Below are positions 1 through 31,064 of a DNA stretch of 31,064 nt, in pieces; positions within the stretch are counted from its first letter, which is position 1, and the number at the start of each line of letters is the position of its first letter. The stretch is from positions 1 through 31,064 of IMG/VR virus record IMGVR_UViG_3300022752_004607, one strand, 5' to 3'. Both the position numbers and the translations under genes were made by a program. This DNA comes from a virus. The notes under the pieces were generated by a model. The model had not been told where the DNA came from. It searched no databases and saw nothing but the letters and a program-made list of their open reading frames with translations.

Positions 1-67
1 CTTTAATATCAGCAAAATCATATTCTTTTAATTGCTCAACCAACCACTCTACTGCTGTTTGTTTCAT
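1..67 (-). CDS. N-terminal part of an unknown small protein, cut by the window edge
   Basis: The first 22 codons of a minus-strand gene that runs off the left edge; it begins MKQTAVEWLVEQLKEYDF. The segment looks amphipathic and helical. It starts 23 bases downstream of a class-B copy of the repeated promoter element, at the right distance for a short leader, which is the main reason to believe it. The function cannot be told from this fragment. Confidence 0.6.
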   Translation of the reverse strand, partial: MKQTAVEWLVEQLKEYDFADIK

Positions 68-89
68 TGTTCTCTCTTTAATTTACTTC

Positions 90-122
90 AATATACGAAA
101 TTTCTTTTGCTCAAACTATTCC
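90..122 (-). promoter_or_regulatory. Promoter-like element, class B (GGAATAG-N15-TTTCGTATATT)
   Basis: Minus strand: GGAATAG at 122-116, 15 bases, then TTTCGTATATT at 100-90. It lies between the terminator at 131-160 and the partial gene starting at 67. It is one of ten copies in the window with identical internal spacing per class. The TATATT core fits a -10 box of the Bacteroidota TAnnTTtG type. Confidence 0.75.
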
Positions 123-130
123 TCTTTTAG

Positions 131-160
131 AAAAACCTGCCCCACTTTCGTGAGGCAGGG
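131..160 (-). terminator. Rho-independent terminator after the tRNA-like elements
   Basis: On the minus strand a 10-bp stem (159-150 with 145-136) closes a GAAA tetraloop (149-146). All pairs are Watson-Crick except one G-U. A run of five T follows at 135-131. It sits just downstream of the 190-250 tRNA-like element and ahead of the next promoter, so it would end the transcript begun near 553. Confidence 0.85.
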
Positions 161-189
161 TAAAAAGAAAACTGGTTATGAAGCAGCGC

Positions 190-250
190 AGTCAGGGCAG
201 GATTCGAACCTGCTGCTGTAATAGTGCGTTTACCCTTCCGCCACCTGACT
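190..250 (-). tRNA. Degenerate tRNA-like element, Leu-type D-arm, anticodon arm missing
   Basis: Seen: acceptor strands AGTCAGG (250-244) and CCTGACT (196-190), extendable by one pair (251/189), and a perfect T-arm GCAGG-TTCGAAT-CCTGC (213-197). The D-arm region GCGGAAGGGTAAACGC resembles tRNA-Leu. Only 12 bases lie between D-arm and T-arm, where about 22 or more are expected, so no anticodon stem-loop can be drawn. Total length is 61 nt. It may be a tRNA-Leu pseudogene with an internal deletion or a tRNA mimic. No CCA is encoded. Its ends match those of the element at 392-511 almost exactly. Confidence 0.45.
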
Positions 251-251
251 G

Positions 252-391
252 GATTGCTTCTTATTCTATTACCCCTTTATATCGAAGCTAACCTGCTTAT
301 CTATGGTAGCAATCTATTCTAATTGCGACTTACACTACGAATTAACGTAGACACCAATAATACGAGTTTTTCAAGGGTACAGGTTATTAGT
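252..391 (-). other. Spacer between tRNA-like elements with inverted repeats; no gene seen
   Basis: No ORF of note. On the minus strand GATTGCT (314-308) pairs perfectly with AGCAATC (258-252), bounding a 63-nt segment with an inner AAGC/GCTT hairpin. A second hairpin, CTACG-TTAATT-CGTAG, spans 350-335. The 63-nt unit is tRNA-sized but has no recognisable T-arm. It could be a linker folded for RNA processing. Confidence 0.35.
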
Positions 392-511
392 AGTCAGGAC
401 AGGATTCGAACCTGCAACGATGCAACCTTTATGACTTCTCGCGTCCAAGTGGTTATGGACCGTGGTGTTTTCAGGATGTGATACCATTTTCACATTACGC
501 ATTACCTGACT
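392..511 (-). ncRNA. Oversized tRNA-like RNA (120 nt) sharing ends with the 190-250 element
   Basis: Acceptor strands AGTCAGG (511-505) and CCTGACT (398-392), again with an extra pair (512/391), and T-arm GCAGG-TTCGAAT-CCTGT (415-399). Between them are 89 bases instead of about 41-45. They contain a strong hairpin ATGTGA-AAATGGTA-TCACAT, whose loop has the GG typical of a D-loop, and a second hairpin GTCCA-TAACCACT-TGGAC. ATGC and GCAT near the two ends could form an inner helix. A canonical anticodon arm could not be placed. Candidates are an interrupted tRNA, a fusion of two tRNAs, or a structured tRNA mimic. Too short for a normal tmRNA, and no tag ORF was recognised. Confidence 0.45.
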
Positions 512-552
512 ATATTTTAATATTTCAAATAACTTTTTTCTTTCTTACCTTC

Positions 553-582
553 AATATACGAAATCTCTCTCAGATCTCCAAA
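553..582 (-). promoter_or_regulatory. Promoter-like element, class A (TTTGG-N14-TTTCGTATATT) for the tRNA-like cluster
   Basis: Minus strand: TTTGG at 582-578, 14 bases, TTTCGTATATT at 563-553. The spacer can fold as AGATCT-GAGAG-AGATTT with one G-U pair. The -35-like box lies inside the last codons of the GIY-YIG gene. The first RNA downstream is the tRNA-like element starting near 511, about 41 bases on. Confidence 0.75.
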
Positions 583-1280
583 TTTTCTTTAAATTTCCAT
601 TTAAAACCACCTGCGGTTTTTTGTTTGCCTGAACAGCAATCTTTGATTCCATTTTTCAAACCATTCAATTTCATGTGTGAGTGTGTTGTATGAAATAAAT
701 AAGTAGCTGCGTCTATAACCATGTTAAATTCACCCACCACATTTCCTTCTAAATCTAACTGAATCACTGGTTTGCCATGTGATTTTTTTCTAGCTGCTCT
801 AATGTTTTCTAAATGAGTTTCGCTAAATGGGTTTGGTATGCCCTTTTTGGTTTGGCTTATTTTATCACCCCATGTTACGTTTCTACCTTTTTTAGATTCG
901 CTCATTTTAACTTTAGATCCTTCTGTGAAACGAAATTGTTTTTTATTTTCACTATGTTTTTTCTTTCTTTCTTCTGTCCAAGCTATAGAAATGGTTTCAT
1001 TGTCGTGGTGGTTTGTCAACTTGAAACCTAGATATTTCATATAGCGTATCCAAAACACCTCTAAAAAATCTACATTTTCTATATCTGTTTCCTCTAAAAC
1101 TGTGTTGATAGTTTCAAGGTTGTTTTTTCTATACCACCTACAAAGTTTGTCTGTTTTAGATTTTGTATTTTCTCTCCAAAAATGTTCGTTGATTCTTGTT
1201 GTTACCGGGTTACGTGTTGTTTTACCAACATAACATAAATTTGGGTGGTTTGGAAATTCAATTAAATATATATAAGCCAT
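570..1280 (-). CDS. GIY-YIG homing endonuclease with NUMOD repeats (SegE-like)
   Basis: Predicted free-standing homing endonuclease that would cleave a DNA target and spread itself by gene conversion. The N-terminus carries the GIY-YIG core as YIYLIEF followed by CYVGKTTR. The middle has three NUMOD3-like DNA-binding repeats (around SESKKG, KISQTKKG and SETHLENIRAARK). The C-terminus is a NUMOD1-like helix-turn-helix segment ending GGFKWKF. This is the usual order in T4 Seg-type enzymes. The start at 1280 puts the catalytic fold at the N-terminus; in-frame ATG at 1310, preceded by a GGGG stretch, is an alternative, and a TTG lies at 1328. It follows the DUF932 gene closely and its 3' end holds the promoter of the tRNA-like cluster. 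Confidence 0.85.
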   Translation of the reverse strand: MAYIYLIEFPNHPNLCYVGKTTRNPVTTRINEHFWRENTKSKTDKLCRWYRKNNLETINTVLEETDIENVDFLEVFWIRYMKYLGFKLTNHHDNETISIAWTEERKKKHSENKKQFRFTEGSKVKMSESKKGRNVTWGDKISQTKKGIPNPFSETHLENIRAARKKSHGKPVIQLDLEGNVVGEFNMVIDAATYLFHTTHSHMKLNGLKNGIKDCCSGKQKTAGGFKWKFKENLEI

Positions 1281-1337
1281 GGTCTGTAAAAATGGGGTTC
1301 TATTATACATATTACCCCATTTTCGCAAATCGCATTT

Positions 1338-2141
1338 TTACATGAAACTTTCTGCAAGCTCCCATAATTCACTATTGATTCTAACGTCTTGTTGGAAGTT
1401 TTTAATTTTTCTAGCTTTACGGATTTTAGCACCTGACATATATGTGAATTCACCACTTAGAATTTTTTCCTGGATACGATTAAATACTTCCCATAATCCG
1501 TTTCCTTCATCTTCTTTACGGGTTGGCTCAAGTAGCTGATCCAAGTCTATTTTCACATTGTCCACTTCATCTTCAGTGAATCGAGTTGCAAGTGCTTTTT
1601 TAGCAAATTCAATTGTTTGCTCTTCACTTAGTTGAACCTGTTTCATTTTGTTCATTGATTCAACTGTAAGTGGAAGCTGATCAACTACTACTCGAATCTG
1701 TGCTTGCAATTCTTCAAATGTATAACCCATATGGCGAATTTTCAAATCAGAGAATTCTTGAGTGGAAACAACCAATCCATTTTCACACACCATTCGGAAA
1801 ATTGCACATTTGAATGTAAACGCATTTTTTCCATCGTTTGAATTTGTTAATAGGATTTGTGGAAATACTGTATCACCGTCAGCACCATTAATTACTACAT
1901 CTGGGTTGCGGAATACAACTAAGTGTTTTTGGAACCCTTTTGTTCCTTCTTTTCTAGCTTTTACCTCTTTGGCATCAACTACACCCCATCCTAATTGTTC
2001 CATATCTTCAATCACTCGATTGGTTGGAATGTGGGTAAATTTGTTTGAAACCGTTGGAGCGGCTGTTTCTGTAAAAATTGACTTAGCGCGTTGTTTAATT
2101 TCGCTTGTTGTCAAAAAACTGTCTTGGCTTAAATTTAACAT
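1338..2141 (-). CDS. DUF932-type phage/plasmid protein, copy 1
   Basis: 267-residue protein of the DUF932 (phage/plasmid-like) type, a family common on phages and plasmids with no settled biochemical role. Family-like stretches are the central LTNSNDGKNAFTFKCAIFRMVCENGLVV block and a conserved tail with EDEGNGLWEVFNRIQEKI. The same landmarks recur in the protein at 3140-3889 (LTVTNSCNGSKPINLEMGMYRL-ICSNGAV and EDEGNDLWTVFNRIQENL), so the two are paralogues. It has its own class-A promoter-like element 48 bases upstream. The start context is AATTATG. Function unknown; the pair may act on DNA or on host defence, but nothing in the sequence decides this. Confidence 0.8.
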   Translation of the reverse strand: MLNLSQDSFLTTSEIKQRAKSIFTETAAPTVSNKFTHIPTNRVIEDMEQLGWGVVDAKEVKARKEGTKGFQKHLVVFRNPDVVINGADGDTVFPQILLTNSNDGKNAFTFKCAIFRMVCENGLVVSTQEFSDLKIRHMGYTFEELQAQIRVVVDQLPLTVESMNKMKQVQLSEEQTIEFAKKALATRFTEDEVDNVKIDLDQLLEPTRKEDEGNGLWEVFNRIQEKILSGEFTYMSGAKIRKARKIKNFQQDVRINSELWELAESFM

Positions 2142-2188
2142 AATTTTTCTTTTTTTTAATTTAACTTTCTTTCTTTTTTCTTATTTTT

Positions 2189-2218
2189 AATATACGAAAA
2201 CTTTTTTAGTTCTCCAAA
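2189..2218 (-). promoter_or_regulatory. Promoter-like element, class A, upstream of DUF932 copy 1
   Basis: Minus strand: TTTGG at 2218-2214, 14 bases, TTTCGTATATT at 2199-2189. The spacer contains AACT-AAAAA-AGTT. It sits three bases after the stop codon of the 2222-2554 gene and would give a leader of about 40 bases for the gene starting at 2141. Confidence 0.8.
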
Positions 2219-2221
2219 TTT

Positions 2222-2554
2222 TTATCTATAAAATTTACTATCATCTATATCAAATGAATCTTCGTCATCTGCATTGTAGTAGTCGTCTTTAACATCATCT
2301 ACTACATCTTCATCTTCGTCTCTATATTCAGGTAACAATCCAGCTAATTCAATAATATACCAAACCCTATTTTTGTACAAGTCAATTGATGTACCTCCAA
2401 TTTCAGTAACGTTTTTTTCAGTTAAAATAGCTAAATCAGCAATCAGTTCACAGGTAATTTGATCTACCTCCTCTATTGACATTTCTCCTGCTTTAAAACG
2501 TTTTTTCAAATCTAAATACTTCACTTCAATTACATGTTTTTCTTTCTTTGCCAT
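2222..2554 (-). CDS. Small acidic-tailed protein of unknown function
   Basis: 110 residues. The N-terminal two thirds look helical (KYLDLKKRFKAGEMSIEEVD and on). The last 35 residues are very rich in Asp and Glu (YRDEDEDVVDDVKDDYYN and on), a feature of DNA mimics and of disordered tails. No family was recognised. It follows the 2558-2842 gene by three bases and starts in an AGGTTATG context shared with several genes here. It is probably translated with the 2558-3078 genes as one unit from the element at 3103-3135. Confidence 0.75.
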   Translation of the reverse strand: MAKKEKHVIEVKYLDLKKRFKAGEMSIEEVDQITCELIADLAILTEKNVTEIGGTSIDLYKNRVWYIIELAGLLPEYRDEDEDVVDDVKDDYYNADDEDSFDIDDSKFYR

Positions 2555-2557
2555 AAC

Positions 2558-2842
2558 CTATTTTTTTACTATTCTACTTTCTATTAAATTTATAAACGCT
2601 TGTACTTCACCAAAGTCTGTAAAACGGATTGATGGTTCGGTGTTAAAAATTTCTACAAACCACTGTCCATCTTCTCCTATTTCATCGTTTGAATTTGAGA
2701 TTAAACTGAACCCCATTGCTATGTCGTATGTGTAGTAGTAAAATTCATCTTCTATCCAAAGTCCGCCTTGATCATCAGATACTTCAATTCCACCATCTTC
2801 TTGTTTTTCAAAGCCTAGTAATTGCAATTCTTTTTCTGTCAT
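2558..2842 (-). CDS. Small phage protein of unknown function
   Basis: 94 residues, acidic and rich in aromatic residues (GLWIEDEFYYYTYDIAMGF). It has no visible signal peptide or membrane segment and resembles small beta-rich phage proteins. The start codon overlaps the stop of the upstream gene as ATGA (2842-2839), so translation is probably coupled to it. No family was recognised. Confidence 0.75.
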   Translation of the reverse strand: MTEKELQLLGFEKQEDGGIEVSDDQGGLWIEDEFYYYTYDIAMGFSLISNSNDEIGEDGQWFVEIFNTEPSIRFTDFGEVQAFINLIESRIVKK

Positions 2843-3078
2843 TTTTTATCTATTTTATCTAATTCATCTCTAATAACAATCGCTGTTTCATATTCTTCCA
2901 TTTCAATAGCATGTTCTAACATATTATCAACCATTGCTCGAAAATCATTGTTGAATATATTTACTAATGCATCTTGTAAATACAGTTTATCATCTATGCA
3001 TAATTTACTATCTCGAATAATCGGATGAAAATCAGCATTGCTTGCCGCTATTTGGCTCATAATTTTTCTTTCATTCAT
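2839..3078 (-). CDS. Small protein with a UVR-like helical hairpin
   Basis: 79 residues if started at 3078 (MNERKIMSQIAAS). A longer in-frame reading to 3147 would run through the promoter element at 3103-3135 and is rejected. The C-terminal MLEHAIEMEEYETAIVIRDE resembles the UVR motif, a two-helix module in UvrB, UvrC and Clp-type partners that mediates protein contacts. The start has AAAGG two bases before TTATG. A similar but weaker motif closes the 11780-12085 protein. First gene of a three-gene unit running to 2222. Confidence 0.7.
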   Translation of the reverse strand: MNERKIMSQIAASNADFHPIIRDSKLCIDDKLYLQDALVNIFNNDFRAMVDNMLEHAIEMEEYETAIVIRDELDKIDKK

Positions 3079-3102
3079 AACCTTTATTTTTTTATTACTT
3101 GA

Positions 3103-3135
3103 AATATACGAAAGCCCTTTTACAAGGGCTATTCC
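3103..3135 (-). promoter_or_regulatory. Promoter-like element, class B, with a 7-bp inverted repeat in the spacer
   Basis: Minus strand: GGAATAG at 3135-3129, 15 bases, TTTCGTATATT at 3113-3103. The spacer folds as AGCCCTT-GTAA-AAGGGCT, immediately followed by TTTCG. It lies just after the stop of DUF932 copy 2 and 25 bases before the gene starting at 3078. The hairpin could also terminate the upstream transcript. Confidence 0.8.
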
Positions 3136-3139
3136 TTTT

Positions 3140-3889
3140 TTAAGCAAATGTTTCAGCTAAAGCAAACAATTGTTTATTCAATAAAATATCGTCGCTAGCG
3201 TTATTAACAGTTGATGTTAGGTTTTCTTGGATACGGTTGAACACTGTCCATAAATCGTTTCCTTCATCTTCGATTCGATTAACTGCAAGTATATCATCAA
3301 TATTAATATTTGATATATCATTGTATCTCAACTTAGCTGCTTCGTAAGCTAACTCTCTCATTTCTTTTACTGATAGGTTTGAATGTTTTAGTTTTTCAAA
3401 TTCATTTAATACTAAAGATGATTTACGATTAACAATGTTTAAATATTGATCTAAGTTTTTATAGTTAATTTCGGTATGTTTGATTTTTTGTGTTTCTGCA
3501 GCTTCATCAAATCGTACTGCTCCGTTAGAGCAAATTAAACGATACATGCCCATTTCTAAATTAATCGGTTTGCTTCCGTTACAACTATTTGTAACTGTTA
3601 ACGATAGCAATGCTTCATCTTTACCTTTATTGTTTTTTATAGCAAAATCAGGATGCTGTAATCGAACAAAATTATGTGCAATTTTACGACCTTTACCTCG
3701 TTGTTCAGCAACACTGTTTATTTGCCATCCTTCATTTTGTAGTTTTGAAACTACATCTAGTGTAGGAATATAAAACTCTTTTTGTTTAATTCGTTGTACA
3801 TTTAGAATATTATTGTTATCTAACGTGTTAGCAAATGCAATTGCTTTGTTTAAGTCATTTCCGACTTGAATAAAATTTCTTTTTAACAT
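3140..3889 (-). CDS. DUF932-type phage/plasmid protein, copy 2
   Basis: 249 residues, paralogous to the protein at 1338-2141 by shared order and spacing of motifs: an N-terminal VVSKLQNEGWQINSV block (VIEDMEQLGWGVVDAK in copy 1), the FVRLQHPDF segment, the LTVTNSCNGS core and the EDEGNDLWTVFNRIQENL tail. It ends with LFALAETFA, matching LWELAESFM in copy 1. The start is AAAAGATATG, five bases after the 39-residue gene at 3895-4014. The family is widespread on mobile elements but functionally uncharacterised. Retaining two diverged copies suggests they are not redundant. Confidence 0.8.
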   Translation of the reverse strand: MLKRNFIQVGNDLNKAIAFANTLDNNNILNVQRIKQKEFYIPTLDVVSKLQNEGWQINSVAEQRGKGRKIAHNFVRLQHPDFAIKNNKGKDEALLSLTVTNSCNGSKPINLEMGMYRLICSNGAVRFDEAAETQKIKHTEINYKNLDQYLNIVNRKSSLVLNEFEKLKHSNLSVKEMRELAYEAAKLRYNDISNINIDDILAVNRIEDEGNDLWTVFNRIQENLTSTVNNASDDILLNKQLFALAETFA

Positions 3890-3894
3890 ATCTT

Positions 3895-4014
3895 TTAATT
3901 ATATTTTGGTTTAACGTTTCCTTTTTTATCTACAGTATATCCTGTAGGTTTTTTTAAATTATCTGCTTTATTGTAGCGACCTTTTTTAGTTGATTTTCCT
4001 CCTGAACAGCTCAT
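3895..4014 (-). CDS. 39-residue basic micro-protein
   Basis: Begins MSCSGGKSTKKGRYNKAD and ends KKGNVKPKYN. It is lysine-rich with no membrane segment. Support: it fills the gap between the promoter-like element at 4033-4065 and the DUF932 gene, ends five bases before the next start codon, and has the same AAAAGATATG start context as its downstream neighbour. MSCSGG with basic repeats looks disordered and could bind nucleic acid. No family is known to me. Confidence 0.65.
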   Translation of the reverse strand: MSCSGGKSTKKGRYNKADNLKKPTGYTVDKKGNVKPKYN

Positions 4015-4032
4015 ATCTTTTAATTTTAAATA

Positions 4033-4065
4033 AATATATGAAAGGAGGATTGCTCCTCCTATTCC
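4033..4065 (-). promoter_or_regulatory. Promoter-like element, class B variant, with a perfect 7-bp hairpin
   Basis: Minus strand: GGAATAG at 4065-4059, 15 bases, then TTTCATATATT (one base off consensus) at 4043-4033. The spacer is a perfect inverted repeat AGGAGGA-GCAA-TCCTCCT (4060-4043), the most stable of the set. It lies three bases after the stop of the ATPase gene and 19 bases before the 39-residue gene. Dual terminator and promoter roles are likely. Confidence 0.75.
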
Positions 4066-4068
4066 TTT

Positions 4069-4878
4069 TTAATCAGCTTTTTCCATTTCATATGCATAAT
4101 GCACTCCGCCATTGTAGATTGAAAAGAACACTTTAAAATCCTTATCACAATCTCTATTTTTGCTAAAGTATAGTGATCGCTCTAATCCGTCTCGTGAACG
4201 TTCAACGTGGCAAAACGCATCAACCATGTGTTTTAATCTATTACTACCTGCGAAATCACCCGCTTTAGTCATTTGTTGAATGTTTATAAACGTAGTATAG
4301 TATTTGTTTTTGTTTCCGCCTTTTTTATGTTGATCTTGCAGATTCAAAAACCAAAACTCCGCAGCACTTTCAGTTGTACGATACGCATCTTTATACATCT
4401 CTAATACTTCAGCAATTGAATCAATTGCAATTACATCATATCCTTGATTAAATACGTATTCAATTGTTTCTTTTACTGTTTCTGAATGGTTTTTCAAAAA
4501 CAATGTTTGTACACAACTAAACTCTGGCATACGTTTGCAATATTTGTAATGCGCAATTTCATCCATTTCACCGCTAACAAACAATACTTTCAATCCTTGT
4601 TTAGTTAGTTTAGCTAATACATCAAGTACAATTGTTGATTTACCTGAACCAGGTCCACCTGCTAACATCATGTTAGTACCTGGCATTAAACCACCATCAG
4701 TTGAAAATATAACATCTAATTCAGTGTTTGTTTTCATAGGTCGAAACAATGCTTCACTAAATTGCAATTCACTACCTCTAACTAGTTTAATTTTGTTAGG
4801 GTTGAACTCGACTTGAACTTGTTGTTTTGCGGGACGACCGCGTTTTGCTGTACTCATAGGTTTTTTTACAATTTTCAT
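4069..4878 (-). CDS. RadA/RecA-superfamily ATPase with an N-terminal AT-hook
   Basis: 269 residues. A basic N-terminus has an AT-hook-like KRGRPAK (12-18). Walker A is GGPGSGKST (74-82) and Walker B is IAIDS (150-154). Between them VSGEMDEIAHYKYCKRM (101-117) resembles the post-Walker A segment of RadA/Sms, where a Glu contacts ATP. It lacks the RadA zinc finger and Lon-like domain, so it is only the core. It may drive strand exchange or branch migration in phage recombination, or act as a helicase loader. I do not call it UvsX because the typical UvsX P-loop (GxxxxxKS with KSF) is absent. It has its own class-B promoter-like element (4907-4939). Confidence 0.75.
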   Translation of the reverse strand: MKIVKKPMSTAKRGRPAKQQVQVEFNPNKIKLVRGSELQFSEALFRPMKTNTELDVIFSTDGGLMPGTNMMLAGGPGSGKSTIVLDVLAKLTKQGLKVLFVSGEMDEIAHYKYCKRMPEFSCVQTLFLKNHSETVKETIEYVFNQGYDVIAIDSIAEVLEMYKDAYRTTESAAEFWFLNLQDQHKKGGNKNKYYTTFINIQQMTKAGDFAGSNRLKHMVDAFCHVERSRDGLERSLYFSKNRDCDKDFKVFFSIYNGGVHYAYEMEKAD

Positions 4879-4906
4879 AACTTTTCTTTTTTTTAATTAT
4901 ACAATC

Positions 4907-4939
4907 AATATACGAATTCTCTTTTAAATTTTCTATTCC
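4907..4939 (-). promoter_or_regulatory. Promoter-like element, class B, upstream of the RadA-like ATPase
   Basis: Minus strand: GGAATAG at 4939-4933, 15 bases, ATTCGTATATT (one base off) at 4917-4907. The -10 core lies about 29 bases before the ATG at 4878. The spacer is AT-rich with only a weak inverted repeat, so hairpin formation is not essential to the motif. Confidence 0.75.
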
Positions 4940-4944
4940 TTTAT

Positions 4945-5139
4945 TTATTTTCCATCAATATAACCACCATCCAAACAAACATGACATACCTCAGGAAACC
5001 AAATAATTCTAATTATAGCATAAATGAGTAATACCCACCCTATTAAAGCATATTTAGAATTAAATAAAAACCAAATACCATATTTAACCCATCCACCTAT
5101 AACTAATATCGCAACTATAAAATATAAAACAGTAAACAT
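4945..5139 (-). CDS. Two-segment small membrane protein
   Basis: 64 residues. A hydrophobic segment at about 3-25 (FTVLYFIVAILVIGGW) and another at about 32-49 (LIGWVLLIYAIIRIIWF) predict a helical hairpin in the membrane. The short tail has CHVCLDGG, a CxxC pair that could bind metal or form a disulfide. It is transcribed alone from the element at 5158-5190. Small phage membrane proteins like this can be holins or superinfection-exclusion factors, but nothing here decides. Confidence 0.7.
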   Translation of the reverse strand: MFTVLYFIVAILVIGGWVKYGIWFLFNSKYALIGWVLLIYAIIRIIWFPEVCHVCLDGGYIDGK

Positions 5140-5157
5140 ATTTTTTTAATTTATTAA

Positions 5158-5190
5158 AATATACGAAAGTTCTTTTATAAAAACTATTCC
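5158..5190 (-). promoter_or_regulatory. Promoter-like element, class B, upstream of the membrane protein
   Basis: Minus strand: GGAATAG at 5190-5184, 15 bases, TTTCGTATATT at 5168-5158. The spacer pairs as AGTTTTT-ATAA-AAGAACT with one G-U. GGAATAG begins just after the stop of the 5192-5380 gene. Confidence 0.8.
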
Positions 5191-5191
5191 T

Positions 5192-5380
5192 TTATTGAAT
5201 GATTTTTTCATAAGCGTTTACAATTGCTTTTTGAATACTCATAGTAGGATTTTCTTTCATTTCTTCTAAAGCAAAAACTAACAATTCAGCTTCAACACTT
5301 TGTTGTTTTGCTTCGTTTAATGCTTGTTTAGCGGTTTTTAATTGATGCCATAATTCTTGTGATTCTTCTTCTATACTCAT
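5192..5380 (-). CDS. Small coiled-coil protein
   Basis: 62 residues, nearly all predicted helix with heptad-like spacing (ELWHQLKTAKQALNEAKQQ then LLVFALEEM). Its start overlaps the stop of the upstream 68-residue gene as ATGA (5380-5377), so the two are translationally coupled. Likely an oligomerising accessory protein; no family was recognised. Confidence 0.7.
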   Translation of the reverse strand: MSIEEESQELWHQLKTAKQALNEAKQQSVEAELLVFALEEMKENPTMSIQKAIVNAYEKIIQ

Positions 5381-5583
5381 AAATATTCCTTTTCTAATTT
5401 AAATGATGTCCCATACTGAATCATTGTTAATTGACGGTTGTTTGTAAGTGGTTTTGCATCTTCTATATTATCACTAAAAGCAGGATAACCGCCTCGCAAG
5501 CCACAAAATACTTGACAATGTTCATTTAATACAATGAATTCAGGTAATTTAGGTTCTTTTGATTCTTTTAACTTTTTCTTCAT
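5377..5583 (-). CDS. Small basic-N-terminus protein of unknown function
   Basis: 68 residues. It begins with a lysine-rich stretch (MKKKLKESKEPKLPEF) followed by a compact part with FCGLRGGYPAFSDNIEDA. First gene of a two-gene unit behind the class-A element at 5596-5625, which places its ATG 13 bases after the -10 core, leaving almost no leader. No family was recognised. Confidence 0.7.
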   Translation of the reverse strand: MKKKLKESKEPKLPEFIVLNEHCQVFCGLRGGYPAFSDNIEDAKPLTNNRQLTMIQYGTSFKLEKEYL

Positions 5584-5595
5584 AATTTTTCCTTC

Positions 5596-5625
5596 AATAT
5601 ACGAAAGAAAATTTAGAAAGCCAAA
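5596..5625 (-). promoter_or_regulatory. Promoter-like element, class A, with very short leader
   Basis: Minus strand: TTTGG at 5625-5621, 14 bases, TTTCGTATATT at 5606-5596. No clear hairpin in the spacer. The ATG at 5583 is so close that the message would be nearly leaderless. Confidence 0.75.
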
Positions 5626-5627
5626 TC

Positions 5628-5888
5628 CTAAAATCTAGCTAAAGGGTCAACTTTAATTACACCCCCATCAATTTCACCTTTAGAGTTAAGTGTTTTAATT
5701 TCAGGAATCACTTCAATAAGTACTCCGTTAATTTTAAATGATCCACCTTGTTTAAGTAGTTTTTTGAATAATATTTGATGATTTTCATTCCATGATTCAC
5801 TTGCAGATAAAACTACTTTTTTATCTACTATTTCATCATCAAATTTGATGATAATTCCTTTTCGTATTGATTGAGGTGATATTGCCAT
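5628..5888 (-). CDS. Small protein of unknown function
   Basis: 86 residues, rich in short hydrophobic strands (GIIIKFDDEIVDKKVVLSAS, FKINGVLIEVIPEI), suggesting a small beta fold. It has no signal peptide. Last gene of the long unit that appears to start at the promoter near 7858-7887; 37 AT-rich bases separate it from the previous gene with no promoter element. No family was recognised. Confidence 0.7.
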   Translation of the reverse strand: MAISPQSIRKGIIIKFDDEIVDKKVVLSASESWNENHQILFKKLLKQGGSFKINGVLIEVIPEIKTLNSKGEIDGGVIKVDPLARF

Positions 5889-5925
5889 ATTTTAAAATAT
5901 ATTATTTAAATGTTCTGGGCAGATA

Positions 5926-6165
5926 TCAACTATATGTTGTTTCCACCACGTTTTGAGTTTCTTCAATAATTTCTGCATCTTGTATAGTTTCAGCAAATAA
6001 AAAATGTGTTTCAGTTCGTAGTACATGATCAACACGAAAAAAATAATCTCTACACATTTTGACTAGCTCTAAATCAACTATACCTTCTTTGTTTACAAAA
6101 TTATGTAGTGGTATATCTCTGTGAATAATATAACATTTTCCATTATGTCTATAAATAAGCATCAT
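5926..6165 (-). CDS. Small protein of unknown function
   Basis: 79 residues, beginning MMLIYRHNGKCYIIHRDIPL, with alternating hydrophobic and charged residues typical of a small alpha/beta domain. The start overlaps the stop of the gene above as ATGA (6165-6162), indicating coupled translation. No catalytic motif was recognised. Confidence 0.7.
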   Translation of the reverse strand: MMLIYRHNGKCYIIHRDIPLHNFVNKEGIVDLELVKMCRDYFFRVDHVLRTETHFLFAETIQDAEIIEETQNVVETTYS

Positions 6166-6398
6166 TTGATATCGTATTGTTTTTTATATTTTTCAATAAA
6201 TGATTCTCCAACACCTATGTCTATTATTTCATAGTTGTTTGGAATTAATGGATTACGTTTTTTTTCATCAATGATATCATCAACACTAGACTCTGTTACC
6301 ATCATGTAGTGTTTTTTTCCGGTTGGTTTTTTGTAAATCACTACAACCGGTAATTTCTTTTCTGATGGTCGTCCTTTATTTTCGTGAGATATTCTCAT
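6162..6398 (-). CDS. Small protein of unknown function
   Basis: 78 residues. The N-terminus MRISHENKGRPSEKKLPVV is basic and contains GRP, then strands VVIYKKPTGKKHYMMVTE and a C-terminal helix. Its first 23 bases overlap the 3' end of the lipoprotein-like gene at 6376-6531 in another frame. Part of the 7838-5628 unit. No family was recognised. Confidence 0.7.
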   Translation of the reverse strand: MRISHENKGRPSEKKLPVVVIYKKPTGKKHYMMVTESSVDDIIDEKKRNPLIPNNYEIIDIGVGESFIEKYKKQYDIK

Positions 6399-6531
6399 GT
6401 TTTATTTTGTTTTGAGAATATGCATCACACCCGGATTTTGGTGATTTACATCCAGCTAAATAAAATCCAATTGTAATTCCTGCTAATATATGAATTATAT
6501 ACATCCATATTGTTTTCCAATCTGTTTTCAT
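6376..6531 (-). CDS. 51-residue lipoprotein-like or membrane micro-protein
   Basis: Begins MKTDWKTIWMYIIHILAG, then GITIGFYLAGC. The hydrophobic stretch (about 8-27) ends in LAGC, a good lipobox, followed by KSPKSGCDAYSQ. It may be a lipidated protein, or simply an anchored single-pass one. It ends inside the first codons of the 6162-6398 gene (23-base overlap) and begins three bases before the stop region of the gene at 6535, filling an otherwise empty gap. Confidence 0.6.
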   Translation of the reverse strand: MKTDWKTIWMYIIHILAGITIGFYLAGCKSPKSGCDAYSQNKIKHENISRK

Positions 6532-6534
6532 ATT

Positions 6535-6849
6535 TTAAATAATTTGCTCATTTTGGTTTATTTTTTCAAATGGAGAAGGATCTAACTTTAATCCCCACAT
6601 CAAATGAACCCATTGCATTTCACGTTCAGCGTATTTGGCGGGGAGTCGAAATGTTTTCATAAAGTATTTTTTGCCCCATTCCATCCATTCATCGCTTTGT
6701 GATTCAGTCATTGTCCATTGATTAAACCAATTGTCTTTACGATCTTTTACATCATCGTAAGTAACTTCATGTCCAGCAATTTTAAACATTTTGTTGATTA
6801 AATCAACTACTGCTTTTTCTTCTTTTTGTTGTCTTGATAACCTTTTCAT
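6535..6849 (-). CDS. Conserved-looking phage protein of unknown function
   Basis: 104 residues, mostly helical, unusually rich in Trp (NWFNQW, DEWMEWGKKYFM, MQWVHLMWGL). It begins with a basic helix MKRLSRQQKEEK. Its ATG overlaps the stop of the 61-residue gene above (6849-6846). The aromatic-rich helical composition suggests a folded binding protein, but no family could be assigned. Confidence 0.7.
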   Translation of the reverse strand: MKRLSRQQKEEKAVVDLINKMFKIAGHEVTYDDVKDRKDNWFNQWTMTESQSDEWMEWGKKYFMKTFRLPAKYAEREMQWVHLMWGLKLDPSPFEKINQNEQII

Positions 6850-7031
6850 TTTTTTTCTATTAATTGTTCAAAATCTTCTCTTTTAATCGATATACGAACT
6901 CCATCTATGTCAGCAAAGACATCTTTAGGGAATTTTAAAATGTTTGTTAACTTAGATGGGTCTATTTCAATGTGTTTTGAGTAATGTATTTCACCTGCTA
7001 TTCTAACTAAAACTGATTTTTTTATTGCCAT
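6846..7031 (-). CDS. Small protein of unknown function
   Basis: 61 residues (MAIKKSVLVRIAGEIHYSKH...). Probably a small beta-sheet protein by its alternating pattern. It overlaps the end of the phosphoesterase gene by 10 bases and the following start by 4, so it sits inside a tightly coupled run of genes. No family was recognised. Confidence 0.7.
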   Translation of the reverse strand: MAIKKSVLVRIAGEIHYSKHIEIDPSKLTNILKFPKDVFADIDGVRISIKREDFEQLIEKK

Positions 7032-7735
7032 TTTATTTCATTTGTTATGTTGTCCCATTCAAATGTGAATGGTAAATTTGCGTATTGGTATCGTTCATTC
7101 AAAATAGATGCATTGAAAAAATGGGTATGCCCATCAAAATAATAACCATAACCACCATGAATATGTCCAAACACGTGAATTTTTGGACGAATTTCATCTA
7201 TTCGAGAACGTAATGTTTCACATCCAACTCGAATCGTATGTCCTCCTGGTATGTCTAAATATCCAAATGGGGGACCATGTGTAACTAAAATATCTGTGTT
7301 TGATGGAATGGCATCCCATTTTGCTTTCATTTCTTCACTACCACGAACCAAATTGAATGCCCAATTGTAAAATTCCGGTTGCCAAGGTGAACCATAGATG
7401 CGAATATTATCTTCTGGATGATCTCCATTTGGTCCATCAAAATATAAAACACATTCTTCGTCCTGTAAATAGTCGATTGTTTTATAACCCATTAAGATAC
7501 CTGCCATTTTTTCAGGGTCATTTTCCATTAAACGATCATGGTTACCTGCAATAAATATTTTTGTATCGTAGTTGTCTATGTTATTAAACCAATTGAAAAA
7601 TCCAAATGCTTCATTTATAGAATAACCTGTGTTCATAAAATCCCCAGCATGTATCAATAGATCACCTCCAGGTAAATCATTTTCACATAAGGAATGTTTT
7701 GTGTGTGTATCAGAAATAAGCGAAACCTTTAACAT
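7022..7735 (-). CDS. Calcineurin-like metallophosphoesterase
   Basis: 237 residues from ATG 7735 (MLKVSLISDTHTK); an upstream in-frame ATG at 7759 would overlap the preceding micro-gene and is less likely. All metal-binding blocks are present in order: SDTH (8-11), GD (31-32), GNHD (64-67), then THGPP and GHIH toward the C-terminus. This is the fold of small phosphoesterases of the MPPED type that act on cyclic nucleotides or phosphodiesters. A role in removing a host second messenger or defence signal is possible but only inferred. Lies four bases after the 32-residue membrane protein gene. Confidence 0.9.
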   Translation of the reverse strand: MLKVSLISDTHTKHSLCENDLPGGDLLIHAGDFMNTGYSINEAFGFFNWFNNIDNYDTKIFIAGNHDRLMENDPEKMAGILMGYKTIDYLQDEECVLYFDGPNGDHPEDNIRIYGSPWQPEFYNWAFNLVRGSEEMKAKWDAIPSNTDILVTHGPPFGYLDIPGGHTIRVGCETLRSRIDEIRPKIHVFGHIHGGYGYYFDGHTHFFNASILNERYQYANLPFTFEWDNITNEIKWQ

Positions 7736-7739
7736 AAAT

Positions 7740-7838
7740 TTAAGTAGATAAGATAGCAACTAGTGCTATAAATACAAACCATCCTACAATAAAACTAACA
7801 GCAATTAATGTTTCTTTTTTTTCTTTAATAAATTCCAT
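7740..7838 (-). CDS. 32-residue single-pass membrane micro-protein
   Basis: A charged N-terminus (MEFIKEKKETL) is followed by one hydrophobic helix (IAVSFIVGWFVFIALVAIL). It is the first gene after the class-A element at 7858-7887, has an AAAGTTATG start like its neighbours, and its stop is four bases before the phosphoesterase ATG. It is small enough to have been missed by length cut-offs. Confidence 0.65.
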   Translation of the reverse strand: MEFIKEKKETLIAVSFIVGWFVFIALVAILST

Positions 7839-7857
7839 AACTTTTTTAATTTTCTTA

Positions 7858-7887
7858 AACATACGAAAAAGATTTTAAATTTCCAAA
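7858..7887 (-). promoter_or_regulatory. Promoter-like element, class A variant
   Basis: Minus strand: TTTGG at 7887-7883, 14 bases, TTTCGTATGTT (one base off) at 7868-7858. TTTGG directly follows the stop codon of the 768-residue gene. It would drive an eight-gene unit from 7838 to 5628. Confidence 0.75.
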
Positions 7888-10194
7888 TTATTTTATTATT
7901 CTTTTAAAAGTTCCATCTTCATATACTTCAAGTATGATTCCTGTAGCATTTTCATCAATATCTTGACCTAATAAATTAGTACGGCGAAATATAACTTTAG
8001 TGTTACTTCTATTATCAATTAATATAGGATCAAACATTTCATAAGCACCATCTATATCATATTGAGTTAATCTGTAATAGTTGTATATAGGTTTAACTGT
8101 TGCATCTGTAACATCATAATGGAGTTCTTGTGTTGAATTACCTGCAGCTGCAGCTGTTGCTATTTCAGACCATATTATTCCATTTTCACTTTTTTCTACT
8201 ACAAAATGTGTCGTATTATATTCAGTAGCAGTTGCCCAATATATTAAATTATTACCATTTACTGGTTCACCAGAAAAATATAATAACTTAACTGGTAGTG
8301 CCCCCATTGTTATAATTAAAAATTGTTGTGTTTGCGTGTTGCATCCAAAGGCATTGGATACTTGAACTCGCACAGCACCATTAGTTGTTGTTTGTGGCCA
8401 TGTGAATGTTATGGTTGGTGAATTGGAATTAGGTATATTCGTCCATAACGGAGCAGACATTGTTTGTGTGTATGACCAAGCATAAGTAACTCCTGCTATC
8501 GGTGTAATCGAGTATGTCTCAGAGGTACCTGCAATAATATTGTTGTTTCCTGTCACACTGCTTACTACTGGAATACTAGGATTGACAGTAACATTGGTGT
8601 TAGTTGATGCGTTGCATCCATTTGATGAAACGGTGAGTGTATAGCTTTGTGTGGCATTGGGTGATGCCCACGGACTAGGTGCTGATGTATTTGTTAGATT
8701 AACATTAGGTGACCATGTGTATGTAATAGGAGCTCCTGCAGGCAATCCAGTCACCGTGCTAACAAGTTGAGTAGATGATCCTGCACAAATTGAATTAGAA
8801 ACCGGTGTTACCGTAACTTGGGGTAACGGGTTAACTACAATGGTAGTTGAAACGCAGTTTGTACTAAATAACCCAGAATTAAAATTTCTAGCATAGTATG
8901 TTGTAGTCGAGGTAGGTGTTACGCTTATTGAATTTCCTGTAGCAATTTGTCCTACTCCACACCCACTCGCAAACCAATAAACAGTACCACTTATACCATT
9001 AGCAGTTAATGTAGTCGACTGCCCAATGCAAATTGTATTTGCTGATGCTGTTATAGAAGTAGGATCAGGTGGTGGTGGAGTAGTGCAAATTAAACCTATT
9101 TGAAATGAGCTATTTGTGCTATACCCATGAACCAAAATATAATAATTAAGACCTGGAACTGATGTCCACTGGTAAGATGCAGAGGTTGTAGCGCACGATG
9201 GCCCCAAATCATCATTTCCCCCAACACAGGTCAGAGAAGAACAATTAGGTCCACTAAAAATGGAGATTTTGCTATCCCAAACGGTATTGCAAAGATAGGC
9301 CGTCATAATTTGACCGGTTCCTGTAATCTTAAACCAAACACCAGGCATAGTTTGGCTTACACCACAAGTATTATTCTCTCCAGTTCCGCTATTAGTTGCA
9401 TTAACAGTAGTAGCTGAGAGTAATTGGCCACACGATATTGCATACGCATTACATACCAAGTCGTTTACCGGAGCAGAAGGAGCCGAACAAGTTATACAAC
9501 TAACGGTTGATGTTCCACATAAAGACGCAGTTCCACAACCTGAACCTGTATTGTAATGAACATAGACAGTTCCAGTGTATGATGAAGCCCAGTTTAATGG
9601 TGCGTTTCCATAAGCAACGATTGGTCCGTTATATGTTCCTGTATGAATTGTAATATAACCTCCTAAACTATATCCAAACTGATACGTTTGTCCTGCAACT
9701 ATTCCTGATACGGTTGAATACTCACTTTGAAAGTTACAACTAGAAATGACAACCGTTGTAGGCGTGTTTGGAGCAACTGCTGAACCATATCCACTTGGAT
9801 TTGTGCAACCCGGGGTGACAGCGCCACAACTTCCTATACAAGTTTGTCCTAATGTAGTTGCAGTACCGGCTACGGGTTGAATAGTATTTAACAGGACAGT
9901 TCCTATGTTATTTACTATCTGAACTCTCATTTCAGAAGGCCATGACCCTGCAATTGTTCTAAAAACACGAATTGTTGAACCTGAAGATGCTGAGAAATTA
10001 TAGTTTAGTGGCCCAAACCCTGAAGCAAGTGTTATATTACTTAAAACTGTTACACCATTAACAGAAACAGAAACATAACCTCCGTTCCAACCATCTCCAA
10101 ATGTATCGGTAAGTTTAATGGTGTGGGTGCAAGTTTGTGATAATGTTAAAAGTGTTGTAAAAAATACAAAAACAGATAGCAAAAAATTCTTCAT
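7888..10194 (-). CDS. Secreted multidomain adhesin-like protein with T9SS-like C-terminal tail
   Basis: 768 residues. A signal peptide (about 1-19, cleavage near TLSQ/TC) is followed by a domain with FGDGWNGGYVSVSVNG of the kind common in Bacteroidota surface proteins. Next is a PVNDLVCNAYAISCG domain (about 235-370), then several Ig-like or PKD-like repeats beginning SITASANTICIGQST, a pre-tail region (PVKLLYFSGEPVNGNNLIYW) and a final RTNLLGQDIDENATGI-ILEVYEDGTFKRIIK, close in form to type IX secretion sorting tails. Many paired Cys suggest an exported, disulfide-bonded protein. Codon and base use look richer in GC than the neighbours. It may be a captured host gene acting as an adhesin, a decoy, or a host-range factor. 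Confidence 0.8.
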   Translation of the reverse strand: MKNFLLSVFVFFTTLLTLSQTCTHTIKLTDTFGDGWNGGYVSVSVNGVTVLSNITLASGFGPLNYNFSASSGSTIRVFRTIAGSWPSEMRVQIVNNIGTVLLNTIQPVAGTATTLGQTCIGSCGAVTPGCTNPSGYGSAVAPNTPTTVVISSCNFQSEYSTVSGIVAGQTYQFGYSLGGYITIHTGTYNGPIVAYGNAPLNWASSYTGTVYVHYNTGSGCGTASLCGTSTVSCITCSAPSAPVNDLVCNAYAISCGQLLSATTVNATNSGTGENNTCGVSQTMPGVWFKITGTGQIMTAYLCNTVWDSKISIFSGPNCSSLTCVGGNDDLGPSCATTSASYQWTSVPGLNYYILVHGYSTNSSFQIGLICTTPPPPDPTSITASANTICIGQSTTLTANGISGTVYWFASGCGVGQIATGNSISVTPTSTTTYYARNFNSGLFSTNCVSTTIVVNPLPQVTVTPVSNSICAGSSTQLVSTVTGLPAGAPITYTWSPNVNLTNTSAPSPWASPNATQSYTLTVSSNGCNASTNTNVTVNPSIPVVSSVTGNNNIIAGTSETYSITPIAGVTYAWSYTQTMSAPLWTNIPNSNSPTITFTWPQTTTNGAVRVQVSNAFGCNTQTQQFLIITMGALPVKLLYFSGEPVNGNNLIYWATATEYNTTHFVVEKSENGIIWSEIATAAAAGNSTQELHYDVTDATVKPIYNYYRLTQYDIDGAYEMFDPILIDNRSNTKVIFRRTNLLGQDIDENATGIILEVYEDGTFKRIIK

Positions 10195-10197
10195 ATG

Positions 10198-10277
10198 GTA
10201 TCCTTTAAAATTAAACGATACTCACTTGAAGAATCCATTTCGGAAACCCCCATCTACCATGGGCCGGTCGAGTTTCC
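10198..10277 (-). promoter_or_regulatory. Two-hairpin leader of the secreted adhesin-like gene
   Basis: Upstream of the ATG at 10194. Distal hairpin: GGAAAC (10277-10272) pairs with GTTTCC (10247-10242) around an inner CCCAT-GGTAG-ATGGG stem. Proximal hairpin: GTATC (10221-10217) pairs with GATAC (10202-10198), extended by TTTAA/TTAAA. Its 3' arm holds the AAAGGA next to the start, so ribosome access could be controlled. I do not recognise it as a named riboswitch. Confidence 0.5.
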
Positions 10278-10299
10278 TATAAATATTTTAAAACAAAAA

Positions 10300-10729
10300 A
10301 AACGTAGGAGGATTGACGGGTTAATTACTATTTGATGTTATCCGTTTACAATTTGTCGTTTTGGTTCTTTAAGAGTTCCAGATGATACGACTTTATCAAT
10401 TCTGGAATCAATATAGCGGCGAGTTTCGTCGATATCACGGTGAAGAACTGTTTCAAGTACATGTTCGTGTTTTTGAATTTCCTCAACCTCATTTTGAATA
10501 TGACGATGGGCGTCTTCTATCTCTTTATCAATTCTACGATTCATGTAATCGATATCTTGATGAAGATTAAACGTTGAACTATTTAATTGTTTTTCTAGTT
10601 TGATAATCTTAACCATACCTACAACAACAACAGTTAATATAATTACTGCTACAATCGTAAGCATGCCTAAAACAAAGTAAGTTGTTTCCATGTTTTTAAA
10701 ATTTAATATGTCAAAGAACTCCTACGTTT
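10300..10729. repeat. 11-bp inverted repeat flanking the 10338-10691 gene
   Basis: AAACGTAGGAG at 10300-10310 and CTCCTACGTTT at 10719-10729 are perfect reverse complements. The minus-strand message would begin with one arm, just after tRNA-Glu, and end with the other, which is followed by a run of T. No local partner for the 3' arm was seen, so a long-range panhandle is possible. Confidence 0.5.
10338..10691 (-). CDS. Membrane-anchored coiled-coil protein
   Basis: 117 residues. One membrane helix (about 5-28, VLGMLTIVAVIILTVVVVGMV) is followed by a long charged coiled coil with a repeated pattern: HQDIDYMNRRIDKEIEDA and HRDIDETRRYIDSRIDKV. A cytoplasmic or periplasmic stalk tethered to the inner membrane is predicted, the topology seen in spanin-like or exclusion proteins, though no family was recognised. 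It lies between the tRNA-Glu gene and the adhesin-like gene and is flanked by the 11-bp inverted repeat. Confidence 0.75.
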   Translation of the reverse strand: METTYFVLGMLTIVAVIILTVVVVGMVKIIKLEKQLNSSTFNLHQDIDYMNRRIDKEIEDAHRHIQNEVEEIQKHEHVLETVLHRDIDETRRYIDSRIDKVVSSGTLKEPKRQIVNG

Positions 10730-10730
10730 G

Positions 10731-10802
10731 TAGTCTCACGGGGAATTGAACCCCGCTTTTTAGGATGAAAACCTAACGTCCTAACCGATAGACGATGAGA
10801 CC
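10731..10802 (-). tRNA. tRNA-Glu (anticodon UUC)
   Basis: 72 nt on the minus strand. Acceptor GGTCTCA/TGAGACT (first pair G-U), D-arm GTCTATCGGTTAGGAC as in bacterial tRNA-Glu, anticodon stem TTAGG/CCTAA with loop TTTTCAT giving anticodon TTC, 4-base variable loop, and T-arm CGGGG-TTCAATT-CCCCG. Discriminator is A and CCA is not encoded. It suits the AT-rich phage, which uses GAA heavily. Confidence 0.95.
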
Positions 10803-10805
10803 CTT

Positions 10806-11171
10806 TTAAAATTTAAACACAACCCCTGTTGTGTTAAATATGTTTTTTCCGGTAATAAATACCTTTTGAAATACTTTAAAGTTTGGAGTAATATAAAATC
10901 GAGCCCGAATATCATATGCTCCAAAACTTAACCAATCTTCTGTTGTCAAACCATTTAAAAAAATATTACTGTTTAACTGAATACTTACTGTTATTTTAAA
11001 TCGTGGGAATGGATTATATAATAATATCCCATCATGTGTTTGAGGATAAGTAATATTTGCAAAATTTGCTCTAGCTACAGAATCTAAATTATATTGTTCA
11101 ATTCTTTTAAATGGTTGACTAAATCCCATCCAGGGAAATACTAACAATAAAATTAGTAACTGTTTTTTCAC
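10806..11171 (-). CDS. Small exported protein of unknown function
   Basis: 121 residues starting with GTG. A signal peptide (MKKQLLILLLVFPWMGFSQ, about 1-19) precedes a mature part with alternating strands (FKITVSIQLNSNIFLNGL, YDIRARFYITPNFKVFQK) ending in an aromatic residue (VVFKF), as outer-membrane beta proteins often do. The start overlaps the stop of the micro-gene above as GTGA, so translation is coupled. It may be a periplasmic or outer-membrane host-modifying factor. Confidence 0.7.
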   Translation of the reverse strand: MKKQLLILLLVFPWMGFSQPFKRIEQYNLDSVARANFANITYPQTHDGILLYNPFPRFKITVSIQLNSNIFLNGLTTEDWLSFGAYDIRARFYITPNFKVFQKVFITGKNIFNTTGVVFKF

Positions 11172-11260
11172 TTATGTTTTTTCTTTTTAGAAACCGCTAT
11201 AATCCAGTTAAGCCAATCTTTAAACTGTTCTACATTTTGTTTTGAACTATTTTTACTCAT
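11168..11260 (-). CDS. 30-residue micro-protein coupling two larger genes
   Basis: Begins MSKNSSKQNVEQFKDWLNW and ends with a lysine-rich tail. Its ATG lies inside the last codons of the SWIM protein gene (8-base overlap) and its stop overlaps the GTG start of the exported protein. It may be a real short amphipathic peptide or mainly a translational bridge. Confidence 0.5.
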   Translation of the reverse strand: MSKNSSKQNVEQFKDWLNWIIAVSKKKKHK

Positions 11261-11729
11261 TTATTTCATTAATTAAAATTTGCTCTACTTCTTTAACGTG
11301 TTTGCATCTGCCTTTTGACTTCCATGTTCCTGGGCAATTGCATTTTGGGTTTCCGTATTTGTTTAATGTAACTGTATATGTTCCATTTCCACTTGCACTT
11401 TCAAATTCCCATTTTTGTACTTTTACTTTAGGTACTTCTACTTTTTCTTTTAGTAGTTGCTCTTCAGTTAGGTACTCTACAATATCATTTAATGTTGTTT
11501 TAGGATGACATTCAATACCTTCAGGGTATATAAATGTTTTATCTCCAAAACGAACTATTATTTTTGGTAAGTATTCATGTTTAGGAACTTGATATTTAAA
11601 TGTTTTACAACCAGCAGTTACAATCCCATCTTGTTGTGGATAGATTTTGACTTGTTCACCTGGTTCTAGGTGAATTAGTTTTGTTTCTTTTCTACCGTCT
11701 TCAAACTCTAAATATAATTCCTTTAACAT
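11253..11729 (-). CDS. SWIM zinc-finger protein
   Basis: 158 residues from ATG 11729 (MLKELYLEFEDGRKET); a longer reading to 11777 would run through the promoter. The C-terminus has the SWIM signature CNCPGTWKSKGRCKH (C-x-C, then C-x-H), a zinc module that binds DNA or protein. The N-terminal 90 residues are beta-rich, resembling a small barrel. It may be a phage transcription or DNA-repair accessory factor. The AAAGGTTATG start context recurs here, behind a class-A promoter-like element. Confidence 0.85.
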   Translation of the reverse strand: MLKELYLEFEDGRKETKLIHLEPGEQVKIYPQQDGIVTAGCKTFKYQVPKHEYLPKIIVRFGDKTFIYPEGIECHPKTTLNDIVEYLTEEQLLKEKVEVPKVKVQKWEFESASGNGTYTVTLNKYGNPKCNCPGTWKSKGRCKHVKEVEQILINEINE

Positions 11730-11748
11730 AACCTTTTTCTTTGCTTGA

Positions 11749-11778
11749 AATATACGAAAACTTTCTTTGAAAACCAAA
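11749..11778 (-). promoter_or_regulatory. Promoter-like element, class A, upstream of the SWIM gene
   Basis: Minus strand: TTTGG at 11778-11774, 14 bases, TTTCGTATATT at 11759-11749. The spacer can pair TTTTC-AAA-GAAAG. It directly follows the stop of the 11780-12085 gene. This is the right-most copy in the window. Confidence 0.8.
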
Positions 11779-11779
11779 T

Positions 11780-12085
11780 TTATTTTTTCTTTTCTTTTAA
11801 AAATTTAATAGCTTTTACTATTTCAGCACATGTTTCATAATCTTCATTGTCTTGTAAAATAGGTATATTTTGTTCTAAAGTTACTACAAAATCTTGCCTA
11901 TCTACTGTTATATCATAAATGGTCTGTTCTTGTTCTACTAGAATTGAAAGTGCATGTAAATGCCTTTTTCTACCATTTAAATTTTTTAAAATAGTTTCTA
12001 CTAATGCCTTTGAAATTCTTAAATCACGATTTGCAACCATTCTTTCAAATTCATCACTATCAAATACACTAATTTCAGTTGCCAT
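11780..12085 (-). CDS. Small helical protein with a UVR-like C-terminus
   Basis: 101 residues (MATEISVFDSDEFERMVANR). Predicted all-helical. The tail QDNEDYETCAEIVKAIKFLK resembles UVR-type helical hairpins that pair regulators with partner proteins, as in the 2839-3078 protein, but the match is loose. It follows the 51-residue gene by one base. No enzyme motif was seen. Confidence 0.65.
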   Translation of the reverse strand: MATEISVFDSDEFERMVANRDLRISKALVETILKNLNGRKRHLHALSILVEQEQTIYDITVDRQDFVVTLEQNIPILQDNEDYETCAEIVKAIKFLKEKKK

Positions 12086-12086
12086 G

Positions 12087-12242
12087 TTAAAATAAATTTA
12101 AAAAGTCTGTGTTAATATTTTTCTCCTTTAATTTACTATTCTTCTCCTCATTTTCCAACATTTTTGTAGCTAACTTTTCAAGATGTTTTTCTTTTTGCTT
12201 GTCATAGTCTTTAACTATTTTACTATGTTTTTTATTTTTCAT
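12087..12242 (-). CDS. 51-residue lysine-rich helical micro-protein
   Basis: Begins MKNKKHSKIVKDYDKQKEKH and continues as one long charged helix (LEKLATKMLENEEKN). Support: it fits the gap between 12085 and 12257 exactly, ending one base before the next gene. Composition suggests a coiled-coil or nucleic-acid-binding helix. No family was recognised. Confidence 0.6.
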   Translation of the reverse strand: MKNKKHSKIVKDYDKQKEKHLEKLATKMLENEEKNSKLKEKNINTDFLNLF

Positions 12243-12256
12243 CTCGTTTATACATA

Positions 12257-12910
12257 TTATTTTTTTCTTGAAACAAGTGAATATGGATCATCTTCAACTT
12301 TACTATCCCATAAACCAAGTTCTCTTAAACGTTTCTTTTGATATTCATCTATTTGAAAATCAACCATTTCAGTCGTTTTATAAACCGTTTGATGGCCTTC
12401 TAACGACTCCATATCACGTTCAGTAAACACGTTTCCTAAACGCAGAAAATAACAGTTATAACACGATAATTGGCAATTTCCATCCCTATAATTGTGTTTG
12501 TTACTATCCTTAAAGAACATGATAAGGGGTATTTTACCATCTGCTTCTCGTTTTTCATCAAACCCACACCAATAGCATTGCTCAATTAAATATCCACCTT
12601 CAACCAATTTAAATTTTAGTTTATCTGGAGAAAATGAAGATGGATCTTCTTTACCATTTACAATGTCCTCAATTGCAGGCATTTTTCTTCCAAATGGAGT
12701 GTGACTCATAAATTTTGGAATACCTTTACCTGATTGGTTTTTGTGTAAATCAAACAAGGATTGGCCTGTAGCTTCATCCTTGTAAGCTTTCATAAATGGT
12801 TTTAGATGCTGGTAGGAACAGTTTAAATAACGAGCAGCTGCTTTAACCGAGCGAGTATGTTTCATTGCTCGTAAGCAATCCTCTTTTGATATCGGTTTTG
12901 GATAAGCCAT
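12257..12910 (-). CDS. HTH protein with a degenerate HNH-type zinc site
   Basis: 217 residues. An N-terminal helix-turn-helix (about 8-42, VKAAARYLNCSYQHLKPFM) resembles resolvase or homing-endonuclease DNA readers. The middle has two CxxC pairs, C112/C115 (CYWC) and C150/C153 (CYNC), laid out like an HNH zinc fold, but the usual catalytic HH is FF (132-133) and the final His after the second CxxC is Tyr (154). It may be a former HNH endonuclease kept as a DNA-binding regulator, or a zinc-ribbon protein that never was a nuclease. It follows the zinc-finger gene by one base. Confidence 0.65.
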   Translation of the reverse strand: MAYPKPISKEDCLRAMKHTRSVKAAARYLNCSYQHLKPFMKAYKDEATGQSLFDLHKNQSGKGIPKFMSHTPFGRKMPAIEDIVNGKEDPSSFSPDKLKFKLVEGGYLIEQCYWCGFDEKREADGKIPLIMFFKDSNKHNYRDGNCQLSCYNCYFLRLGNVFTERDMESLEGHQTVYKTTEMVDFQIDEYQKKRLRELGLWDSKVEDDPYSLVSRKK

Positions 12911-12911
12911 A

Positions 12912-13226
12912 TTATAGATCTTCTAATCCATCCATCAAAGTAGTATCCCAATCAGCTAAGTCATCTTCATCAGAGTTCATTTCTGATTTTTCTAAAACTT
13001 TAAATGTAGGTTGTTGTTGGTTAAGTTTTTCAAATTGACTAAATTCTTCTGGTTCCATAACTACCATATCGGTCCATGTATGATCTTTTTCACCAAACAT
13101 CATTGGTACTCCTCGTTTTGCTCCTGTTGTTGAACATTCAACACAGGTTTTTGTATTAGGGAGTGCTTTAACCCTTAATGGGTTAATTTCTTGTTTGCAT
13201 TTAATGCATATTCTATTTTCCATCAT
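12912..13226 (-). CDS. TraR/DksA-like zinc-finger protein
   Basis: 104 residues. Four cysteines, C7-x2-C10 and C28-x2-C31, in RICIKCKQEINPLRVK... match the C4 zinc finger of TraR/DksA proteins that insert into the RNA polymerase secondary channel. The usual long coiled coil in front is missing, since the finger is at the N-terminus. The tail is acidic (SDEDDLADWDT). An alternative start is ATG 13223. It may bind polymerase to redirect host transcription. The gene overlaps the one above by 14 bases. Confidence 0.65.
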   Translation of the reverse strand: MMENRICIKCKQEINPLRVKALPNTKTCVECSTTGAKRGVPMMFGEKDHTWTDMVVMEPEEFSQFEKLNQQQPTFKVLEKSEMNSDEDDLADWDTTLMDGLEDL

Positions 13227-13599
13227 ATCGTTTTAAAAATTTCCATAATTGTTGAGCAGTTTTTAAAATATGTCTTTCATTATTTTCGTCTAATAAAGGA
13301 TAAACATCTCCATCTGGGGTTAAACTATCAAATACCCACCATAAAATAACTTCAGTTTTCATTTCACCATAATATTTCTGTAATAATAATTTTATTGAAC
13401 GGTATAATGGGTTTTCATATTTGTCAACATATATTCCTACTGTACCTAATACTGCACCTACAGCCTCAATTTGGCATAGTTGTTCCATCAGTTCTAGAAA
13501 AAATACCTCTTCTTTTTTCTTTATAGATTTAGGGCTTTCTTCTATTTTAGAATTTGACCCAAATAAATCACTTAGATTTTTGAATTTTTCTTCGTTCAT
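13213..13599 (-). CDS. Phage protein of unknown function
   Basis: 128 residues. A polar, lysine-rich N-terminal 30 residues (disordered) are followed by a helical domain with LCQIEAVGAVLGTVGIYVD, YRSIKLLLQKYYGEM and VILWWVFDSLTPDGDV, ending TAQQLWKFLKRY. It is laid out like conserved helical proteins of T4-like marine phages, but I cannot name a family. It overlaps both neighbours (32 bases with the upstream gene). Confidence 0.65.
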   Translation of the reverse strand: MNEEKFKNLSDLFGSNSKIEESPKSIKKKEEVFFLELMEQLCQIEAVGAVLGTVGIYVDKYENPLYRSIKLLLQKYYGEMKTEVILWWVFDSLTPDGDVYPLLDENNERHILKTAQQLWKFLKRYDGK

Positions 13600-13753
13600 A
13601 TTCTTCTACTTTAAAAACATTTAAAAAATCATCTACAGGCATTTGTTTAATATCTGCTGCTGTTACGATAGCATCATGTAGACTAGCTGCTTGAAGTTTG
13701 CCTACTGGTTCCTTTTTAGGATCTAGTATATTATAATATATGAATTGTTTCAT
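13568..13753 (-). CDS. Small protein of unknown function
   Basis: 61 residues (MKQFIYYNILDPKKEPVGK). One short alpha/beta module with a basic tail (EEYERRKIQKSK). The start overlaps the stop of the glycosyltransferase above as ATGA, marking the downstream end of the coupled glycan cluster. The next gene begins inside it. No family was recognised. Confidence 0.65.
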   Translation of the reverse strand: MKQFIYYNILDPKKEPVGKLQAASLHDAIVTAADIKQMPVDDFLNVFKVEEYERRKIQKSK

Positions 13754-14508
13754 AAAATAAATTTTTGATTTGTATCTGGGTGGGAATAAATATAACTATT
13801 CCATTTATATTTTGCGTATTCATGCCCTGCTTGTTCTGCTTGTTGTCGTTTTTCTCCATTTGTTGAAACTGAAGCAAAGTGATAAAAATGGCAATTCCAC
13901 GTCCTAATCATCTTTAACCCTGAAATAGAACATTTTAAAAAGAAATCCCAATCGGCTACCATTCCAAGTTCATAATTTTCATCCCATCCACCTAAACGGA
14001 TGTAATCATATTTGTTCATGAAAATAGGTAAAGTTGAACCACACTCTTCTTTTTTGTTTCCTGAAGCATAGTGGTAGTCATATAACCAAAATTTTTCTAG
14101 GTCAAATATTTTTGGATCTGTACCTAAATTTTCAATATGAAATTGTTTAAATATAGAAGGATACGGTTCAATTTGGTTTGGAGAAATTACTGCTCCATCT
14201 TCCCATTCTTCTTCTAATGTAGTATCCCAAAATTTAGGAAACACGTTATCATCGTTTACAATTAATATTTTGTCATATTGGGCGTTATATACTCCTAAAT
14301 TAGTACCTTTACATAACCCAACATTTTCTTCTAAATTTAAAACATCTATATGTTCAGCCCATTTTTCAAGTACTTCTTTGTTGATGTCGTAAAAACCATC
14401 TACAACAGCTATGATTTGATTTTTGTTTTGTTGTCCCTCAATTGCAGAACGCAAACATAAATCTAGAGCATCGGGTGATTTATATGTTGGTATTATAACT
14501 GATATCAT
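13750..14508 (-). CDS. Glycosyltransferase family 2-like (GT-A)
   Basis: 252 residues from ATG 14508, which gives an ATGA overlap with the gene above; a longer reading to 14535 is less likely. The start MISVIIPTYKSPDALDLCLR is the classical GT2 nucleotide-sugar-binding strand. IVNDDNVFP supplies a DDN-type metal site and a later LGGWDENYELGMVADWDFF the acceptor and base region. It would transfer a sugar from a nucleotide donor in the cytoplasm. Last enzyme of the carbohydrate island. Confidence 0.85.
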   Translation of the reverse strand: MISVIIPTYKSPDALDLCLRSAIEGQQNKNQIIAVVDGFYDINKEVLEKWAEHIDVLNLEENVGLCKGTNLGVYNAQYDKILIVNDDNVFPKFWDTTLEEEWEDGAVISPNQIEPYPSIFKQFHIENLGTDPKIFDLEKFWLYDYHYASGNKKEECGSTLPIFMNKYDYIRLGGWDENYELGMVADWDFFLKCSISGLKMIRTWNCHFYHFASVSTNGEKRQQAEQAGHEYAKYKWNSYIYSHPDTNQKFIL

Positions 14509-15200
14509 ATTGTTTCGTGGTTTATTTTTTCCCAATTAATAGTTGGTGATAACAGCCCTTCCATACAATGTGTTGATAATCCAGGGATTGGGGAAAGGAT
14601 AAATCTAGATTTTTCTTCGGATATAGCTAACCATTTATTATGGTCACCTTCTAAAGATACATGGAAATTATAATCTTCTTTCCATAATTTTTTAAGGACA
14701 ATAAAACTTCCACAAGTGCTAGGAGTAGTTCTCCAATGACATTTATTTGAAACAAAAATCTTAGAAGTTAAATCATCATATAAAGGAAGAAAGTACTTAT
14801 CGTTATGGTCATAAAGAGTTAAATAATTTAATCCTTCAAAACAACTAAAAATATCTAAAACATATTCATCCCAATTATCAACATGAAGATAATCATTTTC
14901 TAAAAAATAAATCAAATCATCATCTTGGATAGTATCTAGGTCTAGAGCTATTTTAAACATTTGCCACCCCGCATCTCTCATATTACCTCCAGTTATTTCA
15001 TGAGAAATATATCGATCTTGGTATTTTTTAACCCAATTATCTTCAATTTTTCCATCCATAATCAAATGCAAATCTATATCTTTACCTTCTATAGTATTCA
15101 ATAGATTAATAAAACATTTTTCATAATCGAACCAATAGGGCCTTACTTTATTATCAGTTCCTGTGACATTATAATGGCTATAAAATATATGTATTTTCAT
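14505..15200 (-). CDS. Glycosyltransferase-like protein (GT-A)
   Basis: 231 residues, beginning MKIHIFYSHYNVTGTDN. A GT-A-like fold is suggested by the first strand and by DLIYFLENDYLHVDNWDEYV, where ENDY stands at the DxD position; later TCGSFIVLKKLWKED is typical of acceptor-side loops in sugar transferases. The DxD is weak (E-N-D), so activity or metal use may differ. It follows the propeller-type glycosidase gene by nine bases. Confidence 0.65.
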   Translation of the reverse strand: MKIHIFYSHYNVTGTDNKVRPYWFDYEKCFINLLNTIEGKDIDLHLIMDGKIEDNWVKKYQDRYISHEITGGNMRDAGWQMFKIALDLDTIQDDDLIYFLENDYLHVDNWDEYVLDIFSCFEGLNYLTLYDHNDKYFLPLYDDLTSKIFVSNKCHWRTTPSTCGSFIVLKKLWKEDYNFHVSLEGDHNKWLAISEEKSRFILSPIPGLSTHCMEGLLSPTINWEKINHETI

Positions 15201-15209
15201 ATTGTGAAT

Positions 15210-16139
15210 TTAATTAATTTTTTTACAAAATCCAAATCCTTCTTTACCGTATCCATTTCCACTATAAAACATTAGTAATTGTTTTTGGATTTCAATAATA
15301 TAAGGGTAACAAACCATTTCACTATCCCATCCATTTTCTGAATTAGTTATGGTATTGAGGTGATCTTGGCGTTCCCAATTTAATTTATCTAGGGATGAGG
15401 CATATCCCATTTTATAATTTTCTCCTTTATCAAGTTTTTCTCTATACCCATACCACATATGGTATTTATTATTTATTTTTTTAACACAAGGCGCACCTAA
15501 TGTTTCATTGTTATGGGTAGGGAAAACACAAACATTATCATTAAATTCCCAATCCAATCCATTAAATGATGTAGCAAATCTAATATCATATGTAGGTCTA
15601 TAATGGTTATTTATGTTAGCCCAAGAATTATAATGAGTATACCACATATTGAATTTTCCATTTTCAATAAGGATACTAGATTTAGCTACCCCAAATGGGG
15701 AAAAACGATTTAAACCTATAATAGGACCATCACTTATTTTTTGGAAATTAACTCCATCATCACTTAATGCTAATCCAAGAGTAGTAATATAAGGTACAGT
15801 ACTACTTCGTTGCCAACCTAAATAATATAACCAATATTTGTTTTTATAAAATAAAATTTCACTCATCATAGTACCATGTTCATCAAATGAACCGGGTTTC
15901 CCTAGGGAAAGTAATGGTTTGTTATGGATGGAGATAATTTTATTAGGGTCGTTTTTATCACAATCTAAAAAAGTAATTTTAGTTTCATAGTTTCCATTAT
16001 TATCTAAAATAGATCTAGTGGTAAAATATACCCTAATAAAATCATCAAATTCAATAGGACATACTTGAGCAGCATAATGGTTCATCCAATCAATATCTCC
16101 TTTAGGAGAAAATATTTGTCCTATTTTTGACCAATTCAT
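15210..16139 (-). CDS. Five-bladed beta-propeller glycosidase-like protein (GH43/GH32/GH130 type)
   Basis: 309 residues with repeated blade signatures: YWLYYLGW, FNMWYTHYNS, YHMWYGYREK and LLMFYSGNGYG. Family-like acidic positions are near DIDWMNHYAAQV at the N-terminus and SFDEHGTMMSE. Such proteins hydrolyse, phosphorolyse or transfer furanose or mannoside sugars. In polysaccharide gene clusters they are sometimes non-catalytic. No signal peptide, so it acts in the cell. The start overlaps the methyltransferase above as ATGA. Confidence 0.75.
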   Translation of the reverse strand: MNWSKIGQIFSPKGDIDWMNHYAAQVCPIEFDDFIRVYFTTRSILDNNGNYETKITFLDCDKNDPNKIISIHNKPLLSLGKPGSFDEHGTMMSEILFYKNKYWLYYLGWQRSSTVPYITTLGLALSDDGVNFQKISDGPIIGLNRFSPFGVAKSSILIENGKFNMWYTHYNSWANINNHYRPTYDIRFATSFNGLDWEFNDNVCVFPTHNNETLGAPCVKKINNKYHMWYGYREKLDKGENYKMGYASSLDKLNWERQDHLNTITNSENGWDSEMVCYPYIIEIQKQLLMFYSGNGYGKEGFGFCKKIN

Positions 16140-16705
16140 TTTTTAGTTATTTCAAGTATTATAGAGTCATATTGTCCTTTTTCTCTTAAATCAAAAACTT
16201 TATAATCACTTATATTTTCATCTACACTTTGCACTAAAAAATCTAATGATTCTTCAGGAGATAATTTATTGTCATTTTCATCTTTACACCCTATGTCTTC
16301 AATAATTAATTTCCCTCCAGATTTAAGTTTTTTAAACCAATGTTGAATTACATATTTTTGAGTTTCTGGGGTATGGGGGCCATCATCTATAATGAAATCA
16401 AAAGTATCATTTTCATATAAATCTAAAGCAAAATCAGTGTATGCATCTATTTTAGTAAAATGAATATTTGAATTAGATGGAATATATTGATCTATATCTA
16501 ATCCATAAATTTCTCCTTTAGTAAACCAACCACTCCACATTAAAAGTGATATACCTGATCTAATCCCTATTTCTAAAAGTTTAATATTTTGATGAGTTAA
16601 GTTATTGAAAACATTATCATAATATTCTGTTATATATGGGTGAGGGTCATATTTAGTATTATTAAACACTAAATTATTATTAATAACATATTCTGAAAGT
16701 TTCAT
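16136..16705 (-). CDS. Class I SAM methyltransferase
   Basis: 189 residues. Motif I is LLEIGIRSGISLLMWSG, followed by an acidic end of strand 2 (IYGLDID), motif for strand 4 FDFIIDDGPHTPETQ, and strand 5 GGKLIIEDIG. This is the Methyltransf_24 type found with sugar or macrolide methylases. It probably methylates a sugar hydroxyl. The start overlaps the dioxygenase gene by four bases (16705-16702). Confidence 0.85.
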   Translation of the reverse strand: MKLSEYVINNNLVFNNTKYDPHPYITEYYDNVFNNLTHQNIKLLEIGIRSGISLLMWSGWFTKGEIYGLDIDQYIPSNSNIHFTKIDAYTDFALDLYENDTFDFIIDDGPHTPETQKYVIQHWFKKLKSGGKLIIEDIGCKDENDNKLSPEESLDFLVQSVDENISDYKVFDLREKGQYDSIILEITKK

Positions 16706-17481
16706 TTATTTTTATTTTTTTTATCGTTATTTGCTTTTCTAATTAGCCTATAATCTAATGTAGATGTTGGAACCAATGAATCAAACCCCATTAACATATT
16801 TAAAAATGGATCCTTAGGTGCCTCAAAATTAAGCAATGCTGGGATGTCTATTTGTTGTTTGAATAGGTATTTAGTATATAAATGGTTAAGGCCTATTCTT
16901 TTTTCTTGGGAAATATTTATTCCTGTTCTATGGAATAGCATAGTATTAAATAAAAATACGGAACCTGCTTTTGATTCAATACTAATACCATGTTTAGAAA
17001 AATAATCGTCTGAAGGGATGTACTTGATTTTATGTGAATGGGGAAGTAATTGAGTAGCCCCTGTTTCAAAAGTAAAATCTGTAAGACAAAAGAAAGCATT
17101 TACTGCCAGTATAGGGTCACTTACATAATGCATGTTGGGGAAATCTCTATGCCATTTATTTTGACTATGAGTAAGATTTGGTTCAACCATTACTCCATTT
17201 TGTTGGCTTAAGATAAAATAATCTCCTAAAGTTTCTTTAATAAAAGGAATGATTTTAGGATTATTCAGTGTTTTATAAAAAACATCATCATAAGCGAATG
17301 GGGCCCTAACAATATTATTTTCAGCTATTTCTCTTATATCAAATTTATCCGAAACTTCTTGTTCTTGAATTTTCCAAGTTCTTTCAAGTTGAGTTATAAT
17401 TTCTTGAGTTTCTTCAGTTGTAAGAACATTTTCAATTAAAGTATAACCTAATATATCTAACTCTTCTAAATGATTTTTCAT
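16702..17481 (-). CDS. Phytanoyl-CoA dioxygenase-like Fe(II)/2-oxoglutarate oxygenase
   Basis: 259 residues. The Fe(II) triad is visible: H111-x-D113 in KWHRDFPN and H184 in MLFHRTGIN, with R195 (QEKRIGLNH) as the likely 2-oxoglutarate anchor. This PhyH family oxidises small molecules, lipids or sugars. In a glycan cluster it may hydroxylate or oxidatively tailor a sugar or its lipid carrier, but the substrate is unknown. Confidence 0.85.
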   Translation of the reverse strand: MKNHLEELDILGYTLIENVLTTEETQEIITQLERTWKIQEQEVSDKFDIREIAENNIVRAPFAYDDVFYKTLNNPKIIPFIKETLGDYFILSQQNGVMVEPNLTHSQNKWHRDFPNMHYVSDPILAVNAFFCLTDFTFETGATQLLPHSHKIKYIPSDDYFSKHGISIESKAGSVFLFNTMLFHRTGINISQEKRIGLNHLYTKYLFKQQIDIPALLNFEAPKDPFLNMLMGFDSLVPTSTLDYRLIRKANNDKKNKNK

Positions 17482-17491
17482 GGTTTATAAT

Positions 17492-18154
17492 TTAAAAATT
17501 AACTTCAAAAGCTATTTCATCCGTAAAGAACCAACAGTTATGGCAAAATATAACACGTTTATCTAATTTTTTAGCGCAGTCATTAACTGCTCTTTTAACA
17601 GAATCCCAAGTATAATCATCACCAGTTAATTGAGCATTAGGCCAATTTTCATAACACATCATAATATCTCTAGTTACTCCTTCGTAGCTATGGTCAGCAT
17701 CGATGAATATTAAGTCAACAGGTAGATCATATGGTTTAACACTTTCTAAACCTGTAGGAGTTTTAGCTCTTATTGGGGTTAGATGATTACGGTGTTCCCA
17801 AGTATTGTAGATGAATGAGTCCCAAATTTTAGGGAGTTGAAGTAACTCAGGATCATTTTCTGCATATGTAGTTGTTCCACCATTTCCATGATCATCTACA
17901 TTTGGACTCCAATGGTCAAAACATAGAATGTGGGAATCAGGAGCCTGTTCTAATAAGAATTTAGTTGAACCTGTTCCTGTCCAACTTCCTAATTCAGCAA
18001 TGAATCGAGGTTTTAACCCTTGTATAAAATGTTTTAATACAGCAGCACTAGCTCCTGTAAACCACCCATTCACTTCAGGCATAATGTCTGGTTTTTGATC
18101 AGGCCATTGATACAATGACTTTACTTGTTTGATTTGTTCTTTTAATTTATCCAT
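17492..18154 (-). CDS. Class I SAM methyltransferase (Methyltransf_24-like)
   Basis: 220 residues. Motif I is FIAELGSWTGTGSTKFLLE, then ILCFDHWSPN, and a characteristic VDLIFIDADHSYEGVTRD block as in macrocin O-methyltransferase relatives; the DADHSYE acidic cluster often binds a divalent metal. It likely methylates a sugar hydroxyl. It sits between the acyltransferase and the dioxygenase genes with a gap of only two bases on one side and ten on the other. Confidence 0.85.
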   Translation of the reverse strand: MDKLKEQIKQVKSLYQWPDQKPDIMPEVNGWFTGASAAVLKHFIQGLKPRFIAELGSWTGTGSTKFLLEQAPDSHILCFDHWSPNVDDHGNGGTTTYAENDPELLQLPKIWDSFIYNTWEHRNHLTPIRAKTPTGLESVKPYDLPVDLIFIDADHSYEGVTRDIMMCYENWPNAQLTGDDYTWDSVKRAVNDCAKKLDKRVIFCHNCWFFTDEIAFEVNF

Positions 18155-18156
18155 TT

Positions 18157-18801
18157 TTATTTGATTTTTTTGGCTGGGGAGCCTATATATGTGCTATTTG
18201 GTTCGGTTGATTTGGTTACTACACTTCCCATTCCTATTATACAATTTTCTTCTATAGTAACCCCATCTCTTATACAGGAATTAACTCCTAAAAATGCTCC
18301 TTTTTTAATATGGCAATGTCCTGATATTACAACATGGGAGGTAAAGAATACATTGTCTTCTATTATTGAATGGTGACCAATATGGTTTCCACTCCATAAT
18401 ACAACATTATTACCAATTATAGTAAAAGGTTGTAGGGTATTATCTTCTAATATAAAACAATTTTCTCTAATTTCGGAAGCAAGATTAGTACATTTTGATG
18501 AAATATAAGATGTAAATTTGTATCCCATTTCTTTCCCTTCATTGTATATTTTTTCCCTTAAAACATTATCAGTTACAGGAGCAAATAAATAATATTCAGA
18601 TGAAGGATATAATTCATTTAAATCTTCAAAAGGAATTACAGGGAGTCCTTTAAATGTATCTTCTTTAATAAATTCCTTATTGACAGTAAATGCAACGGGA
18701 AGTGAATTATTATGTCCTAATTTAAATTCATGAAAGAAATAAAAATGGGCTAATTCTGCTAAATCATTTACCCCAAAAATAATAATGTTATTTGTAAACA
18801 T
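18157..18801 (-). CDS. NeuD/PglD-like sugar O- or N-acyltransferase (left-handed beta-helix)
   Basis: 214 residues from ATG 18801 (MFTNNIIIFGVNDLAEL); starts at 18816 or 18843 are possible. An N-terminal Rossmann-like domain (NIIIFGVNDLAELAHFYF) is followed by hexapeptide repeats from about residue 115 (IIGNNVVLWSGNHIGHH, then VVISGHCHIKKGAFLGVNS, then GVTIEENCIIGMGSVV), ending IGSPAKKI. This is the layout of NeuD and PglD, which acetylate sialic or diamino sugars with acetyl-CoA. The start overlaps the end of the methyltransferase gene above by 14 bases. Confidence 0.85.
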   Translation of the reverse strand: MFTNNIIIFGVNDLAELAHFYFFHEFKLGHNNSLPVAFTVNKEFIKEDTFKGLPVIPFEDLNELYPSSEYYLFAPVTDNVLREKIYNEGKEMGYKFTSYISSKCTNLASEIRENCFILEDNTLQPFTIIGNNVVLWSGNHIGHHSIIEDNVFFTSHVVISGHCHIKKGAFLGVNSCIRDGVTIEENCIIGMGSVVTKSTEPNSTYIGSPAKKIK

Positions 18802-19399
18802 ATGCTGTGTATTCATAAAGTTTATAATCGTTTCTAATAACAAAATTTCTACTTAAGTTATTTTTCAAAAACCATCCTAATTCATCTAAAGAAACATGAA
18901 ATAAATCATCTCGTTCCCAATCAACATGTTTGGACATTAAATTAAAAGCTATTCCTTTATCACATTTATTCCATAGTTTAATCAATGCTGAGGTAAAGAA
19001 TTCCATCATTTCCTCTTGGGTTAAATCTCTTTTTTCTGTGAATGTTCCATTACATACAATGTAATCAAAATTAGGTAGATTATCTTCTTGTAAAATATCT
19101 AAACAATAAAAATCTAAGTATGGATACTTTGCTTTACAGGTATCACAAAACCCTTTACTAATGTCTAACCCAGAATATTTAATATGAGGTAAAAGAGTAG
19201 TTGACTTAATATATTCAAAGAAATGTCCTAACCCACACCCAAAATCAAGAAGCGAACAATCTTGTTCTTTAATCAATTCTAACATGACTTCATGGCGAAT
19301 TAAAGTATCTTGATAATTAGGCCAATCAACTCCTAAATTACTATCTCCATGTTCTTGAAAACATTTATCATAATGTTCTGCTAATTTTAGATATTTCAT
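18788..19399 (-). CDS. Class I SAM methyltransferase
   Basis: 203 residues. Motif I is LLDFGCGLGHFFEYI, the acidic end of strand 2 is YSGLDISKGF, then FDYIVCNGTFTEKRD and a helical tail. The Cys in DFGCG is typical of small-molecule methylases. It resembles ubiquinone/sugar methyltransferases. The gene overlaps the WbqC-like gene by four bases and its 3' end holds the start of the acyltransferase. Confidence 0.85.
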   Translation of the reverse strand: MKYLKLAEHYDKCFQEHGDSNLGVDWPNYQDTLIRHEVMLELIKEQDCSLLDFGCGLGHFFEYIKSTTLLPHIKYSGLDISKGFCDTCKAKYPYLDFYCLDILQEDNLPNFDYIVCNGTFTEKRDLTQEEMMEFFTSALIKLWNKCDKGIAFNLMSKHVDWERDDLFHVSLDELGWFLKNNLSRNFVIRNDYKLYEYTAYVYK

Positions 19400-20064
19400 A
19401 TAAGAGTGTAATTTTTAAGTTGTTGTTGAATGTGTTCTTTAGGGTATCTAAAAAGCAAATCAAGTATTGAAGCGTATGGGTTATCAAAATCAACATCCCC
19501 CATTTGTATAAATTTAAGATCTATATTTTGGATAGCAAAATCTTCTTTAGTGTATAATTTTTTACCCCCAATAGCATTTATATAAGTACTTCCATTAAAA
19601 TGTTTTGTTATATCTTGTAAACCTTCATTCTTTTTTCTAATGGTAAGGCCTTCCGAGGAATCTATTATTTGGGTTGTAATACCAAGATAGTTACATATTC
19701 GTTTAATATAAAATAGATTAACTTGGGAAATTGAATACCCAAAACTACTTACATCAGTGATAAAAATTTGTTGGATTATATCTTTAAAATTTTTTTCCTT
19801 ACCATATAAATTATGTAAAGTTTTAGGAAAATTAACTATAAATTTGCCATCAGATTTTACTATAACTTCATTGCACTTTTTATTTTGGCTACCCCCAATA
19901 ACAGGAATATTAATTTGAGTATTGTTTTTTAAAGTGTTTCTAGTCATGTAACTTCGTTTCATAAAATTCACATGATCTAAATTAACATATGTATCAACAG
20001 CATCTATAAGTTGAAAATAACCTATATAGGGGAAAAAATAAGGTTGCATTATTCCTACCTTCAT
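19396..20064 (-). CDS. WbqC-like protein
   Basis: 222 residues with the family's start MKVGIMQPYFFPYIGYFQLI and internal VDTYVNLDHVNFMKRSYMTRN, as in WbqC, a family in O-antigen and capsule clusters. Its biochemistry is unsettled; proposals include glycine or amino-acid transfer to sugars. Next to a DegT-type aminotransferase it may modify the amino group. It overlaps its neighbours by one and four bases, so all three are coupled. Confidence 0.9.
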   Translation of the reverse strand: MKVGIMQPYFFPYIGYFQLIDAVDTYVNLDHVNFMKRSYMTRNTLKNNTQINIPVIGGSQNKKCNEVIVKSDGKFIVNFPKTLHNLYGKEKNFKDIIQQIFITDVSSFGYSISQVNLFYIKRICNYLGITTQIIDSSEGLTIRKKNEGLQDITKHFNGSTYINAIGGKKLYTKEDFAIQNIDLKFIQMGDVDFDNPYASILDLLFRYPKEHIQQQLKNYTLI

Positions 20065-20699
20065 TATCTATTAGCTTTGGTATAAACTTCAAATTTAGAT
20101 AGATCTGGGTAAGGGAGTTCTAGATCTTGATTAATTTTTTTAGTCCCATCATTATTATAAAACTGGTTCATTAAAAGTAAACCTCGAGCAGCTAATTCAG
20201 GCATCATGTAAAAATTCCAACCTAACATGTCAAAATAATCTTCATGATATGAACATTCTCTACGACCTGAGTATCTAGCTCTTTTAAACCACATATAAGC
20301 ATCTTCATTATCTGTTAAGATAGCTCCACCTTTAGATAATTTAAAATGTTTATAGGGGCCTGTAAATGAAATACACATATGTGTTCCTGGTTTATACATG
20401 TCTGCAGTAAAGCATAAAGCAGAATCCCATACATTTGTTGGTTCTAATTGGTATGCTCCTTTAAGGAATTTTCCTTTAACAGGTTTAAATTTTACTTTCC
20501 CCCCAGCATGGATAATTTCACATGGAACTGAGGGATAAGTACGAGATGGGATTGTAATTTCTTGTCCTTTAATATTTTCATACATTAAAGCTAGGAATAA
20601 AGCATTTGATTGGTTATCTACAGTTACAACATAAGGTGCTCCTGTATAGTCTGAAAGTGCTTTTTCAAATTCAACTGTTATATCATATACGTTTTTCAT
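20064..20699 (-). CDS. Short DegT/DnrJ/EryC1-type PLP sugar aminotransferase
   Basis: 211 residues, against about 370-400 for the family. The N-terminal PLP domain is complete: DNQSNALFLALMY, a PSRTYPSVPCEIIHAGG substrate-side strand, and the lysine block SFTGPYKHFKLSKGGAILT with K117 as the likely PLP lysine. The usual C-terminal small domain is missing, and no frameshift is evident because the next gene begins cleanly. It could work as a homodimer, act as a sensor, or be a fragment. AGGTTATG start. Confidence 0.75.
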   Translation of the reverse strand: MKNVYDITVEFEKALSDYTGAPYVVTVDNQSNALFLALMYENIKGQEITIPSRTYPSVPCEIIHAGGKVKFKPVKGKFLKGAYQLEPTNVWDSALCFTADMYKPGTHMCISFTGPYKHFKLSKGGAILTDNEDAYMWFKRARYSGRRECSYHEDYFDMLGWNFYMMPELAARGLLLMNQFYNNDGTKKINQDLELPYPDLSKFEVYTKANR

Positions 20700-20711
20700 A
20701 ACCTAAATATA

Positions 20712-22256
20712 TTAATTTTTTAATGAATTTCCAAATTTGTTTAATTCATTTTGAAAATTTTCATGAGCTATTTTTTTAAATTCATCCTGTCTATTTATTA
20801 CTTTTAAATAGTTTTTATATGGGTTAAATCTAAATAATTGATCTTCTACTACTACTTCATTTTCAAGAATGTACTGGGTGATAGGGGTTCCATTTTGTTT
20901 GAGCATTTCAAAGCAACACATCAAATATGTGTCTTCTAATCCATAATGTCCTAATTCTTTAGGTATATTCACCATTTTAGCTAATTCAGAACTAATAACT
21001 GTAGCTAAACCACCTCCAAATTTAAAAATACTTATAGGTTGGAGACTAACATCACCAAAACAATTAGAATATCTATATGGGTCTCTAAATTTAAATAAAT
21101 CTCCAGATTGTTCATGGTGGTAACTTGGATGTACTAATACTTTCCAACTATCATCCCATAATGGGGAAATTTGAGGAGTTAAAATATAGTAAGGATTTTC
21201 TATTACTTTAATAGAACTAAGAACATGGAATAATAGATACGGGGATATTACAATATCAGCATCTATGGTAAGAAGAGCTTTTGAATTAGTATTTTTAATA
21301 ACCTCTCTTCTATGAGAAACACATCCTAAAATTGTTTGGTTATCATTTGCTTTAAAATCAGTAATTGCCCAAGTTTTAGTTAAACGTTCTAGTTGAAATA
21401 ATTTATCAACAAAATATGATTTAGGGAATGTTGAATTATCCCAATCTACTAAATTTAAATTTAATAAAACATCAACTAATATAGTGTCTTCTTCTGTTAA
21501 AAATTTAGAATTGTGTTTTAATTGTGTTAAAAGAACTTCTAATTGATCAATTTCATATGGCATTACATGAATTAATATATGTAGATCAATTTCATTTAGT
21601 ACTTCTTTACATTTTTTTACAAAACGATTTGTATGTTCACTATTATTTCTAGATTCAAAATTATGAAATATTAAGTCTTCATATGTGCTAGCAATGCCAA
21701 AATATGTTTCATTTTTTAAAGGCCAATATGGGACTTCACAATTTGAAAATTTAAAAAATTTAATTTCAATACCTTTTTCTCTACTAAGATAACTAAGTTC
21801 CTCAGCAACATCACTTCTAAGAGTTTCATTGTATGCAGGTTGTCCTAATTCGTTATACGTTTCTTTAGAAATAGCAAAACAAGCAGGACCAGCATATGGG
21901 ATAGTATCAGGTAAACGGTTTGAATGTTGTTCAATTCCTATAATAGCATGTTTTCCATGGATTCGATCAAGAATTACATCTATGAAATTAGATTTTAATG
22001 GAATAGCATCTGCATCAAAGAATATTAAATAATCAACATCTTCATTTCGAGAAAGTTCTGTTAATAATGTTCCATGTGAATTAAATCCTTTATTAAGTAA
22101 ATTAGGTTCTACTAGGATTTGATTAATTTCAATACCAAATTTATCAAATACTTTCTTTTGATAAGAAATAAATCTAGGATCTAAACTAGCAAAGTATGCT
22201 GTGTAAATACCTATTTTAAAATCTTTTCCATTTCTAATTATGTGATTATATTTCAT
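20712..22256 (-). CDS. Two-domain glycosyltransferase (two GT-A units)
   Basis: 514 residues. The first half has a GT-A start (KIGIYTAYFASLDPRFISY) and metal site FFDADAIP; the second has ALLTIDADIVIS and GLEDTYLMCCFEM, a typical GT2 acceptor/base motif. Two DAD sites mean two active sites, probably adding two residues in turn, like bifunctional chondroitin or capsule polymerases. Its start overlaps the GT2 gene above by four bases and it lies 12 bases before the aminotransferase. Confidence 0.75.
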   Translation of the reverse strand: MKYNHIIRNGKDFKIGIYTAYFASLDPRFISYQKKVFDKFGIEINQILVEPNLLNKGFNSHGTLLTELSRNEDVDYLIFFDADAIPLKSNFIDVILDRIHGKHAIIGIEQHSNRLPDTIPYAGPACFAISKETYNELGQPAYNETLRSDVAEELSYLSREKGIEIKFFKFSNCEVPYWPLKNETYFGIASTYEDLIFHNFESRNNSEHTNRFVKKCKEVLNEIDLHILIHVMPYEIDQLEVLLTQLKHNSKFLTEEDTILVDVLLNLNLVDWDNSTFPKSYFVDKLFQLERLTKTWAITDFKANDNQTILGCVSHRREVIKNTNSKALLTIDADIVISPYLLFHVLSSIKVIENPYYILTPQISPLWDDSWKVLVHPSYHHEQSGDLFKFRDPYRYSNCFGDVSLQPISIFKFGGGLATVISSELAKMVNIPKELGHYGLEDTYLMCCFEMLKQNGTPITQYILENEVVVEDQLFRFNPYKNYLKVINRQDEFKKIAHENFQNELNKFGNSLKN

Positions 22257-22876
22257 AACTGGTCGTATAACTGATTTTGTTTTTCTTGTCGTTTAATTGT
22301 TTTTGAATGATAAAGTGCAAAGTATTCTACATCGGGCATTGCTGTATACTGTTTAAAACCATCTAAACGCTCGTGTACTTTATTTACCCATACGATTTCA
22401 GGTTTATTTTTCCAAATACGCCATTGGTAATCAGGCCAATTAACCCATCCAGCATCGTTTACTCTCCAGCCCCATTTTTGAATGTGTTCGGAAGTTAAAC
22501 CTTCTACTGTGTTTACTCGGGGTACTAGAAAAACATCAACTTCGTTGTTTTCTTCTAATACTTCAGGTAACACAGCAATCAGATTTTCGTTAGGAATTTC
22601 ATCAGCATCAATTTGAAAAATATAATCGCCATTACAAAAACCAGATAATTTGTTTTTCCAGTCTGCAAAGTGGCGATCAAATTTTCCTTTGTGCCAAGAG
22701 AACTCACCGTTTATAGAATGGGTTCTTAAGAAATTTTCCACTTCGGGGTCACCATTTGCTTCATCAAATAAAATTACTATATTGTCTTGTATACGTTTGT
22801 GTTGAAGCAAAAAATTCACTAAACGTTGAATTTCAACAAATTCATTACAGACTGTGATTGCATAACTAATTTTCAT
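22253..22876 (-). CDS. Glycosyltransferase family 2-like
   Basis: 207 residues beginning MKISYAITVCNEFVEIQRLV, with DYIFQIDADEIPNENL (DAD metal site) and VNWPDYQWRIWKNKPEIVWV, a pattern seen in GT2 enzymes of the WaaE/KdtX kind that add heptose or glucose to LPS cores. It is shorter than WaaE. Acts in the cytoplasm on a nucleotide sugar. Confidence 0.85.
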   Translation of the reverse strand: MKISYAITVCNEFVEIQRLVNFLLQHKRIQDNIVILFDEANGDPEVENFLRTHSINGEFSWHKGKFDRHFADWKNKLSGFCNGDYIFQIDADEIPNENLIAVLPEVLEENNEVDVFLVPRVNTVEGLTSEHIQKWGWRVNDAGWVNWPDYQWRIWKNKPEIVWVNKVHERLDGFKQYTAMPDVEYFALYHSKTIKRQEKQNQLYDQL

Positions 22877-22881
22877 ATATC

Positions 22882-23346
22882 TTATTCAGGTAATATCCCA
22901 ATATAAGAAAGAGCTTCAATATAGTCACGCTCTTCAAACATTTTCATGTTTTTCATATCCATTTTGAATTTCATAAATTCTCCTGGTTTTCCTGGAATTG
23001 GGTGTTTTTCTCTGTCTTCTTCAGGGATTTCAATAGCTTTAACAGCTGCCCACCCCCAATTTGAAATACTTGAACCATTAGCAAACACCATACCTTGCTC
23101 AGGATTGTTAATAGTGTTTGGTAACCATATTAATCCTGTTTCAGGATCAGTCCAAGCTAAATCTTTATACAATTCAGGTAACGTTTCCATTTGTTGTTTG
23201 TAAAACTCATGGTCTTCGGTCATAAATGAGTTTGTCCAAAATCCACAAGATAAACTCATGTAGTTATATATTTCAGGGGCAACCTGTACTTTATAGCACA
23301 AGTTACCTCCTGATTTAGGGCAGTCAATTATTTCTTCGTGTTGCAT
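22882..23346 (-). CDS. Unknown protein within the glycan island
   Basis: 154 residues, with no family recognised. A pair of cysteines in IIDCPKSGGNLCYKV could bind metal, and an N-terminal part is rich in aromatic residues (YNYMSLSCGFWTNSFM). The acidic and Met-rich C-terminal half (MKFKMDMKNMKMFEERDYIE) is probably helical. It overlaps the start codon of the 430-residue glycosyltransferase by one base, so it belongs to the same transcript, but it shows no carbohydrate motif. Confidence 0.7.
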   Translation of the reverse strand: MQHEEIIDCPKSGGNLCYKVQVAPEIYNYMSLSCGFWTNSFMTEDHEFYKQQMETLPELYKDLAWTDPETGLIWLPNTINNPEQGMVFANGSSISNWGWAAVKAIEIPEEDREKHPIPGKPGEFMKFKMDMKNMKMFEERDYIEALSYIGILPE

Positions 23347-24638
23347 TAGGCTTCTACTTTTTTAAGTTTTGGTAATTCAATTTTTTTCAACTTAGGTAAC
23401 TGTAATTGTACCTGTTTTGGAAATTCAGGAATTTTATCTTCAAACAATTTACCTAATTTTTCTTTCATAGCATCAAATGAAAATTTGGTACGTGATTGAA
23501 AACCTTGTCGTTTTGCTTTTTCAGCATATCCTTTATAGTTTTCAAATACATCTTTTAAATAACTTCCTACATGACCTGTATCAACACTAAACCATTCTGC
23601 ATCCGCTAATAACATATTGTTTGCTGCTGAAGGGTGTACTTTGGTTAAGTTACCTGGTAAAAGTGTAACAAATTCAGGGTTTAAATAGTCAATATGGCCA
23701 CTCCAATTTGTTGTAATGATTGGTTTATTTACTAATGAAAATTCAAGTAATGGACGACCAAATCCTTCTCCTTTAGTTAAATTAACCATTGCTTTAACTT
23801 TAGGGTGGTTATAGATTTCGTTCATTTCTACATCTGTAAATTCACCATGTAACAAATAAACGTTTGGTAAATTATTTGATCTTACTGTTGCTTTAATTGC
23901 TTGAATACGTTTAATTAATTCATCTCTATCTATATAAGAGGATCCTACAGTTGATGTTTTTAAAATCAAGGCAGGTTTTTTAGTTTTGTTTTTAAACGTT
24001 TCGTAAAACGCTTTTACTAATAATCCTACATTTTTTCTATCTTCACCTAAATGTCCTTGCATCCAATGTCCTACAAACAAATAAGCAAATTCTTCTTTTA
24101 CATTCGATAAATCAAATGTTGATTTTACGGGGGTATATTTTTCAGTGTCTGCACCTTCAAAAATTACTTCACTATCACCTTTCCATTCAATAAACCCTAC
24201 TGTTTGGTTTGTTTGTTGATCGCGTTTTTCAAATTTACTTTCTTTTAATACTTTAATAGTATGTTCAGAAGAACCTAAAATTAAATTCATCCGTGAACAA
24301 CCTTCAATCCATTCAGCGGGTGCAACTGTTGTTTCAATTCCAGCTGTACATCCAATATTGTATTTTCCTACTGGTTGAAATTCATTTGGAACTGTAATTT
24401 GCATCCAAATTTCAGGTTGTGATGGTAATTGTGGTTGTTGTAAGATATGACTCACTAAAAATTCCCACTCTGGATTATCTTTAATAAATCCAAATGGAGT
24501 ATTTCCCCATCGTTGAGGTGCAATTTTTACATCATACTTATCTAGTTCAATAATCGCTTTAACGATATCGCGAGAACGTGCTCCATATCCTGAATATGTG
24601 TCGATAGGGCAGCTTATTACAAATGTTGGTTTACTCAT
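23346..24638 (-). CDS. GT-B glycosyltransferase (GT4-like)
   Basis: 430 residues. The C-terminal half has the GT4-type donor site VNLTKGEGFGRPLLEFSLVNKPI, with the E-x7-E spacing, plus FVGHWMQGHLGEDRKNVGLL typical of the loop after the first strand. It carries an N-terminal PIDTYSGYGARSRDIVKA, an acceptor-domain motif. The C-terminal tail contains repeats of lysine, leucine and proline (KKIELPKLKKVEA). Follows the 479-residue GT by five bases. Confidence 0.85.
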   Translation of the reverse strand: MSKPTFVISCPIDTYSGYGARSRDIVKAIIELDKYDVKIAPQRWGNTPFGFIKDNPEWEFLVSHILQQPQLPSQPEIWMQITVPNEFQPVGKYNIGCTAGIETTVAPAEWIEGCSRMNLILGSSEHTIKVLKESKFEKRDQQTNQTVGFIEWKGDSEVIFEGADTEKYTPVKSTFDLSNVKEEFAYLFVGHWMQGHLGEDRKNVGLLVKAFYETFKNKTKKPALILKTSTVGSSYIDRDELIKRIQAIKATVRSNNLPNVYLLHGEFTDVEMNEIYNHPKVKAMVNLTKGEGFGRPLLEFSLVNKPIITTNWSGHIDYLNPEFVTLLPGNLTKVHPSAANNMLLADAEWFSVDTGHVGSYLKDVFENYKGYAEKAKRQGFQSRTKFSFDAMKEKLGKLFEDKIPEFPKQVQLQLPKLKKIELPKLKKVEA

Positions 24639-24643
24639 AACTT

Positions 24644-26083
24644 TTAATATACAAATTCGTGATCAATTGTGTCTTCTTTAACTTCATTAACGTTGATTAA
24701 CTCATATTTTTCTCGCGGAGTCCACGTGTTAAATAATTTATCTATCGCGTGAATTGCTCTAACTCCCATATGTTCTCCTGTAAAACCTGCTTCATTTACA
24801 GCCCAATGTCTTCCTGTTTTACCAAGTTCTTTTCTCAGTTTTCTATCCAACGCATATACTTCAGAAATTCGTGCTGCTGCGTCTTCAGCAGTACATCTAT
24901 CATCCCAAATATAAGGTGTTTTAGGTGAACCTTGAATTGAGCGGTTTGTTGGATAAACCGGAAACGCCCATGAACCATGGTTTTTGTAACGGCCTGTATG
25001 ATTTGAAGGTATTTTTGGTGATGGTGTATACCAGTTTCCATATTCATCTTCAAAACGCATTTGATCTTGCATGCCACCTGTTACGTTTGCTATAATTACA
25101 GTTCCTGCTAACATTGCTTCTGTTAATGATAACCCCCAACCTTCATTTGAAGTCAATAATATTTGAGCATCTGCAATGTTGTAAAGTTGGTTTAACTGTT
25201 TGTTGTTTAACTTATTTGTTGAAAAATAAATTGCTTTAGGGTATTTTGGAAACAATACTTTTCTAACTGCTTCTAAATCTGTTCCATGTTCGCTTACAAT
25301 TTCGGTATGCATTACCATAGCACATTTGTCTGCTTTTTCTTTTGGTAATGTATCTAAAAACAATCTAAAAGCTAACATTGTATCCGGAATTTGTTTACGT
25401 CGAATGTTTCTTGAATTAAAAAACACTACAAAATCCTTTTCCTCGTCTCCAAAAATTTGTTTTTTAAACGCTTCAAGTTCTTTTAATTCATTTTCCTTTT
25501 CAATCGGATAGTACATTTCATGGTTTAATCCATGAGGAACATAGTGAATCACTTTGTTTTTAGCTTTTTCACCTAAAACAAGTTCATTGATTAACCTTGT
25601 TTGTTTTGAAATTGCTAGTAACGCATCACACGACTCGTAAAATGCTTTGTTATACAACGGTGCCGGATAATCATCCCAGATGTTCAAATAAATGATTGGC
25701 ATTTGTTTTCTAATCTCGTTTTCAATTTGAAATAACCATTCAAAATACCTTGGATCAGTAATTAACATGATTGCATCTGGTTGTTCAATTGAAATTAACT
25801 GACGGATCAAATCTGGGTTTCCATATCCATCAACCGGATACAAGAAAACAGAAGCATCTGTTAAACCTGTGTTTGCGTCGGTGTCTTTAGAAATGTCAAA
25901 TCGTTTTCCTTTTTCAGGATGATTTATTGCTCCTGCAATGTTAACCCAATTAAAATGTTGGGCTGTGTTTAAAACTAATTCGCGTGCTACTGTAGCTACA
26001 CCGGAGTGTACTCTAATGTCGTCGCAAATTAGCATGATTTTTTTCCGCTCGTTTTGCGGTAGGTACTTAAAACTTGAATTCAT
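24644..26083 (-). CDS. GT-B glycosyltransferase (GT4-like), first gene of the island
   Basis: 479 residues. GT4 landmarks: KIMLICDDIRVHSGVATVAR (N-terminal strand and loop), YVPHGLNHEMYYP (donor loop), and LLTSNEGWGLSLTEAMLAGT (E-x7-E donor site). Its ATG at 26083 follows 32 bases after the ribbon-helix-helix gene. It may transfer the first sugar of a chain. No signal peptide, so it is cytoplasmic. Confidence 0.85.
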   Translation of the reverse strand: MNSSFKYLPQNERKKIMLICDDIRVHSGVATVARELVLNTAQHFNWVNIAGAINHPEKGKRFDISKDTDANTGLTDASVFLYPVDGYGNPDLIRQLISIEQPDAIMLITDPRYFEWLFQIENEIRKQMPIIYLNIWDDYPAPLYNKAFYESCDALLAISKQTRLINELVLGEKAKNKVIHYVPHGLNHEMYYPIEKENELKELEAFKKQIFGDEEKDFVVFFNSRNIRRKQIPDTMLAFRLFLDTLPKEKADKCAMVMHTEIVSEHGTDLEAVRKVLFPKYPKAIYFSTNKLNNKQLNQLYNIADAQILLTSNEGWGLSLTEAMLAGTVIIANVTGGMQDQMRFEDEYGNWYTPSPKIPSNHTGRYKNHGSWAFPVYPTNRSIQGSPKTPYIWDDRCTAEDAAARISEVYALDRKLRKELGKTGRHWAVNEAGFTGEHMGVRAIHAIDKLFNTWTPREKYELINVNEVKEDTIDHEFVY

Positions 26084-26115
26084 ATAACTGTATTTATTTG
26101 GTTAAATCTATAACT

Positions 26116-26313
26116 TTATTCTTCGGTTTCCAAGCTTAAATCGCTATGGTTATGGATTTTCTTTTTAAATTCATCATCTATTAAATATAGGTGAATTGCT
26201 CTTTCACTTAATTTTTGAAATGAAAATTTACGTTTAATACATTCGATTTTAAATTTTTCAAATAGGTCTGTGTCTAATTTGACGCTCGTTAATACTTGTT
26301 TTTTATCACTCAT
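26116..26313 (-). CDS. Ribbon-helix-helix DNA-binding protein
   Basis: 65 residues. QVLTSVKLDTDLFEKFK matches the ribbon strand and first helix of Arc/CopG-type repressors, and KFSFQKLSERAIHLYLI the second helix. The tail is acidic. It sits immediately upstream of the glycan island and could regulate it or its own unit. The upstream region has a palindrome-like CATATGTATATACGAT (about 26325-26345) that could be its operator. Confidence 0.8.
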   Translation of the reverse strand: MSDKKQVLTSVKLDTDLFEKFKIECIKRKFSFQKLSERAIHLYLIDDEFKKKIHNHSDLSLETEE

Positions 26314-26356
26314 ATGTTTTTAATTTTATGTTATCGTATATACATATGGTGGTATA

Positions 26357-27292
26357 TTAATAGGTCGCAGAACATAAATGAGTCTTATAAAATGGACAAT
26401 ACTTGCAATTATCGTTTATTTTTGGTTGGTGTTCAACTTGTTTGTAACCGTTGCGATCAAATGCTTGTTCTATAAATTCTTCAATTGATTTGGTGACTTT
26501 GTTTAGTTTTACTTTACCCGACGCGGGTTTGTACCATTGTATGCGTTTAATTGTAAATTGTTCGCTTTCAAATATTTTACGTTTTACAATCATAAACTCT
26601 ACTTCTACATTTTCTATTGGTACGTTGTATAGTTCCGAATAGTATTTTTTGTATAGAATAAGTTGAAATTGCTTTTGTTCGTTTGATTTTTCTTTTTTAC
26701 TCCAACCTTGTCTACTTGTTTTAATGTCTATGATTTTAAATGTGTTTGTTGGTTCATGGTATAAAACAACATCTAAAAACCCTTGAAACATTATGTTTTG
26801 TAGTTTAGAGTTTGGAGTTAGTATAATAGGTATTTCACATCCAACTAAATGCCATCCTCGTTTGCCAAAATGTTTACCTTTTTCTTTTGCTATTTCTCTT
26901 ATAATCTCTACTCCATCTTCATAGAACTCTTTAAGTTCATCTGGGGAAACAAAGTGTTGGTTGTTGTTTGCTTTGTATTGGGCTTTGTATTCGTTGCGGA
27001 GTTTTTCTTCTAGCATTTCAGCAGTGTTAAGGCGGTCTGCTGCTGCTCCACTTTGTTCATACATTACTGTAAGGTAATGTTGAAGTACTTCGTGTAGTGC
27101 GGTTCCAAAAATTGTGTGAATGGAAGAAGTGAATTGTTTGTGTCCTTCTCTATATTGGAGTGACCATTTTTTAGGGCACTCATTGAACATAGACATTTGA
27201 GAGTATGAAATGGATTTTTGAGTTGCGTAATCAATTTCGGGTAAAACCTTAGTTTTTATCTCTTTTAAGATAGAAGGCAACTTTTTTTTCAT
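26357..27292 (-). CDS. PD-(D/E)XK nuclease, Cas4/AddB-like, with apparent Fe-S cysteine set
   Basis: 311 residues. The catalytic set is visible: H67-E68 (TALHEV), E153 (GCEIP), D174 (GFLDVVLYHE), and D189-x-K191 (IIDIKTS). Four cysteines fit an Fe-S cluster: C39 (FNECPKKW) and C296, C299, C307 in the C-terminal NCKYCPFYKTHLC. RecB-family exonucleases of this kind trim DNA ends in phage recombination and packaging. ATG 27292 lies close behind a strong terminator; its leader would be about 12 bases. Confidence 0.85.
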   Translation of the reverse strand: MKKKLPSILKEIKTKVLPEIDYATQKSISYSQMSMFNECPKKWSLQYREGHKQFTSSIHTIFGTALHEVLQHYLTVMYEQSGAAADRLNTAEMLEEKLRNEYKAQYKANNNQHFVSPDELKEFYEDGVEIIREIAKEKGKHFGKRGWHLVGCEIPIILTPNSKLQNIMFQGFLDVVLYHEPTNTFKIIDIKTSRQGWSKKEKSNEQKQFQLILYKKYYSELYNVPIENVEVEFMIVKRKIFESEQFTIKRIQWYKPASGKVKLNKVTKSIEEFIEQAFDRNGYKQVEHQPKINDNCKYCPFYKTHLCSATY

Positions 27293-27303
27293 TACCTAAA
27301 GAT

Positions 27304-27331
27304 AAAAAAAAGCCTGCCAATAGGCAAGCTT
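27304..27331 (-). terminator. Rho-independent terminator, twin 1
   Basis: Minus strand: a 9-bp stem (27331-27323 with 27318-27310, one G-U) closing TATT, followed by seven T at 27310-27304. It ends the 27350-28003 gene and is nearly identical to the terminator at 28015-28042. Confidence 0.9.
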
Positions 27332-27349
27332 TTCTATAAAAATTTTTTA

Positions 27350-28003
27350 TTAAAGTTGGGATTCAATATAATCTTTTACTTCTTGACTTACATCATCAGC
27401 ATCTGGGAATTCATCATCAAATTCAACTAAGATATTATCTATAATGTCGGTATCAAAGAACCCTGCATCTATTAAGTCTTCTAACTTTCCATCTTTTTTA
27501 GCACTTTGAATAGCATCATCAATGTATGCCTTTATTTTTGAAGTTAATGGGATTTCATCTGGGGATTCATCTTCAGGTTTTTCATAAAAATCTTCTATAA
27601 CTTTTCTATACATTCCTATGGTGATACCTTCAATTGGGACATTTGGGTTACCTAGTGATTCATAATCATCTTCTGTTCCTGGGTAAGCAAAGTCAGTAAA
27701 CTCACCAGCCACATCCAAAGATTCTTCACCATATCCTAAAAATTCACAAAATTTAACTACATTTTCATGAATCCATAGATATTCATAGTCGTCATCATAA
27801 AGATCTTCAGGAGTTCTTTTTCTAAATAATATCCCAAGTGCTTTATTTCTGTCATCAAACATGGTGTTAGAAGCTTCATTTAATTTAGCTTTATATTGAC
27901 TTTCAGTAATGATACCAGCCAACATTTGCATACGTAATAGTTCTTGTGTCATTTTATCTAGATTTTTATTATACATATGAGCAACTGTTAATTTGTTTAC
28001 CAT
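27350..28003 (-). CDS. Putative virion-internal protein with shared N-terminal motif, acidic
   Basis: 217 residues. Residues about 23-44 read LRMQMLAGIITESQYKAKL, a motif shared with the proteins at 28069 and 28900. After it the protein is acidic (DLYDDDYEYLWIHENV, FDDEFPDADDVSQEV) and has no membrane segment. The I-T-E site within the motif fits the (I/L)xE cleavage pattern of T4 prohead protease, so it might be a capsid-targeting sequence removed on maturation. Bounded by terminators at both ends, so it is a self-contained unit. Confidence 0.65.
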   Translation of the reverse strand: MVNKLTVAHMYNKNLDKMTQELLRMQMLAGIITESQYKAKLNEASNTMFDDRNKALGILFRKRTPEDLYDDDYEYLWIHENVVKFCEFLGYGEESLDVAGEFTDFAYPGTEDDYESLGNPNVPIEGITIGMYRKVIEDFYEKPEDESPDEIPLTSKIKAYIDDAIQSAKKDGKLEDLIDAGFFDTDIIDNILVEFDDEFPDADDVSQEVKDYIESQL

Positions 28004-28014
28004 ATGTTAAAGAT

Positions 28015-28042
28015 AAAAAAAAGCCTGCCGGTAGGCAAGCTT
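28015..28042 (-). terminator. Rho-independent terminator, twin 2
   Basis: Minus strand: 9-bp stem (28042-28034 with 28029-28021, one G-U) with loop TACC, followed by eight T at 28022-28015. It ends the 28069-28632 gene. Only two loop bases differ from twin 1, and the flanks match too. Confidence 0.9.
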
Positions 28043-28068
28043 TTCTTAAATTTTATTCTATTTTAAAA

Positions 28069-28632
28069 TTATCTTTGTGATTCAACTTTAGCCATTTTAA
28101 TAAATTCTGGGTCTTTTCTTAGGTCGGTAACTACAGCTTTTACTAAGACTTTCATGTCTTTTTCATCAACTTCTTTAGGGTCTAATCCTTTTGCTTTTAA
28201 TTCTTTATTAACTAGTATTCGAGCTTCTTCTTCAACATAGTTTCTTAAATTAGCATTTCTTTCCCATTTCATATATCCAACTACAGCTCCAATAATTCCT
28301 CCAGCTAATGCAATAGCTCCAGCTATTACTTCTGGTCCTTCTGCTGTTGATGTAAGATAATCTTCATCAAGTTTAACTTCATCTATTAAATCCATAGATT
28401 TTTCAACTTCATTAGGATTTACTCCAAATTCTCTAGCTAAGTCAAATGCAACTTTATCTAAGTTTACTCCTTCTTCTGCTTCATCCATTTTTCTTTTATA
28501 TTGACTTTCAGTAATAACTCCAGCTAACATTTGCATGCGCAACATTTCATGTTGTGCAATTTGGTTTTGTACATTAGCTAATTTTGTTTTTAAAATTTTA
28601 GCTTCTTTTAATAATTGGTTTTTTGATTTCAT
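28069..28632 (-). CDS. Putative virion-internal protein with shared N-terminal motif and a glycine-rich membrane helix
   Basis: 187 residues. The motif LRMQMLAGVITESQYKRK lies at about 31-48, after a coiled-coil leader (QLLKEAKILKTKLANV). A membrane-like, GxxxG-rich helix VIAGAIALAGGIIGAVVGYM sits near residue 105. The rest is charged and helical. A hydrophobic helix in a motif-bearing protein fits an internal virion protein ejected into the host membrane. A weak promoter-like GGAATT with TATATT (about 28640-28675) precedes it. Confidence 0.65.
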   Translation of the reverse strand: MKSKNQLLKEAKILKTKLANVQNQIAQHEMLRMQMLAGVITESQYKRKMDEAEEGVNLDKVAFDLAREFGVNPNEVEKSMDLIDEVKLDEDYLTSTAEGPEVIAGAIALAGGIIGAVVGYMKWERNANLRNYVEEEARILVNKELKAKGLDPKEVDEKDMKVLVKAVVTDLRKDPEFIKMAKVESQR

Positions 28633-28666
28633 TTTTTGTTTGTTTTTCTAATATACATATATGATT

Positions 28667-28900
28667 TTACTTAATAATTCCAGCTCGTATTTGAAGCATT
28701 TTAATTTCTTCAATATTTTCAGGAGAACTAACAATCATGTTATAGTCATTCATAGTTAATACTTTTCCTGAAAGTGCTAAACCGATTGCGTTTTCTGTTA
28801 CGTTATGTAGGTCTATATCGGTTTGAGCATCTTCTCTAGCGTATTCGAGTAAACGAATAAATAGAGGGACGTCTACTGTGATTGTATCTCTTTGGTTCAT
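28667..28900 (-). CDS. Small helical protein of unknown function
   Basis: 77 residues (MNQRDTITVDVPLFIRLLEY). A compact all-helical fold similar to small phage proteins of this length. Its last residues IKMLQIRAGIIK resemble the LRMQMLAGIITE motif of its neighbours, possibly by chance. The start codon shares one base with the stop of the 319-residue gene (TAATG), so it is coupled. Confidence 0.7.
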   Translation of the reverse strand: MNQRDTITVDVPLFIRLLEYAREDAQTDIDLHNVTENAIGLALSGKVLTMNDYNMIVSSPENIEEIKMLQIRAGIIK

Positions 28901-29859
28901 TATTTGTTTAGTTTTCCGTACATTACTGCACCTGCTACTTTTTTACCTGCTTCTTCTGAGCCATATTTTTTAGCAGCTGATTTGGCAATTTTTTCAAAGT
29001 TTTTACCTTTTTCACCAATGTCTTTTCCTGCTCTTGCTTTTTTAGCCATTGCAGAACGTTCTTTGAATGTACCTGGTTTTTTACCTTCTTCTAAATCTTC
29101 AATTAAACCTAAATCTTGAGCTATTGATTGGGCTAATGATTGAAGATCAATATTATTTTTACCAGTACCCATGTTCCAAACATGTTCTAATGTGTTTTCA
29201 AGGTAAGCAACTGCATTATCTGGGGAGACTCTAGCTTCATTTACTTCTTTATCTTCACGAAAAATAGCACCTACAGTAGCTCCAATTCCAGAAGCAACTA
29301 AAACTGCATCTATAATTTCATTAGGAGTATTAGTACCTAAAGGTCCAGCCATTAATGCTCCAAGCAAACCAAGAGCAGCGGCTGATAGGCCTACACGAAT
29401 TCCTTTTTCTTTTAAATAGGTTTTAAAATCTACTTCTTTTTCATTCCCATAAGCATCTTCAGTGTAAAATTTACCATTTTTTCTAAAGGCTTCATTTACA
29501 TTTTGAAGAACATCTCCAATTTCATCTTCTTTATCTTTTAACTCTTTAGCTTCATCAGGATTAGTTTTAAGGTAGCTTACTAATTTATTAAAAGCTGGGT
29601 TGTTTTTAATTGCTGGGTCAATGTTGGCTTCATTTTCATTCAAACCATATTTTTGGCCTAAGAAATGTTCAAAAGCATCTTCGTATACTTCTTTAGTACG
29701 AGATGGGATTTGATTGATTGCTCCAATTCCTACAATTCCACCTGCAACGTAGTGTTCGTTTAGGGAATTTTTTTGAGTAGCTTCTTCTAATTTTGCTTTA
29801 TATTCGCTTTCTGTGATTACACCTGAAAGCATTTGCATACGTAAAGTTTCTTTATCCAT
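28900..29859 (-). CDS. Putative virion-internal protein with shared motif and membrane segments
   Basis: 319 residues. The motif LRMQMLSGVITESEYKAKL is at the very N-terminus (6-24). Two hydrophobic stretches, VGLSAAALGLLGALMAG (about 157-173) and IIDAVLVASGIGATVGAIF (about 182-200), are separated by a short loop. The C-terminus is basic and Ala/Gly/Lys rich (SAMAKKARAGKDIGEKGK), as in DNA-binding tails. This mix suits an internal or ejected virion protein. No known family. Confidence 0.65.
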   Translation of the reverse strand: MDKETLRMQMLSGVITESEYKAKLEEATQKNSLNEHYVAGGIVGIGAINQIPSRTKEVYEDAFEHFLGQKYGLNENEANIDPAIKNNPAFNKLVSYLKTNPDEAKELKDKEDEIGDVLQNVNEAFRKNGKFYTEDAYGNEKEVDFKTYLKEKGIRVGLSAAALGLLGALMAGPLGTNTPNEIIDAVLVASGIGATVGAIFREDKEVNEARVSPDNAVAYLENTLEHVWNMGTGKNNIDLQSLAQSIAQDLGLIEDLEEGKKPGTFKERSAMAKKARAGKDIGEKGKNFEKIAKSAAKKYGSEEAGKKVAGAVMYGKLNK

Positions 29860-29880
29860 TTTAATATTTTATTATAAATA

Positions 29881-30096
29881 TTATAGTCCTTTTACTTCTA
29901 CGATTTTCTTCAATTTTTGGAGGTAAAGAATTGCGTCCATATGTTCTTCTAAAGCATGGTTAATATAATCTATAATTCCTAAATCTTCACGATCTAAATC
30001 ACACCCGTACTTTTCTTTACCAAATGAAGCTCTTTCAACAAACTTATCAATAATTGAATCAACAATTGAATCTGTAACCTTAATTTCTCTATTCAT
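29881..30096 (-). CDS. Small MazG-like helical protein
   Basis: 71 residues. FVERASFGKEKYGCDLDRED and HALEEHMDAILYLQKLKK resemble the helices and EExxD-type acidic site of small MazG-like phage proteins that hydrolyse (d)NTPs. Only one acidic cluster is clear, so catalysis is unsure. Its start shares a base with the stop of the clamp-loader gene above. Confidence 0.55.
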   Translation of the reverse strand: MNREIKVTDSIVDSIIDKFVERASFGKEKYGCDLDREDLGIIDYINHALEEHMDAILYLQKLKKIVEVKGL

Positions 30097-30524
30097 TACT
30101 TTAATAGTTTTTCTATTTCTTTATCTTCTATTCCCATTTTATATAAAACTGATCGTACACCACTTTCACGTAAAATGTCAATATATTCTTCAGCTTCGCC
30201 TAAACTACATTCAAAATGTTTTGCTACGTACTCTACCAAAGTAGCAGGCTGTCTCTTTGTTCTTGATTTAACGTACTTTAAGAACGTTTTAGTTTTTGGA
30301 ACCATCTCTCTATAAATCAAATATGTTTGTTGCTTGTTCTCGTATGGTAGAGTTTGAACATAGTTTGCTAATTCAACAAAACGTATATCCATTGATAAAT
30401 ATCTATGAGTCATATAGGAGTTCCATTTTTCCCATGATTCTTCCGAAATATCTTCAATAGGAGTTTTATAGAGGGTGATTTCATTTAACCACCCCCATAA
30501 ATCTTTTATCTGTTTTTTAGGCAT
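30096..30524 (-). CDS. 62: Sliding-clamp loader small subunit (T4 gp62-like)
   Basis: 142 residues. YMTHRYLSMDIRFVELANY, then the QTYLIYREMVPKTKTFLKYV block, match in order the conserved stretches of T4-like gp62 as I remember them. T4 gp62 is 187 residues, so this is shorter, as in marine relatives. Gp62 forms a pentamer with four gp44 subunits to load the gp45 clamp onto primer-template DNA. The neighbouring partial gene at 30973 fits gp44, which supports the call. Confidence 0.75.
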   Translation of the reverse strand: MPKKQIKDLWGWLNEITLYKTPIEDISEESWEKWNSYMTHRYLSMDIRFVELANYVQTLPYENKQQTYLIYREMVPKTKTFLKYVKSRTKRQPATLVEYVAKHFECSLGEAEEYIDILRESGVRSVLYKMGIEDKEIEKLLK

Positions 30525-30762
30525 TTAAAGTAATATCTTTGTATTCGTCACGAAGATCTGGTGGAAGTGAATCAGGTAGAATTTTTTTGCTATCCATATC
30601 ATAAAAAACTGGAATTGGGATAAGTTGGTCTTCTTCAGCTCCAACTAAAAATTTAGATACTTTACGGACAATGATTGCTTGCCCAAATAAATGACCACCA
30701 TCAAAACCTGTTACGGCTGTTGTGTTTTTGAAGTCAATGTTTAACCTTGGTTGTTCTTGCAT
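30517..30762 (-). CDS. Small protein of unknown function in the clamp-loader cluster
   Basis: 81 residues, beginning MQEQPRLNIDFKNTTAVTGF. Beta-rich with a GGHLFGQAIIVRKV core and a proline-rich end (LIPIPVFYDMDSKK, LPDSLPPDLRDEY). No transmembrane segment. It overlaps the start of gp62 by eight bases and is inserted between gp44 and gp62, where T4 has none. No family was recognised. Confidence 0.7.
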   Translation of the reverse strand: MQEQPRLNIDFKNTTAVTGFDGGHLFGQAIIVRKVSKFLVGAEEDQLIPIPVFYDMDSKKILPDSLPPDLRDEYKDITLNA

Positions 30763-30763
30763 T

Positions 30764-30976
30764 TTATTTGTTTTTATTGGTTACTTTTTCTTTTCTATAT
30801 TCTATAAAATCATGGATGAATCCTGCTGCTACAATTATGTTCATTCCGAGTGACATTAGTAGTTTATGTACGTCGGAATAAACGGATGTCATCAAGTGAA
30901 TATGTCCTACTGTCCAAAAAGGTATGGCTAAATTTTGAGATACCCACGAAAGAGTGTATTTTAAAAAATATTTCAT
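30764..30976 (-). CDS. Small two-segment membrane protein in the clamp-loader cluster
   Basis: 70 residues. Hydrophobic stretches near 8-25 (TLSWVSQNLAIPFWTVG) and 40-56 (LMSLGMNIIVAAGFIHD) suggest a membrane hairpin; the tail is charged (EYRKEKVTNKNK). It begins inside the stop of the partial gene upstream (ATGA), so it is translated with the putative gp44 gene. Role unknown. Confidence 0.65.
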   Translation of the reverse strand: MKYFLKYTLSWVSQNLAIPFWTVGHIHLMTSVYSDVHKLLMSLGMNIIVAAGFIHDFIEYRKEKVTNKNK

Positions 30977-31062
30977 ATTACTTCTATGATTTTTGCAATT
31001 GCAGACATTACATTAATTTCTTTATCAATTCGGAAATTTGCTTGATACAAATGCTCATTTAG
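30973..31062 (-). CDS. 44: C-terminal end of the sliding-clamp loader large subunit (T4 gp44-like), partial
   Basis: Only the last 29 residues are inside the window: LNEHLYQANFRIDKEINVMS, ending AIAKIIEVI. This fits the collar-domain end of RFC/gp44 subunits (a conserved aromatic-Q pair then D-x-E-I-N). The gene order gp44 then gp62 supports it. The gene enters from beyond 31064. Confidence 0.55.
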   Translation of the reverse strand, partial: LNEHLYQANFRIDKEINVMSAIAKIIEVI

Positions 31063-31064
31063 GA

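Follow-up and report, generated by a model that had tools for sequence, protein, structure and literature searches.

Promoter-like elements in the window

The viral DNA analyzed here (the window, 31,064 nucleotides) raises the question of why one short core sequence recurs on its minus strand behind two different upstream boxes and what reads each of them. Ten minus-strand elements are present, five of the form TTTGG-N14-TTTCGTATATT (class A) and five of the form GGAATAG-N15-TTTCGTATATT (class B). The initial annotation had described ten such elements in two exact-spacing classes on a common core. Every coordinate was verified, and with up to one mismatch allowed in the 11-mer for both classes, the counts are far above the expectation from dinucleotide shuffles (class A at 553, 2189, 5596, 7858, and 11749, expected 0.01; class B at 90, 3103, 4033, 4907, and 5158, expected 0.00). 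Chance is excluded as the origin of this pattern. The 11-mer alone, at the same tolerance, has 12 matches in the window versus 2.3 expected; the two surplus matches (2354 and 22900) lack any upstream box.

The class A element at 553–582, identified by sequence match and RNA folding, contains a 7-bp spacer hairpin (−7.3 kcal/mol). The unit behind it comprises tRNA-like RNAs at 189–250 (Rfam tRNA, 40.9 bits) and 391–511 (121 nt; 24.6 bits, below the gathering score) and is closed by a terminator-like hairpin with a GAAA loop and a T-run (131–160), just upstream of the class B element at 90–122. Because this unit is non-coding RNA, the element at 553 is not a translation signal there. The class A element preceding DUF932 copy 1 (2189–2218) has a 7-bp spacer hairpin, too (−5.9 kcal/mol). 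Among the class B elements, those at 3103–3135 and 4033–4065 contain perfect 6-bp hairpins (GC-rich with a GTAA loop and with a GCAA loop, respectively; both −13.0 kcal/mol), that at 5158–5190 has an A/T-rich hairpin with an ATAA loop (−4.9 kcal/mol), and that at 4907–4939, ahead of the gene for a KaiC/RecA-type ATPase, has none. The class A element at 7858–7887 carries one mismatch in the 11-mer and is directly followed by the next ATG, and that at 11749–11778 lies ahead of an ORF at 11253–11777, the SWIM gene of the initial annotation.

Distribution of the elements among related phages

The window derives from a large T4-like phage, very probably of Flavobacterium-type Bacteroidota, and as a fragment does not include the Gp23 gene. 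A Gp23-family major capsid protein was found in 10 of 16 relatives of the window. Among cultured phages, the Flavobacterium phages vB_FspM_immuto (Immutovirus) stand closest to it, and their capsid protein is 61% identical to that of one of the relatives (G011); at the DNA level, no similarity to phage records was found for positions 1–12000 of the window.

The motif search in relatives, proposed as a check of the two classes, yielded more than 500 further elements with the same geometries as in the window. TTTGG-N14 occurs at 125 sites versus at most two at any other gap tested, and GGAATAG-N15 at 151 sites versus none at other gaps tested. The core TTTCGTATATT is common to both classes and almost invariant. 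In class A, TTTG is located at −36 to −33 relative to TATATT with rigid spacing (TTTG-N20-TATATT); it is present in just 7 of 432 class B sites. The GGAATAG box reported initially exists in the window, but is only the most frequent local variant of GGA(A/C), and this part alone is near-invariant in the relatives (GGAA 323, GGAC 87, GGAT 15, GGAG 7; n = 432). GGA-N24-TATATT was found in 28 and 34 upstream regions of the class B domain in two relatives (G001 and G009, respectively), with no more than one at other gaps. The true class B box is AAGGA(A/C), with GGA-N24-TATATT.

Class B is limited to one small-gene domain of approximately 20 kb per genome, where it is found about 24 nt before start codons, whereas class A occurs genome-wide; where class A sites lie elsewhere in the genome, TTTCG is often missing from them. 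An ORF of at least 40 codons begins within 58 nt of 171 of 179 class B and 116 of 142 class A sites (random positions, 16%), at a median distance of 24 nt (B) and 23 nt (A). The sites are located between genes on the same strand as the genes, that is, the coding strand. When 84,980 genomes of bacteria and archaea were scanned for class B, 14 matches were obtained, and since these were single and scattered, class B looks phage-specific. In immuto, GTTG[CG]-N14-nTTCnTAT[AC]TT was identified mostly ahead of early genes (27 sense versus 1 antisense), with no occurrence at gaps other than N14.

A third class, absent from the initial annotation, consists of the single box ATATTTATAAtAAAA ahead of genes for tail sheath, tail fibre, and head-tail proteins and is, from this placement, late-like. 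The window contains one such box on the minus strand (ATATTTATAATAAAA, 29867–29881).

Interchange of the two upstream boxes

Class B was found in one clade of these phages only; orthologs elsewhere carry class A. In counts that are not phylogenetically independent, as holds for the site counts as well, 45 ortholog pairs across clades are B-to-A and none is B-to-late; inside the B-positive clade, 35 A/B swaps stand beside 218 B-B and 142 A-A ordered pairs in which the class is kept. Since A and B alternate at orthologs and B never alternates with late, the two are best read as interchangeable boxes upstream of a common promoter core. The same counts do not indicate the two temporal classes proposed earlier, and the sequences do not obviously separate A and B in this way. 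That a phage factor turns on class B at a time different from class A would fit the restriction of B to one small-gene domain, the genome-wide occurrence of A, and the frequent retention of class between orthologs; given the swaps within and across clades, we regard it as rather unlikely.

The B-positive genomes form one AAI cluster. On the ATPase gene tree, however, the sequence from the window's clade falls among B-negative phages, although its gene carries a class B promoter, and class B would require more than one change on this tree. As the AAI shows a single B-positive cluster despite the ATPase tree, the ATPase gene has probably moved.

Recognition of the upstream boxes

Class A resembles the Bacteroidota σABfr promoters (−33 TTTG/−7 TAHHTTTG) in its TTTG at the −33 position, in the match of TATATT to T−12 A−11 … T−8 T−7, and in the A-rich leader before the start codon. 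It differs in its rigid spacing, an extra G after TTTG, the conserved TTTCG extended element, and the lack of T−6 G−5, which are near-invariant in the −7 element of Bacteroidota (TAHHTTTG; PMC6847099). TATATTTG is found in 1 of 104 class A and 3 of 432 class B sites, so both classes lack T−6 G−5, and TAHHTTTG shows no excess ahead of the phage genes (79 sense versus 127 antisense). The fit of class A to the host pattern, as initially proposed, is consequently partial: the TTTG box agrees and the −7 box does not. Without T−6 G−5, class A itself falls short of a canonical host promoter, and its recognition by the host sigma factor is uncertain. The incompatibility of GGAATAG with the host pattern was confirmed. 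As the class B upstream box cannot be a TTTG box, a second mode of recognition appears to be the simplest reading.

It is rather unlikely that both classes are read by the unmodified host holoenzyme, with GGA as an accessory contact (e.g., for the alpha subunit or through DNA shape) and the extended −10 element being decisive. The almost invariant core shared by A and B agrees with this, as does the frequent lack of TTTCG in class A sites elsewhere than in the B domain, which would fit a stronger dependence on the extended −10 at sites with no TTTG. However, the spacing of GGA (itself invariant by definition) is rigid to the base, bacterial genomes contain class B only as single scattered matches, and the change to B is clade-wide.

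Several candidate readers were searched for in the phage genomes. A phage multisubunit RNA polymerase was rejected (PF00623 in 0 of 16 phages, controls 14 of 14), as was an ECF sigma factor for class B, because Sigma70_r4 exceeded the cut-off in G009 only of the 16 relatives; Sigma70_r2 likewise exceeded it in G009 only, of 10 phages. For MotA, the MotCF domain alone was searched, without a T4 positive control (PF09158, 0 of 10 phages), and the AsiA search, also without a positive control, gave no match anywhere (PF09010, 0 of 10). A widely conserved protein of approximately 240 amino acids is weakly similar to sigma region 2. It has no match among PDB sequences, and its PDB fold matches, each non-significant, are mostly sigma factors. 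Since it is present in B-positive and B-negative phages alike, it is not a B-specific reader. Phyletic leads are a family with AT-hook-like (RGRP) repeats and an 82-amino-acid family with a predicted small alpha/beta fold (pLDDT 81; no significant structural match); the correlation is weak because the B-positive genomes form one clade.

Hairpins in the spacers

About one-fifth of the class B spacers contain a GC-rich hairpin at a fixed place, ending exactly at TTT, a feature overlooked in the initial annotation. Perfect 6-bp stems at this one place are present in 69 of 432 class B sites, hairpins number 32 versus 6.6 in within-genome shuffles, and their covariation reaches a z of 6.8. The first T-tract position is T in 89 of 91 sites with a hairpin versus 188 of 290 sites without (p = 4 ∙ 10−12). 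The spacer hairpins combine a GC-rich stem with a T-run directly behind it, and we read them as intrinsic terminators lying within the promoter. In class B, the T-run after the stem comprises only three bases before a C; this tract (TTTCGTATATT) is short and atypical for an intrinsic terminator. In several sites of class A or CTTG type, the run is 6–8 bases long.

RNA processing sites or leader structures between the genes of long operons, rather than promoters, would also account for the intergenic position of the sites on the coding strand and for hairpins covarying at one fixed place. This is improbable, because most sites have no hairpin, the TTTG box and TATATT show host-promoter geometry, and one element stands ahead of a non-coding unit that ends in a terminator. 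Least probable of all is a hairpin promoter of the N4 type, with the stem-loop as part of promoter recognition: the loops are stable and lie at a fixed place between two conserved boxes, but the hairpin is optional, its stem sequence is free, support for a virion-type RNA polymerase was sought without success, and the T-tract coupling and the T-runs of 6–8 point to termination; such a promoter was set aside.

Proposed promoter architecture

The elements are very probably promoters, likely of the early or middle type, in which a single core takes either of two exchangeable upstream boxes; terminators would be nested in a subset. The common core would be an extended −10 element, TTTCG plus TATATT at about −17 to −7, with the predicted start a few nucleotides downstream. 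At a rigid distance it is joined by either TTTGG at −36 to −32 (A) or AAGGA(A/C) at about −41 to −36 (B). TTTGG probably touches region 4 of the primary host sigma factor. GGA, immediately upstream of that putative footprint, is most likely used by a phage factor, or by a polymerase altered by the phage, that takes over the −35 contact. In one clade, the GGA type occupies most of the early-gene domain, where relatives have the TTG type, with the core unchanged. In the subset with hairpins, a terminator for the preceding transcript would lie inside the promoter spacer, and the TTT of the extended −10 element would be the start of its U-tract.

We propose, tentatively and as something that may well prove otherwise, that the clade rewired about 20–40 early promoters per genome from TTG to GGA, read by a sigma-appropriating phage factor unrelated to MotA/AsiA, with terminators in the spacers. 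Literature searches found no paper describing these motifs, and little of how Bacteroidota phages programme their transcription has been mapped. The three classes and the A/B exchange offer a genome-wide, testable map for a group of aquatic phages, with immuto as a cultured relative, and the natural swap of an upstream box on a fixed core would be a clean setting for studying the replacement of the host polymerase's −35 contact by a phage. If real, the placing of terminators within promoter spacers would be an extreme genome compaction.

Comparison with known phage promoters

T4 middle promoters combine a MotA box, centred at −30, with a −10 element and depend on sigma appropriation (PMC2988021). 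The class B logic would be analogous, with a phage-specific box in place of the −35 contact and a retained, often extended −10 element; homology was not supported by any test run. The class B box has another sequence and is located further upstream (GGA(A/C) at −39 to −36, GGA at −39 to −37), and no MotA domain (MotCF) was found in the 10 phages. With T4 early promoters (PMC2988021), the elements share a multi-element structure and the position ahead of many small early genes, but the consensus is different and the B clade has another box in place of the −33 element. The T4 late promoters (TATAAATA, gp55) are paralleled by ATATTTATAAtAAAA as a separate single-box class ahead of structural genes and by the conserved 240-amino-acid protein; the box differs, its class is separate from the A/B elements, and the sigma-like protein is weakly matched. 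The early genes of immuto carry its GTTG[CG]-N14 elements, with hairpins in some spacers. Class B is absent from immuto, and its −33 box begins with G instead of T.

Two further features on the minus strand of the window extend the initial annotation. At 20706–20735, TTTGG-N19-TATATT without TTTCG forms a sixth class-A-type site in addition to the five described before. The class A element at 5596–5628 is at the same time a hybrid, previously missed, in which the GGA of class B stands immediately ahead of the TTTGG of class A (GGATTTGG).

Promoter-like elements of fixed spacing

Ten minus-strand elements in two exact-spacing classes, with at most one mismatch in a shared 11-mer, had been described in the initial annotation, and all were recovered in a direct scan of the window. 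The 11-mer TTTCGTATATT was present at 10/10 positions (≤1 mismatch), preceded by TTTGG at a gap of 14 nt at five sites (class A; 553, 2189, 5596, 7858, and 11749) and by GGAATAG at a gap of 15 nt at the other five (class B; 90, 3103, 4033, 4907, and 5158). The matches expected by chance amounted to 0.01 for class A and 0.00 for class B (dinucleotide shuffles, one mismatch allowed). Two further near-matches of the 11-mer on the same strand (2354 and 22900) have no upstream box. A class-A-type site at 20706–20735 (−) lacks the TTTCG of the core, and the site at 5596 (−) is a GGA+TTTGG hybrid. Almost all genes of the window lie on the minus strand.

Relatives were collected by element match and by the protein sequence of the KaiC/RecA-type ATPase encoded behind the element at 4907. 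A motif search in these phages, as the initial annotation had proposed, revealed both spacing classes in loci and whole genomes. In the loci, TTTGG was found at gap 14 in 125 sites (≤2 at every other gap tested) and GGAATAG at gap 15 in 151 (0 at other gaps). Because the element-derived loci were selected by their class B match, whole genomes provide the fairer test of spacing. In the early domains of two relatives, G001 and G009, GGA-N24-TATATT preceded 28 and 34 genes, respectively (other gaps ≤1), and TTTGG-N19-TATATT occurred six and eight times beyond these domains (antisense strand 0). Removal of near-duplicates left 432 B and 104 A sites. Since the B box reads AAGGA(A/C) across relatives, GGAATAG is merely a sub-form. 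With TATATT set at −12 to −7, TTTGG covers −36 to −32 and GGA −39 to −37. An ORF of 40 codons or more started within 58 nt downstream of 171/179 B and 116/142 A sites (random positions 16%; median distance 24 and 23 nt). Counts of sites and of orthologs lack phylogenetic independence.

The class A element at 553 precedes two tRNA-like RNAs (189–250 and 391–511, both −) in a stretch with no ORF of 60 codons on the same strand. An acceptor arm and a T arm are present in each; the anticodon region of the first is shortened, the second comprises 121 nt, and neither was called by ARAGORN. A terminator-like hairpin with a GAAA loop (131–160) closes the unit, directly followed by the class B element at 90. 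This arrangement fits a transcription unit with start and stop, which favours a promoter over an RNA or translation signal. Judged from sequence, the elements very probably function as promoters, and the overall statement on them is considered quite probable. A 252-aa ORF (570–1328, −), situated between the tRNA-like unit and the first DUF932 copy, resembles a GIY-YIG-type homing endonuclease by inspection, with no Pfam match.

Phage identity and relation to host promoters

The window is the entire 31-kb IMG/VR contig; the largest relative contigs reach 174 kb. Gp23-type capsid genes were detected in 10/16 relatives and a multisubunit RNA polymerase in 0/16. Bacteroidota are supported as the presumptive hosts because the capsid protein of relative G011 is closest, among cultured phages, to that of the Flavobacterium phages vB_FspM_immuto (61% identity; host, Flavobacterium sp. 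LMO8) and because a CHU_C-associated Ig domain is encoded in the window. Genes resembling glycosyltransferases, methyltransferases, and aminotransferases follow one another over a long stretch of the window (13750–26083, −), and a comparable block is present in immuto.

The Flavobacterium consensus consists of TTTG at −33 and TAHHTTTG at −7, with T−6 and G−5 near-invariant (PMC6847099). The proposed fit of class A to this pattern holds for TTTG and TA..TT, but not for T−6 and G−5, which are absent. As TAHHTTTG also showed no enrichment in front of the genes of these phages, class A is by its sequence host-like, not a canonical member. Class B falls outside the pattern, as had been stated: only 7/432 B sites carry TTTG at −36 to −33. 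Class B was searched for in 84,980 genomes of bacteria and archaea; only 14 single matches were obtained, in scattered taxa, with no clustering around them.

Putative promoter classes and exchange of boxes

Class B is limited to one small-gene domain per genome (e.g., 61–80 kb in G001), in contrast to the scattered class A. Structural genes (e.g., tail sheath, tail fibre, and head–tail adaptor) are preceded, at a distance of about 15 nt, by a third motif with a single box, ATATTTATAAtAAAA, which appears to correspond to the late promoters of T4. A widely conserved helical protein of about 240 aa with a weak sigma-region-2 match occurs in 8/9 relatives searched (56461–57198 in G001, and orthologs) and in immuto (78174–78872, annotated as hypothetical). 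It matched no PDB sequence; its structural matches are mostly sigma factors, none individually significant, and it is tentatively put forward as a candidate late sigma factor.

Relatives with class B (B+) contain 14–46 GGA-N24-TATATT sites on one strand (the short window 7), those without (B−) 0–4 per strand and 12–20 A sites. Near-complete B+ genomes form a single AAI cluster (58–83% among themselves, 51–58% to B−); the 43-kb fragment G010 lies further away (53–59%). Of the pairs formed by genes with B promoters in the B+ set and their B− orthologs, 45 had A on the B− side, 8 had both patterns, 26 had none recognised, and 0 had a late-like box. Late genes across orthologs kept the late-like box or had no box recognised. 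A and B are thus read as alternative upstream boxes; that they represent two temporal classes is rather doubtful. In the ATPase tree, the window protein clusters with B− phages, yet its gene has a B promoter, and the B− copy in L077 has a TTTGG box; the gene likely moved and its promoter was converted. Hybrid GGATTTGG sites in both B+ and B− sets (only three and two sites) suggest a possible route of exchange. The more distant immuto has GTTG[CG] at an identical spacing (27 sense vs. 1 antisense, 0 at neighbouring gaps), so a TTG-type box is probably ancestral and GGA derived.

Whether GGA requires a phage factor or modified polymerase is close to evenly balanced, leaning slightly against. Candidate readers are AT-hook-like repeat proteins (107–111 aa) and an 82-aa family, both restricted, or nearly so, to B+ genomes; the former, early proteins of repeated RGRPVN-type motifs (L124), are encoded at 62265–62600 and 65262–65585 in G001. 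An ECF-like sigma factor gene (regions 2 and 4) adjoins the ATPase gene in a single relative (L137; G009, 88.4–88.9 kb).

Hairpins within the spacers

Column covariation (z up to 6.8) revealed two stem registers in B spacers, each ending directly before TTTCG. A perfect 6-bp stem was present in 69/432 B sites, mainly with GCAA/GTAA or AATTAA loops, and at least 5/6 pairs in 91/432; 32 stems were observed versus 6.6 expected (arm shuffling within genomes). The stem GC fraction was 0.65 in hairpin sites versus 0.21, and the first T-tract position was T in 89/91 sites with and 188/290 without hairpin (p = 4 ∙ 10−12). The hairpins of some class A and CTTG-type spacers are stronger and have six to eight Ts, in part with TTTG as the loop, and certain immuto spacers have TTCG loops. 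Predicted folds in the window reached −13.0 (3103 and 4033), −7.3 (553), and −5.9 kcal/mol (2189); three sites gave no fold. The hairpin is probably an intrinsic terminator of the preceding gene, nested between the promoter boxes. Recognition of the hairpin by a polymerase, or a processing site, is disfavoured because the hairpin is optional. Strong terminator-like hairpins at 27299–27328 and 28010–28039 (−) have CTTG-N20-TATCTT geometry and end about 6 nt before ATG; if promoters, they would produce nearly leaderless mRNAs.

What the first reader, a model, noticed from the sequence alone, without database searches (positions are those of the whole stretch)
190..511. Twin tRNA-like elements with the same ends but non-canonical middles
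The 3' parts (190-213 and 392-415) match at 23 of 24 bases, and the 5' acceptor strands match too, so both have an 8-bp acceptor stem and an ideal T-arm. Yet the middle is 30 nt in one (no room for an anticodon arm) and 89 nt in the other (an added hairpin with a D-loop-like AAATGGTA). They share one promoter and one terminator, so they appear to be made on purpose. They might be tRNA mimics, a decoy for host RNases or anticodon nucleases, or decayed tRNAs.
Basis: partly seen in the sequence, partly recalled or inferred. Interest (0 to 1): 0.75.

Follow-up and report, generated by a model that had tools for sequence, protein, structure and literature searches.

The report
Phage tRNA-scaffold RNAs carrying variable modules
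The two elements belong to a large, so far undescribed family of phage RNAs that keep the ends and folds of a tRNA but swap the anticodon arm for many different structured inserts, as if phages had invented the 'tRNA scaffold' that engineers use to display stable RNA modules.

Summary
It is not a local oddity. Loci from IMG/VR viruses gave 376 distinct elements with the same plan: acceptor AGTCAGG/CCTGACT, T arm ACAGGTTCGAATCCTGT, usually a Leu-type D arm, A73-C74, and a 22-158 nt hypervariable middle. In the same loci 381 of 417 tRNA-shaped elements with other acceptors have an anticodon arm, but only 22 of 277 with the AGTCAGG-type acceptor do. Stems covary. The middles form about 269 clusters; 55 recur between elements, many with compensatory changes. 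Orthologous sites in close relatives hold different middles between similar flanks. B carries a sharply conserved module (ACACCACGG-hairpin-CGAGAAGT) found in 34 viral stretches, in scaffolds with different acceptors, and once inside a phage tmRNA. Searches of bacterial genomes found the family in 8 MAG contigs only. Decay of ordinary tRNAs is rejected. Best reading: phage tRNA-like scaffolds that give processing, stability and defined ends, displaying interchangeable RNA effector modules, probably protein- or ligand-binding and perhaps counter-defence; that function is inferred. Closest parallels: tmRNA, T4 RNA C, and the engineered tRNA scaffold.

The parts
190..250 (-). Element A: 61-nt anticodon-less tRNA-like RNA (acceptor 5' strand 250-244; D arm 241-226; 12-nt insert 225-214; T arm 213-197; acceptor 3' strand 196-190; N73 = G at 189)
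   Evidence: Rfam tRNA 40.9 bits with the anticodon arm missing
392..511 (-). Element B: 120-nt tRNA-like RNA (acceptor 5' strand 511-505; GCG/TGC stem; D-like hairpin GTGA-AAATGGTA-TCAC; insert module; T arm 415-399; acceptor 3' strand 398-392; N73 = A at 391, C at 390)
425..476 (-). Insert module of B (ACACCACGG-hairpin-CGAGAAGT), found in 34 viral stretches and inside a phage tmRNA
   Evidence: window 74.4 bits, 9.3e-17; window and the L360 tmRNA are among the sequences the model was built from
252..391 (-). Spacer of the same transcript between B and A; can form helices and possibly an H-type pseudoknot (AACCTG/CAGGTT with TACCCTT/AAGGGGTA)
   Evidence: by eye, not tested for conservation
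553..583 (-). Promoter-like motif TTTGG-N-TTCGTATATT upstream of B; the same motif occurs 8 times in the window, all on the coding strand
   Evidence: TTCGTATATT 643 times in 7.4 Mb of strands
131..159 (-). Intrinsic terminator after A (CCTGCCTCACGAAAGTGGGGCAGG TTTTT)
570..1328 (-). Neighbouring ORF, possibly a homing endonuclease (GIY-YIG-like N-terminal motif by eye; C-terminus weakly like phrog_20162 HNH); it lies between the DUF932 gene and B
   Evidence: E = 9e-5; no support
1338..2141 (-). DUF932 gene used to find the orthologous site in relatives

Best explanation
A and B are two members of a phage-specific superfamily of anticodon-less tRNA-like RNAs. Shown by comparison: a constant tRNA body (acceptor stem, T arm, usually a D arm or substitute, N73-C74) with the anticodon arm, and sometimes the D loop, replaced by interchangeable structured modules that are swapped between scaffolds, sites and phages. 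Inferred: the tRNA body is a scaffold, processed by the host's RNase P and 3'-end/CCA machinery, which makes a short, stable RNA with defined ends; the module is the working part and acts in trans as an aptamer-like binder of a protein or small molecule. Since modules are very diverse and change quickly at a fixed site, the most likely use is interference with varying host targets, such as defence or RNA-metabolism proteins.
For: 376 distinct elements with the same ends. Anticodon arm in 22/277 of the AGTCAGG class against 381/417 of the other tRNA-shaped elements in the same loci; canonical arm in 6/260, about the 4.45 expected by shuffling. Acceptor and T-stem covariation in a set not selected for pairing (T stem 325-328/332 paired, 292-323 expected) and in the B family (99.1% paired, 8 pairs changed on both sides, 0/500 shuffles). 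A73-C in 343/376, as in ordinary tRNAs there. About 269 insert clusters, 55 recurring, many with compensatory pairs, and more stable than random segments of the same loci (p = 1.4e-7). Different inserts between similar flanks at one orthologous site. B's module in scaffolds with different acceptors and in a phage tmRNA. Co-oriented with nearby tRNAs in 172/172. Virus-specific.
Against: No RNA data: expression, processing, CCA addition and stability are not shown. No partner is known for any module. Most inserts (214 of 269 clusters) are singletons, so their structure is not proven one by one; the mean folding z is only -0.71 against -0.21 in controls. The very conserved acceptor sequence suggests that the tRNA body itself may be recognised, not only used as a scaffold. 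A few members look like plausible ordinary tRNAs (L051:1217, L104:1753). 'AC arm' is a geometric test, and a few of the 376 are misparsed.
Confidence: 0.55

Rival explanations
1. tRNA mimics in which the tRNA body is the active part: decoys or inhibitors of enzymes that read the acceptor, T arm or elbow (aminoacyl-tRNA synthetases, CCA enzyme, tRNA-modifying or tRNA-degrading defence proteins), the variable insert only blocking decoding or tuning stability.
For: The acceptor AGTCAGG is kept in 338/376 and the T arm nearly constant, more than a pure scaffold needs; acceptor, D and T parts are the tRNA recognition surfaces.
Against: Does not explain why inserts are conserved structured modules shared between scaffolds and a tmRNA, or why a phage has up to 12 copies with mostly unrelated inserts. 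Common descent plus recombination could also keep the acceptor constant.
Confidence: 0.22
2. Base-pairing small RNAs: the tRNA body stabilises an antisense or guide sequence in the insert that targets host or phage transcripts.
For: Hypervariable inserts in a constant frame; compact RNAs.
Against: No clear excess of antisense matches to the phage loci (258 minus-strand hits against 214 for a Markov control; some hits are unmasked family members); recurrent inserts keep helices by compensatory changes and keep loops constant, the mark of structure rather than of free guides. Host targets could not be tested.
Confidence: 0.12
3. Precursors of decoding tRNAs: the insert is an intron, or the halves are trans-spliced with an anticodon arm made elsewhere.
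For: Position of the insert where the anticodon arm should be; a few members have near-normal anticodon arms (L051:1217, L104:1753).
Against: Canonical anticodon arms occur only at chance level, so removing an insert leaves no anticodon; inserts are far below group I intron size; no complementary half-tRNA was noticed, though none was searched for.
Confidence: 0.04
4. Decayed tRNA pseudogenes of one ancestral tRNA.
For: Leu-type D arm in most members points to an origin from a class II tRNA.
Against: Ends covary and are strongly conserved across viruses while recurring inserts are conserved as structures; ordinary tRNAs next to them are intact.
Confidence: 0.02
5. DNA-level cassettes: the constant ends are recombination or integration sites and the RNA is incidental.
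For: Inserts swapped between similar flanks at one site; a possible homing endonuclease next door.
Against: Compensatory changes in acceptor and T stems show selection on the folded RNA; copies face the same way as nearby tRNAs (172/172) and as each other (83/83). Recombination between the constant ends may still be how modules are exchanged.
Confidence: 0.05

Closest known systems
Bacteriophage T4 RNA C (species 1 RNA) and RNA D (species 2 RNA)
   Same: Small stable phage RNAs beside tRNA genes, with a GIY-YIG endonuclease gene (segB) one tRNA away; RNA C ends in a perfect T arm and a tRNA-like 3' end with a non-tRNA interior.
   Different: Two single RNAs; no sequence kinship seen; RNA C's acceptor is only partly paired and RNA D lacks the T arm; no series of interchangeable inserts is known for them (own knowledge).
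tmRNA (SsrA)
   Same: Bacterial RNA with tRNA acceptor and T arm and no anticodon; a phage tmRNA (L360) carries the very module of element B.
   Different: No tag reading frame, no pseudoknot chain and far shorter; Rfam tmRNA does not match A or B.
Engineered 'tRNA scaffold' for recombinant RNA (PMC3753655)
   Same: Acceptor stem, T and D arms kept; the anticodon stem-loop replaced by an RNA of choice to gain precise processing and nuclease resistance.
   Different: Man-made; here the arrangement is natural, viral and hugely diversified.
tRNA-like structures of plant RNA viruses
   Same: Viral tRNA mimicry (review PMC5723415, abstract only).
   Different: Those are 3' parts of RNA genomes (own knowledge); these are free-standing genes in DNA phages.
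Canonical class II tRNA (tRNA-Leu)
   Same: D arm TGGCGGAATTGGTAGACGC, A73, T arm, acceptor of 7 bp.
   Different: No anticodon arm; acceptor sequence unlike the ordinary tRNA-Leu genes of these phages.

Membership tests
tRNA (RF00005) | 7-bp acceptor, 5-bp T arm with TTCRANN loop, GG-bearing D loop | tested here: met
   A: yes, 40.9 bits; B: acceptor and T arm yes, D arm atypical, 13.1 bits; family covariation
tRNA (RF00005) | Anticodon arm of 5 bp with a 7-nt loop | tested here: not met
   Absent in A and B; 6/260 in the family against 4.45 expected; 22/277 against 381/417
tRNA (RF00005) | Aminoacylation and decoding | not testable with these tools
   Needs RNA work
tmRNA (RF00023) | Tag-peptide reading frame and pseudoknots between the tRNA halves | tested here: not met
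   No Rfam or ARAGORN tmRNA match for A or B; middles of 30 and 89 nt
T4 RNA C / RNA D | Phage stable RNA with tRNA-like 3' end and non-tRNA interior, next to tRNA genes | tested here: inconclusive
   Architecture similar for RNA C, but stability of A and B as RNAs is untested and RNA D lacks the T arm
T4 RNA C / RNA D | Sequence homology | tested here: inconclusive
   None seen by eye beyond the T arm; not searched with a model
tRNA with intron | Removal of the insert restores an anticodon arm | tested here: not met
Antisense / guide sRNA | Complementarity to a target | tested here: inconclusive
   No clear excess in phage loci; host not tested

The most novel reading that the evidence does not exclude
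Phages of probably Bacteroidota hosts carry a fast-evolving library of tRNA-scaffolded RNA aptamers, each displayed in place of the anticodon arm (or in a phage tmRNA), that bind and disable different host proteins or signalling molecules: an RNA counterpart of the diverse protein inhibitors of anti-phage defence.
Probability: 0.3. Interest if true: 0.95.

Novelty: categorically new. Interest (0 to 1): 0.83.

Why it matters
Apart from tmRNA I know of no widespread bacterial or phage RNA class that keeps tRNA ends but has no anticodon. This family would be a second and far more diverse one. It gives a natural precedent for the engineered tRNA scaffold, hundreds of RNA inserts (dozens of them recurring and structured) of unknown partner to test, a comparative frame for the old puzzle of T4 RNAs C and D, and a possible RNA-based layer of phage-host conflict that ordinary tRNA finders miss or mislabel. 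The literature check covered only open-licence papers, so an earlier description elsewhere cannot be excluded.

Tried and rejected
Cultured-phage records: no match covering most of an AGTCAGG-type element and no convincing match to B's module. Rfam: no family for inserts; NsiR1, YrlA, Trp_leader and similar low hits lie below their gathering scores and were taken as chance. Antisense/guide test: no clear excess. k-mer search for a motif common to inserts: mainly leftovers of the D arm (TAGACGC). 8-bp acceptor as a special feature: the -1:73 pair is common in ordinary tRNAs of these phages. Homing endonuclease identity of 570-1328: not supported by Pfam, NCBIfam, PDB or T4 SegB, only a weak phrog HNH match. 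Literature: no paper describing such a class found in eight searches. A covariance model of B's module found no distant forms among 265 sources, so the module is sharply bounded.

Full report
What was checked. The window is a 31-kb IMG/VR virus record with no close match among cultured phages. Element B (511..392) and element A (250..190) are on the minus strand, the strand of nearly all genes. ARAGORN misses both. Rfam's tRNA model accepts A (40.9 bits) only by deleting the anticodon arm, and B only weakly (13.1 bits, below gathering). A promoter-like motif (TTTGG...TTCGTATATT, 562..553) and an intrinsic terminator (159..136) bracket both. The motif occurs 643 times in 7.4 Mb of strands, about 27 expected from base composition (my arithmetic).

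The family. The ends are very constant (AGTCAGG 338/376; ACAGGTTCGAATCCTGT 179; AC after the acceptor 343), most have the tRNA-Leu-type D arm TGGCGGAAT(T)GGTAGACGC, and middles run from 22 to 158 nt. Ordinary tRNAs in these phages are likewise mostly followed by N73 plus C. A geometric search not tied to the acceptor sequence found 694 tRNA-shaped elements in the same loci, against 12 with the acceptor reversed. Of 417 with other acceptors 381 have an anticodon arm; of 277 with the AGTCAGG-type acceptor 22 do. In parsed members canonical anticodon arms are at about chance level (6 of 260 against 4.45). Anticodon loss is therefore a property of this class.

Selection on the fold. In 332 elements chosen without any pairing requirement, T-stem positions pair in 325-328 cases (292-323 expected if independent) and acceptor positions in 311-329 (304-317 expected), with A-U, G-C, U-A and C-G alternatives. 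In the B family a stated structure keeps 99.1% of cells paired, with 8 pairs changed on both sides, beyond all 500 shuffles and all slid controls; acceptors include TGTCAGG/CCTGACA, GGTCAGG/CCTGGCC and AGTCAAG/CTTGACT.

The inserts. Middles fall into 269 clusters, 214 of them singletons and 55 recurring. Recurring inserts show compensatory changes, for example the CTATACGTAG family, where one helix reads GTAAC/GTTAT, GGTAC/GTACT or GAACAC/GTGTTC between constant loops. On average inserts fold more stably than random segments of the same loci (mean z -0.71 against -0.21, p = 1.4e-7), a modest effect. Some elements also carry a second insert in the D loop (L102, L238, L275, L279, L337). Just after the DUF932 gene, close relatives hold at least six different RNAs between similar flanks (GCTGCCTAAG ... 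CTTCATAACC...TTTTC): L003, L004, L007/L008, L009, L010, L011, L018. In the window the site holds the extra ORF 570-1328, then B, then A.

B's module. The insert of B, ACACCACGG(T/C)CC-loop-GGACRCGAGAAGT, is nearly invariant in 34 viral stretches found by pattern, in 16 distinct element sequences with diverged D parts and acceptors. Without it, relatives (L007, L008, L012, L034) carry a short loop at the same point. It also sits inside a phage tmRNA (L360 1628-2056, Rfam tmRNA 6.9e-36, tag GNVELSEMTFEDAIEFVNEYDMAA), just before the 3' strand of the long helix. A covariance model of the module finds only these copies. So the module is a discrete RNA unit that travels between stable RNAs.

Distribution. 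Twenty records hold 1-12 copies each by the T-arm/acceptor pattern with up to 2 mismatches; the count includes a few less certain places. Every locus with several copies has them on one strand (83/83), and all 172 copies within 1 kb of a tRNA gene share its strand. In 84,980 bacterial and archaeal genomes an exact pattern hit 8 contigs, all MAGs, most named as Bacteroidota; among 395 Bacteroidota genomes the module occurs in none and the T-arm/acceptor pattern in one besides the seed MAG. The class is viral.

Mechanism. Shown: a constant tRNA body, an interchangeable structured module, exchange of modules, and co-organisation with tRNA genes. Inferred from established tRNA biology: processing by RNase P and 3' enzymes, CCA addition, stability. 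The same design was engineered as the 'tRNA scaffold', in which the anticodon stem-loop is replaced by an RNA of choice so that host enzymes process and protect it (PMC3753655). Inferred and least certain: modules bind proteins or ligands, and their turnover reflects conflict with hosts. The main rival is that the tRNA body is the active part.

Known parallels. T4 RNA C has a perfect T arm and a tRNA-like 3' end with a non-tRNA interior, and lies beside tRNA genes near segB. tmRNA is the other anticodon-less tRNA-like RNA. Neither has an interchangeable insert series that I know of. No paper describing the present class was found among open-licence papers.

Noticed in passing
L360 1628-2056 (-): Phage-encoded tmRNA carrying the module of element B near its 3' part; ARAGORN calls tmRNA in six other loci too (L133, L182, L193, L294, L298, L321).
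   Followed up: partly
L007 and L008 (upstream of the element), L012, L002-L004 and L018: Between the DUF932 gene and the tRNA-like element lie further structured-looking RNAs with long closing stems (AATAGAAGGC...GCCTTCTATT; AGTGGAT...ATCCACT) or a shared block ATCGTCGCAAGTAGAACCGACGGCCGCG, also variable between relatives.
   Followed up: no
window 252-391 (-): Spacer between B and A could form an H-type pseudoknot (AACCTG/CAGGTT, TACCCTT/AAGGGGTA).
   Followed up: no
window 562, 99, 2198, 3112, 4916, 5167, 5605, 11758 (-): Repeated promoter-like motif TTCGTATATT with TTTGG or GGAATAG about 20 nt upstream, strongly enriched in all related loci.
   Followed up: partly
L383 190-268 and 557-635: Cultured Tenacibaculum phage pT24 has two near-identical 'tRNA-Undet' genes whose anticodon region folds as a tight hairpin (GGGTATATTACCC).
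   Followed up: partly
window 27350-29859 (-): Three successive ORFs share the motif LRMQMLAG(V/I)ITES(Q/E)YK at or near the N-terminus.
   Followed up: no
window 13750-26083 (-): Long run of carbohydrate-related genes (glycosyltransferase, methyltransferase-like, aminotransferase-like and dioxygenase-like ORFs) in a phage genome.
   Followed up: no
L277 (whole): Twelve anticodon-less elements interleaved with many ordinary tRNA genes in 13.9 kb.
   Followed up: partly

Follow-up and report, generated by a model that had tools for sequence, protein, structure and literature searches.

We report a phage gene whose 768-residue product is, judging from its sequence, likely to be exported by Sec and then sorted through the host's type IX system (T9SS) as a non-enzymatic, adhesin-like protein by means of a short C-terminal tail, an estimate that covers both steps jointly. 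The reading of this tail as a sorting-type unit is well supported by its exchange among phage relatives, its spread in bacteria, a hold-out profile and predicted structure, all of them sequence comparisons or models. These results suggest that viruses of this kind may redecorate infected cells via the host's own export machine. The gene lies in a 31,064-base IMG/VR virus record, a fragment of a phage genome, which is referred to below as the window.

The cargo gene and its product

A sequence-only reading of the window had pointed to a secreted protein of 768 residues at 7888..10194. The ORF proved to be real: it starts with ATG and runs on the minus strand (10194→7888), the plus strand across 7888..10194 holding many stops. 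The gene, the parts of its product and the adjoining upstream gene are:

7888..10194, minus strand: cargo gene, predicted surface-type protein that is secreted and ends in a short T9SS-like tail (768-aa ORF; relatives at 17 viral loci)
10138..10194, minus strand: signal peptide, residues 1-19, predicted cut between S19 and Q20 (sequence and heuristic; ..SQ start also in relatives)
9823..10137, minus strand: DTFGDGWNG beta domain, residues 20-124 (45-82% identity among phage relatives; Flavobacteriales proteins have one too)
9067..9822, minus strand: two more beta-rich domains, residues 125-376 (swapped en bloc in L009 and L155)
8827..9066, minus strand: Ig_7 domain (PF19081), residues 377-456 (Pfam E=3.5e-9, exceeding the gathering score)
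8308..8826, minus strand: Ig/PKD-like region, residues 457-629 (from the structure model; 541-629 poorly modelled)
8005..8307, minus strand: FN3-like domain, residues 630-730, directly before the tail (model pLDDT about 90; structure comparison Z up to 11.5)
7891..8004, minus strand: short CTD-like tail, residues 731-768 (N-x-LGQ-x-I, 5-aa gap, GIILEV, FKRIIK)
10338..10691, minus strand: 117-aa membrane and coiled-coil protein, directly upstream of the cargo gene, a possible neighbor (in L002 and L009, too, relatives lie next to the cargo gene)

Signal peptides were called with a simple heuristic. By this heuristic the N-terminus, MKNFLLSVFVFFTTLLTLS followed by Q, is signal-peptide-like (hydrophobic and basic, with S before Q at the cut), in agreement with the signal peptide proposed earlier, and only two of the 48 window proteins look signal-peptide-like, the cargo protein and a protein of 121 aa. 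The latter (10806-11171, minus strand) has a GTG start and a secreted-looking N-terminus (..WMGFSQ/PFKR) and matched no family. A lone tRNA-Glu(ttc) (10730-10802, minus strand) is located between it and the cargo neighborhood; the isolate Immutovirus immuto likewise carries a tRNA-Glu, near its phosphoesterase genes.

The predicted structure of the 768-aa protein is all-beta, and no enzyme domain was found by Pfam search or in the model. The Ig/PKD-like repeats of the sequence-only reading were borne out in part: the protein has one Ig_7 domain and, in the all-beta model, an FN3-like domain, but Ig_7 was the single domain matched and Pfam returned no PKD domain. A Foldseek search with the whole model recovered generic Ig chains only, the first being GhpA of Aureispira at a TM of about 0.2. 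The VIA-align match was limited to the FN3-like domain, with no T9SS CTD among the matches listed, and was uninformative on the tail. In Bacteroidota the same FN3-like domain stands before T9SS type A domains that are annotated as such. The C-terminus was exactly the RTNLLGQ...GI...YEDGTFKRIIK quoted in the earlier reading; within it N-x-LGQ-x-I resembles motif B, GIILEV motif D and FKRIIK motif E.

A GC and codon comparison, as the earlier reading had proposed, found the GC content of the gene raised (0.38 versus 0.31) and its GC3 (0.21) at the level of neighboring genes, so that there was no sign of recent arrival. A recent host gene was rejected on GC3 and synteny.

The phage and its cultured relatives

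The neighbors of the cargo gene are kept in order at two further loci, L002 (on a 166-kb contig) and L003 (on a 124-kb contig), mostly at 56-93% identity, and the position of the gene between phage genes is identical in three contigs. Besides a terminase, this 166-kb sister contig (G001) encodes tail tube and baseplate hub proteins and has two genes for the tail sheath. The cultured phages closest to the window are those of Immutovirus, with Flavobacterium sp. LMO8 as host. In the isolate, 18 window proteins were matched, mostly in order, including a glycosyltransferase cluster and HNH, DUF932 and phosphoesterase genes; the sheath of the sister contig is 49% identical to its counterpart there, and an exonuclease is 40% identical. 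Based on the synteny and structural genes shared with Immutovirus and the sister contigs, the window is part of a T4-like myovirus of Flavobacteriales that is related to Immutovirus, the host and its genus being presumptive. The suggestion that a Bacteroidota-type secreted protein is carried by a real phage was thereby upheld.

The isolate itself encodes a protein of interest, gp015 (YP_010114428.1), which is 243 aa long and cohesin-like, with a signal peptide and a TIGR04183 match at 44.8 bits. It belongs to a series of consecutive proteins with signal peptides, gp012-gp019 (L246:9935-16409). Annotations in this series include a nuclease, a C-type lectin and a cohesin-domain protein (the one with TIGR04183), and the C-terminal end of gp014 has a dockerin-like GDVNGTG.

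Three other features of the window were recorded. A cluster at 13750-26083 (minus strand) with glycosyltransferase, WbqC, DegT, NeuD-type and PhyH genes is syntenic with the region at 49-60 kb in Immutovirus, its middle being variable, and possibly serves surface or virion glycan modification. Two diverged DUF932-type paralogues lie close together (1338-2141 and 3140-3889, minus strand), and both match one immuto gene. The peptide LRMQML[AS]G[VI]ITES[QE]YKxK, which may serve in targeting or packaging, was found near the N-terminus of three otherwise unlike proteins (27350-28003, 28069-28632 and 28900-29859, minus strand) and in two further proteins of the sister contig.

The tail as a recurrent and exchangeable unit

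The tail was counted as 38 aa from the end of the FN3-like domain rather than from a cleavage site. AF2 predicted three strands in it (109-113, 127-132 and 137-141; pLDDT of the modelled region about 88-90) and no seven-strand sandwich of about 70-80 residues. Of 63 matched short tails, 51 had a B-D gap of 5 aa, compared with 17-39 aa in canonical tails (motif boundaries were set by eye), and 90 of 91 tails had a basic C-terminus, with K or R among the final 8 aa.

The earlier reading had likened the tail to type IX sorting domains and proposed a search with sorting-domain models. That search left the tail itself unmatched, literally the outcome that the earlier reading had named as refuting it: curated T9SS sorting-domain models in NCBIfam and Pfam gave no match, even at E=10 in NCBIfam, and the protein did not reach the curated cut-off of the type A CTD model (TIGR04183/PF18962). 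It did return TIGR04131 in a sister phage and TIGR04183 in the cultured relative. A hold-out profile built from 36 bacterial tails, with zero phage rows, scored the window ORF at 49.1 bits (E=1.1e-14) and all 80 viral proteins at E below 1e-6, although the bacterial loci behind it were recruited with phage tails as query and the sampling was thus not blind. Composition shuffles, 20,000 in all, scored 15.3 bits at most, so that the resemblance is not due to chance. Short tails of the kind described here and canonical tails, compared as profiles with hhalign, gave no significant match, and homology between the two is therefore not claimed.

Among phage relatives, the two kinds of tail appear on shared fronts. 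Six loci (L005, L006, L008, L010, L011 and L013) have a front in common with the window protein, at up to 93% identity, and end in a canonical tail; L008, for example, matches it at 82-93% identity over residues 1-376, yet carries a C-terminal TIGR04183 domain. The canonical-tailed relatives that were scanned match TIGR04183 or PF18962, some slightly above and some slightly below the curated cut-off. Conversely, L009 and L155 are 78-92% identical to the window protein over residues 457-730 and have different fronts. In both phages and bacteria the canonical TIGR04183 domain occupies the tail position behind the same FN3-like domain.

As for bacteria, a scan of genomes identified 522 relatives, the best 79 of which were in bins named almost all Bacteroidota. 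There the FN3-like domain is followed either by the short tail (54-59 residues past YYRLxQxD) or by a canonical one. Full-length tail matches were found in 17 Flavobacteriales-type genomes, the best E-values being at or below 3e-21, and many of these genomes carry several such matches on unrelated secreted proteins with frames of about 80-4,200 aa. Matches in Pontibacter, Flammeovirga and Pedobacter genomes were mainly to the front part of the profile. All 17 tail-bearing Flavobacteriales genomes encode SprA (SprA_N), a weak test given that 114 of 119 genomes of the class do so. Class-wide co-occurrence of tail and SprA was dropped as evidence; it is uninformative because SprA is present in 114 of the 119 genomes and the tail, at E<=1e-12, in 2.

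We give this evidence precedence over the missing curated-model match because the tail is exchanged among phages, is multiplied in bacteria, has a predicted short-CTD structure, and has curated CTDs as counterparts in sister and cultured phages. The likeness to a sorting domain noted earlier thus stands as far as the behavior of the tail is concerned, but not as a match to a curated family.

Spread in viruses and a type B partner

A scan with the tail region matched 328 viral contigs, and the best 80 of these 328 are all short-tailed, on many different fronts. The heuristic called signal peptides, with Q following the cut, in 50 of 58 distinct viral proteins that end in the short tail. A terminase was matched in 12 of 36 short-tail contigs of at least 40 kb; fragments account for some of the terminase-less contigs, and others may be misassigned. 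A search of INPHARED for an isolate phage encoding this short-tailed protein found none, and only the uncultured huge phage LR745206 was short-tailed there; it has four type B domains as well, and LR756500 has a TIGR04183 domain. The short-tailed ORF of LR745206 (L019:1745-3423) is split by a frame change into a PKD-containing front and a part with FN3 and tail, reflecting either a genuine frameshift or a fault of the assembly.

The sister contig G001 also encodes a partner of 819 aa with a signal peptide, SprB repeats (PF13573) and a TIGR04131 domain at 48 bits (cut-off 35). Its gene is located between the tail tube and baseplate hub genes, and its product matches a Hoc-like PHROG. Orthologues with 56-62% identity are present in G006, G007, G299 and G317, and in G007 and G299 they adjoin the short-tailed gene. 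The 31-kb window itself does not include the type B partner gene.

Proposed export and function

We propose that Sec exports the 768-aa protein, with the signal peptide cut before Q20 as predicted from the sequence, and that the 38-residue tail would act as a short type A-like CTD recognized by the host's PorV and SprA, so that the protein would pass the outer membrane. A PorU-type sortase would probably then remove the tail and anchor the protein on the surface. Export through the host's T9SS is well supported by these comparisons, recognition, cleavage and anchoring being steps that we infer. Export can be achieved with just the final 22 residues of a CTD (PMC4804311).

Once displayed, the protein, often with a type B SprB-repeat partner, might cover or occupy the T9SS-dependent surface where flavobacterial phages adsorb, so that superinfection would be reduced and fewer progeny lost on infected cells or debris. 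T9SS and gliding mutants of F. columnare (gld and spr genes) are phage resistant (PMC9233685), and gliding adhesins are proposed phage receptors (PMC13288928); a phage that loads adhesin-like cargo could therefore mask receptors. We advance masking of the infected cell against adsorption as a tentative reading, possible but below an even chance.

A serious rival is adhesion, in which the T9SS-displayed protein would stick infected cells or debris to cells or particles and so release progeny beside new hosts. The all-beta multidomain build without an enzyme domain, the SprB repeats of the partner, and the presence of GhpA, the Aureispira surface hook, among the weak best Foldseek matches are all in line with this role. 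However, the GhpA match has a TM of about 0.2 with low model confidence and Ig chains resemble many proteins, and we regard adhesion as somewhat unlikely to be the main purpose. Virion decoration, with the protein acting as a Hoc-like decoration or tail fiber and its secretion-like features unused, seems very improbable to us. T4-like Hoc proteins do match the Ig region, Ig proteins of this type can decorate virions, and the type B partner of the sister contig sits among tail genes and matches a Hoc-like PHROG. Against it, nearly all members have a signal peptide, their tails are interchangeable with curated T9SS CTDs, and the identical tail type is multiplied on bacterial secreted proteins; virion parts are assembled in the cytoplasm. 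The similarity to Hoc was set aside because of the signal peptides and the tail exchange.

The remaining alternatives concern the tail and the origin of the gene. The protein might be secreted by another route, with the short tail being no more than a C-terminal beta element, conserved and packed against the FN3-like domain, as would fit the absence of curated-model matches and the non-significant hhalign result; canonical TIGR04183 domains nevertheless fill the same place in phages and bacteria, and the strong fit to the published short-CTD layout also makes this improbable. That the gene belongs to a host and entered the contig by misassembly or contamination has hardly any probability left, even though proteins of this type are common in hosts: its position between phage genes is conserved in three contigs, members occur on terminase-bearing contigs, and the tail region is 75-77% identical to phage relatives versus 45% to the best full-tailed bacterial match.

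If export by the T9SS is correct, current annotation misses part of the T9SS cargo of Flavobacteriales, and phages of the phylum would reshape the surface of infected cells via a host exporter whose loss brings phage resistance in flavobacteria. We further consider it quite possible, if short of an even chance, that short CTDs form a widespread second class of T9SS signal in Flavobacteriales that is favored by phages, and that large phages run T9SS display, often with paired cargo (short or type A plus type B SprB-repeat), to control adsorption. The cultured phage-host pair gives a place to test the general idea.

Comparison with known systems

Cryophage encodes proteins with T9SS CTDs for which use of the host T9SS was presumed and superinfection exclusion proposed (Bellas et al. 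2020, PMC7468147). Phage-encoded T9SS cargo is thus not a new kind, and the novelty expected from the sequence-only reading does not hold to that extent. The Cryophage cargo comprises an endoglucanase, a GH39 protein and a PA14 protein with recognized type A domains, whereas that of the window phage is adhesin-like with a short tail missed by all models. As far as the searchable literature shows (most subscription papers and bioRxiv lying outside it), the short-tail class in phages and Flavobacteriales and the exchange of tail types are new, as are, within the same literature, the type B partner, the scale and the cultured relative. The single earlier report is hereby extended to hundreds of viral contigs and to a sorting tail that models miss.

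The short CTDs of Prevotella intermedia have one three-stranded sheet and a B-D distance of 1-6 aa, and their cleavage and glycosylation were measured (PMC11969387). They are about 40-55 residues long with motifs B-D-E, and the window tail, compared with this published description, agrees. It differs in its Flavobacteriales-type sequence (N.LGQEV..GI.I.VYEDGT.K), its location on a phage protein and its cleavage, which is predicted. P. intermedia is the only species reported with both CTD lengths (PMC11969387); the Flavobacteriales loci studied here likewise include short and canonical tails.

Compared with the canonical type A domain (TIGR04183/PF18962), which takes the same position after the FN3-like domain and replaces the short tail in sister phages, the window tail has no HMM match; the canonical domain has about 75-80 residues and a YPNP motif. 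Solved examples of type A CTDs have seven strands. The protein resembles T4 Hoc in its Ig-like domains and a weak sequence match. Hoc is a virion protein without signal peptide or CTD. The sister-phage partner shares its SprB repeats with type B/SprB gliding adhesins (TIGR04131, PF13573) and has a type B CTD that scores over the cut-off, but is much shorter than SprB. Finally, gp015 of Immutovirus immuto is, like the cargo protein, a signal-peptide protein of a phage, in this case from a cultured relative; its front is without homology to the window protein, and its tail is canonical TIGR04183.
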